From contig JAUYPV010000049.1 of NCBI GenBank assembly GCA_030697555.1, positions 1-64,000 of the forward strand: a stretch of DNA of 64,000 nucleotides, written 5' to 3'. Shown in pieces: positions 1 through 64,000 of the stretch; position 1 is the first letter of the stretch; each line of letters starts with the position of its first letter. Below the pieces are notes generated by a model. The model ran no database searches, was not told the origin of the DNA, and saw nothing but the letters and a program-made list of their open reading frames with translations. This DNA comes from Hyphomonadaceae bacterium (GTDB lineage: Bacteria > Pseudomonadota > Alphaproteobacteria > Caulobacterales > Hyphomonadaceae). The position numbers and the translations under genes were made by a program.

Positions 1-1
1 G

Positions 2-316
2 CAGCTGGAAGCGCTGGGCAACCCGATCCGGCTGAAGGTCTATCGTCTGCTGGTGCGGGCGGGCGTCGATGGCCTGCCCGTAGGCGCAATCCAGGACAAG
101 GTGGGAATGGCCGCATCTTCTCTTTCGCATCACATCAAGCGCCTGGTCGAAACCGGGCTGGTCACGCAGGAACGGCAGGCGACGACGTTGATCTGCCGGG
201 CGAACTATCCGTCAATGACAGCACTGATCGGATACCTGTCGGACGAGTGCTGCGTGGATGGAAAGACCGGCTCTGCGTGCGCCCCGGCCGCGTCCTCGGC
301 GAAGGCGCCGGCATGA
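2..316 (+). CDS. arsR: ArsR-family winged-helix repressor (5' end outside window)
   Basis: Frame 2 is open from the window edge: [21 protein letters not shown]...[16 protein letters not shown], an ArsR wHTH; first gene of an ars operon. Confidence 0.88.
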
Positions 317-1032
317 GCGGGCCGCTTGCAAACCTTTCTGCGGTTGTGTCCTCGGCGCTGCGTTTGCCCGATCCTGCGAAGCTTCAGGCGAAGCTGTCGA
401 CGCATCGTCCACGCATCCTGATGCTCTATGGTTCGCTGCGGGAAGTGTCCTACAGCCGCCTGCTCACTCAAGAGGCGGCGCGACTGCTGGAGCATTTCGG
501 AGCGGAGGTGAGAGTGTTCGATCCTGCCGGTCTTCCCCTGCCGGACGATACCGCGGCGAGCCACCCGAAGGTGCAGGAGTTGCGCGCGTTAAGCCAATGG
601 TCTGAGGGGCAGGTGTGGACGAGCCCAGAGCGGCACGGCGCCATGACCGGCGTGATGAAATCACAGATCGACTGGATACCGCTGTCGGTAGGTTCGATCC
701 GGCCGACGCAGGGGCGGACACTGGCGGTAATGCAGGTTTCCGGCGGATCGCAGTCGTTCAACGCAGTCAACCAGATGCGCGTGCTCGGGCGCTGGATGCG
801 GATGATCACGATCCCGAACCAGTCGTCGGTCGCCAAGGCCTACCAGGAATTCGACGCGCACGGCCGCATGAAGCCGTCTTCCTACTATGACCGCGTAGTC
901 GATGTGATGGAGGAGCTGGTGAAATTCACGCTGCTGACGCGCGACATCTCCCCCTACCTGACGGACCGCTACAGCGAGCGCAAGGAAAGCGCAGCAAAAC
1001 TCGAAAAGCGCGTTGCGTTGCAATCGATCTGA
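313..1032 (+). CDS. arsH: ArsH-type NADPH-dependent FMN reductase
   Basis: [26 protein letters not shown]..., [24 protein letters not shown] overlaps arsR stop by 4 nt. Confidence 0.93.
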
Positions 1033-1051
1033 AGCCGACTGGAGGGGGCGG

Positions 1052-2293
1052 ATGGAACAAGCTGAGATTCCCGCGCCCACGCCGCGCCGATGGCGGCCGA
1101 GCCGCACCGTCTTCATTTCGGCGCTGGGCGTTGGCCAGATCTGTTCGTGGGGATCCCTCTACTACGCCTTTCCGCTGATCGCCGAGCAGATCGAGCGCGA
1201 CATGGGCTGGAGCCGGACATCGCTCTATGGCGCGGCGACGGCCGGGCTATTGCTCGCTGCGGTGGCGTCGTTTCCGATCGGCCGCGCGATCGATGGCGGC
1301 CGCGGGCGGCTGATCATGGCGGGGGGATCGGTGCTTGCCGGCCTGCTGTTGCTGGCCTGGTCACAGGTTGGCGATCTGATCGGGCTGTATGCGATTGTCG
1401 GCCTTCTCGGCGCGCTTCAGGCCGCGACGCTGTACGAGCCAGCTTTCGCCGTGGTCGCGCGACGATTTGGCGCCGGAGAGGCGCGGCCGGCGATCACGGC
1501 GCTCACCCTGTGGGGCGGCTTTGCCTCGACAGTGTTCATTCCACTGATCCAGCTGCTGATCGACACGACAGGCTGGCGCGGAACGCTGGCGGTGCTGGGA
1601 GTGATAAACCTTGCTCTTTGCGCCGGCCTCTACTGGGCCGTCATCGACCCGCGGGCGGAAGCGGCGCGCGGCGATGAGGCTGCACCCCGGCAGACGAAGC
1701 CGACGCATGTACGCGACGCGTTGAAGTCGCCGGTGTTCTGGACGCTGGCGCTGGCCTTCACGGCGCACGCCGCCGCGTTCACGGCTTTCACCTTTCACCT
1801 CTATCCCCTGCTGCTCGAGCGTGGGTTTTCTACCGGCGCCATAGTGGCCGCGATGGCGCTGATCGGGCCTGCGCAGGTCGGAGGGCGGATCGCCATCACC
1901 ATGCTGGCGGCGAAGGCTTCGATGCGTCGGATCGGGTCTTTCGTCGTGCTGGGGTTTCCCATCGGATTTGCAGCGCTGATCTTCCTGCCGCCGAGTTTCG
2001 TGCTGATCATGGCCGTGACCGTACTCTACGGCGCCGCCAACGGAATCCTTACCATCGTGCGCGGCGCGGCCGTGCCCGAAATGCTGACCCGCAACAGCTA
2101 TGGCGCTGTCATGGGCGCAATGAACATACCCGCCACGATTGCACGAGCGCTGGCGCCGGTCGGCGCCGCGACTTTGTGGTCGATGTCGGGATCCTACGAC
2201 CTCGTTCTCATCGGCATTCTCTTAGGCGCCTTCGTGCTGGCCGCCGGTTTCTGGTCGGCGGCGATGCTCTCGCGCAGGAGCGAAATGTCATGA
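1052..2293 (+). CDS. MFS transporter of the ars operon
   Basis: 12-TM MFS-like protein, internal ATG at 1052 just after arsH; co-oriented with ars genes. Confidence 0.85.
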   Translation: MEQAEIPAPTPRRWRPSRTVFISALGVGQICSWGSLYYAFPLIAEQIERDMGWSRTSLYGAATAGLLLAAVASFPIGRAIDGGRGRLIMAGGSVLAGLLLLAWSQVGDLIGLYAIVGLLGALQAATLYEPAFAVVARRFGAGEARPAITALTLWGGFASTVFIPLIQLLIDTTGWRGTLAVLGVINLALCAGLYWAVIDPRAEAARGDEAAPRQTKPTHVRDALKSPVFWTLALAFTAHAAAFTAFTFHLYPLLLERGFSTGAIVAAMALIGPAQVGGRIAITMLAAKASMRRIGSFVVLGFPIGFAALIFLPPSFVLIMAVTVLYGAANGILTIVRGAAVPEMLTRNSYGAVMGAMNIPATIARALAPVGAATLWSMSGSYDLVLIGILLGAFVLAAGFWSAAMLSRRSEMS

Positions 2294-2961
2294 CCGCGAA
2301 CCTCCCCCGGCGCGTCCTGGCCGAAGCGCTTGGATCGCTGTTGCTGGCGGCGACGGTGATCGGATCGGGCATCCTCGCCAGCAGACTGGCCGGGGGCAAT
2401 GATGCGGTGGCCCTGCTCGGCAATACGGCAGCGACAGGCGCGATGCTGTTCGTCCTGATCACGGCGCTGGGCCCGGTGTCAGGCGCCCATTTCAATCCGG
2501 CGGTGACGATGGTGATGGTGCTCCGCCGTGAACTAGGCCCCGGCTCTGCCGCCTTCTTCGTGCTGGCGCAGGTTGGCGGCTGCATCCTCGGCGCATGGCT
2601 GGCGCATGCGATGTTCGAACTGCCGGTCCTGCAGACATCGACGCACGTTCGCGCTGGGCCGGCCCAGATGATCAGTGAGGCCTCGGCGACGTTTGCGCTT
2701 GTGTTCGCCATCCTGTTCGTGTCGCGCTGGCGGCGCGAGGCCGTTCCGGCAGCGGTCGCGCTCGTCATCACGGCGGGGTACTGGTGGACGGCGAGCACGT
2801 CCTTCGCCAATCCGGCGATAACCGTGGCGCGGGCGCTGAGCGACACGTTTGCGGGCGTTCGTCCGCAGGACGTTCCGGGCTTTGTCGTCGGGCAGATTGC
2901 GGGCGCACTGCTCGCGTGGGCGACCAGTCTCGTGCTTCTTCCGAAAGGAGATCGCTCATGA
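2290..2961 (+). CDS. MIP-family aquaglyceroporin (AqpS-like)
   Basis: Two NPA motifs (HFNPAVT, FANPAIT); 4-nt overlap with MFS gene; arsenical-operon context. Confidence 0.88.
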   Translation: MTANLPRRVLAEALGSLLLAATVIGSGILASRLAGGNDAVALLGNTAATGAMLFVLITALGPVSGAHFNPAVTMVMVLRRELGPGSAAFFVLAQVGGCILGAWLAHAMFELPVLQTSTHVRAGPAQMISEASATFALVFAILFVSRWRREAVPAAVALVITAGYWWTASTSFANPAITVARALSDTFAGVRPQDVPGFVVGQIAGALLAWATSLVLLPKGDRS

Positions 2962-3392
2962 GCGATGCGTTTCCGGTTGTGATCCACCACAACCCCGAGT
3001 GCGGCACGTCGCGCAACGTGCTGGAGATCATCAGGGCCGCCGGCTATGCCCCGACCGTGATCCCCTATCTCGACACCGGGTGGACGAGGCCGCAGCTTCT
3101 GGCGCTGTTCGCCGCAGCCGGGCTGACGCCCCGCACGGCCTTGCGCGAAACGAAATCGCCTGCAGCCGAGCTTGGCCTCCTCGATCCGGCGGTTGAAGAC
3201 GAGGCCATCCTGGCGGCGATGCTAGTTCATCCGGTGCTGGTGAACCGGCCGATCGTCGCCAGCCCCAAGGGCGTCCGGCTTTGCCGCCCCAGCGAAATGG
3301 TTTTCGATCTGCTCGACCGGCTGCCGACAGGTCCGCTCGCCAAGGAAGATGGCCAGGTGATCATAGACGCCGAAGGCCGCCGGCTTGTCTGA
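2958..3392 (+). CDS. arsC: Arsenate reductase, glutaredoxin-coupled ArsC
   Basis: IHHNPECGTSRNVLEIIRAAGY...NRPIVASPKGVRLCRPSEMV; overlaps preceding gene stop. Confidence 0.95.
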   Translation: MSDAFPVVIHHNPECGTSRNVLEIIRAAGYAPTVIPYLDTGWTRPQLLALFAAAGLTPRTALRETKSPAAELGLLDPAVEDEAILAAMLVHPVLVNRPIVASPKGVRLCRPSEMVFDLLDRLPTGPLAKEDGQVIIDAEGRRLV

Positions 3393-3399
3393 TGCGAAA

Positions 3400-3665
3400 A
3401 GCTGAGTTCGAGTTCGAGGACTCGCCCAGAGATCAAGAATCTCTGGTCTTTCGCGACAAATCGATAACCCACGCCGGCCTCCGTAAGGATGCGCTTGGGT
3501 TGATCTGGATTGGCTTCGATCTTCTGGCGAAGGTGGCGGATGTGGACGCGCAGCGCTTGGACATCCGCGTCAGATCCCTCCCACGCCATGGTCAGGAGAT
3601 GCCGGTGGGTCAGCACCTTGCCGGCGCCGACGGCACGATCGATGATCGCGAGCGCTTCGGGCCCT
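3400..3665 (-). pseudogene. C-terminal fragment of KdpE-like response regulator
   Basis: Minus frame: GPEALAIIDRAVGAGKVLTHRHLLTMAWEGSDADVQALRVHIRHLRQKIEANPDQPKRILTEAGVGYRFVA, an OmpR/KdpE DNA-binding domain; no receiver domain present. Confidence 0.7.
3426..3446 (+). terminator. Hairpin after arsC
   Basis: Perfect CCAGAGAT-CAAGA-ATCTCTGG stem followed by TCTTT. Confidence 0.5.
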
Positions 3666-5130
3666 ACGCTAAGGCCTTGGCCCCATCAAGTATGCTGCGT
3701 GCGCGCAGGAGGAAGGCGACAACCTTCTTTGGATGGTCAAGGTGAAGCGGCAGCATGGAGAGGAAGAGCGAGGCCTCGCCCAAGCGGATAGCCAGAAGAT
3801 CTTGAGTCTTGGACACTCTATGCTCAAACTCGCGTTTGAACTCGTTCGGAGCCGTTTGTTTTAGCGCCAGCTCGTGCTCGGCACGCTCGTTCAGCTTCAC
3901 CTCGAACAGCATGTTGTTGATATAGTCGTAGTCGCCAAGGATGGAGTGCGACAGCTTGCAATAGTCATACAGTGAGTGAGTCCAAAGCTGATCCTCGGTT
4001 GTGGCGCCTTTTGGATCGATCAGCTTCATTGTCGATGTGACCGGGTCGTAAAGGATGTTCGACAAACATGGATCGCCGTGGCCAATAACCATCTCGCCCG
4101 CGGAAACGCGCCGCCAGTTCGCACGCACAAGCGAGAGATAGTCCTCGTAGGCGCCTACAACGCGCTCACCGCCGGGGCTGTTGGAAAGACCTCTGATTAT
4201 TTGCGCGCCAGTTGCGCTGCCGAGCAACTGCTCCCACCGTTCTCGAACCTTAGTGATAAATAAACTTTCGGCCACAGCCTCGAGCTGGTCACGTCGCGCG
4301 GGTCGGCTCGGGCGAGAACTCAAGAATTGCAACGAACGCGACAGAAACTCCGAGAAATCTTCCGAACTCCAGGCATTGTGCGCCCACTGGAAGGCCGCGT
4401 CAGCAAAGCGATAGCGCAGCATCTTGTATTCCGCGCCATCCGCATCCTCTCGGTAGTCATAAGCGCCAACCATCCACGGTTTCATGGACGTCGGGATCAG
4501 CGAATAATAGTCGTGCTCAGCTTTTATCTTGGCCTTGTTGGCCGAGCGTTTGCGGTAGGTGAGAGCGTCGAACGAGACGTCGTTGAACGCGCGGGCCGTA
4601 GTCGAGCCTGCAATGAACTGGAGAAGCGAAGGTAGCTCACCGATATCCAGCAGTGGCGTTTCTCCGGCGAGTTCGACAGCGACCTCGTCTGCCCCATCTG
4701 TTTTGTGCAGCGGCGCAGTGCGGAACTCGTTCCAGCGATCCTGTAGCGCCTCGATGGTCGGAAAATATCGAAAAAGTGCATGGCGCCGACGATCGACCAC
4801 CGCCCTGTCGGAGTATGGAACGCGCATGATAATCTGTTGGAGCGCGTAACTATCCAGAACAGCGCCACGCGCCGCCATCATGAGCACACCACTGCCTCGG
4901 CGCATCGAAGGCAGTGTTGAAGAAATACTTTCGAGATTGGCGCCCGGTTCGATTATCGTCAGTCTATGCCGCGCCCAGTCTGGCAGCGCAGATACGAAAT
5001 GTTCCGTGACCGACCGGCCGCGCACGTGAAGGCTGCCGTACCGACGCACGCCGGTATAGCGGCTAAGCCGGTCGGCTACCCACTCACGATCATCGTAGAT
5101 GATCATGGGATGCATTTCGGCCTCAGGCAT
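3664..5130 (-). CDS. Aminoglycoside/choline-kinase-like phosphotransferase
   Basis: IGHGDPCLSNILYD...MKLIDPKG kinase-like catalytic motifs. Confidence 0.7.
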   Translation of the reverse strand: MPEAEMHPMIIYDDREWVADRLSRYTGVRRYGSLHVRGRSVTEHFVSALPDWARHRLTIIEPGANLESISSTLPSMRRGSGVLMMAARGAVLDSYALQQIIMRVPYSDRAVVDRRRHALFRYFPTIEALQDRWNEFRTAPLHKTDGADEVAVELAGETPLLDIGELPSLLQFIAGSTTARAFNDVSFDALTYRKRSANKAKIKAEHDYYSLIPTSMKPWMVGAYDYREDADGAEYKMLRYRFADAAFQWAHNAWSSEDFSEFLSRSLQFLSSRPSRPARRDQLEAVAESLFITKVRERWEQLLGSATGAQIIRGLSNSPGGERVVGAYEDYLSLVRANWRRVSAGEMVIGHGDPCLSNILYDPVTSTMKLIDPKGATTEDQLWTHSLYDYCKLSHSILGDYDYINNMLFEVKLNERAEHELALKQTAPNEFKREFEHRVSKTQDLLAIRLGEASLFLSMLPLHLDHPKKVVAFLLRARSILDGAKALA

Positions 5131-5869
5131 GTCTGAACCGCCATCTCTTCATGACGACGCCGCCTAGGATAGCGACGCCAATGAGTGTGAATGCGGCAAA
5201 CACCGGCGTGCGCTGCGCCAAGGCCTCCCGCTGATCAGAAAGGAGCACCGCGATCAAATCTGCCCCGGCCCCCGCGGTCGAGCCCCAAAAAATGACTGCC
5301 ATGAACTCTAGCGACCAGATCAGAAGACTGATCAGCAGCGTCAGGGAAAATCGGCCGGTGAGGAGCCGCCTCACCTGCGCCATCGCGAGCTCAACCTGAT
5401 GCACCACTTTAAGAGCAAAAAGCCCCTTCGGGGTTCGACTGCGTAGAACGAGATGGTTGCGCAGAAACGGAATGATTTCGACCAGTATCCATCCGCCCAG
5501 GGCGCAAGCGGAGATGAAGCCACCCGTTATGCTCAGCGTAACTATCGCTTCGCGTGCAACCGGCAGGAAGAGCGACAGGCCGATCACCAAAATGACCAGC
5601 GCAACCGCATCGCTCAGGCGCTCAATCAACCAGATGCCGCCTCCGCCGAACGGAGATTTGACGGCAATGCTGAATCCAGCAAGGCGCGGAATTTCACCAA
5701 TCTTGAATGGAATGATCGCACTTGCCCACACAGTCAGGCAGTGCGCAGCCACCAGGCGCGCCCCGCCCCGACGGTCGCCAAGGCTTAGAACGTAAAGTCT
5801 TAGGCAACGGAAGACGTGCGCCCCAAAATAGAGCGCAAGAGCGACTAGAGAGGAAAAGCCATACGACAT
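5123..5869 (-). CDS. Multi-pass membrane protein, flippase-like/LPG synthase-TM-like (UPF0104-type)
   Basis: YVLSLGDRRGGARLVAAHCLTVWASAIIPFKIGEIPRLAG...ERLSDAVALVI typical of this family. Confidence 0.65.
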   Translation of the reverse strand: MSYGFSSLVALALYFGAHVFRCLRLYVLSLGDRRGGARLVAAHCLTVWASAIIPFKIGEIPRLAGFSIAVKSPFGGGGIWLIERLSDAVALVILVIGLSLFLPVAREAIVTLSITGGFISACALGGWILVEIIPFLRNHLVLRSRTPKGLFALKVVHQVELAMAQVRRLLTGRFSLTLLISLLIWSLEFMAVIFWGSTAGAGADLIAVLLSDQREALAQRTPVFAAFTLIGVAILGGVVMKRWRFRHA

Positions 5870-5893
5870 ACGCTTTCGACCGCCCTCTGCGGT

Positions 5894-6751
5894 CTACCCC
5901 TCATGAACAACGTCGGAGCGATAAAACTCTCGCGGTGTGGCGCGATGATCGCCTGCAAAGAACACGCCCGAATTGCCTGCGCGGCGCACGAGCAAGCCCA
6001 GCACACGAAGCGCTTGGCTGACGAGCTTGACGTTGGAACGCTGATCCACCTCTCGCCATGAGATGGGGAAGAACCGGACGTCCTGTTGCTTGAACATGGA
6101 CCAAAGCAGCATGACGTAGTTGAAAGTAAGATCGTCTGGAAATCGCTCTATGGTCGTGAGGTCTAGCTTCGATACCCGATATAGATTCAGACCGGACCCG
6201 AGATCAGTGACGCGCCGGCCCGCGACCGCGCTGAACAGCCCATTGTAAACCACGTTGCCAAACGTCCGCAGCATAGAATAGCCCTGCCGGTTTGACCCGA
6301 GCTCGAAGCGAGAGCCGAGGAAACAGTCGCTCTCAAATGCCTTGCCTGACATGAGATGCGGCAGGACATCGACGACATCCGCCTGGTCATCGCCGTGCAG
6401 GACGAGCAGATAATCCATCCCGGCTTCCTGCGCATGCCGCATCGCAACCTTGTGCGACCCGCCGAGGCCATAGTTGTCGCAGTTCTTGAGGATGATCTTC
6501 CTAAAGTTGCTCGGCAACTTTGCGAACGCTTCCTGCGCCGCAACGATGGTATCGTCCGGTGACCGGTTGTCGACGACGACGACGCGATCGATACAGGCGA
6601 GTTCCGCCTCGCGTCCAGCGAACTGCGCGATCACTCGCCGAATTTGGCTCGCGCAGCGATAGGCCGGAATGAAAACCATCACCCGTGGAGGTGATTCAGC
6701 GATCACCTGCGGTTCCCTATTTGGACGGTTCACCGCCACCTCCTGGGCCAT
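5894..6751 (-). CDS. Family 2 glycosyltransferase
   Basis: VMVFIPAYRCASQIRRVIAQ...VVVVDNRSPDDT...LVLHGDDQADV GT-A motifs. Confidence 0.88.
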   Translation of the reverse strand: MAQEVAVNRPNREPQVIAESPPRVMVFIPAYRCASQIRRVIAQFAGREAELACIDRVVVVDNRSPDDTIVAAQEAFAKLPSNFRKIILKNCDNYGLGGSHKVAMRHAQEAGMDYLLVLHGDDQADVVDVLPHLMSGKAFESDCFLGSRFELGSNRQGYSMLRTFGNVVYNGLFSAVAGRRVTDLGSGLNLYRVSKLDLTTIERFPDDLTFNYVMLLWSMFKQQDVRFFPISWREVDQRSNVKLVSQALRVLGLLVRRAGNSGVFFAGDHRATPREFYRSDVVHEG

Positions 6752-7226
6752 GCGGCCTCATGAACCACAAGACGGTCCTCGTGCTGAGATAGTTGGTTAC
6801 GAAATTGAACGGCGTAATGATGATTTTCGCTGCAACGGCGCCGAACGCCCAAGCGCTTAGCGCAGGCAGGCCAGCGACAAGATCGACGAACAGTGAATAG
6901 GCGGAAATCGAGAGAAATTGATAACCGACGTAGACAGCGATCTGCGCCGGCCGCGGGGGACGGCCGCTGGCCGCGGAGTAAATGCAATAGATCGAAAAAG
7001 CGAAGGTAGAGCCTGCAATTGAGCTGACGTAGTTCGCAACGAAAGCGCTCGTCGAGAAGACGTGGACCAACACGCTGAAAGCGCAAAAATCTATCGCCCA
7101 ACCAACGCCCGACCCGAGAACAAACAGAAGCTTCTCGTGCGTCCGAAGAAAACCGACGACGTCGCCAGACGATATCGCCGAAAGGCTTGGCTTCGTTTGC
7201 GGCTTGTCCTGTTTTTGCAGTCGCAT
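6717..7226 (-). CDS. GtrA-family membrane protein
   Basis: Four TM segments; FVLGSGVGWAIDFCAFSVLVHV...FNFVTNYLSTRTVLWF; start at the internal Met MRLQKQ. Confidence 0.72.
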   Translation of the reverse strand: MRLQKQDKPQTKPSLSAISSGDVVGFLRTHEKLLFVLGSGVGWAIDFCAFSVLVHVFSTSAFVANYVSSIAGSTFAFSIYCIYSAASGRPPRPAQIAVYVGYQFLSISAYSLFVDLVAGLPALSAWAFGAVAAKIIITPFNFVTNYLSTRTVLWFMRPHGPGGGGEPSK

Positions 7227-7227
7227 C

Positions 7228-7971
7228 TCACACCACATTGGCTGGTGAAGCCGTAGGGTCGAAATGGACGAGGTCATCCGGCGTGCCCAGTGCGGTTACC
7301 GCTTCTTGAGGAACGTCGTGGAGATAGACTGCTTTTCCGTCGGCTATCAGCCAGTTGTACATCGGAGCGATATACTTCTCGCCAGCCTCGAGGCTTGCTC
7401 CAGGAGCAAAGCAGCCGCGATAGGTTTCGGCATAAAGATCGAAGGAGGAAAAATAGTACAGTCCCAGCGTAGCATTGTCCGAAATGCGCTTCTTCTCGCG
7501 TAGCTCAACAATGCGGCCATCAATTCCGGCGCGCGCGAAGCTCCATTTGTCGCCTGGCGCAGAAAAGCACGGCACCCAACCATATCCGCGGATAGCGGAA
7601 ACGGGCATCGCTTCAGGCGCCACACGGGTGTCGATGTTAAAGATGGCGATTGGATCGGTGCTCTTAAGGAAGGGTTCGGCCAGCATCGCGGTGGTCGCCT
7701 GGCCATCGGTAAGGCCATCGATCTCGACAACCTCGCACGACTTGATTCCAAGCTCGGCGGCGCGTTGCTCAATGAAGGCACGCGCGTTATCGCCACGCTG
7801 GACCACAAAGACGAATGGCGAGCTATGCTCGATGAAACTCTGCAGACTCGAAACGGACCAGTCGAACAGGGAACGCCCACGTGCGCATATCCGATATTTC
7901 GGAACATCATATCCGGCGTCCCGGAATCGCTTTCCCAGACCACCCATTGTTATGATGACCGTGATTTTCAT
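7228..7971 (-). CDS. Sugar/choline-type nucleotidyltransferase
   Basis: VIITMGGLGKRFRDAGYDVPKYRICARGRSLFDW nucleotidyltransferase N-terminus. Confidence 0.78.
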   Translation of the reverse strand: MKITVIITMGGLGKRFRDAGYDVPKYRICARGRSLFDWSVSSLQSFIEHSSPFVFVVQRGDNARAFIEQRAAELGIKSCEVVEIDGLTDGQATTAMLAEPFLKSTDPIAIFNIDTRVAPEAMPVSAIRGYGWVPCFSAPGDKWSFARAGIDGRIVELREKKRISDNATLGLYYFSSFDLYAETYRGCFAPGASLEAGEKYIAPMYNWLIADGKAVYLHDVPQEAVTALGTPDDLVHFDPTASPANVV

Positions 7972-8387
7972 GACGCCGTGACGAGCGTGCGCAATTGGCG
8001 ACGTTCACTCTCCAGCAACTGCATGATCTCTTCGTATGACCTGGAGAGAAATTCGCTGGGCCTGATGGAGTTGTCGTCCACGTAGAAACCGCCCTTGCCA
8101 GGCCAGGGCTTTCCGACGTGAATTTCGTCATAAGGAATGTCGTGGCGATCGAGCCACTGGATCAAGGTCTTCAGCGTGTCGGCGTTCAGACGACCAATAT
8201 TGCCGCCGTGGGTGCGCATGTTGCGCGAGGTGGACAGGATGATGTGAAAACCCCGCTTTTTGTATTCGCGGGTGAGTTTGACCACGTCCTGGATCGGCGC
8301 CAAATCGCAATAGGCCTGATCGGATCCCTTGAGCTCGCAGAGCGTGCCATCGACGTCCAGAATGAGACACTTGTTCTCGACTATCAT
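7968..8387 (-). CDS. HAD-superfamily capsule-biosynthesis-type phosphatase
   Basis: CLILDVDGTLCE, STSRNMRTHGGN, GKPWPGKGGFYVDD. Confidence 0.8.
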   Translation of the reverse strand: MIVENKCLILDVDGTLCELKGSDQAYCDLAPIQDVVKLTREYKKRGFHIILSTSRNMRTHGGNIGRLNADTLKTLIQWLDRHDIPYDEIHVGKPWPGKGGFYVDDNSIRPSEFLSRSYEEIMQLLESERRQLRTLVTAS

Positions 8388-8521
8388 AGTTTAGCCCGTA
8401 CGACCTGAGATGCCGCCCCAAGCCGTCGCGGGTCGCAAACAGTATGCCACACAGACATAGTTAAGAGAGTGACACGGCACGTCTGCTGCATGGCGCAGCC
8501 GCGCGGTCGAAGGGGGCGTCT

Positions 8522-10168
8522 ATGAAACTGCCGGAGTGGATAACGCCTGCTCCCCGAGTTCTTGTGCTCGGGACCATGGTTTATGCTGGTTTGGTGGCCC
8601 TCTCGGCCATTTACATCCTGGTGTTCAACTGGTGGGGCCTCGACGATATCATTAACTTCAGAATTTTGCGGCTAGTGTTGGCTGCCACGGCGTACGGCGC
8701 AATTTTCTGGGCGCTGATGGGATTCCTCGCCTACTACATCCGATACCGGCTCGACGAGTTTGGCCGTCGTGCTTTCCTTGTCATCGCTGCAATCGCCAGC
8801 GTCTTCTGGATTCTAGTCTGGCCAGGCCTGTTCGACGCCGACTCGTTTATCGTGATGCAGCAGGCCGATCGCGCGTTTTACGGAAGATGGCACGGCCCAT
8901 CGTCAGCGATCGCTGGCGCAGTTTTGCAGCACATTCCGCTACTTGGCGCCGTCGGATGGGTACAGCTCTTATTCTTTTCGGTCGCGGCTGCGTACGCCTT
9001 CCAGACGCTGCGTGCAATGACGGGGTCCATGCTCGGGATTGTCCTGATGGCTGGCCTCATGCTCGTCTCGGCCCCCTTCCTCTACAACCTCATGTTTGTG
9101 GGTCGGGAGAGCTGGCTGGCGGTCCTCTCACTCTTTCTTGTCGTCGATTGCGTGCAGTACTTTCGCGAACCCCACTGGCGCGACGGCCGGACGGCCGGTC
9201 GGATCATCGCGCTAGGAGTCATCGGCTACTATCTGCGCAGTGAGGCGGCCACCTACCTGGCGCTATCATGTCTCGTGATACTCGGCCGCCATCTCGTCGC
9301 AGACGGCCGGTTCTGGAAAGCGATCAATGTGAAGGCGGTAGCTTGGCGCGCCTTTGCGCCGTCGGTTGCGCTGCTCATCGCCATGAAACTGCTTGTGCCG
9401 ATCGGGCTACCCGGCTGGATCGATCAGTCGCGTTACGACATGTCGCTCTGGATCGACCCCATCGGCGACATCCTCAGTGAGGGAGACGCAGGCATCGCCC
9501 AGGAAGATTTGGACACAATCTACGCAGTTGTGCCCAAGGCGCATTTTAAGGATTGGGCGAACAAGAACATCGTTGCCAAGTTTTTCGACGCAATCGAGGA
9601 CGGCACCATCGATCCGCCGGCGACCGACGTCGAGCGCAAAAAGGTCATGCGATCAGTAGTCAATATTATACTGGCTCGCCCGGGGCCCTACCTCAAAGGC
9701 CGGCTCTCGGACTTCGCCGTCGTCGACGCCCCCCACAAGTCACCGTATGAGATCGCTGTCCAACCAACACAGGCCTTCATCGACTCGCCACGCGCTAAGG
9801 CTTGGGCAGCGATGATCGACGGAAGTCCACACTATGGCGGGTGGTTTCCCGATGCGCGCCGAGCAATGGAATCGTTTTTCAAGGACACCCTGCCGACGCC
9901 AATCGGTGCGTTCCAGTGGGCGATCGTTCCGGACTTGGTCATACTGGTGTTCGTGATTGCACTGTTTCCGTGGCAGCCCGGGTTTGCTTTTGGAGCTCTT
10001 CTCGTGGTCTCACGAGTGCCACCGCTATTTTTGCTGATGCCTGAAGGACAGTCGAAATATTTCTCGCCGATCGAATTTGCTCTGCCTTTCTTGATCGCCG
10101 GGGTGCTGGCAGCTGTTTGGCCCGCACTCCGTGCAGTGGCGTCCCGCAACCTGCGAAGTAACGCATAA
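8522..10168 (+). CDS. Polytopic membrane protein, DUF6020-like
   Basis: Multiple TM helices and WPGLFDADSF motif; clean start after divergent intergenic region. Confidence 0.6.
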   Translation: MKLPEWITPAPRVLVLGTMVYAGLVALSAIYILVFNWWGLDDIINFRILRLVLAATAYGAIFWALMGFLAYYIRYRLDEFGRRAFLVIAAIASVFWILVWPGLFDADSFIVMQQADRAFYGRWHGPSSAIAGAVLQHIPLLGAVGWVQLLFFSVAAAYAFQTLRAMTGSMLGIVLMAGLMLVSAPFLYNLMFVGRESWLAVLSLFLVVDCVQYFREPHWRDGRTAGRIIALGVIGYYLRSEAATYLALSCLVILGRHLVADGRFWKAINVKAVAWRAFAPSVALLIAMKLLVPIGLPGWIDQSRYDMSLWIDPIGDILSEGDAGIAQEDLDTIYAVVPKAHFKDWANKNIVAKFFDAIEDGTIDPPATDVERKKVMRSVVNIILARPGPYLKGRLSDFAVVDAPHKSPYEIAVQPTQAFIDSPRAKAWAAMIDGSPHYGGWFPDARRAMESFFKDTLPTPIGAFQWAIVPDLVILVFVIALFPWQPGFAFGALLVVSRVPPLFLLMPEGQSKYFSPIEFALPFLIAGVLAAVWPALRAVASRNLRSNA

Positions 10169-10205
10169 AGATAGCGATGCACGACGCGCATTGGGAATCC
10201 CGTGC

Positions 10206-10410
10206 GGTCGTTGAAGATGAGACCCTCCTGGCGGCAATGCTGGTTCATCCCGTGCTGGTGAACCGGCCGATCGTCGCCAGCCCCAAGGGCGTCCGGCTTT
10301 GCCGACCCAGCGAAATGGTTCTCGATCTGCTCGACCGGCTGCCGCCAGGTCCGCTCGCCAAGGAAGATGGCCAACTGATCATAGATGCCGAAGGCCGCCG
10401 GCTTGTCTGA
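10206..10410 (+). pseudogene. Duplicate 3' end of arsC
   Basis: VVEDETLLAAMLVHPVLVNRPIVASPKGVRLCRPSEMVLDLLDRLPPGPLAKEDGQLIIDAEGRRLV* matches the ArsC C-terminus at 3190-3392; lacks the CGTS catalytic half. Confidence 0.9.
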
Positions 10411-10459
10411 TGCGAAAAGCTGAGTTCGAGGACCCGCCTGGACACCAATAACGCCTGAC

Positions 10460-10482
10460 AGCTTGAATTTATTCAAGCTTTT
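10460..10482 (+). terminator. Hairpin after arsC tail copy
   Basis: AGCTTGAA-TTTA-TTCAAGCT then TTT. Confidence 0.45.
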
Positions 10483-10632
10483 GGCGCCAGAAGAGGATCT
10501 GAGAATCCCGCTCTGAAAACCGTTGCAAAATAAGCGTTTTCGAGCGCTCCGCTCGTCGTGTTTTGTACTGATGCTCGGTACTAATCGAAGGCCTGCCGCG
10601 CTTCAACTACAGTACAGAGAAGTTCGAGTCCT
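10478..10632. repeat. att-like repeat, copy A
   Basis: CTTTTGGCGCCAGAAGAGGAT ... GTACTAATCGAAGGC ... AGTTCGAGTC; same order and spacing as 19847-20003. Confidence 0.65.
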
Positions 10633-10677
10633 TTGGATACGAACATGGTACCGGAGGGATGACCCGAAGCGGCCGCG

Positions 10678-13050
10678 CTAGCGCAGCGGCACGAATGCTG
10701 AGATCGGCTTGCCGGCCTCGCACGCGTCCACATTGGTGCGAAGTCCGGGCAGAAACGCCGCATGGAAGGCGATCAGCTGTCCCGCCTGCTCGACCGGTGT
10801 GAAATGGTCGTTGGCCGTGGTCCAGCTCTCGCAAGCGAGCGCCCGGTTGCCCGCCTTGCGCGCGATAAGCCCGAGGATCATCTCGCTCCAGGCAAGATCG
10901 GCGTCCGGCGCTGGCTTGGCAGCACGCTTCACCTCGACGATGCGCCGTTGCTCCGCAATCGCTTCGGGATGCCTGCCGGTGTTGGAGAGGTGCTGCGCGT
11001 AGGTCTCGCCCGCCGCGATGTTGAGCCGCTTGGCCGATTCATCGCGATCTTCGATCGCCACCAGCCGCTTCGCCGCCTCGACGCTCGCCGTCAGCAGAGC
11101 CTCAGGATTCTCGCCGATCCGCTGGCCGGCTGCGTAAGCCTCCATGCCTGACCAGCCGATCCAGTAGAGCAGATCCGGGTCGCTGCTGCGCGCCTTCTCC
11201 GCGGCGACGAAGGCGTCGAACGCCTTCACCAGCTCCGGATACGCGCCCGCGTCGTTGTCCGTGTAGGTGAAGCTGAGGCCGCGATACCATTGCGCAAGCG
11301 CACGTTCCTCCGCTGCGGCGCCCTCCGGCATTCCCTGCGGCCATGCATTTACCAGCGCATCGTGCACATCCGCCGCCGTCTTCAGCTCTTTCATCTGCTC
11401 GTTGTCGGAAAGGAACTCCATCTCCGCCCGGCTCACGTCCCGCCGCGCCAAGCGCCAGACATTCGACCGCTCAGCCGATGCAACGGCCTCAAGCGAGGCC
11501 GTCGCGCCATCCAGCAGAGCCCTCGCCTGTTCCTCGCTCTTCTCTTCGTAGAACACGATCAGCGAGTCCGTCGCGTCGACCCGCGCCCGCATCGCGATCA
11601 CGTCGAGCGAGACCGGCTTCGCTTCCACGCCCGCCAGCACATCGCGCGCCCGCTGCAGGTTCCCGCGGGCCTCTTCGGTCAGCCCGAGATTGCGGTTGAC
11701 CGGCGAGTTTTCGATTTCGGCCAGGCGCAGGTATCCCAGCGCCGTTTCCATCCTCACATCCCTTGATGCCCCGTCCGCGCGCGAGAGCGCATCCAGATAG
11801 CCCTGCGCCTTCACCGCCAGGTCCGCCCGCGCCAGCGTGTTGCCGGGCACGCGCCGCAGCTGGTCGTTGAGGTCGAAGAGAAGGTAGTTCGCAAGTTGGC
11901 GCACCTCCTCGAAGCGGCGCGCCTCCTCCTCACGCGCGCGGTCGGCGCGGAACCAGGCAACTCCAGTCCCCACAAACGCCGCCAGCAGCAATGCCGCCGC
12001 CAGGCCAGTCGCCCACGTCGCGCGCTTGTGGCGGCCGATGAACTTGCCGAACCCGTATCCGCCGCCGCCTTTGAAGGCAGACACCGGATAGCCGTCGCGC
12101 CATGCCGTAATGTCGGCCGCGAACAGGTCCACAGAGGCATAACGATCCAGCGGCTCGTGAGCCGTCGCCTTCGCCAGCACCGCCGCCAGCTCCCGATCAG
12201 CACCATGCTCATCCAATAGCTTCTGCGCCAGCTTCCCCAGCGAATAGACGTCAGCTGCCGTAGTTGGCTCGGCGCCAGTCATGCGTTCGGGAGCGGCGTA
12301 GCCGGGCGTGAGGCTGAGGGTGTGAAGCGAGGAGATGCCACCGCCGGACAAAGGTGCGGTTTCGGCGACCGGCCCGGCAGGACGCGCGATCCCGAAGTCG
12401 ATAAGCTTCACGACGCCGCTCGGCGTCACCAGCACGTTGGACGGCGTGATGTCGCGGTGGACGATGAGATTGGCGTGGGCGAACGAGACGGCGGCGCAGG
12501 CCTGAAGCAGCTTGTCGACGCGTTCCTTGAGCGAGGGATGCGTGTTCGTCGCCCACTCCAGCAGCGGCTGGCCATCGACATATTCCATGATGATGTAGGG
12601 CGAGCCGTCTTCGGTCTCTCCTCCATCGAAGAGCTGGGCGATGTTGGGGTGGCGAAGCTGGGCGAGGATCTGCCGCTCGCGCCGGAATCGATCGATCAGC
12701 CGTTGCGAAAGCAGGCCTGGCTTGATGATCTTGATGGCCGCGAGGTGCTCGAAGTCGCCACGGTCGCGCGTCGCGCGGAAGACGGATCCCATGCCGCCGG
12801 CGCCGATCCGATCGCCGATCTTGTAGGCGCCGAGGCGGTCGGGCGCGGCGATTTGATCCAACGATCCAACGGCGCCGCCTGTATGCAACGACGCTTGCCG
12901 GTCGACGGCGACGAGCGTCCGCACCCGCGCGAGAAGGTCGGGCCGGCCGACCGTGCGCTCGGCCAACCAGTTGTCCTGCTCTTCAGGCTCAGCCTCCAGC
13001 AGGGCTTCAAACAGGGCGAGCGCCTCGCGATCGAGGCTGATGTCAGTCAT
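10678..13050 (-). CDS. Ser/Thr protein kinase with C-terminal TPR-like region
   Basis: IGAGGMGSVFRATRD, AAIKIIK, IVHRDITPSNVLV, LIDFGIARP kinase motifs; single TM then helical repeats. Confidence 0.93.
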   Translation of the reverse strand: MTDISLDREALALFEALLEAEPEEQDNWLAERTVGRPDLLARVRTLVAVDRQASLHTGGAVGSLDQIAAPDRLGAYKIGDRIGAGGMGSVFRATRDRGDFEHLAAIKIIKPGLLSQRLIDRFRRERQILAQLRHPNIAQLFDGGETEDGSPYIIMEYVDGQPLLEWATNTHPSLKERVDKLLQACAAVSFAHANLIVHRDITPSNVLVTPSGVVKLIDFGIARPAGPVAETAPLSGGGISSLHTLSLTPGYAAPERMTGAEPTTAADVYSLGKLAQKLLDEHGADRELAAVLAKATAHEPLDRYASVDLFAADITAWRDGYPVSAFKGGGGYGFGKFIGRHKRATWATGLAAALLLAAFVGTGVAWFRADRAREEEARRFEEVRQLANYLLFDLNDQLRRVPGNTLARADLAVKAQGYLDALSRADGASRDVRMETALGYLRLAEIENSPVNRNLGLTEEARGNLQRARDVLAGVEAKPVSLDVIAMRARVDATDSLIVFYEEKSEEQARALLDGATASLEAVASAERSNVWRLARRDVSRAEMEFLSDNEQMKELKTAADVHDALVNAWPQGMPEGAAAEERALAQWYRGLSFTYTDNDAGAYPELVKAFDAFVAAEKARSSDPDLLYWIGWSGMEAYAAGQRIGENPEALLTASVEAAKRLVAIEDRDESAKRLNIAAGETYAQHLSNTGRHPEAIAEQRRIVEVKRAAKPAPDADLAWSEMILGLIARKAGNRALACESWTTANDHFTPVEQAGQLIAFHAAFLPGLRTNVDACEAGKPISAFVPLR

Positions 13051-13603
13051 CGCCGAACGGATTGTTCAGGGCGTCGACCAGCCAGGACCGCGCCACCTGC
13101 CAGCGGCGCTTCACGGTCGCTTCCGACAGCCCGGTAACCGCGGCGACGTCGGACACCGTCATTCCCCCAAAATATCGCATCTCCACCAGCTCCGCGAGTT
13201 GGTCGTCCAGCACCTTCAACCTTATAAGCGCGGAATCGAGGGCAATGAGATCAAAGCGCTGTTCACCATCGATCCGGGTCGTGATTTCCACCTTCTGGTG
13301 ACGCCGCTTGTCGGACAACTTGGCCCGGGCATGGTCGACCAGGATGTTGCGCATGATGCGGGAAGCGAGCGCCAGCATGTGGTTGCGGTCGAGCACCGAG
13401 AGCCCATCCGCGGCGGCAAACTTCACCACCGCCTCATTGATGAGATCTCCGGTCGAGAGCGAGCTGCCCCTTTCGGCGCGCAGGCGTGCGGCGGCGACCA
13501 CGGTCAATTCAGGATGCAGCCGCGCGATGAGCGCGTTGCGGGCGTCCACTGCTCCGCCGCGCCACTCAGCCAGGAGCTGAGCTGTCTTTGGCTCGCTTTC
13601 CAT
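13043..13603 (-). CDS. ECF-type sigma factor paired with kinase
   Basis: SSLSTGDLINEAVVKF...MRNILVDHARAKLSDKRR...VEMRYFGGMTVSDVAAVTGLSEATVKRRWQVARSWL. Confidence 0.9.
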   Translation of the reverse strand: MESEPKTAQLLAEWRGGAVDARNALIARLHPELTVVAAARLRAERGSSLSTGDLINEAVVKFAAADGLSVLDRNHMLALASRIMRNILVDHARAKLSDKRRHQKVEITTRIDGEQRFDLIALDSALIRLKVLDDQLAELVEMRYFGGMTVSDVAAVTGLSEATVKRRWQVARSWLVDALNNPFGDD

Positions 13604-13811
13604 GTTCCCGCCCCGAAACGCCCGTCAATCGATCTCCCGGCGCACGCCCGAATGGGCGAACCGTCAGGGTCAATGTTCCCCGCAATCGTCCCGCTCTGCA
13701 AGTTTCGTGCGCGCCGGCTTCCCGTGCGCTCGGTTCGGACGAAACTTTTTTGATCCGGAATCGGATGGTTCCCCGCTGAACAGGTTGAAGGGCCAGTCAG
13801 GGAACCGGGAA

Positions 13812-14738
13812 ATGCCATCCAACAACACGAGTTGCCGCTTGAGAATGCGGCGCCGTAACGTGCGGCTTCTGCTTACTGCAGGCGCTGTCCTGCTATCCGT
13901 CGGACTGTCGTCGCCGGTCGTCGCCGACACCGGGATTCTCCTTGCCGACGCGAGGTCAGCGGAGAGCGATGGTCTGGCGACAGGCGAACAGCTGCTGCTG
14001 AGCTCGCGCAACGGAGTGATGCCGTTCGCTAGCCGACAGGTCCAGCTCGAGGGGTTCACGGGCATCGCCGGCTACGCCAACGAACTCGCCTATCTGGCGG
14101 TGATCGAAGGCTCGGCCTCGGCCGGAGACGTGAAAGCCAAGGCGGGGTGGCTGCTGATCTTTCGCCCCTACGGCGCGCCGGTGACGTCAGAACAGTTCGA
14201 CGCGATCCGGCTGTCGAAGCAGTGGTCGGATGCGGCCAAGGCGGCCTCCCCCTCCGCGTTCGCCAGCCTGGAGAAGATAAAAGGCGGACAGGAACTCAGC
14301 GTGTGGTTAGGCCGGCTCGGCCAGACCAGCTACAACGTCGCCGCCTCCGGCTCTGCGAAATACGAGAAAGCCACCCGCACGCTGATGGGGAACGAGGCGG
14401 TGCGAGGCATCCGTTTCTCGGGCGCCAGTGACCCGATGGCGGTCGAGCAGATGGTGGCGACCAGGTTTCTGGACGCGCTGAAGTCAGGTGATGCGAAATC
14501 CGCGGCCGCACTGATGGACCCGACGCCGTTCGGTGGCCGGGCCCTGGCCGGCGGCGCCAACGACGCCCGCCTCATGGCCGCCAGCGCACTGATCGGCAGC
14601 CGCGACTGGACGCAGGTTGCCGGCGGCGGCGCTCCGCAACTCAGCGAAGGTGTCTGGCGCGCGGGCGACGCCGCGCTCCAGCTCCGCACCATCGACGACT
14701 TCGTTTTTGTCAGCCGTATTTCCGGGGGCGCGAAATGA
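13812..14738 (+). CDS. Secreted protein of unknown function
   Basis: Signal-peptide-like N-terminus (LLLTAGAVLLSVGLSSPVVA); divergent from the sigma/kinase pair. Confidence 0.7.
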   Translation: MPSNNTSCRLRMRRRNVRLLLTAGAVLLSVGLSSPVVADTGILLADARSAESDGLATGEQLLLSSRNGVMPFASRQVQLEGFTGIAGYANELAYLAVIEGSASAGDVKAKAGWLLIFRPYGAPVTSEQFDAIRLSKQWSDAAKAASPSAFASLEKIKGGQELSVWLGRLGQTSYNVAASGSAKYEKATRTLMGNEAVRGIRFSGASDPMAVEQMVATRFLDALKSGDAKSAAALMDPTPFGGRALAGGANDARLMAASALIGSRDWTQVAGGGAPQLSEGVWRAGDAALQLRTIDDFVFVSRISGGAK

Positions 14739-17221
14739 TCATGAACCTTTTCTCCAGATCCAGGACGCTCCACATCGCCCTAGCCTGCGGGGTGTCGGCG
14801 GCGGCGCTGGGAATAGCGGCTCCGGCCGTCGCCCAAGATTCTGCGACAAGCTTCCAGGTCCTGCGCCAAGCAACCGAGATTGCAGATGGGACGCAGGTCA
14901 CCAGCATCAGCAGCGACATGCTGGTCGCCCGGCGGCGCGACGGAGATCGCTCCTTCCTTGTCTATGACTCTCAGAATGGCGCCATGACGGTCGAGCGGGG
15001 CGGCAAAGTGATCGTCTCCCCGCTACTCAGCCCGCGTGGCGTCGAGAAGAGCTTCTCCTACGACTATGCCAGCCAGACCCTCTCTGGCGACGCAGAAAGC
15101 GCGCGCGTCTTCAACACCTTCTTCCGGCCTGCCGCGATGGCGGCGCCGGAACAAGGCGCCGACACGACCTGGCAAGTCGCCACCAGCCTCGAAGCCCTTG
15201 GTGTCGCACGAGCCAATGCTGAGTTGCTCCTCAACCTGTCGCGCAGCTATCTCCAGGTCGATGGCAAGCAGGTGGTGCTGCTCGAGTTTGACATCCCCGC
15301 CTTCCAGTACGTCGCCCCCAATGGCGACATCGTGGTCCACTGGGCGCGCGGCTTCGCGCTCGCCGACACATCCTTCAGCGAGATCCATGTCCTTGGAACG
15401 CAGCATCGCGCGAGCGTGATCGAAGAGAATGGCAACCTGCGTCCCGTCAGCGTCCGCACAAGCATGCATGGTATCGATCAGGCTGGCGCCTGGACGCTGC
15501 CGCTCAACGATGCACCGCGCGTTCGTGAAACCGTTGCACGGGTTCGCGAGGTTTCCGGCGATACCGTGCACCTGATCGCGGATCAGAGCGGCGCTGCTCC
15601 AGCGGACAATTTCTCGGTGCGACTGGCGCGGTACTTGGACAGGTTCGCCTTAGCCGCCGTGGAAGGCGGCGCGAATCCCCTACCGATCGGATATGAGGCG
15701 GGCACATCGGACTCCACACTTCAGGAACAGCTGGGTGAGGTCTCGAATGGCGACACCGCCCCCCCGCTCATCGACCCGGAGGGCAGCCTGCCCATGACGA
15801 CGAGGTCGTGGAGCGGCGCGACGTCGGATATGCGAGTGCAGGTGCTGATGGACCCCAATGCGCCAGTCATCCCGTACGTTCCAGAAACCGAGACTGAACG
15901 GACTGCTCGCGAGGCGCGAGAGGCACAATGGCGCGAGAGGAACAGGGCGATGCTGGAGAGTTTCCTCCCTCCTCCAGGCATGGAGGACTGGGTGCTTGAG
16001 CCGCCACCGACGGGTCCAATGGATCCGACGGGAATCCAACTCTCGACACGCAGACCGAGCGCACTGGCGGATGAGGCCCGGGTGCAGCTGCTCCGCGATT
16101 ATCCCATCGTGCCCCATGTTCCGGAAACGGAAGCGGAGCGAGCCGCGCGCGAAGCGAGGAACGCGGAATGGCGCGAGAAGAACAATGCCTGGCTTGAGGA
16201 ATTGCTACCGCCTCCCAGTCTAAGCGACTGGCTTTCGGATCCGGCAAACAACCCTCCGCCGGAAATCGACCCTAACATCATCAAGAACTTAATCGACACG
16301 GGACCAGTCGGCGGCTGGAACGACAATCCATGGGTCCTTCCCCAGCCAACTGTCGACAGCTCTGACCTGCTGCCGGACTGGATCGATAAAGCCTCACTCG
16401 ATGCGGCCACCTACGTCGATCTCATCAACTACCTGCAGTCACAGCTCGAAAAACTCCGCGAGCAACAAGACCTGGATGCGGAGGCCGGCTCTGGCCTCAG
16501 CAGCCTCGACGAGTTCGTGGAAAACAATGCGTTCGAATACCTCTCGATGGTCGGGATAATCCCGACGGATCTATCGCGCTGGGCCGAGTGGCTCGTGACG
16601 CAGAACGTGCGCGAGCTGGAGCGGTTGGCGCTGCTGGCGGGATATCCCAACCTCGCCTCGGCGCTCGCCGATGCACAAAACATCATCAACCAGTCGCAAG
16701 ACCCCGGCTATCGCCAGTGGGCGCAGCAGGCGCCGAGCTGCTCCGGTCCTGCCGGTTGCGGCCCGAGCTATCTCGAACGCTGGTGGATGAAGACATCTCT
16801 CGTGGCGCTCGGCGACATCCTCGCCGACAGCCGCGGCATCTTCTCGAGCGGCGGCTTCAGCGACATCGGCATCGCGGGGCTCAACCTCAGCTATCTGCTG
16901 CGCGACCATGCGCTGGAGGATGGCGACATTGTGCAGATCCGCATCACCCAGTTCGGCAAGTTGATCTACGAAGGCGAGCTCTCCCTCACCAATGCAGGCA
17001 ACCTGTTCAACCTGGCGCTTGGCCGCGGCGTCGCCTCTCTCGAAATCTTCGCCGTCAACGAGGGAAGCGCGCGGCCCAACACCGCTCAGATCCGCGTCGA
17101 CAACGTCGTGCGGGGTGAGGACACGCAGACCTACTCCCTCGCGACCGGCGAAACAGCAACGCTGCGCATCGAAGCCGGCGCCACGGCCGGTGCGGCCGGA
17201 AACTCGGGGGTTGGACAATGA
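14735..17221 (+). CDS. Large secreted protein with internal repeat
   Basis: Signal peptide; ATGA overlap with upstream gene; two VPET(E)xERxAREAR...LPPP units. Confidence 0.75.
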   Translation: MIMNLFSRSRTLHIALACGVSAAALGIAAPAVAQDSATSFQVLRQATEIADGTQVTSISSDMLVARRRDGDRSFLVYDSQNGAMTVERGGKVIVSPLLSPRGVEKSFSYDYASQTLSGDAESARVFNTFFRPAAMAAPEQGADTTWQVATSLEALGVARANAELLLNLSRSYLQVDGKQVVLLEFDIPAFQYVAPNGDIVVHWARGFALADTSFSEIHVLGTQHRASVIEENGNLRPVSVRTSMHGIDQAGAWTLPLNDAPRVRETVARVREVSGDTVHLIADQSGAAPADNFSVRLARYLDRFALAAVEGGANPLPIGYEAGTSDSTLQEQLGEVSNGDTAPPLIDPEGSLPMTTRSWSGATSDMRVQVLMDPNAPVIPYVPETETERTAREAREAQWRERNRAMLESFLPPPGMEDWVLEPPPTGPMDPTGIQLSTRRPSALADEARVQLLRDYPIVPHVPETEAERAAREARNAEWREKNNAWLEELLPPPSLSDWLSDPANNPPPEIDPNIIKNLIDTGPVGGWNDNPWVLPQPTVDSSDLLPDWIDKASLDAATYVDLINYLQSQLEKLREQQDLDAEAGSGLSSLDEFVENNAFEYLSMVGIIPTDLSRWAEWLVTQNVRELERLALLAGYPNLASALADAQNIINQSQDPGYRQWAQQAPSCSGPAGCGPSYLERWWMKTSLVALGDILADSRGIFSSGGFSDIGIAGLNLSYLLRDHALEDGDIVQIRITQFGKLIYEGELSLTNAGNLFNLALGRGVASLEIFAVNEGSARPNTAQIRVDNVVRGEDTQTYSLATGETATLRIEAGATAGAAGNSGVGQ

Positions 17222-18153
17222 ACCGCTATCTGCTCGCCAGCACAGGCGCCGCCCTGCTCACATGGGGGCCGCTCGCCTCAGCCCAGGTCTCGCCGCCCAT
17301 CGAGGACGCCGTGATCCAGGGCGAAATCCTCAACCGCAGTGTCGGCCAGGCGACCGATCCCTTCGCTCCCGGGAGCAGGCCCGAGGACAACGAGATCGAC
17401 GGCGAGGCCGGCATCTACGTCCTCACAGTCAACGAGATCTTCCAGATCTCCGGCGGAGGCGGCATCGGCTACACCGACAACCCGACCCGCACCGCAACCG
17501 ACCCCGGCGGCGCGTGGTATTCCGACCTGGGTGTAGGCATCGGTGTTGCGACCCGACTAGGGGGCACGGTCGATTTCGGTCTCTCCGCCAACATTGGGGC
17601 GCGCGAGTTCCTCGACGATGACGGCCCGTCCAGCCAGAGTGTCTCGACCGCAATGTCGGTTGGCGCGCCGATCGCCGGCCCGGTCTACGCAAACGTCATC
17701 GCCTTCGGCGGATACAGCTTCGAAGACGGCTTCGACGACAGCACCAGCTTCTACGGTCTTTCCGCCAATGTCAGCGCGGCATTCCCGCTGTCGCAGAAGT
17801 TTCTGGTGCGGCCAGGCATTGGCGTAACCCAGCAATGGTCCGAGGTTTCGGAGAACGACAGCTTCACCGCCACCGCCTCGGTGGACGTCGTCTACGTCTT
17901 CTCGCCAGCCTGGTTTCTCTCGGGACGCGTTTCGGTGTCGGAGCGCAGGTATGACGATTTCTACGAGGACGTAACCTTCGTGGAGCGTGAAGACACAGTG
18001 GCCGGCATAAGCGCGTCGCTGGTCTATCGACCGTCGAAGACCTTCACCGTGGCGGTGGGCGCAGCCTATGAGGATCAGGACTCCAGCTTCTTCCTTTCCG
18101 AGTTCGATGCGCTGGACTCGGGGCTGACCGTTTCCGTCAGGCATACGTTCTGA
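17218..18153 (+). CDS. Outer-membrane beta-barrel protein
   Basis: Signal peptide, alternating amphipathic strands, terminal LTVSVRHTF; ATGA overlap with upstream gene. Confidence 0.75.
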   Translation: MNRYLLASTGAALLTWGPLASAQVSPPIEDAVIQGEILNRSVGQATDPFAPGSRPEDNEIDGEAGIYVLTVNEIFQISGGGGIGYTDNPTRTATDPGGAWYSDLGVGIGVATRLGGTVDFGLSANIGAREFLDDDGPSSQSVSTAMSVGAPIAGPVYANVIAFGGYSFEDGFDDSTSFYGLSANVSAAFPLSQKFLVRPGIGVTQQWSEVSENDSFTATASVDVVYVFSPAWFLSGRVSVSERRYDDFYEDVTFVEREDTVAGISASLVYRPSKTFTVAVGAAYEDQDSSFFLSEFDALDSGLTVSVRHTF

Positions 18154-18231
18154 TCGGCTGATCCGATCCGCGGGAATTTTTCGCATGTCACTATGAAGGC
18201 GGAAACGCCAGAACAGGTCGAGGAGCGGACA

Positions 18232-19467
18232 ATGAGCGAGCAATCCAAGTTAAGAAGCCGGGCCATCCTCCTGTCAGCGGCATGCGCCGTCGGCGCCCTG
18301 ACGGCGCTCATAACCCCTCAAGCGGAGGCGCAGAAAGCCGTGATGTCCAACTCCACGCCCGCAGCCAGGTCGAAGACCCTGCCACCCGGCGCACTCGAAG
18401 TTCAACTCGTCGAAATCGTGGACAGCGCCGGCTTCGGCCGGCCGATGACGGCGGCCCGCGCCCTCGTCCCGGTCGGCTGGCGCACCGAGGGCGGCGTCCA
18501 GTGGAGCCGGGGGACACCTGGCTGCGCCGATCCTGCGGTGTTCGGATGGGCCGCCGTCTCGCCCGACGGTCTTTCGCGGATCGAGCTCTTCCCGACCGAG
18601 CTCTGGCAAGCCAGCAACAGTCTTCAGGTCCAGTGCCAGTATGGCGAGTTCCAGGACATCCGGTCCTACCTCACCGCCTACCTGCAGCGCCGCCATCCCG
18701 GCGCCCGCGTCATCAACTACAAGCCTCGCCGGGATTTCCTTGACGCCCAGAAGGAATATCTCGAAGCCAAGATCGCCATGACCAACAACAGCGGATTGGG
18801 CATGCGCGCCTGGGCCGACGCCGGCGAGCTTTCCTATTCCCAGCGCGAGAACGGCGTCGAGATCGAGGGCATCGTCTCGGCCGCCGGCATCTTCTACGCC
18901 TCGTCCGCCTCCAACCCCCTCGGCGGCCCTCCGCTGATGACGCTCACGGCGCAGACCAACACCACCTTCGCGGCGCGTGCGCCCAAGGGAAAGCTCGACT
19001 CAAAAGTGGTCGAGGCGATCCGGAAATCCGTAAAGCTCGATCCGGCCTGGGCGCAGGAATATTTCAAGCTGCTACTCCAGATCGGCGGGGTCCAGACCCA
19101 GGGCGTGAAAGACCGCGCGGGGATCATCGTCGCGGGCGGCGCCGCCCTCACCGCCTCGACCATCGCCGCGAACCAGGCCGCCGCCAACCGCGCCGTGAAG
19201 AACAGCTATGCCGACCCCTACACGTCCTCCACGTCCTCGAGCTCATCTTCGGGAACGGACGACCGCGCCCAGCGCGAACGCATCGAATCGATCCGCGGCG
19301 TCGAGACCTATGACGACCCGCTCTATGGCGGCACGGTCCAGCTCGACAACACCTACGATCATGCCTGGCGGGTTCAGACCTCGGACACCTACATCCTCAC
19401 CAACGACCCCAGCTTCAATCCGGGCGCCTACGACATCAATGCACAGCAGCTCAGGTTGGCGCGCTAG
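18232..19467 (+). CDS. Secreted/periplasmic protein of unknown function
   Basis: Signal-peptide-like N-terminus, Ser-rich linker near C-terminus; same operon direction. Confidence 0.65.
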   Translation: MSEQSKLRSRAILLSAACAVGALTALITPQAEAQKAVMSNSTPAARSKTLPPGALEVQLVEIVDSAGFGRPMTAARALVPVGWRTEGGVQWSRGTPGCADPAVFGWAAVSPDGLSRIELFPTELWQASNSLQVQCQYGEFQDIRSYLTAYLQRRHPGARVINYKPRRDFLDAQKEYLEAKIAMTNNSGLGMRAWADAGELSYSQRENGVEIEGIVSAAGIFYASSASNPLGGPPLMTLTAQTNTTFAARAPKGKLDSKVVEAIRKSVKLDPAWAQEYFKLLLQIGGVQTQGVKDRAGIIVAGGAALTASTIAANQAAANRAVKNSYADPYTSSTSSSSSSGTDDRAQRERIESIRGVETYDDPLYGGTVQLDNTYDHAWRVQTSDTYILTNDPSFNPGAYDINAQQLRLAR

Positions 19468-19846
19468 GACGAATCGACATTCAGGTCATCCACTTGATTG
19501 CGCAGGCGAGGTGAGCGAAGGCGAGGAAGCGCCGCGAAGCCGATTAGGATGAACGAGACTGCAACGATGTCAGCCATGACGGCCTCCCGCTTGATCGAAC
19601 GGGAAACTGGCTGGACCCGCATTAAGGAGCGAGCGCGCGCTCTGACGACATTAAGAGCGCATTAAGCCGATGATCTTCTCGTCACCGCTTCAACGATATC
19701 GCGCGGAGCGATCAGCGCTGATGTCCAACAAACGTTGGAAGAAGGTTTCGACAAGGACTCGAACTGGCGCGCACCGAAAATATCGCGATCAGGATCCGGG
19801 ACTTAGCTGGATACCAGGTCGGATTAATACCTTGGTTTTATTATCC

Positions 19847-20003
19847 TTTTTTGGTGCCCAGAAGAGGATTTGGAGATCCAACCTCAAAAAGGCCTGTAAA
19901 ACATGGGCTTTTTGATTGCTCGACCCATGCGTGGTGTACCTGAAATGTGTACTAGCCGAAGGCGCTGAATTCATCAATCCGAATACACCAGAGTTCGAGT
20001 CGC
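19847..20003. repeat. att-like repeat, copy B
   Basis: TTTTTTGGTGCCCAGAAGAGGAT ... GTACTAGCCGAAGGC ... AGTTCGAGTC; core resembles the reverse complement of a tRNA-Leu 3' end including TGG (CCA). Confidence 0.65.
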
Positions 20004-20050
20004 AAAGCGGACTCGAACCAGCACCTGTAGCTGTGAATTGGTCTCACCGG

Positions 20051-22048
20051 TCACATCGGCGGCAGGTCTTTTCCGAGTCCACGCGACAGGCTCCACGATA
20101 GCCCCTGCCCGCGCATGACACCCTCGACCTCGCGACCCGCAAAACGCTCGAGCGCCGGACGCCAAGACACGAGATTGGCTTGCCGCTCTCCCAGGATGAC
20201 GGCCATCCGCCCTTGGGCGAGATCGATCCGGCGGGCGTAGACACCGGAAACGCGGCGAGCGTTATGGGTGAGAACAGGAACGCCCAACTCCCCCGCCAAC
20301 TGATGGGCGTGACGGCCAAGTTCGCCCTCCGCCAGCTTGTGCATGGCCTGGAGAGAGGGACCCCTGTCCTGTTCGCCCATCCAGCCCTGCTCGATCAGGA
20401 AAAGCCGCCGCTGCTGTAGCGCTTCCTCAAATTCACGCGCGATCCTGCTGCTGCCATTTGGAGCGTCGGCCTGCCCTGCCAATACCCGGTCCAGATGAGT
20501 CAGCCCGGGCGCATCAACCTGCTCCGCCAAGGACCAATAGCTGGCGACGCGCACAGAGAACGGCATCCGCGCCACAAGGCGCTCCTCGAAGGTTATCGCA
20601 TTGGCCAGGTGATCGCCGCCCACTATGAAGTCGCCATTCCCTGCCCGCTGCACCAGTCCGGCCCTCCGCATTGCTTCGAGCCTGCGTACGTTGGCTTCGA
20701 GAACGCGCCGGTCCGCATGCGGCTCCAGTTCCGCGTGGCTGACAACCGAGTAGATTCCTCCTGTTTGGCCTGCGATACGGGCAACGGCCTCATCGGATGG
20801 GCGCGGCTCCGGAACATTGGGCTCGATCGAGACCAGTGCTCCCGATTGAACGCCGGCGAGCACAGCCAAATCCTGTGGCCGTTCGAAGCGCGCATAACGC
20901 AGCTCGCCGCCGCCCGTCTCGATGACAGCAAGGAGCCGATCGTCCAACTCATCGACCGGACCGACATGAACAAGCTCGCCCACGACGGGAGATGAACGAT
21001 CCGCTTCCAAGAGTCGTAGGCGTCCGTCTTCAGGACGAATCGAACCGACGATGAGTTCGACTTGGTCCCGCTCCGCCAAGCTTCGAAGCCTTGATCCGAG
21101 GTTCGGCGCCAGATGCCAGCCGTCCGCCTTCCGCGCTGCGAGGCCCCATCGTTCCAGCCCCTCGAGCCGCGCCACGAGATCTGGTCGACCGGGCACAAAC
21201 GCACCCGCCCGCCCTGCCGACAACAACTCACGGTCAAGCGAGGTGATGGCCTTGCGACCGATGTCGTTGAAACGTTCCTTGGCCAGGTCGGCTTCCAGCC
21301 TCGGACCGAGCACGCGCGTCACTATCTCCTGCGCGTGCTCCCTCACGCCAGATGCGATCAGCTTCGAGGGAATGAACAGGTCCTGCCCGTCCGGGCGACG
21401 GCCGCGGATCAGCACATGCGTGTGAGGGTTGTCGGTATCGTGGTGGTCCACTGCGAGCCATTCGAGCTTCGTCCCGAGCTTGGCTTCGAACCCCGACATC
21501 AGCTCTCGGATGAAGGGTTTGAGATCGCCCAGCGCCGCGCCATCCTCGGCGCTGACGATCATCCGAAAATGCCGCGCATCCCCCGACCATGAGGCGGTTA
21601 CCCCACGCGCATCGACTGGTGCGCTCGTCCGGTCGTAGAAGGACAAGCTCGCTTGATCAGCGATTCCACCGCGCTCGAGATAGTCGACCGAAAGCGTTGG
21701 ATCCTGCTTCGTCTCCTCCGCAGTATTCGGAAGCGCTCGACCATCGGCCTTTGCCTCCCGCGAGAGGTAACCGACATGAGCCCGCAGCGGCGCCACCCCG
21801 CCTCCAACGTTCACCGCGTAACGGACCTTCACGACCACCCGGCGTACCGCGGCGAAGACTGGACGCGAGCGAGTCGTCGCACCCTTTGCAAAGTGCGCGC
21901 GCACGCTGGGCTGCTTTGGTTTAGGTCCGGATGGGCGCGGCAAGCGTGTCGCCTGCCTTACCGCTGAGCGCACGCCCTTCAGCTTGGGCGCGTGGTCTGC
22001 GGGTGGCTTGCCAAGCCTCGGCTCGAACTCATTCTCGCTGATCGTCAT
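20051..22048 (-). CDS. Relaxase / mobilization nuclease with DUF3363-like C-terminus
   Basis: LEWLAVDHHDTDNPHTHVLIRG (relaxase His motif), AHVGYLSREAKADG, conserved long C-terminus. Confidence 0.9.
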   Translation of the reverse strand: MTISENEFEPRLGKPPADHAPKLKGVRSAVRQATRLPRPSGPKPKQPSVRAHFAKGATTRSRPVFAAVRRVVVKVRYAVNVGGGVAPLRAHVGYLSREAKADGRALPNTAEETKQDPTLSVDYLERGGIADQASLSFYDRTSAPVDARGVTASWSGDARHFRMIVSAEDGAALGDLKPFIRELMSGFEAKLGTKLEWLAVDHHDTDNPHTHVLIRGRRPDGQDLFIPSKLIASGVREHAQEIVTRVLGPRLEADLAKERFNDIGRKAITSLDRELLSAGRAGAFVPGRPDLVARLEGLERWGLAARKADGWHLAPNLGSRLRSLAERDQVELIVGSIRPEDGRLRLLEADRSSPVVGELVHVGPVDELDDRLLAVIETGGGELRYARFERPQDLAVLAGVQSGALVSIEPNVPEPRPSDEAVARIAGQTGGIYSVVSHAELEPHADRRVLEANVRRLEAMRRAGLVQRAGNGDFIVGGDHLANAITFEERLVARMPFSVRVASYWSLAEQVDAPGLTHLDRVLAGQADAPNGSSRIAREFEEALQQRRLFLIEQGWMGEQDRGPSLQAMHKLAEGELGRHAHQLAGELGVPVLTHNARRVSGVYARRIDLAQGRMAVILGERQANLVSWRPALERFAGREVEGVMRGQGLSWSLSRGLGKDLPPM

Positions 22049-22217
22049 GACGCGATTTTCGCGAGCGATGCCGGGACGTCCACCGCTTGCACCTGCTCAA
22101 TGAAGTTGACGAGACGCACCGCAAGCGAGGGGCGTATCCACGGTGCAAAGATCTATGTGCAGACAGGGCCTTGAGGCCCGCAGCACGGCACGTGCTTTAT
22201 CTTGCAGTCCACCGCCT
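22049..22217. other. Candidate oriT region
   Basis: Intergenic region upstream of the relaxase with CGCGA-TTT-TCGCG (22051-22063) and GCACCG...CGGTGC (22116-22121/22141-22146) inverted repeats around GGGCGTATCCA. Confidence 0.35.
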
Positions 22218-22805
22218 TCACGACCGTGCAAATGCCAGGAGGTCGGGGAAATCGTCGCCATCGGCCTTCTTCAACGCGGCGAGATAGGCATCGCGAACCT
22301 CGTCGTCACCCACCAGCAGGCTGCCGCCCCAGCTGAAGACGGGTCGGTCGAGATAGCGCGCGAGCACGTCGCCCATCAGGCGCGACCATCGCCCGTTGCC
22401 ATTCGGGAACGGATGGATCAGGACCAGGCCATGATGGTAGCGGACGGCGATCTCGTCGGGCTGGAACGTCTTGTGCTCGATCCACCACAGCGTGTTGCCG
22501 ACGATCTGGTAGAGCTGCTGCTCGATCTGCGGGTGGTTGCAACCGATGTTGGTGTCGTATCCCCGGTAGGCACCCGCCCACCTCCACACGTCATCGAACA
22601 TCCGCTTGTGGAGGTTCTTGCAGAAGGGCACATCGACCGGATTGCGCTTCCGGTCGATGGCCCAGAGGCGAGCCTCGGTGATGTTCGCCTGCTCGTACTC
22701 GTTCAACTCCCTGCGGAGCGTCACGCCGGCCGGGATGAGCCCTTCCCTCGCCTCTGGGGTGAGTGGGGTCGCGCCTTCGGGCTCGTCGTCCGCCAGAACC
22801 GTCAA
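22218..22805 (-). CDS. Mobile mystery protein B (Fic domain)
   Basis: Fic motif HPFPNGNGRWSR; neighbours mobile mystery protein A. Confidence 0.9.
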   Translation of the reverse strand: MTVLADDEPEGATPLTPEAREGLIPAGVTLRRELNEYEQANITEARLWAIDRKRNPVDVPFCKNLHKRMFDDVWRWAGAYRGYDTNIGCNHPQIEQQLYQIVGNTLWWIEHKTFQPDEIAVRYHHGLVLIHPFPNGNGRWSRLMGDVLARYLDRPVFSWGGSLLVGDDEVRDAYLAALKKADGDDFPDLLAFARS

Positions 22806-23257
22806 GGGACCTGCCAGAGGCGCGACGGCTTATCGAGCAGCGCCATGACGATGCGTTGTTTCATCGTCTCACGCTGCTTGGCGTTGGAGACCGACTGCTT
22901 CTCCAGCTTCATGGTCTGGTCGACAGCGGCGAGCTGCTCTTCCGCTACCTGGTCGGCGCGTTCCTCCAGCCGTTCCGATAAAGGGCGGTTCGGAACCAGC
23001 ACGTAGACGAGCCTGCAGTCGAGCGCTTCAGCCGCGCGTTCCAGCGAGCTGAGGGTCACGTTCCGGGCGGCTTCAGCCTTCTCCAGCTCTGCAATGCGAG
23101 GCTGGCTCACACCCATCCGGCGGGCGAGCTGGGCGGTGGTCATCCCCAGCCCTTCGCGGAGGGCCTTGATCCAGCCACGCGAAGGCCGCTCCAGCTGCTT
23201 CAAGAGAGGCCGGATCTCTTCGAAACGCCTATCAAGCTGGTTTGCCGCCAATCTCAT
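22802..23257 (-). CDS. Mobile mystery protein A (HTH)
   Basis: GWIKALREGLGMTTAQLARRMGVSQPRIAELEKAEAARNVTLSSLERAAEALDCRLVYVLVP; 4-nt overlap with the Fic gene. Confidence 0.9.
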   Translation of the reverse strand: MRLAANQLDRRFEEIRPLLKQLERPSRGWIKALREGLGMTTAQLARRMGVSQPRIAELEKAEAARNVTLSSLERAAEALDCRLVYVLVPNRPLSERLEERADQVAEEQLAAVDQTMKLEKQSVSNAKQRETMKQRIVMALLDKPSRLWQVP

Positions 23258-23260
23258 CCA

Positions 23261-23276
23261 ATAGGAAATATCCTAT
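23261..23276. promoter_or_regulatory. Candidate operator of mobile mystery protein A
   Basis: Palindrome ATAGGA-AATA-TCCTAT immediately upstream of the start codon, in an AT-rich intergenic region. Confidence 0.5.
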
Positions 23277-23382
23277 CAGACAGAGACTTGTCAATAATAA
23301 AAATCTTATCAAACATAGACGAACTAATAAGACTTTTCATATACAGACAATCACCCGCAATAAGATAATCCCTATCAGAGGT

Positions 23383-24279
23383 TCAACTCGACAACGAAGA
23401 CCCAGCAAGCGCCATGACGAACGCAGCGGCCTTCGAGGCCAGAGACGCAGCCTGAAAGATCGCCCGGTTGTCGCCCTTCAGCACGTCGAGCCAGGCGCCG
23501 AGATAGTCAGCGTGGCGCACTGTCGGGACGACGCCAAGCTCCGCGCAGAGGAAGGCTGACGTCAGCTCAGCAACCAGCTCCTCGCGGGCGTAGGACTCCG
23601 CGCCCCACTTCGCTGCGAAATCGCGGTCGAGCCGCGTGACATGTCCCGTCCAGTGGCCGAGTTCGTGCAGCTTGGTGCGGTACCAGTTGATAGGCTCGAA
23701 GTAGGACTCCTGGGACGGGACCTGGATGAAGTCATGAGAGGGCGAATAGAACGCCATCTCCCCGCCGATCCTGAACTCAGCCTTGGTCGCCGCGATGACC
23801 GCCTCGACGTGCGGCAACACCTCGGACCAGCCCGGCGGCGGCGCAGCGTCGGGATCGGCAGGAAGTCCATCGCATTGCTGGACATGGAAGACTGTGAAGC
23901 GCTTGAGGAAGCCGACACGGCAGGCTTCCTCTCCGGAAGCGTTCGCCTTCTCCTGCTCGGCCTTGGGGATGAAGGTGTCGGCATAGACAACCATCGTCCC
24001 CTTCTCGCCCTTGCGCACGGCGCCGCCCATGGCGAGCGCCTGCTTGAAAGTGAGCCAGCGTTGCGACGGCCTCCCCTGCTCGATCGCAGCCGCCCAGAGC
24101 AGGAGGATGTTGATGCCAGAATAGGCTCGCCCGGTCGAAGCATTGAGCGGTAGCCCGAGGGGCGTCGTTCCGGACGAGGCCCATGGCTGCACCCAGGGAA
24201 AGCGGCCCTGCTCGAGCTCGGCGACGATGCGGGCGGTGACGGAGTCGTAGAGAGATTGCGCGTTCGCGTTGGCGGTCAT
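23383..24279 (-). CDS. ArdC-like antirestriction/zincin protein
   Basis: FPWVQPW...TGRAYSGINILLLW...KLHELGHWTGH (HExxH), ELVAELTSAFLCAELG. Confidence 0.92.
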   Translation of the reverse strand: MTANANAQSLYDSVTARIVAELEQGRFPWVQPWASSGTTPLGLPLNASTGRAYSGINILLLWAAAIEQGRPSQRWLTFKQALAMGGAVRKGEKGTMVVYADTFIPKAEQEKANASGEEACRVGFLKRFTVFHVQQCDGLPADPDAAPPPGWSEVLPHVEAVIAATKAEFRIGGEMAFYSPSHDFIQVPSQESYFEPINWYRTKLHELGHWTGHVTRLDRDFAAKWGAESYAREELVAELTSAFLCAELGVVPTVRHADYLGAWLDVLKGDNRAIFQAASLASKAAAFVMALAGSSLSS

Positions 24280-24349
24280 GATGACCTCCTTGGAAAATTG
24301 GACTAATGGAAAAGAAGGTGGCCGGCGGCCTCAGCCGCCGGCCGGGCGG

Positions 24350-24772
24350 TCAGGCCGCTCGTCTGCGCGAGGACTTGCCGGCTTTCGGAAGGGCCTCGCC
24401 TTCATCGGCGGCAGCAGCCGCCTCCGCCTTCGGCTTGCCGCGAGCGAGGATCTCGACCTCGCCGAAGCCGGTGACCACGAACTCGACCGAGTAGCGGGTC
24501 TGTCCGCGTTCATCCTCCCAGGATCCAGGGCGCACTTGGCCCACGAGGCGCAGGCGCGTGCCTTTCTGGACGGCGTTCTCGATCAGGTTGACCTTGGCGG
24601 GCGCGAACACCACCACGCGATGCCAGTACGTTTTCTCGTTCCAGTCGCCGCCTTCGGATTTCCAGCGTTCGCTTGTCGCGATGGAGACGATGGCGAGCTT
24701 CTTGTTGTCCTTGATCGGCTTGATCTCGAGCTTGCCGACATTGCCGATGAGTTCGAACTGGGCGCGGTCCAT
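24350..24772 (-). CDS. ssb: Single-stranded DNA-binding protein
   Basis: OB-fold SSB: VSIATSERWKSEGGDWNEKTYWHRVVVFAPAK...LVGQVRPGSWED. Confidence 0.88.
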   Translation of the reverse strand: MDRAQFELIGNVGKLEIKPIKDNKKLAIVSIATSERWKSEGGDWNEKTYWHRVVVFAPAKVNLIENAVQKGTRLRLVGQVRPGSWEDERGQTRYSVEFVVTGFGEVEILARGKPKAEAAAAADEGEALPKAGKSSRRRAA

Positions 24773-24799
24773 GATGAGCTTCCTTGTGATCCCGCGGGA

Positions 24800-24981
24800 T
24801 CAGCCCCGCCGGGTCGCGTTTGCGACGCCCCTCAGGAGCGGCCGGTAAGCAAGCGCAGCGATGACCGCGCAAGGGGTTGGTGCGGCCTGCAGCGTGGCAC
24901 ACGCGAAGCCTCGGCCCCTTGAGCGGTCATGCGCCGGCCGCTTGATGGGCGTGACAAGCAAACGTGATCCCGGCGGGGTGA
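24800..24981 (-). promoter_or_regulatory. Extended imperfect hairpin upstream of ssb (candidate single-stranded promoter)
   Basis: CCCCGCCGGG/CCCGGCGGGG, CGTTTGC/GCAAACG, ACGCCC/GGGCGT, GCGGCCGG/CCGGCCGC and TGACCGCGCAAGGGG/CCCCTTGAGCGGTCA nest in order. Confidence 0.6.
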
Positions 24982-25066
24982 CCTGGGATTTTGAGGACGC
25001 CTTGGACCGCTGCCCATACTCTTCACACGGACTGGTTGGCAGCCCGTTGGATGAAGGGAGACGACA

Positions 25067-25423
25067 ATGACCACGAAGGCGCTCAAATCCACAGCTGGCG
25101 CGCGAATCCACCGCCGCGTCAGGAACGAGCCGTGTGAAGTCGAGTTTCTGATGCGCGAAGCTGCAGCTTGCTGGCGACTGCCGGCCAAGAGCATCTCCGT
25201 CCAGATCGGCAAGCTCCCTGCGCGCGACCGTAGTGAGATCACGCCGGAGTTCACGCGCAAGCGACTGACCCGCCGCATAACGGCGCTTGAAACTCTCGCA
25301 TCCGAAGGGAACCCTACGTCAGCGATAGGTGTCGCCTATCCAGGAGGCGTCGAGGGGGACCAGGGCAACAGGCTCTGCCTCATCGCCGTCGGAGGCCAAA
25401 GCGCGTGGATCCGCGCAGACTAG
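25067..25423 (+). CDS. Hypothetical protein
   Basis: Open frame divergent from ssb; AAGGGAGACGACA upstream of ATG. Confidence 0.5.
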   Translation: MTTKALKSTAGARIHRRVRNEPCEVEFLMREAAACWRLPAKSISVQIGKLPARDRSEITPEFTRKRLTRRITALETLASEGNPTSAIGVAYPGGVEGDQGNRLCLIAVGGQSAWIRAD

Positions 25424-25652
25424 CTGGAGCCGCCGCCGCGCCCGATCCCGTCGCCGTACCCCAAGGATGAAGCGCGTCGAATCTACCAGGCCATGCTTGG
25501 CCACACTCCTCCTACGACCGCATCCGCAGGCCTGATGTGGGCCACGGTGTGCCGCTACCTCGCCAAGGTGGACTGGAAGAACTTCGAGTCGTGGTGGGAG
25601 AATCTCCACCCGCACGTCAGGGCGGCCCGGCTGAAGCGGAGGCGAAAAACAA

Positions 25653-25678
25653 AAGAGCGCCCCGCAAGGAGCGCTCTT
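25653..25678 (+). terminator. Rho-independent-like hairpin
   Basis: AAGAGCGC...GCGCTCTT stem. Confidence 0.6.
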
Positions 25679-25802
25679 CCGTTGCAAGCCCTGGGTTGGG
25701 GGGACGGGCCTGCGTCATTATCTAGGCCTGTAGCAGGATCGAAATCAACGCGGACGACTGCACGCGGTCTAACAATGCCGAGAGCAGATCGCCCGCGGAA
25801 GC

Positions 25803-26306
25803 GTGCTTCGCGATGAGGCAGCGAATGAATGTCGGAGATGCTCTTTGGGCTACGATCAAGCGTTCTTCGCGCAGCTGAATAGCCTGCTCTCGGACACAGC
25901 CTGGGAGTTGACGTTCGAACGGCCGACCCTCGACTTCGACGCCCACGGGCTGAAGCCGTCCTACTGCCATTCCAACGTCGAGCACTGGATCGAAACCCGT
26001 CCCGGGTGGAGGCGTGTGCGAGGCTGGCTCGTATCGCCCTACTCCTTTGGACTCTTCTTCGCGGCTCATTCTCTCGCGGAAGGTCCACGCGGCGAATTGT
26101 GGGATGTGACGCCCTATCTCGATGAGCGAACGCGGGACTTCGCCAACAGGTTCGTGAAGCACCCGGGAAGCGATGAGCAATTCGACCTCGGCGTGACGGA
26201 GCACTGGGGGAAACAGGGCACGTTCGACGATCCTGATCTCATCGCCCAATCGCTCAACGAGCTGGGCCAGTACGAGCCGTGGCCTGCGGGGGAAGGAGAC
26301 ATGTAG
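25803..26306 (+). CDS. Hypothetical protein
   Basis: Protein-like composition (CHSNVEHWIETRPGWRRVRGWLV...) over ~165 aa; start uncertain. Confidence 0.5.
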   Translation: MLRDEAANECRRCSLGYDQAFFAQLNSLLSDTAWELTFERPTLDFDAHGLKPSYCHSNVEHWIETRPGWRRVRGWLVSPYSFGLFFAAHSLAEGPRGELWDVTPYLDERTRDFANRFVKHPGSDEQFDLGVTEHWGKQGTFDDPDLIAQSLNELGQYEPWPAGEGDM

Positions 26307-27093
26307 AGCCGCTTGCGCGAAGGTGGAGGCAACCTCCAGGCTGATCCAGCGTCAAACAAGCCGTCACAGCTGAGCGGGCTCGCCTTGGAGGCGATTGATC
26401 TGCCCACAGCCGGGGAAACCCCTACGTGACGCGACCGCGGTAGGCGGTCCACATTGAACCGATCGCGCCAAACACGCTGGGCGTGGTCGAATTCTGGGGG
26501 CCGTCGTCGGGGCGGAGCCAAGGGACCGAAAGTCGGGCACGTCAGCCAGAAATCATTGTTCGGCCGAGCAACCTCGTCGTGGCGGACAGGCCCACACGCA
26601 GGTTGATTTCACCGGTACGGTCGATACGAAGAACGGTAGTTCTATTGGGGGGATACACGTTGAGAAATCGTCAGAGCGCTCAACCGCGTCGAGCGACACC
26701 GACCGCACCAAAAGAGAGGCGTCGATTGCTTGTCGTCGGACTGGACGCTCATTCACGCAGAGACCTCCTGGAGCTGGAGCCGCGCGGCAACGACACGCTG
26801 ATGGACATGGGCCTTTGCCAGTCGAAGATAGACGGACCGATGCGTGCCTGGATCAACAAGCGCTTTCGCAAGCCCGGCGAGGAGCTCGAAAGTGGGAGCC
26901 TCACCATCACGACACGGTTCTCGCGGCTCTGCGCCGTGTGCGGCGCTTGATCTTACGTCCTTGAACATCTCCGAAGCGCGTCCCGAAGCGGACGAACTCT
27001 GCAGCGACTAGCCCTGCACTCGGCGACCCTAAATAGACTTGGACCTCTCCCGACAGAGGCCGCTCTCGTTCAACCTCGACTCCTCCACGGCAG

Positions 27094-27120
27094 ATAGCCC
27101 ACCCGCGCTCGTCCCCTAAT
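27094..27120 (+). promoter_or_regulatory. Shared upstream element, copy 1
   Basis: ATAGCCCACCCGCGCTCGTCCCCTAAT, near-repeat of 29056-29082. Confidence 0.45.
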
Positions 27121-27152
27121 CCGAAGGGAGAACCCAGCGCAGGAGAGTGCCC

Positions 27153-28292
27153 ATGTCGTTCACGCGGAAGCCCCACCGCCAGAATTCCGATACCCGTGCC
27201 GTCTCGTCGACGAGCACGATGATCTTCACCGCGCCGTCCACCGGTGCGAAGGTCAAGATGACGGAGCGCGCCAGCCCCGGCGGCGGCGACCTTCTCATCA
27301 ATATAAGCTGCGACCAGCGGACCGCCGACGACGTCGCCGACGCGGTCGGAAATGCTCGCGGCCGCGAGATCTATGACGACAACCCGTCGGCCTTCGAACT
27401 GAAGGCGCTCGAGCAGCTGAAGGACGCCTCCCCCGCGCTGGTTCGCGCGATCAACCTCGCCTTCTCGCGTAACCCTGCGGCGATCCGTGTCACGGGACTG
27501 CCCAGCCGCCAGCCGCCGCCGGCAACGCCGCTGGACGGCGTGGCGGCGCAGGACGAGCTGCAGCTCCCGCTGCGCCTGCTCGCAGGCGCCGCCCGCGCAG
27601 CCAGCCTCGTCGGCTTCGCCTACGCCAGCGAGAACGGCGGCCGGATCGTCCGCGCGGTCTGCCCTGTCCAGACGGAAGCGGAAACGGTCAGCTCCCACGG
27701 CGCGGTGGATCTCGGCTTCCACGCCGATAATGCTGATCTGCCTGTGCCCGACGCGTTCGACCTGCATCCCGGCGACACCAAGCCGATGAACGCCTGGCAG
27801 GGCTTCGTCACCATCACGCCCCGCGCCCGCGTCCCGATGCGCTTCATGGTGCTCGCCGACGCCATCGCCTGGATGCGCATGCGCCGCTGGGACGAGCACA
27901 TCGATCGCCTGATGCAGCCGGAGTTCAATGCCGCAAAGCCGGCCTCCCACGGCATCGACGCCGTGCTGTCGAACCTGCCGGTGCTCGTGCCCACCCGCTC
28001 CGGCGCCATGGCGTCGCGCTACCACGCCGTCAACATCACCGGCATGAACCGCGACGCGACGCTCGCGCTCGCGGCCTTCGGCGCCGCGATCGAGATGTGC
28101 AAGGCGGAGCTGCTGGTCCCCGGCCGCGCCGGCGACCTGCTGTTCTACCAGAACCCGCGCTGCCTGCATCGCCGCCAGGCCTTCAAGCCGGCTTACGACG
28201 GCCAAGATCGCTTCTACCTGCGCGTCTACTTCGACGACGTCGCGCGCGTCGAGAGCGCCGCCGCCGGCCGCCACCGCCGCGTCTACCTGTAG
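27153..28292 (+). CDS. TauD/TfdA-superfamily Fe(II)/2-oxoglutarate oxygenase, clavaminate synthase / Asn-Arg hydroxylase-like
   Basis: LGFHADNADL (HxD-type), later NPRCLHRRQAFKPAYDGQDRFYLRVYF (distal His plus 2OG-binding Arg). Confidence 0.82.
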   Translation: MSFTRKPHRQNSDTRAVSSTSTMIFTAPSTGAKVKMTERASPGGGDLLINISCDQRTADDVADAVGNARGREIYDDNPSAFELKALEQLKDASPALVRAINLAFSRNPAAIRVTGLPSRQPPPATPLDGVAAQDELQLPLRLLAGAARAASLVGFAYASENGGRIVRAVCPVQTEAETVSSHGAVDLGFHADNADLPVPDAFDLHPGDTKPMNAWQGFVTITPRARVPMRFMVLADAIAWMRMRRWDEHIDRLMQPEFNAAKPASHGIDAVLSNLPVLVPTRSGAMASRYHAVNITGMNRDATLALAAFGAAIEMCKAELLVPGRAGDLLFYQNPRCLHRRQAFKPAYDGQDRFYLRVYFDDVARVESAAAGRHRRVYL

Positions 28293-28303
28293 GAGGGCAA
28301 CAG

Positions 28304-29047
28304 ATGGCCAACATCTACTTGACCGACCAGACGCGCGACGTTCTCGACACCCTTGTCGACCTCGTCAACTACACGGCGGAAGGCGTGCTGGAGGTTGTTC
28401 TGCGGGACACGATCTTCCGGCCGGCGGGCGGCGGCCAGCCGGCCGACACGGGCGTCGTCATGTTTGGCGGCGCGGAGGCGCCGATTGCAGGGGCGGTCAA
28501 GCGCGACGGAAAGGCGTGGCTGAAGCTGCAGACCTCCGCCGCGTTGCTGCGGGGATCCAAGGTCCAGATCCAGATCGATGGGGCGCGGCGCCGCCAGCTG
28601 TCGCGCGCGCATACCCTGACGCACATCATGATGGCCGCCTTCCGCCAGCAGGCCAGCGGATTCGCCAGCAAAGGCGCAGCGATCGCCGAAGATGGCCGGA
28701 GCGTGGAGATCCGCTTCATGGCCGACACCGGCTACACGCCCGACTTGCCGGCCGCAGAAGCCTGGATTCAGGACGCGATCAACGACGACCTGCCGGTGGA
28801 CATCATCCATGCAAAGGACATGTCCGCGGCGCTCCGGGCCTTCCCTGAGCTGCGGGTTGATCCCGATCTTGGCCTGACTGGCAAGGTAAGGATCGTCTCG
28901 ATCTTCGGGCGGGACGCAAACCCGTGCAGCGGGACCCATGCGAGGTCCACGGCGGAACTTGCAGGCCTAAGGCTGGGCCCCCACCGTCAAGTGGATGATT
29001 TCACGATGATTTCTGCCCATCTGGCAGAAGCGCCGAGCGGCACGTAG
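28304..29047 (+). CDS. AlaX-type alanyl-tRNA editing/deacylase protein
   Basis: FRPAGGGQPADTG, SRAHTLTHIMMAAF (HxxxH), PCSGTHARSTAEL (CxGTH) motifs of the AlaRS editing domain. Confidence 0.88.
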   Translation: MANIYLTDQTRDVLDTLVDLVNYTAEGVLEVVLRDTIFRPAGGGQPADTGVVMFGGAEAPIAGAVKRDGKAWLKLQTSAALLRGSKVQIQIDGARRRQLSRAHTLTHIMMAAFRQQASGFASKGAAIAEDGRSVEIRFMADTGYTPDLPAAEAWIQDAINDDLPVDIIHAKDMSAALRAFPELRVDPDLGLTGKVRIVSIFGRDANPCSGTHARSTAELAGLRLGPHRQVDDFTMISAHLAEAPSGT

Positions 29048-29055
29048 CGCATCAA

Positions 29056-29082
29056 ATAGCCCATGCCCCGCTCGTCCCTAAT
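29056..29082 (+). promoter_or_regulatory. Shared upstream element, copy 2
   Basis: ATAGCCCATGCCCCGCTCGTCCCTAAT. Confidence 0.45.
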
Positions 29083-29152
29083 ACAGATCAGAACAGCAAG
29101 AGCCGGCTTGCCCACAAGCACGGCGACAGGAGCAGAGCCGCGGGAGGACTAC

Positions 29153-30364
29153 GTGACTCAACACATCGCTCTCAATAATAAGGGGGACGGGTCGGGGGAC
29201 ACAAAGATGCCATGCGTGAGGTGCCTCCCAGAGGCTTGCCGCGGTTACTCGCAAGCCGACATGGCGTATGCGATTGGGGCCAAGGGGAAATCTGCGGCAG
29301 CCAGGCTCAAGCAGGTCGTCGCGTTCGCGCCTGACCTCCAGACCGGCTGCATATTAGCCGAAGAGGCCCGGCTGGCGCTCTTCCTGTTGACGATGACCGA
29401 GCTGTGGCCGCGAGAGACGCTGGCGCTGTCGATCGTCAAGAAAATTCAGAAGAGATTCCGTGGGGCGATCGGCGACGCCAACCAGGACATGCTCGTCGAG
29501 TACCTCGACAACCGGATCGCCTATCTCCTTCGCGGGACCAACCCGGATTCTCTCTACGATCCGCGCGGAGGAAAGACACTTCGCGGCTTTGTCTATGATG
29601 GGTCATGGGGTGATGTCATACGCCGCATCAATACGTTCGGGCGAACGACATCGATCGATGCAGATATCCCCCAGGCGAGCGGTGAACGTTCAAGTGACGG
29701 AGACGATCATCCTGGCACGATGCATGACGTCGTCGAGGATAAATCAACTCCGCCGGTTGGCGACTACGCCTTCATGCGCAGCTGGTTCGACGTTGTGCTG
29801 CAGGCCCGCTACGACATGATGGAAGCGGTGTATGTCGAGCAGGAGCTCGCAAAGCTCATCGCCTCATGTCTCAGGGAAATGTCGAAAGAGGCCCGCACGC
29901 TTGGGGAGCGCCGGGCGCTGGCCGAAAGCGCGAAATACATCTTGGCGTTCGCAGCGCTCGATCCTGAATTCGTCGGCACCATCGACCTTCCCGCGGGCGG
30001 TGAGATCTACTCCGTACCGGTTCGCGCCGCGATTCCCACCGACAAGAAAAAGGGAATCAAGAACGGGAGCGACCGGACGACCCTGTTGCGAGATCACGTC
30101 ATCAAGGCGATCGGCAAACTGCTCGCTAGCAGGAACAGCGAGCTCACCTACCTTCTGGAGACCATCGAGCGCACACGTGCGGGCGCGCGGAGATGGTTGG
30201 TGGGATACTTGTCCGAACCGGTCTGGCGTAGGCGCATCGCGGACTGGGCCAAGGAGAACGAGTTCTCAAAGGTTCCCGAGGAGGCTCCAAGGCACCTCTT
30301 CCACTTCATTCCGTTTGCCGACCTTCGCGCCCTGTTCCCTGACCTGCCCGACAATTCGACGTAG
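29153..30364 (+). CDS. Protein of unknown function in oxygenase/AlaX cluster
   Basis: GTG at 29153 preceded by GGGAGG; coding-like frame; ORF track gives an upstream ATG at 29063. Confidence 0.7.
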   Translation: MTQHIALNNKGDGSGDTKMPCVRCLPEACRGYSQADMAYAIGAKGKSAAARLKQVVAFAPDLQTGCILAEEARLALFLLTMTELWPRETLALSIVKKIQKRFRGAIGDANQDMLVEYLDNRIAYLLRGTNPDSLYDPRGGKTLRGFVYDGSWGDVIRRINTFGRTTSIDADIPQASGERSSDGDDHPGTMHDVVEDKSTPPVGDYAFMRSWFDVVLQARYDMMEAVYVEQELAKLIASCLREMSKEARTLGERRALAESAKYILAFAALDPEFVGTIDLPAGGEIYSVPVRAAIPTDKKKGIKNGSDRTTLLRDHVIKAIGKLLASRNSELTYLLETIERTRAGARRWLVGYLSEPVWRRRIADWAKENEFSKVPEEAPRHLFHFIPFADLRALFPDLPDNST

Positions 30365-30428
30365 TTCGTTCGCGGCTTCGACCAGCGCCGGCCTAACCCG
30401 ATCCGATTTTATAGACAGGAGACGACCA

Positions 30429-31817
30429 ATGACCACATCTCACCCTCCCGAAAGTCCGAAAGGATCCGGCAGGCCAAGTCGATCGGTCATCGACAACGTC
30501 AAGAAGAAGCTTCAGTTGATCGAATCCATCCGCAGCATGGATCGTGAAGCGGTCCGACAACACATGTCTGCCGGCGACCGCCGGGCGTTCGAGGACGCCA
30601 TCGACGACATGGACCTCGAGGCAGCCGCCTGGATGCTTGGCGTCGCGAAGGAGAAGGCCACCTCCGACTCTCAGCCCGGAGATACGCAAGTCGATCTGTG
30701 CGATGTTCCCGCTATGGAAGGCGCGGCTTGCCACCGCTTCAAGACGTCCGATCATCCAATGGCGCTTCGCGTGGTCGGTGAAGAGCGAAAAGTTGAGAGT
30801 GCTCAAGAATGCTTGTCGCTATCTTCGGGTCCAATCTCCGGCCTTACGACGCGGGTTGGAGAGTTCTCCAACTCAGCGCCGCATGACGTTGCACTGAGAT
30901 CTCTGCGCGCCCGAGAAGCCGTTATCGTCCTGATTAGAGGCAAGGTCGATGTCGTACTCGGCGCAGATACCCCCCATGAGCAGACGTTTTCTCTCGAAGC
31001 GAATGGCTCGATAGCGAAAGTTCTTCGAATTGCGGCGGACGAGCAGATTGCTTCGGCAATAACGCTGCGGTGCGCAGACGATCGCCCGACTTGCGGCCTC
31101 TGGGCCTTGTTCCATCCGTCTGGTCCTGAGATCGCAATCAGCGCGCAGCTGCTCGACGGCTTCGATATTTCGAAGACCTATGTCGCGGAGGCGGAAGCTG
31201 CGATTGGGGTGGATGCAGTCAGATTTGCTGAGAAGCTACCACCAGCGAAGAACGACAAAGACTATAGTCACTCGCAAGCCATCAAGGATGGCAGGTTCGC
31301 CAGGCGCACACTTGCATGGCGGCCGCTCACAAAGTGCACAGAAGCACCGGCCGGAAGCTCAAACTTCCACGTCCTGACAAATGCTTCCCCAAAACCAAAA
31401 GGCAAGGCGAAGTCAGGCAGACCTGCGGATACAGAACTCGACTACCACACCGGTATCGAACTCATGATCACGCTATCGGGCGGCTTCTGGACTTGGCGCT
31501 CCAAGGATCGCGACCCTCATTCCGAGCACGCGACCAACAAGTGCATCACTCCGCTGTCGCCTGATCGCAAGCATGATCAGCGATACGACCATGGTTACAT
31601 CACGGCGAACGGCGAGGCAGATGATTTCGCTGCGGACGTCCTGCTCATGGACCCGGACGTCAAGCACTCGATAGCTGCCTATGCCGCGGTCGATTCGGCG
31701 CTCCTCCATATGAGCTTCGACCCTCTGCCCATCAGAGCCAAGGCCGCTTCCAGCGAAGTCGCCGACTTCAGGACTTTTGCGAAAGGCAAAATGAAAAATG
31801 GACGCGGTGCAACTTAG
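30429..31817 (+). CDS. Double-cupin-like protein
   Basis: Two cupin-like segments: VIVLIRGKVDVVLG...FSLEANGSIAKV and YHTGIELMITLSGGF...FAADVLLMDPDVKHSIAA. Confidence 0.6.
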   Translation: MTTSHPPESPKGSGRPSRSVIDNVKKKLQLIESIRSMDREAVRQHMSAGDRRAFEDAIDDMDLEAAAWMLGVAKEKATSDSQPGDTQVDLCDVPAMEGAACHRFKTSDHPMALRVVGEERKVESAQECLSLSSGPISGLTTRVGEFSNSAPHDVALRSLRAREAVIVLIRGKVDVVLGADTPHEQTFSLEANGSIAKVLRIAADEQIASAITLRCADDRPTCGLWALFHPSGPEIAISAQLLDGFDISKTYVAEAEAAIGVDAVRFAEKLPPAKNDKDYSHSQAIKDGRFARRTLAWRPLTKCTEAPAGSSNFHVLTNASPKPKGKAKSGRPADTELDYHTGIELMITLSGGFWTWRSKDRDPHSEHATNKCITPLSPDRKHDQRYDHGYITANGEADDFAADVLLMDPDVKHSIAAYAAVDSALLHMSFDPLPIRAKAASSEVADFRTFAKGKMKNGRGAT

Positions 31818-33234
31818 CCGGCTGATCGCCGGACTTCTCAGGACGGGTATCGTCAGGCGTGTGCGGGCCGGCCTGGGCGGCAGCCACACGACTGTGACGT
31901 ACCCGCCGCTCGATGCGCTATCGCCCACAAATGGCGTCGAGCCATTCACAATCGGCGGAAACGCGCCCGTGCATCTCTATGTGCATATCGCATTCTGCGA
32001 GTTCGTTTGCTCGTTCTGCCACTATCACCGGTCCCATTCCGGCGAGCACAGGCAGGCCCCCGCTCTTCGCCCGTATCTCGACGCCGTGGCAAGTGAGATC
32101 GCCTCGCGTCGCGCATCGCTTGCGGGGCAGCCGATTGCCTCGATCTACCTTGGTGGCGGCACTCCGACAGCAATGGCGCATGAGGACCTGGTCCGGCTCG
32201 TCGAAACTCTGTCGACGCTCCAGAATCTTCAAACAACGAAGTTCTGCGTCGAGACCAGTCCTCTAACGGCTTCGGGCGACGGCGGCAGAAAAAAGCTCCG
32301 CACGCTCGTTGCGAGCGGGATGGACCGCGTGAGCATCGGCGTGCAGTCGTTCGAAGACGAGCTCCTGCGGACTCACCGTGGGCACAATCTGGCAACGCTC
32401 AGAGAGGCGCTGGACGAAGTCTTCTCCTTGGGGATCAGAACCAACGTCGATTTGATGCAGGATCTTCCCCTACAAACGATGGATTCGATCGACAACGACT
32501 TGCGAGAGATCGAACGATATCAGCCCGACCAAGTGACCTGGTATATCCTGCGCCTGCACGAAGGTTCGGCGATGAACAAGATCTACGCGCCGCGACCGGA
32601 AGATCCCGAAGACACGCTTTCAAGTGTTCCAAGCTCGCTGGAAAGCGCGGAGCGGCGTGCGCACATTATCACGTGCATGACATCTCTCGGCTATCGGCGA
32701 CGGCCGGGCGGGCGCTTCATGCGCAACAGCGCAAGTGAGGATACTTACAAACGCGTGCGCGGCGGCTCTCGCGCCAACATGCTCGGCTTTGGTAGTTCAT
32801 CCTATTCCCATGGATGGGGTTACTTCTTCCGCAACATCACCGACACGAAGGTCATGCCAAGCACCAACGACTACATTCGCCGCATGCGCCAAGGAGGCTC
32901 TGCGGTTGGATGGGCCAAGCAGCTGACCGATATCGAGCGCCGGGCCAGCAGGGTCTGCGAGCTCTCAAGGGAGGTCCTTCCGTTCGATGCGCTCGCCGGC
33001 GACGACGCGTCTGCATCGGGATGGCGCCGGGCGGCATCCATTTGCCTCGACACAGGCATCTTCGAGAAATCCGCATCGGGCTACCGACTAACGGAGCTGG
33101 GAGCTCTGTTCGAAGAGGAGATCGCATCGCTTTTCTATTCGCAAGAAGTGCGCAGCGAGCTCCGGCGCAAGAAACTCTATTGGGCTGACGAAGCCTGGTT
33201 CAACGCGTCCGAACCGGTCGTCCAGCCCGCGTAA
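31798..33234 (+). CDS. HemW/HemN-like radical SAM protein
   Basis: LYVHIAFCEFVCSFCHY (CxxxCxxC), SIYLGGGTPTAM, RVSIGVQSFEDELLRTHRGH; overlaps upstream gene by 20 nt. Confidence 0.9.
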   Translation: MDAVQLSRLIAGLLRTGIVRRVRAGLGGSHTTVTYPPLDALSPTNGVEPFTIGGNAPVHLYVHIAFCEFVCSFCHYHRSHSGEHRQAPALRPYLDAVASEIASRRASLAGQPIASIYLGGGTPTAMAHEDLVRLVETLSTLQNLQTTKFCVETSPLTASGDGGRKKLRTLVASGMDRVSIGVQSFEDELLRTHRGHNLATLREALDEVFSLGIRTNVDLMQDLPLQTMDSIDNDLREIERYQPDQVTWYILRLHEGSAMNKIYAPRPEDPEDTLSSVPSSLESAERRAHIITCMTSLGYRRRPGGRFMRNSASEDTYKRVRGGSRANMLGFGSSSYSHGWGYFFRNITDTKVMPSTNDYIRRMRQGGSAVGWAKQLTDIERRASRVCELSREVLPFDALAGDDASASGWRRAASICLDTGIFEKSASGYRLTELGALFEEEIASLFYSQEVRSELRRKKLYWADEAWFNASEPVVQPA

Positions 33235-33323
33235 CACCACGACCAATCTGAATCCTGACACGAACCGGGCTCGCCGCCTGCAACGGCGCCAGCATGCCCA
33301 TGCGCAACTGAAAGGAACGCATC

Positions 33324-34724
33324 ATGGAAGGCGCGACGAAACTGCCGCTGTCATTGCCGGCCGCTCCCAAACTCACCTTCGGCTTCTTTGGCGCCAGCGC
33401 GATCTTCACCTCGCTCGCGATCGGGTCGGGCGAGCTGATGTTCTGGCCCGCCCTTGTTCTTTCCGGAGGGGCGGGCGTGCTTTGGGTCGCGCTGGTCGCG
33501 GTCGCGGCCCAATGGCTGATCAACACCGAGATCGCGCGCTACAGCATGGCCACGGGCGAGTCGATGGTGATCGGCGCGACACGCGCATCGAAGTGGCTCG
33601 GCGTCATGCTTCTGCTTGGCGCCATCCTGCCTTGGGTCTGGCCAGGATGGGTCCGTTCCGGCGGACAGCTTGCTGCGGGACTGTTCGGGTTGCCTGAACA
33701 GATCATCTCGGCGGTAATGCTCACTTCCTGCGCTGTCATCCTGTCGACGCCAACCCGAATCTACCCGTTGATCGAGAAACTGCAGGCTTCGATGCTAGCC
33801 CTGCAGCTAGGCGGCGTAGCGATCCTGTTCACGGTGGTTGTTGCTTCAAAAGGGGGTCTCGGCGCATTCGTCGCGGACTTCCTGACAATGCGCGGCACAG
33901 CTAGCGCTCTCGGCGACATGATGACGAGCCGGGACACCGCCTATTTCGCGCTTCTGGGAGGCATCGTGTTTGCCGGGGCCGGCGGCATCCTCAACATCGG
34001 CTACGGCATCCTTATCTGCGAGAAAGGTTTCGGCATGGGTCGGTATGCTCCCGGTGTCGCCGGCATCGCGCATAGCCGGGGGCTGGGAAGCGCTGATCAT
34101 CCGATATTGCCGCCGGACACGCCTGATCAACGCAGTGCGTGGCGGCGCTGGCTCAAGCTTGTCCGGATCGAGCACGCGCTGCTTTTTCTTGGAGGAAACA
34201 TCGCCTCAATCCTCTTTATCTCTGCGATCTTCTTCATGATGTTCGCGGGCGCAACACCCGAAACGAGCGGCGTTTCGCTTCTTGTCGACGTCTTCAAGCG
34301 CTTCGGCGATCACTACGGCGTGTGGGCGGCCGGGCTTTTCGCCGTCGTTGGTATCTTTGTCTTCTACTCGTCGACACTTGGAATCCTGGAACTGACATCC
34401 AGGATCGCCGCCAGCATCCTACGAGCTTTAGCGGGGCCCCAATCACTCAGCATCAGCCGCTGGTTCCACATCGTTGTCTGGCTTCAAACCTTGATCGGTC
34501 TCGGACTTATCTTCGTCGACCCACGGCAGCCCTTCTGGCTGCTCGCAACGAGCGCCGTCTTCAACACACTCGTGATGGCGATCTACGCGATGACGGTGGT
34601 CTGGTTGAACCGGACGCGTCTCCCGCGATTCACGCGACCGCCATCGTGGATCTCAATCGCGATCGTTGCAGTCGGCGTTTGCTACGCCGCGATCTTCGTC
34701 CTTACATTGACGAAACTGGTTTGA
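33324..34724 (+). CDS. Nramp-like transporter (non-canonical)
   Basis: APC-fold-like polytopic protein; FFGASAIFTSLAIGSGELMFWPALV and GGIVFAGAGGILNIGYGILICEKG at TM1/TM6-like positions. Confidence 0.75.
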   Translation: MEGATKLPLSLPAAPKLTFGFFGASAIFTSLAIGSGELMFWPALVLSGGAGVLWVALVAVAAQWLINTEIARYSMATGESMVIGATRASKWLGVMLLLGAILPWVWPGWVRSGGQLAAGLFGLPEQIISAVMLTSCAVILSTPTRIYPLIEKLQASMLALQLGGVAILFTVVVASKGGLGAFVADFLTMRGTASALGDMMTSRDTAYFALLGGIVFAGAGGILNIGYGILICEKGFGMGRYAPGVAGIAHSRGLGSADHPILPPDTPDQRSAWRRWLKLVRIEHALLFLGGNIASILFISAIFFMMFAGATPETSGVSLLVDVFKRFGDHYGVWAAGLFAVVGIFVFYSSTLGILELTSRIAASILRALAGPQSLSISRWFHIVVWLQTLIGLGLIFVDPRQPFWLLATSAVFNTLVMAIYAMTVVWLNRTRLPRFTRPPSWISIAIVAVGVCYAAIFVLTLTKLV

Positions 34725-34749
34725 CCGCAGCGAACGCATAGCGAGCAAA

Positions 34750-34775
34750 CCTCACGCGGGCGTCCCCGCGTGAGG
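34750..34775. terminator. Bidirectional terminator between Nramp-like gene and parB-1
   Basis: CCTCACGCGGG-CGTC-CCCGCGTGAGG. Confidence 0.7.
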
Positions 34776-34787
34776 TCGTCGCTCGGC

Positions 34788-36722
34788 TCACTCAGCGGCA
34801 ACAGCTGGGTGAGAGAGCGCATCTTGGCCCTGAGGCGTGACTACAAGACCGCCCGCGGAAAACGGCGCAACGAGAATATCCGGCAGATATCCCGTCCCCT
34901 CAAACAGCGCAGCGACCTTCGCAGCGAGGTCATCCTTCCGCAGCTTGGCATGCGTCTTGATGGCGTCCTCGCGGGCGCGGGCGCTGCGCTCCATCATGGC
35001 GGGCGCCTCGGCTACGGCGGCAAGCAGCGCCGACTTGGGCAACCGCACCCAGAACGCCAGGTTGGCCACCCAGAACTCCCGCATGTCGATATCGAGCTGC
35101 TTGGCGAGCTGGTCCGCGATGGACTGCTTGCCCAAGTCCGCGGGCGATGTGTCGTCATGGGCAAGATCAACAGCGCCAGCGACGAGCACGGAAAGGATGT
35201 CAAGGAGGCGGTCACGAGACTGGTCCAGCGCCCATCCCAGCATGTCCGCATCGTCTTGCGGCAGCTGGACTTCCACCCGGGCGCGGCTGCTCTCAGCGTC
35301 GGCCAGGTCGTCAACGGGGCGGATATGCGCCGAGATCGACACGCCGGCCATCTCCGTATGCCGCAGGCTTCGGAGCGCCAGCGAAGCGACGCACACGGCC
35401 AGCGCGACGTCACGATCGTTGGTCAACGCGCCCCGGATGGCGCGGGTGCGCACCAGCGTGAGCTCGCGGTTGATAGATTTCGGCAAGGCGCTCGTGCGGA
35501 CGGGCGGCGCGTCTTCGGCGTCAGCGACAGTTTCGTCGCCGCTGCCGCCTTCCCTGCGCTGTTTCAACAGTCCTGCTGCACGCTTCTGGTCCTCCTGCCG
35601 GACAAGACCCTCAGTCGCGCAGACGCTGCCGTTATTGTTGATCGACAGGAGGACGCCGGAGACCTGCTTGACCTCCTCAGTCCAGCAGCGGCCCTTCTGC
35701 CGGACCGTCTCGTAGGCCGCTTCAAGGTCGTCGCGCGTTGACCAGCGCGGATCGTCCTCCACGCCTGTCGCGTCCAGATCAGCGTCGAGCTTCTCGATTT
35801 CTGCGGAGATGCGATCAAGTTCAGCCTGCTCTTCGGGCGTGGGATCGCGCCACTCCGGATAGAGGCGGGTGGTCGAGAAGCCCGAGCCGCGGCCGTCAGC
35901 GAGGTGGAGCTCGACCCAGCTCCATCCGTCCGCAAGATGGCGAGCGCTTGATTCCTGCAGCTTGTCCTCGGCGAGCTTCGCCAGGAGCGCGGGGCTCTCG
36001 ATGAAGACCGCCTCGGCATCGAAGAGGTCCCCGAGCAGCTTGCCGCCCGCCGCCTCGTAGGCGTCGATACCAACGAAGATCGCCAGGCGGTCCGACGCGC
36101 GGACGCGGCCGTCCATCAAGCGTGCGCGAACCGAAGGCGCATGCGTGACCGGCTTGCCGAGGCTGCGGAACACCGCCTCCTGCTGGCCGTGATCGTCCAC
36201 AAGACAGAATGCCCTAGCAGCGTCGAGGGTGACATCGCCCCGCTTCCAGGCCGCCTTGATCTTCGGAGACAGGCTCGCCAGCGCGAGACGCTGATCGACA
36301 TGCCGTCGGCTGATGCCGAAGTGCTTCGCCACTTCGTCAGGCCCAAGACCGTCAGCTACGAGCGCGGCAAAGGCATCGACCTCGTCCATCGCATCCATAG
36401 CGACCCGGTGGATGTTCTCGACGAGGGAGATCTCGCGACCTTCTTCTTGGGCGACGACGTTGCACGCGACGGGGAAATCCTTCGCGATCACGCCCGTCTT
36501 GGCGAGCAGCTTCAGCGCGAGAAGGCGGCGTCCGCCTGCATCGACCTCGAACCGGTCGCCTTCCGCCGGGACCACGCAAAGATTCTGCAAGAGCCCGCGG
36601 GACGCGATCGAGGCCGCAAGCGCCTCAATGTCGGCCTTGCGGTCCTTGCGGCGGACATTCCTCGGTGACGCGACGAGCTTGTTGAGCGGGATTAACTGCA
36701 TCGCAGGTTGTTGGACAGTCAT
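34788..36722 (-). CDS. ParB-like protein, paralog 1
   Basis: IPLNKLVASPRNVRRKDRKADIEALAASIASRGLLQNLCVVP, VDAGGRRLLALK, SLVENIHRVAMDAMDEVDAF, HTH GLGPDEVAKHFGISRRHVDQRLALASL. Confidence 0.93.
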   Translation of the reverse strand: MTVQQPAMQLIPLNKLVASPRNVRRKDRKADIEALAASIASRGLLQNLCVVPAEGDRFEVDAGGRRLLALKLLAKTGVIAKDFPVACNVVAQEEGREISLVENIHRVAMDAMDEVDAFAALVADGLGPDEVAKHFGISRRHVDQRLALASLSPKIKAAWKRGDVTLDAARAFCLVDDHGQQEAVFRSLGKPVTHAPSVRARLMDGRVRASDRLAIFVGIDAYEAAGGKLLGDLFDAEAVFIESPALLAKLAEDKLQESSARHLADGWSWVELHLADGRGSGFSTTRLYPEWRDPTPEEQAELDRISAEIEKLDADLDATGVEDDPRWSTRDDLEAAYETVRQKGRCWTEEVKQVSGVLLSINNNGSVCATEGLVRQEDQKRAAGLLKQRREGGSGDETVADAEDAPPVRTSALPKSINRELTLVRTRAIRGALTNDRDVALAVCVASLALRSLRHTEMAGVSISAHIRPVDDLADAESSRARVEVQLPQDDADMLGWALDQSRDRLLDILSVLVAGAVDLAHDDTSPADLGKQSIADQLAKQLDIDMREFWVANLAFWVRLPKSALLAAVAEAPAMMERSARAREDAIKTHAKLRKDDLAAKVAALFEGTGYLPDILVAPFSAGGLVVTPQGQDALSHPAVAAE

Positions 36723-36759
36723 TGGATTCTCCTAGGGAATCCCGGCTGCAGAACGCGAA

Positions 36760-36890
36760 GCCGGGACCGCATGCGCGGCCCGACCGTTCAGCGCCTGCCG
36801 GATGAGCTCGCCGCTCAAGGGCAAAGAGCGCAGCGTCCCTTGAACGGCGGGCGCGGCAGGCGACGGGCGTTCGCGCGCATGCGGCCCGGC
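36760..36890 (-). promoter_or_regulatory. Extended imperfect hairpin upstream of parB-1
   Basis: GCCGGG/CCCGGC, CGCATGCGCG/CGCGCATGCG, CGCCTGCCG/CGGCAGGCG, CGCCGCTCAAGGG/CCCTTGAACGGCG nested. Confidence 0.7.
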
Positions 36891-37003
36891 GGCAGCTACA
36901 CGCCCCGGAGAACGCGAATGCTCAGAGCAGACGGGGCCAGACTCAGGCCACCCGAATCAGCCAGACTGCCCGCTCACCGCCGACTGCAAAGCTTCAAAAC
37001 GCC

Positions 37004-38719
37004 ATGACGGAAGTCCCGATCGCCCAGACAATCCTCGAGCAGGCGAAGGCCGGAACGCTCGCAAACCTCGTTGGTGAACGATTCGGGCGGTTGGATGGAG
37101 CAGAGTTCGACGCTGCGGTTGCGGCCTGCGTCGACCTGCACAATGCGGGGCAGATCGATTTCGTGGGTCTCGTCCATGAGCCCGCGTTCAAGGTGCTTCA
37201 TTCGAGCTACTTCTTCTTCGCGCAGCACGTCTTCGTCGCAGCCATCCCAGCCCTTTCCACTTCGCTTGACGCGATGCTGACCTGTGTCGACGCACTGGTA
37301 GCGCAGGCGGGACAGGATCAGATGGCGGGGCAGCCCCTGGGGCCGCTCGGCGCCTGGCTTCGGGCGGATCAAGCGCGCGCACTGGAGCTGGTAACCAAGG
37401 CAGAAGCTGGCGAGCAACCTGCCATGAACCACTATTTCCACGGTCTCGTGGCAGCCGCAGACATCGCGCGGGCGCGCCAGGCTGCGGAGACGTTTGATGA
37501 CCAGCGGCGTCTGGCGGCTGTCTCGGCCTTGGGCGAGATTGCGCATGATCCCGAAGGGACCGCCTTTTCCTTCGATCTTTTCTCCAGGCTTCACGAAGCG
37601 CATCGCAGCAACGATCACCTGCATGCGGCACTGGTGTCTGCCTGCGTCAGCCTTGTCGGCCACAACCCCTCGGCCGCGGAATCCGCGCGCGCCCTGTGCG
37701 CTGTTCTGGTTGAGGAGGCCGGCCCGCAGACGATCTATTGCTGCGCTCGTGTGATCTGGCGGCAGAAGCACGTACGAACGGATGCAGATCTCACAGAGAT
37801 CCTTCTCCCGCCGCTCCTGCGCGTCGCGCCGGAGCACAAGGGCACGATCAGAGAGATCGATGCCGCGCTGTCCACGCTGATGAGGGCCGGCAAACAGAAA
37901 CTCGTCATCGACTTCGTCACGAAGCTGCTGAGCGCACCGGATTGCGCACTCGCGCTCGAGGAGTTCCAGATGTTCTCCAACGCGCTTGAAAAGAGCGAGC
38001 ACTTACCTGCGACGTTGGTTGCGTGGCTCAGGAGCGCCGCCCCTGCTCTTTGCTCGGGCGCGGTGTCTCTGCATGGTGGGGACGATCTGGCGGGCCAGAT
38101 CGTCAGCCTTCCCAGCGAGGCGGTCGCGATGCCCGCCAACGAGCAGGCCTTCGTCTGTCGCAAGGCGGTGGCCTACTTCTTCTTCCAGCCGGTCACAGCC
38201 GCCTCGATCCTGGTGAGCTTCCTGCGAAGCTGTGACGCCGAAGCGCGGGAGGAGATCACCGGGCTGCTTTTCATGCCGCTTCTCCAGAACTATGGCGGCG
38301 GACCGCGCGACTACCTGGAAGGCCTCGATGACAAAGATCCGGCTCATGCCGCCGTCGTGGAGGCTCTCGCTGAGAACCGGCGATACATGGAAGGCCTGAC
38401 CAAGGGAGACGATATCAGGGAGCTTGCTCCATCAGAGCACCAGCGCCTAGTCGCGCATATGCGCCAGCGGGATGAAGCCACCCAGACGTTCAAGGCGGCG
38501 CGCGAGCAGTCGGTGCTGCGGCACTTCGTGAAGAACTCCACCATCCTCTACGGGCGCAGCTCACTCAACTATTTTGGCGGTGCAGGAGGCCGGCGCGCGG
38601 TGGAGACCGAACTGCAGCCGCATTCCGTCTCGATGGAGCTGCCCCGCATGCTCGTCGTCGACCCTCTTGGGCTCGAGTATCTGCTGTGGCGCTTCCGGAA
38701 CGAGGAGCTGGAGGCATGA
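37004..38719 (+). CDS. Large helical-repeat-like protein, candidate defence component A
   Basis: Long alpha-helical protein; translationally coupled to next gene; divergent from parB-1. Confidence 0.7.
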   Translation: MTEVPIAQTILEQAKAGTLANLVGERFGRLDGAEFDAAVAACVDLHNAGQIDFVGLVHEPAFKVLHSSYFFFAQHVFVAAIPALSTSLDAMLTCVDALVAQAGQDQMAGQPLGPLGAWLRADQARALELVTKAEAGEQPAMNHYFHGLVAAADIARARQAAETFDDQRRLAAVSALGEIAHDPEGTAFSFDLFSRLHEAHRSNDHLHAALVSACVSLVGHNPSAAESARALCAVLVEEAGPQTIYCCARVIWRQKHVRTDADLTEILLPPLLRVAPEHKGTIREIDAALSTLMRAGKQKLVIDFVTKLLSAPDCALALEEFQMFSNALEKSEHLPATLVAWLRSAAPALCSGAVSLHGGDDLAGQIVSLPSEAVAMPANEQAFVCRKAVAYFFFQPVTAASILVSFLRSCDAEAREEITGLLFMPLLQNYGGGPRDYLEGLDDKDPAHAAVVEALAENRRYMEGLTKGDDIRELAPSEHQRLVAHMRQRDEATQTFKAAREQSVLRHFVKNSTILYGRSSLNYFGGAGGRRAVETELQPHSVSMELPRMLVVDPLGLEYLLWRFRNEELEA

Positions 38720-40440
38720 AGCTCATCATCCGCGAATACCTCGCCTCGTTGCGCGAACGCGAGGAGCTCGATGCGATACTTCCCGTCCTGGTCAGCGAAC
38801 TGGGATACACGGTCTTCTCCAGCCCCCAGCGTGGCACACGACAACACGGCGTCGATGTTGCGGCTGTTGGCGACCACAATGGCGAGCGAAAGGTCTTCCT
38901 CTTCACCATCAAGAAGGGTGATCTCACGCGCCAGGACTGGAACGGCGATGTCCAGGCGGTCCGTCCTTCACTCGAGGAGATCGAGGACGTCTACATCCCC
39001 ACCAAGATCCCACCTGGCTACAAGGACCTGAAGGTCGTCATCGTCATCTGTTTCGGCGGTGAGGTTCGCGAGGCGGTCCGGGCGGAGCTGACCGGCTACA
39101 CGACCCGCAAGACGACCGACACGCTCTCCTTCGAGGAATGGAACGGCGATGTCCTCGCCAGTCACCTGCTTGCGGGCGTGCTGCGGGAGGAGGTGCTCCC
39201 CAAGGCGTGGCGATCGAGCTTCCAGAAGGCGGTCGCGCTTCTGGATGAACCCGACGCCTCGTACCGTCATTTCGCGACCCTGCTCCGGCAGATGGACATC
39301 TCGGCGTCCGCACCAGCCAAGGATCGCGTGCGAGCGGCCCGCCAAATCTATCTCTCCCTCTGGATCATGTACGTTTGGGCGCGCGATGTCGGGAACCTTG
39401 AAGCGCCCTATCGCGCAAGCGAGCTCGCGGTCCTCCACGCCTGGGAGCTGGTCAAGCCTGAGATCGGCGCATCGACCGAGGCTGGCGAGGCGTTGGCGAC
39501 CGTCCTCGTGCAGCTGATCAACGTCCACCAGTCGATTGCGTCCGGGCTCATCGACGAGAAGATTACACCCCTCGCCTCCTCACGGCATGCGTTGTCGGTC
39601 GCGGTCGGATCGCGCAACCCCGTCGACGTCAACCTCAAGCTCTTCGAGGCCCTGGGCCGGCTTGCGATGCTCGGGATGTGGCACGCCTGGAGCGCCGGCA
39701 TCGGCGACGAGGCGCACAAAGAGAAGAGCATGAAGGCGGCCCAGGAACGGTTCGACAAGGGCGTCGCGATGATCCGGTCGAACCCGCACCTGCTCCTGCC
39801 GGTATGTGACTCGCAGGCGACTGATGTCGCGCTTTTCCTTGTCCTCTGGCTCACGGCGGGAGGCGACCGCGCGGGCGTGGTGTACTGGCTCACGTCGATG
39901 GCGCAGCGCCTGAACTTCGGCGTCCGCACCCGCAGTGCTTATCCGATCACTTCGAACGACTACCGGGACCTGCTGCTGCACCCGAAGGACAAGTCGGACG
40001 AGTACTTCAAGCAGAACACTGCCGGAAGCACGCTGATCCCGCTCCTGACAGCTTGGCTTTCGGGCATGGCGGAAGCCGAGGCGTCGGACGCGCTCGGCAA
40101 GCTGGCGCGCGAGAAGCTTGAGCACTGCACCATGCAGCTGTGGCTGCCGGACGAAAGTTCCGACCAGCATCTCTATCTCAACACATCCACGCATGGGCGG
40201 GGTCTGACCGATCTCGACGTCGCTGATGGCTCGGGCCTGATTTCGACCATCGCGGCGGCGGTTGACGAGAAAAGAGACTGCACCGCCCTGAGCGCGTTCC
40301 AGACCGGGAACTGGCCGATCATCCTGCTGGCCTGTCGCCACTGGCGGCTGCCTGTGCCTCCAGACTTCTGGATCTCCGCCCTTTCACCTGACGCGGCGGA
40401 CAATCCTACCGACGGCGCTCCAGACGAGGATGCCTCCTAG
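38716..40440 (+). CDS. Protein with N-terminal PD-(D/E)xK-like nuclease signature, candidate defence component B
   Basis: ELGYTVFSSPQRGTRQHGVDVAAVGDHNGERKVFLFTIKKGDLTRQDWN; ATGA overlap with component A. Confidence 0.7.
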   Translation: MKLIIREYLASLREREELDAILPVLVSELGYTVFSSPQRGTRQHGVDVAAVGDHNGERKVFLFTIKKGDLTRQDWNGDVQAVRPSLEEIEDVYIPTKIPPGYKDLKVVIVICFGGEVREAVRAELTGYTTRKTTDTLSFEEWNGDVLASHLLAGVLREEVLPKAWRSSFQKAVALLDEPDASYRHFATLLRQMDISASAPAKDRVRAARQIYLSLWIMYVWARDVGNLEAPYRASELAVLHAWELVKPEIGASTEAGEALATVLVQLINVHQSIASGLIDEKITPLASSRHALSVAVGSRNPVDVNLKLFEALGRLAMLGMWHAWSAGIGDEAHKEKSMKAAQERFDKGVAMIRSNPHLLLPVCDSQATDVALFLVLWLTAGGDRAGVVYWLTSMAQRLNFGVRTRSAYPITSNDYRDLLLHPKDKSDEYFKQNTAGSTLIPLLTAWLSGMAEAEASDALGKLAREKLEHCTMQLWLPDESSDQHLYLNTSTHGRGLTDLDVADGSGLISTIAAAVDEKRDCTALSAFQTGNWPIILLACRHWRLPVPPDFWISALSPDAADNPTDGAPDEDAS

Positions 40441-40770
40441 ACGCGCCGATGGGGGCCGGTCAGTCCCCGAGACGATCGTCACCGATGGTCTGGCCTCGTA
40501 CGGCTCAGTGCCGAAAGCGCTCGGCCTGGAAGAGCGCCATCGACCAGGCCGGCTGCGCGAGAACAACCGCGCCGAGAATTCGCATCTCGCGATCCGGCGA
40601 TGCGAGCGCAATATGCTCGGGTTCAAGTCCCTGCCCTCGGCGCAGCCTTCCTCCCCACGGACGCCGCGATCTACAACGCATTCGATTTTCAGCGCCACAT
40701 GATCTGCCGGCCGACACTGAGGCGTTATCGGGCGCGCGCGGATTCCGTATGGGCTAAGGCGGCAGCTTAA
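40433..40770 (+). pseudogene. IS6-family transposase remnant (C-terminal part, frameshifted)
   Basis: PETIVTDGLASYGSVPKALGLEERHRPGRLRENNRAENSHLAIRRCERNMLGFKS, then in another frame AIYNAFDFQRHMICRPTLRRYRARADSVWAKAAA*. Confidence 0.85.
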
Positions 40771-40961
40771 GGGCAGAGGCGCACTTCGCGCCGAAGTCCA
40801 CGCCCGCAAGTTATCCTGACGCCCCCTTGAGCCGTCCAACCGCCAATCAATGTCGCGGCGGCATAGATGCGTCGTTTAATGAATTTTCCCGCCGACAGAT
40901 CATGTGGAAGGGTCGCCGTGCAGAAAACAATAAAAAGTGTACCTGCGGGAGGAGTTAAAGC

Positions 40962-43133
40962 ATGAAGAGGGCCTTACTATGTTCGGCGCAATTGTGTGCG
41001 ACCACTTTTTTGCTCGCGGCTGCTTCGCCCGCGGTCGCGCAAGTCACGGCTGAAGAACAAGCTTCAGATGTAATCGTTGTGACAGCGCGCAGACGAGAGG
41101 AGAGTCTGCAGGACGTTCCCTCCTCTGTTCAAGTCATTGGCCAAGAGCAGATCAACTCTATGAATGCGCGCTCGCTCGCCGAACTCAATGGAGCCACGCC
41201 CAACGTCAGCATGGATCCGCAAAATGGCACGATCACAATTCGGGGCATCAGTTCGAACGCGCGAAACGCGGGCTTCGAGGCGGGGGCCGCGGTATATATT
41301 GACGGCGTCTACCAGGGCCGGCCCGTCGGCAATAATCAGAACCTCGTCGACATCGCCCAAGTGGAGGTCCTGCGAGGACCGCAGGGCACGCTCTTTGGTA
41401 AGAACACGACCGCGGGAGCCTACAACATCACGACCGTTCGCCCGGGCGATGAGTTTCACGGTTCTGGCTATCTGCGTTTAGGTGAACAGGATCAGCGAGA
41501 ATTCGCAGGCTACGTGGCGGGACCGCTTGTCGAAGATGTGCTAGGCGGCAAGCTCGCGGTCTTTCGGCAAACACAAGATGGGTATCAACACGATTCTGGC
41601 ACCGGGCGTGACTACGGCAATGTTGACGCATATGGCGCCCGTGCGGAGCTGAACCTCACCGTCGGCGGGTGGGATCTCGCTCTGCGCGGAGACTACTCTT
41701 GGGACCTCGGCGAGGCGGCTAGACAAGAGCCAGTGCAAGGCCCACTCACGGGCAGGTCGCTGCAGGTGTCGCCAGGCATCGACACCATCCACTCCGACAT
41801 ACAGCAGGAGTCCGAAGTTCACGGTGGCGGCCTTTCCTTCACAGCGGAACGCGACCTGGGCTTCGCCACGCTGACGTCCATTACCGCTTGGCGGGAATTG
41901 GCCTCGGAAATCGTCGTCGATGATGATTATGGAACGGCCGGGACAACGACATTTCCAGCCTACGTGTTCGTGCCTGCCCTAGCGAACATCTATCACCATT
42001 ACGACGACGAGGGACGCCATTTCAGCCAAGAGATTCGGCTAGCTTCGCCGTCCGACAGCTTTGTCACCTATGTGGCGGGCCTCTACTATTTCAGTCAGGA
42101 GCTCGACAGTCGTCGGGACTACGTGGCTGGTTACGCGCCAAACTTCTTCATCAACAACTCCAACGTCGAGACGACCGCCTATGCCGCGTTCGCGAACGTT
42201 GATTTGAACGCCACCGATCGGCTGACCTTCACCGCGGGCCTTCGTTACACCCACGAAGAAAAAGATCTTGCCTATTTTCAACAAGGAAACATCGGGTATC
42301 CGACCATTCCTCAAACTACGGACAGCGTCTCCGATAACGACCTGTCCCCCGCGTTGAGTGTGAGCTACCACTTCACGTCAGACGTCATGGGGTATGCGAC
42401 GGCAAGCAGAGGATACAAGTCTGGCGGATGGAATCCGGAGTTGACGCTACAGACCACAGTCCAAGGTATTCGCTTCGAGTCCGAGCAAAACACCAATTAC
42501 GAACTTGGACTGCGAACGCAATTCTTCGACCGGCAATTGACGGTAAACGCGACCCTCTATCACATGGACTACACTGATCTGCAGGTGTCGCGCTTCCTCG
42601 GCGCCGGCGGCCTCGTCATCAGCAACGCTGGTGAGGCCGCTATCGAAGGCCTCGAGCTCGAGGCGATTGCCCGGCCAACCACTTGGTTGCGTCTTTCCGC
42701 TGGCGCCGCGCTTAATGAAGCGAAGTATGGCGACTTCAACCTGGAAGGCGGCGCGCCATTCCCCTACAGCGGCCAAGATTTGACGAACTCGCCGCGGCGG
42801 ACCGGCTTTGTGGCGGCCGATATTGATCTGCCGATCGCGTCGTCATGGTCGTTCCTCGCTCATGGAGACTATCGATACATCGGCGAGCGCTACTTCAATG
42901 ATGGACGCACGCACCCCAGCGGCAACGGCGCGGTAGCGGAAAGCTACGCTATAGCAAACGTGAATTTTGGCATTCGATCCGATAACGGTTTGGAAATCAT
43001 CGCGTACGCCAACAACATTGGTGACGAGCGCGGCGTCATCTCCCGTTCGACCGACTTTCTAGGTTATAACTACCTCCTCGAACGCTATACCTCGCCACGC
43101 CAAGTCGGCGTCAGGATTGGATATTCGTTCTAA
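40962..43133 (+). CDS. TonB-dependent outer-membrane receptor
   Basis: Signal peptide, DVIVVTARRREESLQDVPSSVQVI plug, VEVLRGPQGTLFGKNTTAGAYNITT, terminal RIGYSF. Confidence 0.95.
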   Translation: MKRALLCSAQLCATTFLLAAASPAVAQVTAEEQASDVIVVTARRREESLQDVPSSVQVIGQEQINSMNARSLAELNGATPNVSMDPQNGTITIRGISSNARNAGFEAGAAVYIDGVYQGRPVGNNQNLVDIAQVEVLRGPQGTLFGKNTTAGAYNITTVRPGDEFHGSGYLRLGEQDQREFAGYVAGPLVEDVLGGKLAVFRQTQDGYQHDSGTGRDYGNVDAYGARAELNLTVGGWDLALRGDYSWDLGEAARQEPVQGPLTGRSLQVSPGIDTIHSDIQQESEVHGGGLSFTAERDLGFATLTSITAWRELASEIVVDDDYGTAGTTTFPAYVFVPALANIYHHYDDEGRHFSQEIRLASPSDSFVTYVAGLYYFSQELDSRRDYVAGYAPNFFINNSNVETTAYAAFANVDLNATDRLTFTAGLRYTHEEKDLAYFQQGNIGYPTIPQTTDSVSDNDLSPALSVSYHFTSDVMGYATASRGYKSGGWNPELTLQTTVQGIRFESEQNTNYELGLRTQFFDRQLTVNATLYHMDYTDLQVSRFLGAGGLVISNAGEAAIEGLELEAIARPTTWLRLSAGAALNEAKYGDFNLEGGAPFPYSGQDLTNSPRRTGFVAADIDLPIASSWSFLAHGDYRYIGERYFNDGRTHPSGNGAVAESYAIANVNFGIRSDNGLEIIAYANNIGDERGVISRSTDFLGYNYLLERYTSPRQVGVRIGYSF

Positions 43134-43151
43134 CCCGCGAAAAACCGTGAC

Positions 43152-43180
43152 AGCCGGATGGCGCAAGTCATCCGGCTTTT
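43152..43180 (+). terminator. Terminator after TonB receptor
   Basis: AGCCGGATG-gcgcaagt-CATCCGGCT-TTTT. Confidence 0.75.
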
Positions 43181-43235
43181 GCGTTTCACTACTTCGCCCG
43201 ACCACGCACTCGCCAGAAGGCAGTCGATTTCACGC

Positions 43236-44762
43236 ATGCAACTGACGCAAGGCCTTCACCGCTGCCGCGACCTCTTCCCGAACCGGGCAGCCACGATATG
43301 TGCGGGCAGGACCAAGACTTGGGCTACTCTGGTCGATCGAATTGCTCGCCTTGCGGGGGGCTTTCAAAAGATTGGCGTCATGCCGGGAGACCGGGTGGTC
43401 ATTCTCTCACTTAACAGCGATTACTTTGTCGAGGCGCTTTACGCCGCCGCTTGGGTTGGCGCCGTTTTCGTCCCGTTCAACACACGATGGGCGAAAGCCG
43501 AGATCGAGCACGCCGTCAATGATTGCGAGCCGAGGATCGCTCTATTGGACGATACTTTCGCTTCGCACACCGAGGCGTTCTCCGCTCGTGGCGTCAAGGT
43601 GCTGCATATGGAACAAACCCATGGCGCGGATTCGCTTGAATGTCTGATCCAAAGCTCTCCTCCCGCCGACGACAGACGCAAGAAGGGCGAGACACTCGCT
43701 GGCATATTCTACACGGGTGGAACGACAGGCCGCTCCAAGGGCGTGAAGCTCAGCCACAGAAACATCCTAAGTAGCTTCTTCTCCCTTCACGCGATCGCGC
43801 TGTACCCCTCGGAGACAATCTTCCTGCATACGCCGCCAATGTTTCACCTGGCGGACGCGGGGCTGCTTTTTGGACTAACGCAGCTTGGCGCGACGCACGT
43901 GATCTTGCCCGGCTTTGAGCCGGGCTCGACATTGCGCGCCATCGAGCAGCACCGCGTCTCGGCGTTGGTTCTCGTGCCGACCATGATCGGCATGCTCTGC
44001 GAAGCACTACGCGACGCCGCGGTCGATCTCTCAAGCGTCGGCATGCTGTCCTACGGCGCCTCGCCGATTTCGAGCGCGGTTCTTGAGCGCGCCATGGCGG
44101 CCTTTCCCAACGCGCGCTTCGTGCAGGGCTATGGTCAAACCGAATTATCTCCCGCCGCCACCGTGTTGGATCACGCGGACCATTTGGCCGGACGCCTGCA
44201 ATCGGCCGGACGCGCGATCCCTGGCGTCGACGTTCGCATCGTGAACGAATCCATGGCGGAGCTAGAGCGAGGCGCCATTGGGGAAATCGTCGTGCGCGGC
44301 GCCAATGTGATGCTCGGCTATTGGCGCCAACCCGAGCTTACCGCCAAGACGATCGTGAACGACTGGCTTCGCACTGGCGATGCGGGCTATCTGGATGTAG
44401 ATGGCTATCTCTACCTCGTCGACCGCGTGAAAGACATGATCGTGAGTGGCGGGGAGAATGTGTACTCGGCCGAAGTCGAGGACGCGCTCATGCGCCATCC
44501 CAGTATCATGCAGTGCGCGGTCATTGGCGTGCCCGACGACCGATGGGGCGAGCGTGTGCACGCGGTGCTGTATTTGCGCCCTGGCGCGAAACTCGACGAA
44601 GCCGATCTCATCGCCCATTGCGAGCCCTTGATCGCGAACTACAAGCGTCCCCGCTCGTTCGAGCTGCGCGACAGTCCGCTTCCGTTATCCGGCGTCGGCA
44701 AGATATTGAAGACCGAGCTTCGCAAACCATACTGGCAAGATCGATCACGCAATGTCGGCTGA
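43236..44762 (+). CDS. AMP-dependent acyl-CoA synthetase/ligase
   Basis: IFYTGGTTGRSKGVKLSHRN, FVQGYGQTELSP, DWLRTGDAGYLDVDGYLYLVDRVKDMIVSGGENVY; the ORF's GTG/ATG at 43158 lies inside the terminator so 43236 is preferred. Confidence 0.92.
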   Translation: MQLTQGLHRCRDLFPNRAATICAGRTKTWATLVDRIARLAGGFQKIGVMPGDRVVILSLNSDYFVEALYAAAWVGAVFVPFNTRWAKAEIEHAVNDCEPRIALLDDTFASHTEAFSARGVKVLHMEQTHGADSLECLIQSSPPADDRRKKGETLAGIFYTGGTTGRSKGVKLSHRNILSSFFSLHAIALYPSETIFLHTPPMFHLADAGLLFGLTQLGATHVILPGFEPGSTLRAIEQHRVSALVLVPTMIGMLCEALRDAAVDLSSVGMLSYGASPISSAVLERAMAAFPNARFVQGYGQTELSPAATVLDHADHLAGRLQSAGRAIPGVDVRIVNESMAELERGAIGEIVVRGANVMLGYWRQPELTAKTIVNDWLRTGDAGYLDVDGYLYLVDRVKDMIVSGGENVYSAEVEDALMRHPSIMQCAVIGVPDDRWGERVHAVLYLRPGAKLDEADLIAHCEPLIANYKRPRSFELRDSPLPLSGVGKILKTELRKPYWQDRSRNVG

Positions 44763-44773
44763 GCGCCCGTCAC

Positions 44774-45373
44774 TCACGGCGACGCGCGCAGAAACCTCCC
44801 GATCAGGGTCTCCAATGCTTCGCCGAACTTCGCGGCGTTGAGTTTGGGGTCACGGACGGCGAGCGTCTTACACCCGTCGAGAATGCTGATGAGAATAATC
44901 GCGGCCATGTCCGGATCGAGACTGGTATCGATCTTTCCGCGTTTTTGGCCGTCGCGCAGGAACTCGGCCAAGAGCTTGCGCATGCCCGCCGTGTGCTCTC
45001 GTAGCGCCTTGGCGATCGCTGGATTTCGGCCGGCTTCCGACAGGATTTCCAACAGCACGCCGCCGCCGCCACTTAGTTTCTTGTACGATCGGAATCTCTC
45101 GACCTCCGCCAACACGGCGTCGACCGGGTCGGGTTGGTCAACGAGACGCGCAAGGCCCGTCTCCACATACTCAAGGCCCCTGGCCGAAATGGCGTTCATG
45201 ATCGCCACCTTGCTCTCGAAATAATGATAAAGGTGGCCAGGGCTGATGCCCGCCTCATCGCAGATCTGGGCGATCGTCGTCGCGTGAAAGCCCCGCCGCG
45301 CGATGCACCGCTCGGCGGCGTCGAGAATTTCCGCGCTCTTGGCGTCGTGTTTCGCTGTGTCGACCGTCCGCAT
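44774..45373 (-). CDS. TetR-family regulator
   Basis: ILDAAERCIARRGFHATTIAQICDEAGISPGHLYHYFESKVAI. Confidence 0.92.
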   Translation of the reverse strand: MRTVDTAKHDAKSAEILDAAERCIARRGFHATTIAQICDEAGISPGHLYHYFESKVAIMNAISARGLEYVETGLARLVDQPDPVDAVLAEVERFRSYKKLSGGGGVLLEILSEAGRNPAIAKALREHTAGMRKLLAEFLRDGQKRGKIDTSLDPDMAAIILISILDGCKTLAVRDPKLNAAKFGEALETLIGRFLRASP

Positions 45374-45482
45374 CTCGCATCCATTGTTCGAGCAAATGCT
45401 CTATTATTCGTTGACACCGAATTACGCATCAAGATAGTTAGTGCGTCCACTCTATTTTAGAAGCTTGAGCGAGATAAAGCGC

Positions 45483-46373
45483 ATGAGATTGGTCGTAATG
45501 ACCGGGGGCACCGCTGGGATCGGGCTCGCGGCGGTCAAGGAGATGCGGCGCGACCGCGACGTCCGGGTGCTGGTCGGCGCTCGTGGCGCCGATCCGTCCG
45601 ACGGCGATCGTTTCCCACTCGATCTTGGCCGGCTCGAAAACGTCCGAAGCTTCGCGTCGATCATTGAGCGGGCGCGGGGCGAGACGGCCATCGACGCCCT
45701 CGTGCTCAACGCCGGCTTGCAGTTCAGCGATGTCGCGCACCGGACCGAGGACGGGTACGAGACGACGTTCGCCGTGAACCATCTCGCGCATTTCTTATTG
45801 CTGCGCCTGCTCATGCCCGCCCTTGCGCGGAACGCCATCGTGGTCATCACATCAAGCAATTTGCATGACCCGCGTCTGAACAAGGTCGCTCCCCCACAAC
45901 ATGCCGACATCGCGAAACTGGCGCGCGGCGAGGGCGAACTCGATGGGCCAAGGGGCGCGATGGCGGGCTTGCGGCTCTATGCGGCATCCAAGCTCTTGAA
46001 CATCATGACCGCCAGGGCGCTCGCGACGTCGCCTTTCGCACGCGAGCGTGGACTGCGCGTGATCGCCTACAACCCCGGCCTCACGCCAGGCACGAAGCTC
46101 ACGCGCAGCCACCCTACCGCGTTTCGAATTCCACATGGCTTCATTCTATCCATTCTGGCGCCCATCCAGCGCATGAACACCGTCGCGGGCGGCGGCAAGA
46201 TCCTCGCAGATCTTGCTCTGGGCGCGGCCACGCCACCGGTGGGAGAGTTCTACGCATCCCACGTAAAGCGCCGCTTGGAATGGACGACCCCTTCCGAAGC
46301 CGTCATGGACGAGAGCCAAACGGCGAAAGTCTGGCGCGATAGCGCGATCATGCTCAACCTGCCGCAAACCTGA
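45483..46373 (+). CDS. Short-chain dehydrogenase/reductase
   Basis: VVMTGGTAGIGLAAVKEM, LVLNAGLQ, YAASKLLNI. Confidence 0.88.
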   Translation: MRLVVMTGGTAGIGLAAVKEMRRDRDVRVLVGARGADPSDGDRFPLDLGRLENVRSFASIIERARGETAIDALVLNAGLQFSDVAHRTEDGYETTFAVNHLAHFLLLRLLMPALARNAIVVITSSNLHDPRLNKVAPPQHADIAKLARGEGELDGPRGAMAGLRLYAASKLLNIMTARALATSPFARERGLRVIAYNPGLTPGTKLTRSHPTAFRIPHGFILSILAPIQRMNTVAGGGKILADLALGAATPPVGEFYASHVKRRLEWTTPSEAVMDESQTAKVWRDSAIMLNLPQT

Positions 46374-46383
46374 GATTTGACCG

Positions 46384-47613
46384 ATGTTGCCGCGCGGCTC
46401 TCTATCCTTCGCCGCACTGCGAACACCACAATTTCGCTGGCTTCTCGGCACGTTCACGTTGGCCATGATGGCCGACAACATCGAGCACGTGATCACCTAT
46501 TGGGTGATATTTCGAGAGTTTCAATCGCCCGCCCTGGGCGGCTTCGCCGTGTTGTCGCACTGGTTGCCGTATCTGCTCTTTTCTTTTCCCCTGGGAGCGC
46601 TGGCGGACCGCATCGATGCGCGCCCGCTCGTCTTGTTTGGCATGGCGTTGTTTGTCAGCGTGTCACTGGGATGGGGCTATTTCTTTCTGACCGACACCCT
46701 CGAGATGTGGCACGCGACGGTGCTTCTGGTTTTGCACGGGTGCGCGGGCGTCTGCTGGATCGCGCCGGGACAAATGTTGCTGCACCGACTGGTGGCCGAC
46801 GAAGACTTGCAAAGCGCCATTAGGCTGAGCGCCACCGGGCGCTACCTTGGCGTTCTCGCGGGCCCCGCCATTGGCGCGGCGATGCTGTTTTGGCTGGGCC
46901 CCATCACCGGCATGTTCTTGAACGCTTGTTTCTATATCCCGGCGATGGCGTGGCTCATGAGCCTCCCGGCCAGGCGCGCGCCGGGACCCGCGCAGCGCAT
47001 TCCAAATGAACGCTTGGGATCAACGCTGCGCGTCATCGCCAACCGGCCAGCGATCGCCACGATGACGGTGCTGTGCACCGCAGCCGCCGCGCTCGTCGGC
47101 AACAGCTACCAGGCCCAAATGCCGATCTTTGCGATTGACCTGGGCCAAGGCGACCCGGACGGCTTTTACGCCGCCTTGCTGGCCGCGGACGCCGCTGGCG
47201 CGCTTGTCGGCGGTCTCGCACTCGAAGCGAGCGGGAAACTAAATCCGGGCGCGCGCCTTGCGCTTCTGCTCGCGCTCGCGTGGTGCGCCGCGCTCGCGAT
47301 CTTCGCAGTCTCCGGGTCCTATGCGTTGGCGCTGGGGTGCCTCTTCGTGGCCGGATTTTTCGAGCTCGCCTTCAGCAGCATGGCGCAGACGGTGGTTCAA
47401 CTCGAAGCCCCCAACGATGTGCGCGGGCGCATACTCGGCGTCTTCGCGACCGGCTCCTTGGGGTTTCGCGCCTTTTCCGGGATAACGGTGGGCCTTCTCG
47501 GCGTTGTTTACGGCGTCCACGTCTCGCTCGCGCTATCGTGCGCAGTATTGTTCGCGGTGATCGTCCTGCTTCTCATCCTTGGCCGGGGCCCGACGCGGAA
47601 GAAAACGGCGTAG
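46384..47613 (+). CDS. MFS transporter
   Basis: 12-TM protein with FPLGALADRIDARPLVLFG. Confidence 0.85.
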   Translation: MLPRGSLSFAALRTPQFRWLLGTFTLAMMADNIEHVITYWVIFREFQSPALGGFAVLSHWLPYLLFSFPLGALADRIDARPLVLFGMALFVSVSLGWGYFFLTDTLEMWHATVLLVLHGCAGVCWIAPGQMLLHRLVADEDLQSAIRLSATGRYLGVLAGPAIGAAMLFWLGPITGMFLNACFYIPAMAWLMSLPARRAPGPAQRIPNERLGSTLRVIANRPAIATMTVLCTAAAALVGNSYQAQMPIFAIDLGQGDPDGFYAALLAADAAGALVGGLALEASGKLNPGARLALLLALAWCAALAIFAVSGSYALALGCLFVAGFFELAFSSMAQTVVQLEAPNDVRGRILGVFATGSLGFRAFSGITVGLLGVVYGVHVSLALSCAVLFAVIVLLLILGRGPTRKKTA

Positions 47614-47699
47614 AGGCTTCCACCGATTGGTGCGATCTATTGCCTCTCGCCGCGACGTTTACGAACTGACCGCGCAGTAGGAAGGAATTGGCTGCGATC

Positions 47700-48608
47700 A
47701 TGGACATTCGCCTCACGCATGTCGCGCACGCGATCGCGGTCGCCCGCACGGGGTCTTTCACCGCCGCGGCGAAAGACATCGGCATCACCCAATCGGCGGT
47801 CACCCGAGGCGTCGCCGACCTTGAGCGGCAAATAGGCTACGAAATATTCCACAGAACCTCCCGCCGGGTTCTGCTCACGGACCGCGGACGAATCTTCATC
47901 GAAAGCGCCGAGCGCCTTCTCGCCGATGCGCGGACGCTCCTCTCCAGTCAAGCGTCCGGAGACGCATTCGCGGACACGCTTCGGGTCGGCATTTGTCCGG
48001 CTGCCCTTGAATGGATGCTGTTCGAACCAACGATCGCGCTCCAACGCAAGCATCCCAACCTTCGTTTCGATCTAAGCTCCTCAAGCTTCGAACGCATGGT
48101 CCAATCGCTGCTAGCCGGCAGTGTCGATGTCGCGGTGGGTTTCGCCGGCGCGTTCGCTGAATGGCCAGAGCTTCATCTTGAGCCCATTCCCGCGCTCAAC
48201 ACGACGCTCTTCGCGCGCAACGGCCATCCTATCCTCGAACACAAGATCGCAAGCCCCGACATGCTGGTCGCCTACGATCTGGTGCTGCCCTCGGGCCTGC
48301 GCCCCCATGGCGTGGCTTTTCAAGCGCTTTACGAGCACCACGGGATCGACTGGAGAAGGCGCGTCCACATCGTCGACTATTTTCCGATCACCAAGGAGAT
48401 CGTTCTCAAGTCCAACGCCCTCGCCGTCGCTCCATCGGATTACGTCGCGACGGCGCGGATGAAGCGTCTCTTCACCAGCGTCCGGGTCGACGGCTTCTCG
48501 ATCGATTTCTCGACGCCCATGTGCTGCGCGACGCGCGCGCGTTGGCGTCAGACCCCGGCGGTGCGCGAATTCATCATCACGACAAGGAAATCCACCACCA
48601 AACGTTGA
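47700..48608 (+). CDS. LysR-family regulator
   Basis: IRLTHVAHAIAVARTGSFTAAAKDIGITQSAVTRGVADLERQIGYEIFHRTSRRVLLTDRG. Confidence 0.93.
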   Translation: MDIRLTHVAHAIAVARTGSFTAAAKDIGITQSAVTRGVADLERQIGYEIFHRTSRRVLLTDRGRIFIESAERLLADARTLLSSQASGDAFADTLRVGICPAALEWMLFEPTIALQRKHPNLRFDLSSSSFERMVQSLLAGSVDVAVGFAGAFAEWPELHLEPIPALNTTLFARNGHPILEHKIASPDMLVAYDLVLPSGLRPHGVAFQALYEHHGIDWRRRVHIVDYFPITKEIVLKSNALAVAPSDYVATARMKRLFTSVRVDGFSIDFSTPMCCATRARWRQTPAVREFIITTRKSTTKR

Positions 48609-48991
48609 CGCCTGGGGACGCGACCGCGACCGCGCGCGGCGCGTGTCCTGTCGCGCGAAGCGCTTGGGATCGATGTGAAAGAGAGGCTCCCCGCGGACGC
48701 CGGCCGTCGTCGCTCGCGCCGCGCCCGGCGTCTTGCTGATACTGGCCTGAATAGATGGGCATATTAATGAATTTATACGGAGGCGATGCCTGTGACAGGT
48801 TGAGGCCCGAAGCCGCGCACGGAACGTCGGAGGGGAAGGTGTCGAGACAATATCGCGCCCGCCACCGCGCGAACCAAACCGCGCTCCCACACGCTGTCAC
48901 CACGAGCAAGTCGCGCGGCGCGCCGAACCCACAAGTCCGCGCATTTAGCGGGCGTTTGAATTCAGCGGTTACCCCGCTCGCCGTTCTGGAG

Positions 48992-50671
48992 ATGTCTATG
49001 ATTTTTCGCTCCCTTCGCTGCTCGGTGACCCTACTCGCGTGCGCCGCCGCGCTGAGCGCGTGCACATCCGTCCCGCCCCCACTTATTTTGACGGCGGCGA
49101 GTTGCACGGCGCTATCGGGAACGACAATCGCGGCGACGGATATTGGCTTGCCCACCAATGGCGCGCGCGTCACCGCCGCGGAGTTTGTCGCCGCGAACGC
49201 TGAAGGGGCGCCCGAGCATTGCCTGGTGTCGGCGGACATCGACCCGGTCGATCAAACGGCGCCGGATATTCAAATGCACATTGCCTTGCCGACCAACTGG
49301 AACGGCAACGCGCTCATGCATGGCGGCGGCGGCCTCGATGGCTTCATCCCGGACGTCACTGGCAATCAACCGATATCGCGCCTTGCAAGAGCGCCGTTGG
49401 CGCGCGGCTATGCCGTGTTTGGATCCGATGGCGGGCACCAGGGGCCGAGCCCCGCCTTCGCGGCCAATCGAGAATCCTACCTCAATTATCTGGGTGAAGC
49501 GCTGAAGAAGACCCATGACGTGTCGCTCGCGATCATCATCCGTACCTATGGCCGAGATCCCGAGAGAAGTTATTTTATGGGGAGCTCTCGCGGCGGCGCT
49601 GAAGGTCTTGCCGTCGCCGCACGGTGGCCGGACGATTGGGACGGTGTTGTATCGCTCTATCCGGCGCGCAGCGGCGAGAGCGCACTGATGATGTTCGGGA
49701 TGCTCGTTCGAGAGCAAGTGCTTGCAGCACCTGGCGCATGGCTTTCACCGCAAGATCGAGGCCTCCTCTTTGACGCCGCGCTTGAGCGCTGTGACACCCT
49801 CGACGGCGCCGAGGACGGTGTCATCAGCAACATCCGCGAATGTCGTGCAGTCTTCGATCCCGCGGCCGCGCGCTTGCGCGGCGCCCCGCTGCGCTGCGAG
49901 GGCGGGGCGGATTTGGGCGACAATTGTCTTTCCGATGCGCAAATTCGCGCAATTCGCTTGATCGATCAGCCGGCGCGTTCAACCTTTCCGGAAGCGACGG
50001 GCGATGCCGCCTTCCCGGGCTACAACATCCTCACCTCGGATTCCGGACGCCCGTCTGCATATGGAACGCCGGGCTTCGTGAGCTTTGGACTTGGCGCCAA
50101 TGAGCCTGGCCTGCCGTTCCGCCCAGGCATGTCGCTCAGCACGTTCTTCACCCAGGCGTACTTCCAGGCATTTCTTGGCTTGGGGCCGAGCTTTGATCCG
50201 TATGCGCTCGATCTCGACAATCCGCCCGAGGCAATCCGGGCTCGCTTCGCGGAGATCGCACGCCTAGACACCGCGGACACCGATCTCACGGGCTTCGCCG
50301 CGCGGGGCGGCAAATTGATCCTCATCCACGGGACCGACGATATGTTGATCAGCCCGCGATGGAGCGAGCACTTCTATGCGAACGCGCGCCAGCGCCTCGG
50401 CGAGGGACGCACGCAGAGTACCATTCGCTACTACGAAATTCCCGGTTACAGCCACGGCTCCAGCGACGTCTTCGATGCTTCCTTTGACACGTTGACGGCG
50501 CTTGCGAATTGGGTCGAACGCGGCGTCGATCCGGCCGAGCGTGAAGTCGTGGCCGATCCCTCCGATGACACGACGAGGACGCGACCGCTTTGCCTCTATC
50601 CACGTTTCGCGCGCTACGGCGGCTCTGGAGACATGAATTCGGCCGCGTCCTTTGTCTGCGCCGAGCGCTAA
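48992..50671 (+). CDS. Tannase/feruloyl-esterase-family lipoprotein
   Basis: Lipobox LSAC; YFMGSSRGGAEGLAVAARWPDDWDGVVS; C-terminal HGTDDMLISP...YSHGSSD. Confidence 0.9.
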   Translation: MSMIFRSLRCSVTLLACAAALSACTSVPPPLILTAASCTALSGTTIAATDIGLPTNGARVTAAEFVAANAEGAPEHCLVSADIDPVDQTAPDIQMHIALPTNWNGNALMHGGGGLDGFIPDVTGNQPISRLARAPLARGYAVFGSDGGHQGPSPAFAANRESYLNYLGEALKKTHDVSLAIIIRTYGRDPERSYFMGSSRGGAEGLAVAARWPDDWDGVVSLYPARSGESALMMFGMLVREQVLAAPGAWLSPQDRGLLFDAALERCDTLDGAEDGVISNIRECRAVFDPAAARLRGAPLRCEGGADLGDNCLSDAQIRAIRLIDQPARSTFPEATGDAAFPGYNILTSDSGRPSAYGTPGFVSFGLGANEPGLPFRPGMSLSTFFTQAYFQAFLGLGPSFDPYALDLDNPPEAIRARFAEIARLDTADTDLTGFAARGGKLILIHGTDDMLISPRWSEHFYANARQRLGEGRTQSTIRYYEIPGYSHGSSDVFDASFDTLTALANWVERGVDPAEREVVADPSDDTTRTRPLCLYPRFARYGGSGDMNSAASFVCAER

Positions 50672-50751
50672 GTCGAACTTCGGATGAACGCGCTCGCCAG
50701 GGACAATCGCGTCCTGCTTTTTCGACCTGGCGACTTGTGAGCGAGATCAAC

Positions 50752-51582
50752 ATGAAAAGCGTATTTCGGGCCGATGCGCTCGCTGGAAAGACCGCGTTCG
50801 TTGCCGGCGGCACGAGCGGCATCAACCTTGGCATCGCCACCCGCCTTGCACAGCACGGCGCGAAAGTAACGCTGCTCGGCAGGAACGAGCTAAAGGCGAA
50901 CGACGCGGCCCAATCACTCCGCGCGGGAGGCTTTGACGCGATGGCGGTTTGCGCGGATGTGCGCGACTACGGCGCCGTGGAAGACGCGCTCGGCAAAGCG
51001 GCGCAACGATATGGGCAGTTCGACATTGTGGTTTCCGGCGCCGCGGGAAATTTCGTTGCGCCGGTGCTTGGCATGTCCGCCAACGGCTTTCGCGCCGTGG
51101 TCGACATCGATTTGATCGGCACCTTCAACGTCTGCCGCGCCGCGTTCGTGCATTTGCGACGCCCTGGCGCCGTCGTTCTTAACATCTCCGCGGGGCAAGC
51201 GGTGAACGCGCGTCCCTATCAAGCTCATGTCTCGGCCGCCAAGGCCGGCGTCAACATGCTGACAAAGGCGTTGGCGATGGAATGGGGCCCCGCCGGCGTG
51301 CGCGTGCTCGGCATTTCACCTGGGCCGGTCAAGGACACCGAGGGCATGCGTCGTCTGACCCCGACCGCGGAAGCCGAGAAGGCGCTCTGTGACACGATCC
51401 CGCTGCGCCGCTACGCGCAGGCGCGAGAACTTGGCGATCTGGCCGTGTTCCTGTCGAGCGATGCCGCCGGTTACATGACCGGCGCGATCGTCGATTGCGA
51501 TGGCGGCAGTCAGTTGGGCGACGCGAGCGCCGATTCCATCCCCGCTGAGTTTCTCACGCACGACGACGACGCGAAGACCTAA
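50752..51582 (+). CDS. SDR oxidoreductase (2,4-dienoyl-CoA/enoyl-CoA reductase-like)
   Basis: KTAFVAGGTSGINLGIATRLAQHGAKVTLLGRN...GAAGNFVAPVLGMSANGF...AAKAGVNMLTKALAMEWGP. Confidence 0.85.
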   Translation: MKSVFRADALAGKTAFVAGGTSGINLGIATRLAQHGAKVTLLGRNELKANDAAQSLRAGGFDAMAVCADVRDYGAVEDALGKAAQRYGQFDIVVSGAAGNFVAPVLGMSANGFRAVVDIDLIGTFNVCRAAFVHLRRPGAVVLNISAGQAVNARPYQAHVSAAKAGVNMLTKALAMEWGPAGVRVLGISPGPVKDTEGMRRLTPTAEAEKALCDTIPLRRYAQARELGDLAVFLSSDAAGYMTGAIVDCDGGSQLGDASADSIPAEFLTHDDDAKT

Positions 51583-51615
51583 CAGCAAACGCCGCTGCGG
51601 CGCCGGCTTCTCGAT

Positions 51616-52407
51616 CTATGCGCCCGTGAAGTTCGCGCGCCGCTTCCCGACGAAGGCGGCGACGCCCTCCTTGAAATCAACCGACGCCGCGGCGCGCTCC
51701 TGATGGGAGGCCTCCAAGTCGAGTTGCTCGGCAAAGCTGTTGGCGGCGCTCGCGGCCAACATTCGTTTCAGCTGGCCATAAGCGCGCGTGGGTCCCTTCG
51801 CGCGGTCCATCGCCAATCACTTAGCGGCCAAGGCGAGATCGTCGTCTTCATACCATTGACAAGCGGGACCCCAGGCGACCGCCTCCCGGGCGGCGACCTT
51901 TTGGCCGAGCATCATCATGGCCATGGCGCGCCCGGCGCCGACCAGACGCGGTACGATCCAAGACGCGCCGCCGTCAGGCACGAGGCCCACGCGAATAAAG
52001 GCCTGCAGGAAATAGCCCGGACGAGCAACCAGCACCACGTCGGCGGCGAGCGCCAAACCGCAACCGACGCCGGCGGCGGCGCCGTTGACCGCGCATACGA
52101 TCGGCTTTGCTCTCCCGCATGCCTTGTAGCAGCGGGTTCATGACATCGCGCAGCATCGCGCCAACTTCCGGCGCCGCGCCGCCCGCTTCTTCGTTTGACA
52201 CGGCGACAAGATCAGCGCCGCTGCAGAACGCGCGCCCGGCGCCGGTGATCAAGACGGCGCGAACAGATCCATCACCCAGCACTTCGCCCGTCGCGGCCGC
52301 GAGCCTTGCAGCATGGAGAGGTTGATGGCGTTCAAGCGCGCCGGGTCGTACAAGGTCACGACCGCGAGCGGCCCGTCGCATTCGACGATGATCTTGTCGA
52401 AGCTCAT
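51616..52407 (-). pseudogene. Enoyl-CoA hydratase, multiply frameshifted
   Basis: MSFDKIIVECDGPLAVVTLYDPARLNAI / VRAVLITGAGRAFCSGADLV / LALAADVVLVARPGYFLQAFIRVGLVPDGGASWIVPRLVG / RANFTGA lie in successive different minus frames. Confidence 0.8.
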
Positions 52408-52453
52408 TTCATTGCCTTGCCTGGATCGAAGAACGATGCGACGCGCGCGACGC

Positions 52454-53371
52454 TCATGTCTTTTGCGGCACGAGCTCCAACTTCCGACCTAGCCTCTCCT
52501 CGAGACCCGTCTTGGATTGCGAGATCTTGTCGGCGTGGCGGGCGCGTTCGAAATTGGTGGCCTCGCCCCAGCGCGCTTGCAGATCCTCGGCGGCGAAATC
52601 TTCCTTGAAGAAGACGCCCTCGGTCTGCTCCCACCGCGTTTGCGACACCCAGCCACCGCCAACCTCGAAGAGCTTGCCTGAGACCGGACATGTCTCGTGA
52701 CCGAGCAAGACGACCGCGGGCGTCACATATTCCGGCTTCAAGGCCTCAAGCACTTCCTTCGGCAGCACCGTCGCCGTGAGCCGTGAACCGGCGGTCGGCG
52801 CGACCGTGTTGCAGAGCACGTTCTTCGCCGCGCCCTCGATCGCCAAGGTCTGGGCCAGTCCGAAGAGACCGATCTTGGCGGCCGCGTAATTGGCCTGTCC
52901 GAAATTTCCGTACACACCCGCGACCGACGTGGTCATTACGATGCGCCCGTAATTGGCGTTGCGCATATGCGGCCAGGCCGCCTTGGTGACCTTGTAACTG
53001 CCATAGAGGTGAACGCGATAGATCGTGTCCCAATCAGCGTCACTCATCTTGGCGAAAGAGGCGTCGCGCAGAACGCCCGCGTTGTTCACCACCACGTCGA
53101 CCCGACCAAAGACGTCCAGCGCCATCTGAACCAGTTTATCGCCCTCCTCGACGCTATCGGTGTTGGCGACCGCCTCCCCGCCCGCGGCCTTGATTTCGTC
53201 GACGACGGATTGTGCGACGTACTTGCTGGCGCCCTCGCCGGCGATGCTGCCGCCCAGATCATTGACGACGACCTTGGCGCCGCGCCGCGCGAAGTCCATG
53301 GCGTGACTTTTTCCCAGGCCATTGCCGGCGCCGGTGACGATGACAACGCGATCGTCAAAACGAAGCGACAT
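52454..53371 (-). CDS. SDR-family hydroxyacyl-CoA dehydrogenase-like protein
   Basis: VVIVTGAGNGLGKSHAMDFARRGAKVVVNDLGGS, VVVNNAGVLRDASF, YAAAKIGLFGLAQTLAIEGA. Confidence 0.9.
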   Translation of the reverse strand: MSLRFDDRVVIVTGAGNGLGKSHAMDFARRGAKVVVNDLGGSIAGEGASKYVAQSVVDEIKAAGGEAVANTDSVEEGDKLVQMALDVFGRVDVVVNNAGVLRDASFAKMSDADWDTIYRVHLYGSYKVTKAAWPHMRNANYGRIVMTTSVAGVYGNFGQANYAAAKIGLFGLAQTLAIEGAAKNVLCNTVAPTAGSRLTATVLPKEVLEALKPEYVTPAVVLLGHETCPVSGKLFEVGGGWVSQTRWEQTEGVFFKEDFAAEDLQARWGEATNFERARHADKISQSKTGLEERLGRKLELVPQKT

Positions 53372-53409
53372 ATCTCGAACTCCCATTTCTCATTCTATCT
53401 TCGCGGATC

Positions 53410-53829
53410 TCAGCTGACGGCCACCACCGCGTGTCCATTCAGGGTCTCGCGCCCATCCTGGGCGGTCGCAATCAGGTTCAAGCGCAGGCGCTGTTCACCC
53501 TCGGCCTCGAACTTCTCGATGATAGTCGCCTTGCAAGTGATGCGGTCATGCACTTGCGTGATCGACACGAAGCGCGCGGCGAACTCTCTCAGCCGGCCGA
53601 TCCCCGCCCAACTCGTCACCACCCGCGTCAACACGCCAAAGGACAACATCCCGTGCGCGAACACATCCGGCAAGCCGGCAGCCTTCGCGAAATCCAAATC
53701 GATATGCACCGGATTGTGGTCGCCAGACGCCCCCGCATATAGCGCGAGCGTCGCGCGCGAGATCGGTCCAAACTCGACGTCCGGTAAGGTCGCGCCGACT
53801 TCCGCCGCGCTAAGATCGAGCTCACTCAT
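53410..53829 (-). CDS. MaoC-like hydratase
   Basis: YAGASGDHNPVHIDLDFAKAAGLPDVFAHGMLSFG hot-dog hydratase motif. Confidence 0.9.
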   Translation of the reverse strand: MSELDLSAAEVGATLPDVEFGPISRATLALYAGASGDHNPVHIDLDFAKAAGLPDVFAHGMLSFGVLTRVVTSWAGIGRLREFAARFVSITQVHDRITCKATIIEKFEAEGEQRLRLNLIATAQDGRETLNGHAVVAVS

Positions 53830-54341
53830 CGCGATCCATCCTTCGCATCCGGGAGGCGGTGCAGCAGTGTCCGTCGCGATCGCATCAACACGCCGCGCTT
53901 GGGATGCGTGATGGTCGACTCGGTGACGACAAACTCCATCGCCCCGCCCTTCTTGTCGTAGAAGTCGACGACCTTCGAGGCGAACAGAACCTCCTCGCCT
54001 GCATAGATCGGGGCGTCGTAGAAATAGCGCTCGTCTCCGTGGAGCAGATACCGAAAGTCACAAACCACAACGTCCAAGAGCGACGGCAACGCGCGTCGTC
54101 CGCGCTCCTCGTTGGCGGCGGCTTCCACGACCATGAAGAAAGACGCAGGCGCCACGAGATCGTGGTGGCCCGCGGCGTGGGCGACGTCGGCGTCGAAATG
54201 GATGAGATTGGTTTCGCCGAGCACCTGCGCGAAGAAACGAACGCGCTGGCGCTCGATCAGCACCGGCACCGCCTCGAGCGTCACACCCAAGGCGCCCCGA
54301 TCGAAGATGCCTCTGGGATTGACCAGGACTTCAGAACTCAC
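53826..54341 (-). CDS. MaoC N-terminal-domain-like dehydratase subunit
   Basis: VRFFAQVLGETNLIHFDADVAHAAGHHDLVAPASFF; overlaps partner MaoC gene by 4 nt. Confidence 0.82.
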   Translation of the reverse strand: MSSEVLVNPRGIFDRGALGVTLEAVPVLIERQRVRFFAQVLGETNLIHFDADVAHAAGHHDLVAPASFFMVVEAAANEERGRRALPSLLDVVVCDFRYLLHGDERYFYDAPIYAGEEVLFASKVVDFYDKKGGAMEFVVTESTITHPKRGVLMRSRRTLLHRLPDAKDGSR

Positions 54342-54405
54342 GGCGACGCCACCTTCTCGTTTTCACAAACGTTTCTTCGTCCCCGCACGAAGCGGGGTCG
54401 CTCTC

Positions 54406-55599
54406 TCACGATGTCTTTTCATAGAGCGTGACGACACAGGCGCCGCCGAGCCCCAGATTGTGCTGCAGCGCGTGACGAACGCCATCGACCTGTCGGGCGC
54501 CCGCAGTCCCGCGCAATTGATGCGTGAGCTCGTAACATTGCGCGAGACCGGTGGCGCCTAGCGGATGGCCTTTCGACAAAAGGCCGCCTGACGGATTGGT
54601 CACGACCTTGCCGCCATAAGTGTTGTCGCCATCGGCGATGAATTTCTGCGCGCCACCTTCTGGACAGAGACCTAGGCTTTCGTAAGTGATGACCTCATTG
54701 TGCGCGAAGCAATCGTGCAGCTCCACGACGCGGATATCATCCGGGCCGACGCCGGCGCGTTCGTAGACGCTCTTGGAAGCACGCTCCGCCATGTCGCGAC
54801 CGACCAAGTCGATCATGCTGCCGGAAGCGAGCGACACTGGCCGATCCGTCGTCATCGCTTGCGCGGCGATCTTCACCTGCGACGCGATGGCGTGCTTCTT
54901 GGCGAAGGCGGCGGAAACGAGGATCGCCGCCGCCGCGCCGCATGTTGGCGGGCAAGCCATCGGCCGGGTCATCACACCGGGCCAAACCACGGGCGAGTTT
55001 AGCACTTCCTCTTCGGTCATCACGTTCTTGAACAACGATAGAGGATTGTGCGAGGCGTGGCGGCTGGCCTTCGCTCGCACGCGCGCGAAATCGTCCAGCG
55101 TCGTGCCATATTTCCGCATGTGCTCGCGGCCCGCGCCGCCGAAGTATCTGAGCGCTAGCGGCAGCTCGACATCGACAAGTTCGTCGCATGTGCGATCGAA
55201 GTCCGCGAATGGGCTTACACGATCGGCGAAGATCGCGGCGATGGCGCCCGGGCTCATTTGTTCGAAACCAACCGCCAGCACGCACTCGGCCGCCCCGCTC
55301 TCCACCGCCTGGCGCGCCAGGAAGAGCGCTGTCGAGCCGGTGGAGCAATTGTTGTTGAGATTGACGATCGGGATCCCGCTCATCCCAGCTTGGTAGATGG
55401 TGCGTTGCCCCGCGCAGCTGTCGCCATAGACGTAGCCAGCATAGGCCTGCTCAACGAGCCCGTAGTCGATCCCCGCATCGCGCAGAGCGAGCCCGATGGC
55501 TTCTGCGCCCATCTGGTCATAAGCCGCGTTCTGGCCAGGCTTGGTGAACTGAATCATCCCGACACCCGCCACAAGCACCGCGCGTTCCGCCGAAACCAT
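54406..55599 (-). CDS. Thiolase / SCP-x-like acyl-CoA thiolase
   Basis: NLNNNCSTGSTALFLARQAVESG, NPSGGLLSKGHPLGATGLAQCYELTHQLRG. Confidence 0.9.
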   Translation of the reverse strand: MVSAERAVLVAGVGMIQFTKPGQNAAYDQMGAEAIGLALRDAGIDYGLVEQAYAGYVYGDSCAGQRTIYQAGMSGIPIVNLNNNCSTGSTALFLARQAVESGAAECVLAVGFEQMSPGAIAAIFADRVSPFADFDRTCDELVDVELPLALRYFGGAGREHMRKYGTTLDDFARVRAKASRHASHNPLSLFKNVMTEEEVLNSPVVWPGVMTRPMACPPTCGAAAAILVSAAFAKKHAIASQVKIAAQAMTTDRPVSLASGSMIDLVGRDMAERASKSVYERAGVGPDDIRVVELHDCFAHNEVITYESLGLCPEGGAQKFIADGDNTYGGKVVTNPSGGLLSKGHPLGATGLAQCYELTHQLRGTAGARQVDGVRHALQHNLGLGGACVVTLYEKTS

Positions 55600-55664
55600 C
55601 TTCTTCTCCTCGAACTTGCCTATTCTATCGCGGACACCGCGAGATCGCGACGCTCCAAACTGTT

Positions 55665-56807
55665 TCAAATGGATCGCGACACGACTTCGCGCATGATCTC
55701 GGAAGTGCCGCCATAAATGCGTTGCACACGCGCGTCGCGCCACATGCGGGCGATCAGGACCTCGTTCATGTAGCCGGCGCCGCCATGCAATTGCAGCGCG
55801 GCGTCAGTGATCTCCCACTGCGTTTCCGTATGCCAATACTTCGCCGCCGAGGCCTCGGCCGCGGTGAGTTTACCCTTGATGTGACGATCGAGGGCCCAGT
55901 CAGCGTGCGCCCAGCCGACTTGCAGCTTCGCTTTCATGTCCGCGAGGGAGAATCGCGGATGCTGAAACTCGAAGATGGCCTTGCCGAACGCACGCCGATC
56001 CTTGGTGTAGTTGACGGCTTCGTCGAAGGCGCGCTGCGCGGCGCCTTGGGCGAAAATCGCAATGGACAATCGTTCCTGCGCAAGTTGGTTCATCAAACAG
56101 GAAAAGCCCGCACCCTCAGCGCCCAGGAGATTGCTTGCGGGGACACGCACGTCCTCAAAAAAGAGCTCGGACGTGTCGGCGGAATGCAGGCCGATTTTGT
56201 CGAGATTTCTTCCGCGCTTGAACCCGGCTCGATCGGCCTCGACAAGCACGAGCGATATTCCCTTGGCCCCCGCGTCCGGATTGGTCTTGGCGACAACAAT
56301 CACCAAGTCAGCCGTCTGGCCATTCGAAATGAAAGTCTTTGAGCCGTTGACGATGAAATCACCGCCGTCACGCCGCGCCGAGGTTCGAATGCCCTGAAGA
56401 TCAGAACCTGCCCCAGGTTCTGTCATGGCAATGGCGACAACCACGTCGCCAGAAACCATCTTCGGCAGATAATGTTGTTTTTGCTCTTCAGAAGCGTAGC
56501 GCTCCAGATAGCTGACCGAGATGTCCGACTGGATCATCGACGGCAACATCACGCCCGCGTAGCCCGACTCCTCGTTGAGGACAGCATTGCAGCGAAAGTC
56601 CAGCCCGAGCCCTCCATACGCCTCCGGCACAGTGGGACATAGAAGGCCCGCCGCGCCGCTTGCCTTCCAATACGACCGATCAACGACGCCTTGCCGCTCC
56701 CAGCGATCGTAATTCGGCGCAATCTCGCGCTCGAGAAAGCGACGGGCGGTGTCGCGAAGCTGATCGTGCTCGGCGGCATAAACAAAGCGCCCCTCCACAT
56801 TCAGCAT
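55665..56807 (-). CDS. Acyl-CoA dehydrogenase
   Basis: VVAIAMTEPGAGSDLQGIRTSARRDGGDFIVNGSKTFISNG...QLHGGAGYMNEVLIARMWRDARVQRIYGGTSEIMREVVSR. Confidence 0.95.
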   Translation of the reverse strand: MLNVEGRFVYAAEHDQLRDTARRFLEREIAPNYDRWERQGVVDRSYWKASGAAGLLCPTVPEAYGGLGLDFRCNAVLNEESGYAGVMLPSMIQSDISVSYLERYASEEQKQHYLPKMVSGDVVVAIAMTEPGAGSDLQGIRTSARRDGGDFIVNGSKTFISNGQTADLVIVVAKTNPDAGAKGISLVLVEADRAGFKRGRNLDKIGLHSADTSELFFEDVRVPASNLLGAEGAGFSCLMNQLAQERLSIAIFAQGAAQRAFDEAVNYTKDRRAFGKAIFEFQHPRFSLADMKAKLQVGWAHADWALDRHIKGKLTAAEASAAKYWHTETQWEITDAALQLHGGAGYMNEVLIARMWRDARVQRIYGGTSEIMREVVSRSI

Positions 56808-57707
56808 TTTCGCTCCCGCCGACACGCCCCAGACGCCCCAGTGTTCGTGGAAGCAAACACCGCACATGCTGGTGCGTCCAATTCATTGCTCTGCCGTTTT
56901 ATGTTTTCAGCGAATGGATCGAAGTCGGCTGGTTTCATCCAAGTCGTTCGATATCGGAGCTTCGATTGCGTCGCGGGCGCGCGGGTTCACAAAACCAGCT
57001 CGCGCTATTGACGACACCCGACTTTCACTGGAATTGCAAAACGTACACAAGGCACGATCCGCTCTACGGCTGCAGCGTCATGCTGGCGCCGACGGCTCAC
57101 CAATTCGCACAGACAAGACAGACGAGTTTGAAGCAGGTTTCTGCCAAGTCTCTGCCCTTGATGTGTTTGATTGGGTGTCGCGGTCGCGGTGGCGTCACTC
57201 TGCCTAGGCGCGCAGCTGCGCAGATCCTCGCGGCGGGCGATGCCAGCATCACGGAGAACCTTCGTCAGTTTCCACCAAGCTACGTTCTGGACATGCTGGA
57301 GCGGACCGCGGGAGCCGACATACTCGAGGGCGGGCCTACGGAGCCAGCCAAGCATGCGCTCGAAGAGCTTCGATTGGGCGGCGTACTTGTTCTCAAAAGC
57401 CCTGCCGACGAATCAATTGTCGAGACATGATCTTCCGCGACAGGGATTGTCACCCGGAGGGCCGAGACCCCTTGGCTCGGGGCGCAGCCTAAAGCCCGGC
57501 GCGCGGAGCGCGGTCGCCAGGCAACTTCATTTCCAGGTCCCCCTTGTCTGCTCCGGCGAAATTTGAGAGCCTTCCTGCAAGCGTACCCACGCTTCCCCCC
57601 TCCAATGGGAAAGCACTTAACGTGCAGGGCTGAACGACAGCGAACTCGCCATCCGAACATTCGCAAAAGGAGGGATTGTGAAATCATGCTCGAATGGAAA
57701 GTTCACA

Positions 57708-58154
57708 ATGAAACTGTCAGCATCGATCCCGAACCTGAAATCTCAAGCCAAGCGTAAGGCCAAAGAGGAAGGCATTCCTCTTGCCGAAGCTTTGAATCAC
57801 ATCGCCAAGCGCGAGGGGTTCAACAGCTGGAGCCTCCTGGCGAGGAAGGTCGAAGAGCACGAGGAAGCTCAGCGCCAGGAGCTTCCCAAGACTATCACCG
57901 AGCTGCCGCTCACCGGTTTCCTCAGAAAGGAAGCGGTGTCGACCGCCGAAGAGGCCTTCGCAAGGGCGCTGGGCAGAATGGAAGCCCGAAACCCGCGGGA
58001 CGCCAGACGGACCTGGGACGCGGACGCCTATGTCGACAGAGTCCTTACGCCAGACATGCTGCCGATCGACACCGATCATGCGTTGTCCCTGTTCGAGGCC
58101 TTCATCGTCATGGACGCTGTCGAAGCAGCGGCCGATGCCGATGCCGAAGACTAG
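57708..58154 (+). CDS. Small helical protein (DNA/partner-binding-like N-terminus)
   Basis: LKSQAKRKAKEEGIPLAEALNHIAKREGFNSWSLLARK; start chosen at second Met. Confidence 0.6.
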   Translation: MKLSASIPNLKSQAKRKAKEEGIPLAEALNHIAKREGFNSWSLLARKVEEHEEAQRQELPKTITELPLTGFLRKEAVSTAEEAFARALGRMEARNPRDARRTWDADAYVDRVLTPDMLPIDTDHALSLFEAFIVMDAVEAAADADAED

Positions 58155-58164
58155 CCACTGACCT

Positions 58165-58194
58165 GGTCGCCTCCGGAGCGATCCGGGGGCGACC
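58165..58194. terminator. Hairpin between convergent genes
   Basis: GGTCGCCTCCGGA-GCGA-TCCGGGGGCGACC (one mismatch). Confidence 0.6.
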
Positions 58195-58305
58195 GACGTG
58201 GCGGTCTCGTGGTCCGACGGAAGTGAGGTTGAAAGGGCTCGCAGCGGGCAACCCAATGTGCGGACGTTTGCGGCGCCCTGAATGCCGCATGCGATGCGGC
58301 GGCAG

Positions 58306-59847
58306 CTATCGCGATGCGCCTTTCTTGTCACGCACAGCAGCCAGAAGCTTTTCCAGATTGCGCAACTGATCGAACGCATGGTTGGCCTCAGCGAGCGATG
58401 CCGCCCGCGTAAGGACGTCCTCTGCGCGGTCGAGGTCGCCTGCGGCCGTCAGCATCTGTCCGTGCTTGCCGGCGGCCCTGAAATAGAAATCGTTCGTCAC
58501 ATGGCGCGGGTCGCTCTCGAAGAGAGCCAGGCCCTCCTCCATCAGCCTCAGCGCCTCGTTCCGGCGGAAGGATAGAAAGGAAAGCGCATGGGCGTATTCC
58601 GTCTGCGATTCCGCGATTTTCGCGGTCGCAGCTGCCGCGCGTACACGACCATCGAAGGCAAAGCGGAAGTCCCGCAACGCAAGCGCGTACCGCCATTTCT
58701 CTCCGAGCAGCGCCAGGCGCGCGTGCGCGCTGGCACGCTGCTGGCGTAGGGTAATCCGATCCGCACCAGGTCGAGCAAGCCCCGCCTGGCACAAGCTGAT
58801 TGCCTGATGATAGAAACGGCGAGCGGTGACCGGGAGCCGTATCTTGTTGCCGATGGAATGATAGGCGCTCGCCCGCGGATGATGGGGCGGATTGCTTTCG
58901 CCGCCGACATCCCTTGCGTGCGCCAGCTCGTTGAGCGTTGCGAGGCAACCCATCGGGTGTGAACCATGAAGCCCGTGCCACGCCGCGGACTCGTTCCACA
59001 GCCCCAGGACGGTCTGGAGTTCGGGGTTGAGGTCGGCCGCACGCCGTGCGCTGTCCGTGTTGGCGAGTTCTCGGATCGCGATCCACAAATGGGTCAAGCG
59101 GGTGATGTGGCCCATAGGTCTACCCTGACGCTTGGCGTCGGTGACCTGTCCGATGCTCTTTCTGATCAGGTCCGCGTCGCCTCCAAGCCCGTTGTCACGC
59201 CTCAGCCCGCCACTCAGAAATGACAGATGCGGCGCCAGTCTCTCCTGCCGTAGTTTCTCTTTGACGCGACCGATGCTGACAGGGTCGAAGAGCCAGGGAG
59301 AGATCCCGGCCTCACCACGCGCGGCGGCTTTGGCGAAGCGGTGGAATTCCTCTGGCACATCGCCACGATCGGCTGTGAGAAGAAGAGACCCCAGCGTATT
59401 GCTCACGAGCGCCAGGAAGGCCTGCATGCTGGCCGACGGTTGCATGTCGCGAACCTGCACGACGCAGCACGGCATGCTCTGGAAGCATGCTTCGAGAAGT
59501 TCGGCTTCGAAGAACGAAACCTGCGCCTGCTGGAGGAACGGGTCACGGCTCACCACAACCTTGCTACCGTGCCGTTCGAAAACCATTCCGAAGAATGCCT
59601 GGCAGGTTCCGATCAGACGGGCGCACCCCTCGAGAATTGCGATGTGATCGCCGGCCTGCGCCGCTTCATCGATAAGCGGATCGTCCTCGCCAAGGACCAC
59701 CTCGACGCCGTAAGCTGCAGCGTCCCTCTGAAGGTCGCGGCGCAGCGGCATCAGGTCGTCTGCGCCGCTCTCACGGGCGCTGAACGAGGAGGACAGATAG
59801 ATCCTCACGACCGAAACTCCATGCACCGCGTCAACATGATCGCACAC
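58306..59847 (-). CDS. DUF4062-like N-terminal domain fused to TPR-like helical region
   Basis: VRIYLSSSFSARESGADDLMPLRRDLQRDAAAYGVEVVLGEDDPL...GTCQAFFGMVFERHGS...VSFFEAELLEACFQSMPCCVVQV; C-terminal helical repeats. Confidence 0.55.
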   Translation of the reverse strand: MCDHVDAVHGVSVVRIYLSSSFSARESGADDLMPLRRDLQRDAAAYGVEVVLGEDDPLIDEAAQAGDHIAILEGCARLIGTCQAFFGMVFERHGSKVVVSRDPFLQQAQVSFFEAELLEACFQSMPCCVVQVRDMQPSASMQAFLALVSNTLGSLLLTADRGDVPEEFHRFAKAAARGEAGISPWLFDPVSIGRVKEKLRQERLAPHLSFLSGGLRRDNGLGGDADLIRKSIGQVTDAKRQGRPMGHITRLTHLWIAIRELANTDSARRAADLNPELQTVLGLWNESAAWHGLHGSHPMGCLATLNELAHARDVGGESNPPHHPRASAYHSIGNKIRLPVTARRFYHQAISLCQAGLARPGADRITLRQQRASAHARLALLGEKWRYALALRDFRFAFDGRVRAAAATAKIAESQTEYAHALSFLSFRRNEALRLMEEGLALFESDPRHVTNDFYFRAAGKHGQMLTAAGDLDRAEDVLTRAASLAEANHAFDQLRNLEKLLAAVRDKKGASR

Positions 59848-59956
59848 TTCGTCGCTTGGTTCACGAGGGGCGCCAGCCTGCTACGAAAAGCAAAGCCGCC
59901 GATACGACAAAATCCGGGCTCCCGGCGGCGCTGGCGTCTTCATTGGCCAAGGACGA

Positions 59957-59991
59957 AAAGCCTCACGCAGATTTCCTCCGCGTGAGGCTTT
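59957..59991. terminator. Bidirectional terminator after parB-2
   Basis: AAAAGCCTCACGC-agatttcctc-CGCGTGAGGCTTT; same stem core as the parB-1 terminator. Confidence 0.75.
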
Positions 59992-59999
59992 CGGCTGCC

Positions 60000-61946
60000 T
60001 TACTCGGCGGCCACCGCCGGAAGCGCAATTGCTGCAGCGCCCTGCGGCGGAACCGCGAGACCGCCAATGGCGACGGGCGTCACGAGGATGTCGGGCAGAT
60101 AATGCGAGCCCTCTAACAAGGCCGAGACTTTGGCGGCGAGCTCGTCCTTGCGCAGCTTGGCGTGCGCCTTGATGGCGTCCTCGCGCGCCCGTGCGCTCCG
60201 TTCAGGCATGCTGGGCGCGTCCGATAGCGCCGACATGAGCGCGGACTTCGGCAGGCGGGTCCAGAAGTCGGGGCCGGCGGTCCAGTACCGCGTCATGTCG
60301 ATATCAAGATGACGCGCCAGACTGTCGGCAATCGCTTGCTTGCGGAGGTCCACAGGCGATGTGTCTTCATGCGAAAGGTCGACTGAGCCCGCGACCAACA
60401 CGGCCAGCACGGCAAGAAGCCTCTCGCGCGAAAGATCCAGCGCCCAACCGAGGAGTGCATCGTCCTCGGACGGAATCTGTCCCTCCATCAGGGCTCTCGC
60501 GTCTTCAAGATCGGGCAAATCATCCACCGTGCGGGCCTGAGCCGAAATTGCTACGCCCGTGAACTCGGCCCTGTGCACGCTCCTCGCGGCCAGCGCCGCG
60601 ACGCACAGCGCCAGGGCGACATCCAGCTCACCCAGAAGCCCAACGCGGATTGCGCGCGTGCGCGCAAGTGTCAGGTCGCGATTGACCGCCTTGGGGAGCG
60701 CGCTCACATGCCCGGCCGGCCCATCCTCGATACCGTCGTCCTCGCTCTCGGCGCCGTTCCCTGCGCGGCGTTGCTTGAAATACGCATCGACGCGTTTCTG
60801 ATCGTCGGTGCGAACAAGGCCCTCTGAGACGCTGACCTCGCCGTCATGATCGATGGACAGCATCACACCGGAGAGCGCCATCACATCGCCTGTCCAGCAA
60901 CGGCCGGCCTGGCGGATCGTTTCAAACGCTGCTTCGAGATCGTCGCGTTCTGTCCAGCGCGGGTCGTCCTCCACACCGTTTGCGTCCAGTTCCGCGTCCA
61001 GCGCCTCGATCTCGCCCGAGATACGATCAAGCTCGGCCTGCTCTTCGGCCGTCGGATCCCGCCATTCCGGATGCAGGCGCGTCGATGACAGGCCGTCGCC
61101 TCTGCCGGCGCCGAGATTGAGATCGACCCAGCTCCAGCCTTGCGCAAGCCATGTGTCGCGGGACGCGGCAAGTTTATCCTCCGCCAGCTTTGTCAGCAGC
61201 GCAGGCGCTTCAATGAAGACGGCCTCCGGATCGAAGAGGTCCCGGAGCACCTTTCCGCCAGCGGCCTCATACGTCTCCAGCCCAACGAAGACGGCGAGCC
61301 GATCAGTCGTCCGCATGCGACCGTCCATGAGCCGTGCACGAACAGAAGGCCCATGCGTTACCGGCTTGCCAAGGCTGCGAAAGACCGCGTCCTGCTGCGC
61401 GTGGTCATCCACGAGGCAGAAGGCCCGGGCTGCGTCGAGTGACACGTCACCGCGTTTCCAGGCCGCCTTGATCCGGGGCGAAAGCCCCGCAAGCGCCAGC
61501 CGTTGATCGACGTGCCGGCGTTCTACGCCGAAACGGCGCCCGACTTCATCGGGCGTCTTGCCCTCCGCAACCAGCGCGGCATAGGCGTCGACTTCGTCCA
61601 TTGCGTCCATCGCGACGCGATGCACATTCTCCGTCAGCGATACCTCGATCCCGTCCTCGCGAGCGACGACTTGGCACGGGACCGGCCAATCCTTGGCGAT
61701 CTTGCCCTGTTTGGCGAGCAGCTTGAGGGCGAGCCGACGGCGACCGCCGGCTTCGACTTCGAAGCAATCCTTCTCGCCTGGCACGACGCACAGGTTCTGA
61801 AGAAGTCCGCGCGAATGAATCGAAGCAGCCAACGATTCGATATCGGCTTTCGGATGCCTACGCCGCACGTTGCGTGGCGATGCGACGAGCTTGTTCAACG
61901 GGATGTATTGAATGACTTGAGGCAGATCAGACATGGGATGCTCCAA
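60000..61946 (-). CDS. ParB-like protein, paralog 2
   Basis: Full-length homolog of 34788-36722: IPLNKLVASPRNVRRRHPKADIESLAASIHSRGLLQNLCVVPGEKDCFEVEAGGRRRLALKLLAKQGKIAKDWPVPCQVV. Confidence 0.93.
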   Translation of the reverse strand: MEHPMSDLPQVIQYIPLNKLVASPRNVRRRHPKADIESLAASIHSRGLLQNLCVVPGEKDCFEVEAGGRRRLALKLLAKQGKIAKDWPVPCQVVAREDGIEVSLTENVHRVAMDAMDEVDAYAALVAEGKTPDEVGRRFGVERRHVDQRLALAGLSPRIKAAWKRGDVSLDAARAFCLVDDHAQQDAVFRSLGKPVTHGPSVRARLMDGRMRTTDRLAVFVGLETYEAAGGKVLRDLFDPEAVFIEAPALLTKLAEDKLAASRDTWLAQGWSWVDLNLGAGRGDGLSSTRLHPEWRDPTAEEQAELDRISGEIEALDAELDANGVEDDPRWTERDDLEAAFETIRQAGRCWTGDVMALSGVMLSIDHDGEVSVSEGLVRTDDQKRVDAYFKQRRAGNGAESEDDGIEDGPAGHVSALPKAVNRDLTLARTRAIRVGLLGELDVALALCVAALAARSVHRAEFTGVAISAQARTVDDLPDLEDARALMEGQIPSEDDALLGWALDLSRERLLAVLAVLVAGSVDLSHEDTSPVDLRKQAIADSLARHLDIDMTRYWTAGPDFWTRLPKSALMSALSDAPSMPERSARAREDAIKAHAKLRKDELAAKVSALLEGSHYLPDILVTPVAIGGLAVPPQGAAAIALPAVAAE

Positions 61947-61972
61947 TGAGCTTCCCGGCGGCAGAATGCGAA

Positions 61973-62102
61973 GCCGGGGCCGCTTGCGCGACCCCGATTC
62001 ACAACGCCTGTCGGATGAGCCCGCCGCTCAAGGGCAAAAGCGCAGCGTCCCTTGAACGGCGGGTGCGACAGGCGATGTCCCAGAGCGCGCAAGAGACCCG
62101 GC
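61973..62102 (-). promoter_or_regulatory. Extended imperfect hairpin upstream of parB-2
   Basis: GCCGGG/CCCGGC, CTTGCGCG/CGCGCAAG, CGCCTGTCG/CGACAGGCG, CCGCCGCTCAAGGG/CCCTTGAACGGCGG nested; compensatory changes relative to 36760-36890. Confidence 0.7.
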
Positions 62103-62196
62103 TGATCGAGGGAGTTCTCGGGAGCTCTTTGGTTGTGCTATTGGAAGCGTTGGGTGAGCGATCGGGACATTGCGCTGAGTCGTAAGGCGCGATGGG

Positions 62197-64000
62197 ATGG
62201 GGGCGGGCACGACATTGGACAAAGCGCAGTCATCATCGCAACTAGGCGCGGGCGCAGTGTGGCATCGGTGGGAGCCCCACATTCACGCCCCCGGGACCCT
62301 GTTCAACAATCAGTTCAAGGGGCCCACCGCGTGGGATGACTACCTTTCGAGTCTGGAGAACGCGACGCCGGAGATCAGGGCCATCGCTGTAACCGACTAC
62401 TACCGCATCGATACGTATGAGGCGGTTCGAGCGGAGAAGAGCAAGAAGGGACGCTTGCCCAAGGTCGAACTGATCTTCCCGAACATCGAGCTTCGGCTCG
62501 ATATTGCGACCGTGAAGGATCGCTGGACCAACCTCCACCTGTTGGTCAATCCCTCAGATCCGGAACACCCAAAGGAGATTGAGCGCTTCCTGGGTCGGCT
62601 TCGCTTCCAAGCGTTTGGCGATAATTACGCTTGCACTCGCGATGATCTCATCAAGCTTGGTTGTAAGGCAAAACCCGAGCTGGTGAGTAACCCTAAAAAA
62701 GCCCTCGAGGAAGGCGCCTCGCAGTTCAAGGTGAATTTCTCGAAGCTGCGAGACGAATACAGCGGGAGCGATTGGGCCTCAGCCAACATCTTGATCGCGG
62801 TCGCGGGTGGGGAAACGGACGGTACGTCCGGCATTCGGTCGGGAAGCGACCAAACGCTTCGACAGGAAGTGGAAAAATTCGCGCAGATCATCTTCGCAAG
62901 CAGCTCGGCTCAACGCGATTTCTGGCTCGGACGCAAGCCGGGCATGGACGAGCAATTGCTCCGTAGCCGCTACAATGGACCAAAGCCGTGCCTTCACGGG
63001 AGCGACGCGCACGACAACAAGACCGTCGCCAAGCCGGACGGCGACCGATATTCGTGGATCAAAGGTGAGCGGACGTTCGAGGCGCTGCGCCAAACCTGCC
63101 TCGCGCCTGCAGATCGTGCGTTCGTAGGGCCGAAACCGCCGTTTCGGGCAACTCCGGCTCGCGTCATCCAGACTGTCGAAATCAAGCACGCAAGCTGGGC
63201 AAAAACCCCCACGCTCACGCTGAACCCGGGACTAGTCGCAATCATCGGGGCGCGAGGCTCCGGCAAAACTGCCCTCGCCGATGCGATCGCAGCGGGTTGC
63301 GATGCGACCGATGGCAGGCTCAGCGATGCTTCTTTCATCATCCGGGCCGCCGAACATCTCGCAGAGACTACAGTGCGTCTGACCTGGGGCGAAGGCGACG
63401 TCCTCGAACGGTCTCTTCTGGGCGATTCAGACGATGCAACTGTCATCCCGAAGGCCCGCTACCTCTCTCAAAAGTTCGTCGAAGAGCTTTGCTCTGCTCG
63501 CGGCCTCAAGGACGAACTCGTCGATGAGATCGAACGCGTCATTTTCGAAGCCCATGACTCGCTCGATCGGGATGGCGCGACAGACTTCGAAGAACTGAGG
63601 GATCTGCGGACGTTGGTCTTACGCGATAGTCGAGAAAGAGAGCGCAACGCGATCGCTCAGCTATCCGACCAGATCAGTCTGGAACGAGAAAAGCAAAGTC
63701 AGATCGCCACTGTAAAGCTTCGCATTGCCGAAAAGCAAACGGTCATCGGGCAGTACCGGAAGAGCCGAGACGGATTGGTTACAAAAGGCGGAGAGGAGCG
63801 GATCAAACGCCTCAACGCCCTCACCGCAGCGACTGATGGTGTACGCAACAACATCCGTTTGTGGTCGCAGGAAGTGCAAGCGTTGCAGTCGTTGCAAAAC
63901 GACGTGACCGACTTCCGTAAAAATCGTTCTCCAATGGCGCTGCGAAACACCAAACAGCACTTCGCGGCAGCAAACTTGGAAGAAGACAAATGGGAGTCCT
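62197..64000 (+). CDS. TrlF-like PHP-domain/AAA-like ATPase, truncated by window end
   Basis: Not in the supplied ORF track (runs off the edge). Translates as MGAGTTLDKAQ...WHRWEPHIHAPGTLFNNQFKGPTAWDDYL...LHGSDAHDNK...LNPGLVAIIGARGSGKTALADAI (P-loop), then coiled coil. Confidence 0.85.
   Translation, partial: MGAGTTLDKAQSSSQLGAGAVWHRWEPHIHAPGTLFNNQFKGPTAWDDYLSSLENATPEIRAIAVTDYYRIDTYEAVRAEKSKKGRLPKVELIFPNIELRLDIATVKDRWTNLHLLVNPSDPEHPKEIERFLGRLRFQAFGDNYACTRDDLIKLGCKAKPELVSNPKKALEEGASQFKVNFSKLRDEYSGSDWASANILIAVAGGETDGTSGIRSGSDQTLRQEVEKFAQIIFASSSAQRDFWLGRKPGMDEQLLRSRYNGPKPCLHGSDAHDNKTVAKPDGDRYSWIKGERTFEALRQTCLAPADRAFVGPKPPFRATPARVIQTVEIKHASWAKTPTLTLNPGLVAIIGARGSGKTALADAIAAGCDATDGRLSDASFIIRAAEHLAETTVRLTWGEGDVLERSLLGDSDDATVIPKARYLSQKFVEELCSARGLKDELVDEIERVIFEAHDSLDRDGATDFEELRDLRTLVLRDSRERERNAIAQLSDQISLEREKQSQIATVKLRIAEKQTVIGQYRKSRDGLVTKGGEERIKRLNALTAATDGVRNNIRLWSQEVQALQSLQNDVTDFRKNRSPMALRNTKQHFAAANLEEDKWES

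Follow-up and report, generated by a model that had tools for sequence, protein, structure and literature searches.

The window, a stretch of 64,000 nucleotides from a contig of a Hyphomonadaceae bacterium (JAUYPV010000049.1), contains two genes for ParB-like proteins sharing 70% identity, together with genes encoding a single-stranded DNA-binding protein, an anti-restriction protein and a relaxase. Both parB genes and ssb are preceded by long hairpins. The relevant features, from left to right, are:

20051..22048, minus strand: relaxase gene, DUF3363 type; ssb, ardC and the two parB genes all lie to its right
23383..24279, minus strand: ardC, anti-restriction protein, downstream of ssb
24350..24772, minus strand: ssb, single-stranded DNA-binding protein
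~24788..24975, minus strand: third hairpin, longer than the other two, immediately before ssb (z -7.5)
34788..36722, minus strand: parB1, ParB-like protein of 644 aa with ParB_N and HTH_ParB domains, homologue of the ParB of the F leading region
36760..36890, minus strand (that of the downstream gene; predicted folding strand plus, the template): hairpin 1, preceding parB1
36816..36842, minus strand: conserved tip of hairpin 1, CAAGGGACGCTGCGCTCTTTGCCCTTG; plus strand GCGCAGC (GC-GCA-GC mini-hairpin)
60000..61934, minus strand: parB2, ParB-like protein
61973..62102, minus strand (predicted folding strand plus): hairpin 2, preceding parB2
62029..62054, minus strand: conserved tip of hairpin 2, CAAGGGACGCTGCGCTTTTGCCCTTG; plus strand GCGCAGC

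As a preliminary description of this DNA had stated, both parB genes lie on the same strand as ssb and ardC. Transcription of all four is directed toward the relaxase gene. We infer an oriT close to the start of that gene. With oriT so placed, the plus strand, which is the template for ssb, ardC and both parB genes, would be the strand that enters the recipient. Two elements carrying related hairpins were mapped, with the order divergent trb-type secretion genes, hairpin, parB, ardC, traF and relaxase; in both, parB and ardC are directed toward traF and the relaxase gene. In F, likewise, ssb, ParB and PsiB are directed toward traM and oriT, and the leading-region ParB of that plasmid is homologous to the window ParB, at 30% over 647 positions (E 4e-48).

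The preliminary description had reported hairpins 1 and 2 as two folds of about 130 nt, and both are confirmed with highly significant z-scores against dinucleotide shuffles: -4.2 (hairpin 1) and -6.5 (hairpin 2) with RNA parameters on the minus strand, and about -4.7 for each with DNA parameters on the plus strand. No dinucleotide shuffle of either hairpin folded equally well. The reported gap of 27-38 nt to the parB starts also holds, being 37-38 nt from the hairpin ends to the ATGs at 36722 and 61934, or about 27 nt for hairpin 2 if the TTG at 61946 is taken as the start. The paired changes quoted between the two hairpins are present in the sequence, and the suggestion that selection acts on structure is supported. 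The stems co-vary: among five homologous leaders, 9 of 52 stem pairs are changed on both sides, against a shuffled mean of 4.2. The outer arms vary among members with pairing kept, and a conserved inverted repeat (e.g. GGTCGCGCACGCGACC) is present at the leader base. Template switching can self-correct palindromes and would mimic such covariation, but not a strand bias.

Covariance-model matches cover 36720-36887 for hairpin 1 (176 bits) and 61932-62099 for hairpin 2 (161 bits). Among 150 genomes of the window's order, a first model, built from the five leaders, found matches in 13. A second, built from 21 members and run on 398 genomes of that order, gave 91 matches spread over 43 of them, at most six per genome; members of this family (hereafter family A) share descent, and these and later counts overstate their independence. 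The downstream gene is ParB-like in 67 of the 83 loci examined and ArdC-like in three, the remaining 13 being mostly weak or partial matches. The distance from the tip to the start codon ranges from 56 to 140 nt among members. The covariance-model search proposed in the preliminary description thus revealed a family within the order, but a class-wide search with the five-sequence model matched almost only the source genome. That description had also asked whether homologous parB loci lack the hairpin, and here the answer is mixed: relatives of the same order have it, whereas diverged ParB loci mostly carry a different, mRNA-type hairpin. Named homologues with the full leader come from two Hyphomonadaceae MAGs (L041 and L116) and one contig labelled Kiritimatiellae, which is probably misbinned. 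The source genome itself holds a further full copy on another contig, upstream of another ParB-like gene, and a weak fourth copy.

Neither the window nor nine loci holding family members gave an Rfam match at the gathering score; one Rfam match, to MIR918, scored far under its gathering score and was dismissed as chance. A plasmid search with the whole hairpin, F included, returned only four matches, all rhizobial and confined to the tip, and one with the centre of a single family member returned none. No family members were found in a search of viral_contigs.

A hairpin maintained for one strand tolerates G.T mismatches on that strand, which appear as A.C on the opposite strand. Single mismatches within stems were therefore counted after alignment-free folding with Watson-Crick pairs only, in 28 family representatives less than 80% alike. 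On the coding strand, A.C outnumbered G.T by 26:12, C.C outnumbered G.G by 24:5 and C.T outnumbered G.A by 16:2, so in all three comparisons it is the template strand that bears the better-tolerated mismatches. Folding with DNA parameters agrees: in 25 of 28 representatives the template strand gave the more stable fold, the mean difference being -5.8 kcal/mol (two-sided sign test, ~3e-5). Control windows gave 46 of 84 (mean -0.36) within coding sequences and 12 of 28 (mean -0.08) in upstream flanks. The coding strand of the downstream genes has a C-over-G skew that could inflate part of the mismatch bias; it is unlikely to be the whole cause, given that the coding-sequence control has the skew yet no folding bias. 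The mRNA leader of a divergent neighbour was considered as a source of the bias and rejected, since the upstream genes, which comprise more than 30 unrelated kinds, run in the same direction in 23 of 50 cases, and among co-directional loci the bias is equally strong, the template strand winning in 11 of 11. On this sequence evidence, the folding strand appears to be the template DNA strand of the genes and not their mRNA. Such folding supports an element of the Frpo type, which needs it, over an mRNA attenuator, which does not.

The tip of the hairpin points the same way. The template strand carries GC-GNA-GC or GC-GNNA-GC at the tip in 26 of 28 representatives, compared with 13 of 28 for the pattern on the coding strand and about five for shuffles. 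The length of the loop and its middle letters vary freely, and the loops GCCA, GTCA, GTTA and GATA fit the DNA rule GNNA while breaking the RNA rule GNRA. When closed by G-C pairs, GNA and GNNA loops form DNA mini-hairpins known to be ultrastable and nuclease-resistant (PMC4686876; Nakano et al. 2002, as cited in PMC2984261). A related tip occurs in rhizobial plasmids between mobC and parA, and a tip-like motif in terminator-like repeats of Treponema and one Rhodospirillales MAG. A search of all genomes with the tip pattern was set aside, having returned mostly Treponema repeats that resemble terminators at gene ends. The reversed control of the pattern also matched, once in 385 genomes, and tip-only matches outside the alphaproteobacteria were for this reason excluded as relatives.

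The third hairpin, before ssb, differs in sequence from the parB and ardC hairpins. Its plus strand carries both GCGCAGC and GCGAAGC; its coding strand has neither. The apical part resembles intergenic hairpins near the rep genes of small plasmids, one of them of 3 kb. The preliminary description included neither this hairpin nor the extra copies in the same genome.

The different hairpin at diverged alphaproteobacterial ParB genes (~35% identity) provides a control for the strand test. This hairpin (family B) is about 50 nt long, has a GAGAGAGAGGC loop, lies at the same place and adjoins the ribosome-binding site. In 47 sequences, 12 of its 20 pairs are double-changed, a result reached in 0 of 500 shuffles. 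Its G.T:A.C ratio is 174:17 on model pairs and 48:9 in the alignment-free test, and the coding strand is the more stable in 24 of 26. With a strand bias opposite to that of family A, family B is therefore an mRNA leader; template-DNA hairpins and mRNA leaders can be told apart by the strand test. Both families precede homologous parB or ardC genes and occur in several copies per element, but the GA-loop leader folds on the coding strand, is shorter, has an unrelated sequence and adjoins the ribosome-binding site. This leader of diverged alphaproteobacterial parB and ardC genes is absent from Rfam and is described here.

In the F plasmid, Frpo hairpins drive the genes of the leading region and also prime synthesis of the complementary strand (PMC9849209). 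Such single-stranded promoters, termed Frpo or ssi, are described for F and ColIb-P9 (Masai and Arai 1997, as cited in PMC9849209; PMC11541004). The window hairpins resemble Frpo in being long stem-loops predicted to be stable as a single strand, with the template strand favoured. Like the elements of F and ColIb-P9, they are predicted to form on the template strand before leading genes, among them ssb and the gene of a homologous ParB, occur in several copies per element, and precede genes directed toward oriT or the relaxase gene. F served as a weak positive control for the strand test: in the 150-nt windows that fold best upstream of ssb and of ygeA, which may differ from the published Frpo sites, the template strand is the more stable by 4.4 and 3.2 kcal/mol. 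In contrast to Frpo/ssi, family A is G+C-rich, unrelated in sequence and capped by its own GN(N)A tip; it belongs to alphaproteobacterial elements with a DUF3363-type relaxase and is known here from sequence. No sigma-70 -35/-10 boxes occur in any of the three window leaders, nor was any similarity to known Frpo found in the plasmid search, in which F gave no match. The preliminary description's proposal of a role similar to that of Frpo is supported in part: in the tie to the leading region, in the transcription toward the relaxase gene, by which the template should be the entering strand, and in the folding of the template. Membership of the Frpo family is not supported, because the defining -35/-10 boxes are absent and the plasmid search gave no sequence similarity.

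A second comparison is with the early promoters of phage N4, which are read by the virion RNA polymerase and consist of a template-strand hairpin with a G..A loop; SSB melts the hairpin of the other strand while that of the template survives (PMC4496689). In 26 of 28 representatives of family A, the template loop likewise has a 5' G and a 3' A on a closing C-G pair. N4 stems, however, are 5-7 bp long and need the phage polymerase, whereas those of family A comprise tens of pairs.

The conserved, co-varying palindromes, their position before parB or ardC, the strand-specific folding signal, the loop type and the orientation toward the relaxase gene are all directly shown. That the hairpins are single-strand leading-region elements working like Frpo is well supported; their role as promoters is putative. 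On balance, we lean towards a reading in which single-stranded hairpins of conjugative elements with a DUF3363-type relaxase fold on the entering strand and bring about early, putative transcription of parB, ardC and ssb. As the entering strand, the predicted template of these genes, reaches the recipient, each palindrome would fold on it, aided by the GC-GN(N)A-GC tip, a mini-hairpin of a type that resists heat and nucleases. The folded arm would mimic double-stranded DNA beside the gene start, from which RNA polymerase would read the entering strand in the direction of its 5' end. The hairpins may thereby switch genes on before the DNA is double-stranded, and the predicted outcome is early ParB, ArdC and SSB before the second strand is made. 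In a side role, the hairpin may, like Frpo, prime synthesis of the complementary strand. Several observations speak against the promoter reading: the absence of sigma-70 boxes from all three hairpins, the variable tip-to-start distance, and the rep-gene relatives of the ssb hairpin apex in small plasmids, which fit a priming site equally well.

The main rival, which we consider rather unlikely, is a pure single-strand initiation (ssi) site with no promoter role, at which the folded entering strand would load primase or a primosome and so prime the complementary strand. It predicts the same strand signal, and both the small-plasmid hairpins near rep genes that match the ssb hairpin apex and the related tip between mobC and parA in rhizobial plasmids are in keeping with it. 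Against it, the element is tied to parB or ardC starts in 70 of 83 loci, and priming alone hardly accounts for several copies per genome. A structured 5' leader of the parB mRNA, acting as an attenuator, in ribosome-binding-site control or as a protein-binding RNA, would explain the position just upstream of the start codon, where diverged parB genes do have an mRNA hairpin. The excess of A.C over G.T in family A is nevertheless the reverse of the bias in that mRNA family, the loops obey the DNA rule on the template strand, and the hairpins examined contain no T-run or terminator, making such a leader improbable.

Because the palindromes adjoin genes of DNA-binding proteins and the leader base has a conserved inverted repeat such as GGTCGCGCACGCGACC, they might be a cruciform or a site bound as duplex, such as an operator or a centromere-like site of the ParB-like protein itself. 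Yet a duplex or cruciform yields no strand bias, a duplex site requires a conserved sequence where the outer arms here change with pairing kept, and hairpins are also found before ardC and, differing in sequence, before ssb; we regard this as quite improbable. Least probable is a mobile, REP-like palindromic repeat with no role at the adjoining genes, to which the several copies per genome and the tip-like motif in the Treponema and Rhodospirillales repeats might point, but which is at odds with the strong tie to parB and ardC starts, the loop rule and the strand bias.

Single-stranded promoters have been demonstrated for a few enterobacterial plasmids. A 2024 survey of leading regions sought relatives of five known Frpo/ssi sequences together with sigma-70 boxes (PMC11541004), and would have missed family A because it was limited to these. 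We tentatively raise the possibility that family A is an alphaproteobacterial class of single-stranded promoter of its own, without sigma-70 boxes, recognised through a GN(N)A-capped template hairpin and arisen outside the Frpo lineage. The strand-asymmetry test, which combines A.C versus G.T counts, DNA folds of both strands and loop type, offers a cheap means of finding single-strand DNA elements and of telling them from mRNA leaders. If the proposed reading is true, different sequences would have arrived at one general strategy, that of expressing genes early from the entering strand.

Two genes in the window that diverge from parB1 match OloA and OloB of an Olokun-type anti-phage system (PADLOC). 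The apical part of the very long palindrome that precedes ssb recurs intergenically near rep genes of small plasmids from Klebsiella, Morganella, Aeromonas, Xanthomonas and Agrobacterium, where it reads CCGNGTCCTCGC...GCGGGCCGCACCAACCCCTTG.

37004-40440, OloA- and OloB-matching genes, divergent from parB1
24788-24975, very long palindrome upstream of ssb

The tip of the parB hairpins, their conserved apex, or one like it is also found at loci from other genomes and plasmids (L-numbers). In elements of Caulobacter and Phenylobacterium, a long hairpin with this tip precedes a DUF2493 gene, at L014 close to ssb and radC, and the template strand is again the better folder (-71.2 versus -65.6). The two mapped elements carry a second tip-like palindrome, GGCGTCAAGGCACGCTTCGCT..., near the relaxase gene or past it. 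A similar tip, GTCAAGGCACGCTTCGCTTAAAGCCTTGAC, occurs in palindromic repeats at gene ends in Treponema and the Rhodospirillales MAG CAMFLK, with many copies per genome; the Treponema repeats have a T-run and are terminator-like. The likeness of these repeats to the parB hairpins may be due to chance.

L014, L034, L036, L038, L131, L135, hairpin upstream of DUF2493 gene
L335, L338 (G507:C3:218282, G467:C8:285998), second tip-like palindrome, GGCGTCAAGGCACGCTTCGCT...
L018-L135, GTCAAGGCACGCTTCGCTTAAAGCCTTGAC repeats, Treponema and Rhodospirillales MAG CAMFLK loci
L006, L007, L015, L016, L048, L073, L083, L091, L110, rhizobial hairpin with CAAGGGACGCTNCGCTCTTCGCCCTTG tip

Unrelated to the parB hairpins is a widespread hairpin of mRNA leaders. 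Its loop is GAGAGAGAGGC, and it ends about 10 nt upstream of the start codons of ParB, ArdC, DUF932 and other leading-region genes. It shows strong covariation, is absent from Rfam, and is present in 25 of 289 genomes and at 168 places in 117 plasmid records. Examples from alignment A5 include the following.

L156:1398-1475, GAGAGAGAGGC-loop hairpin
L166:2102-2179, GAGAGAGAGGC-loop hairpin
L178:19998-20075, GAGAGAGAGGC-loop hairpin
L180:18731-18806, GAGAGAGAGGC-loop hairpin

Finally, in rhizobial plasmids the gap between mobC and parA holds a hairpin with the tip of the parB hairpins, CAAGGGACGCTNCGCTCTTCGCCCTTG, flanked by conserved GGTTCACC repeats. This hairpin is possibly part of oriT.
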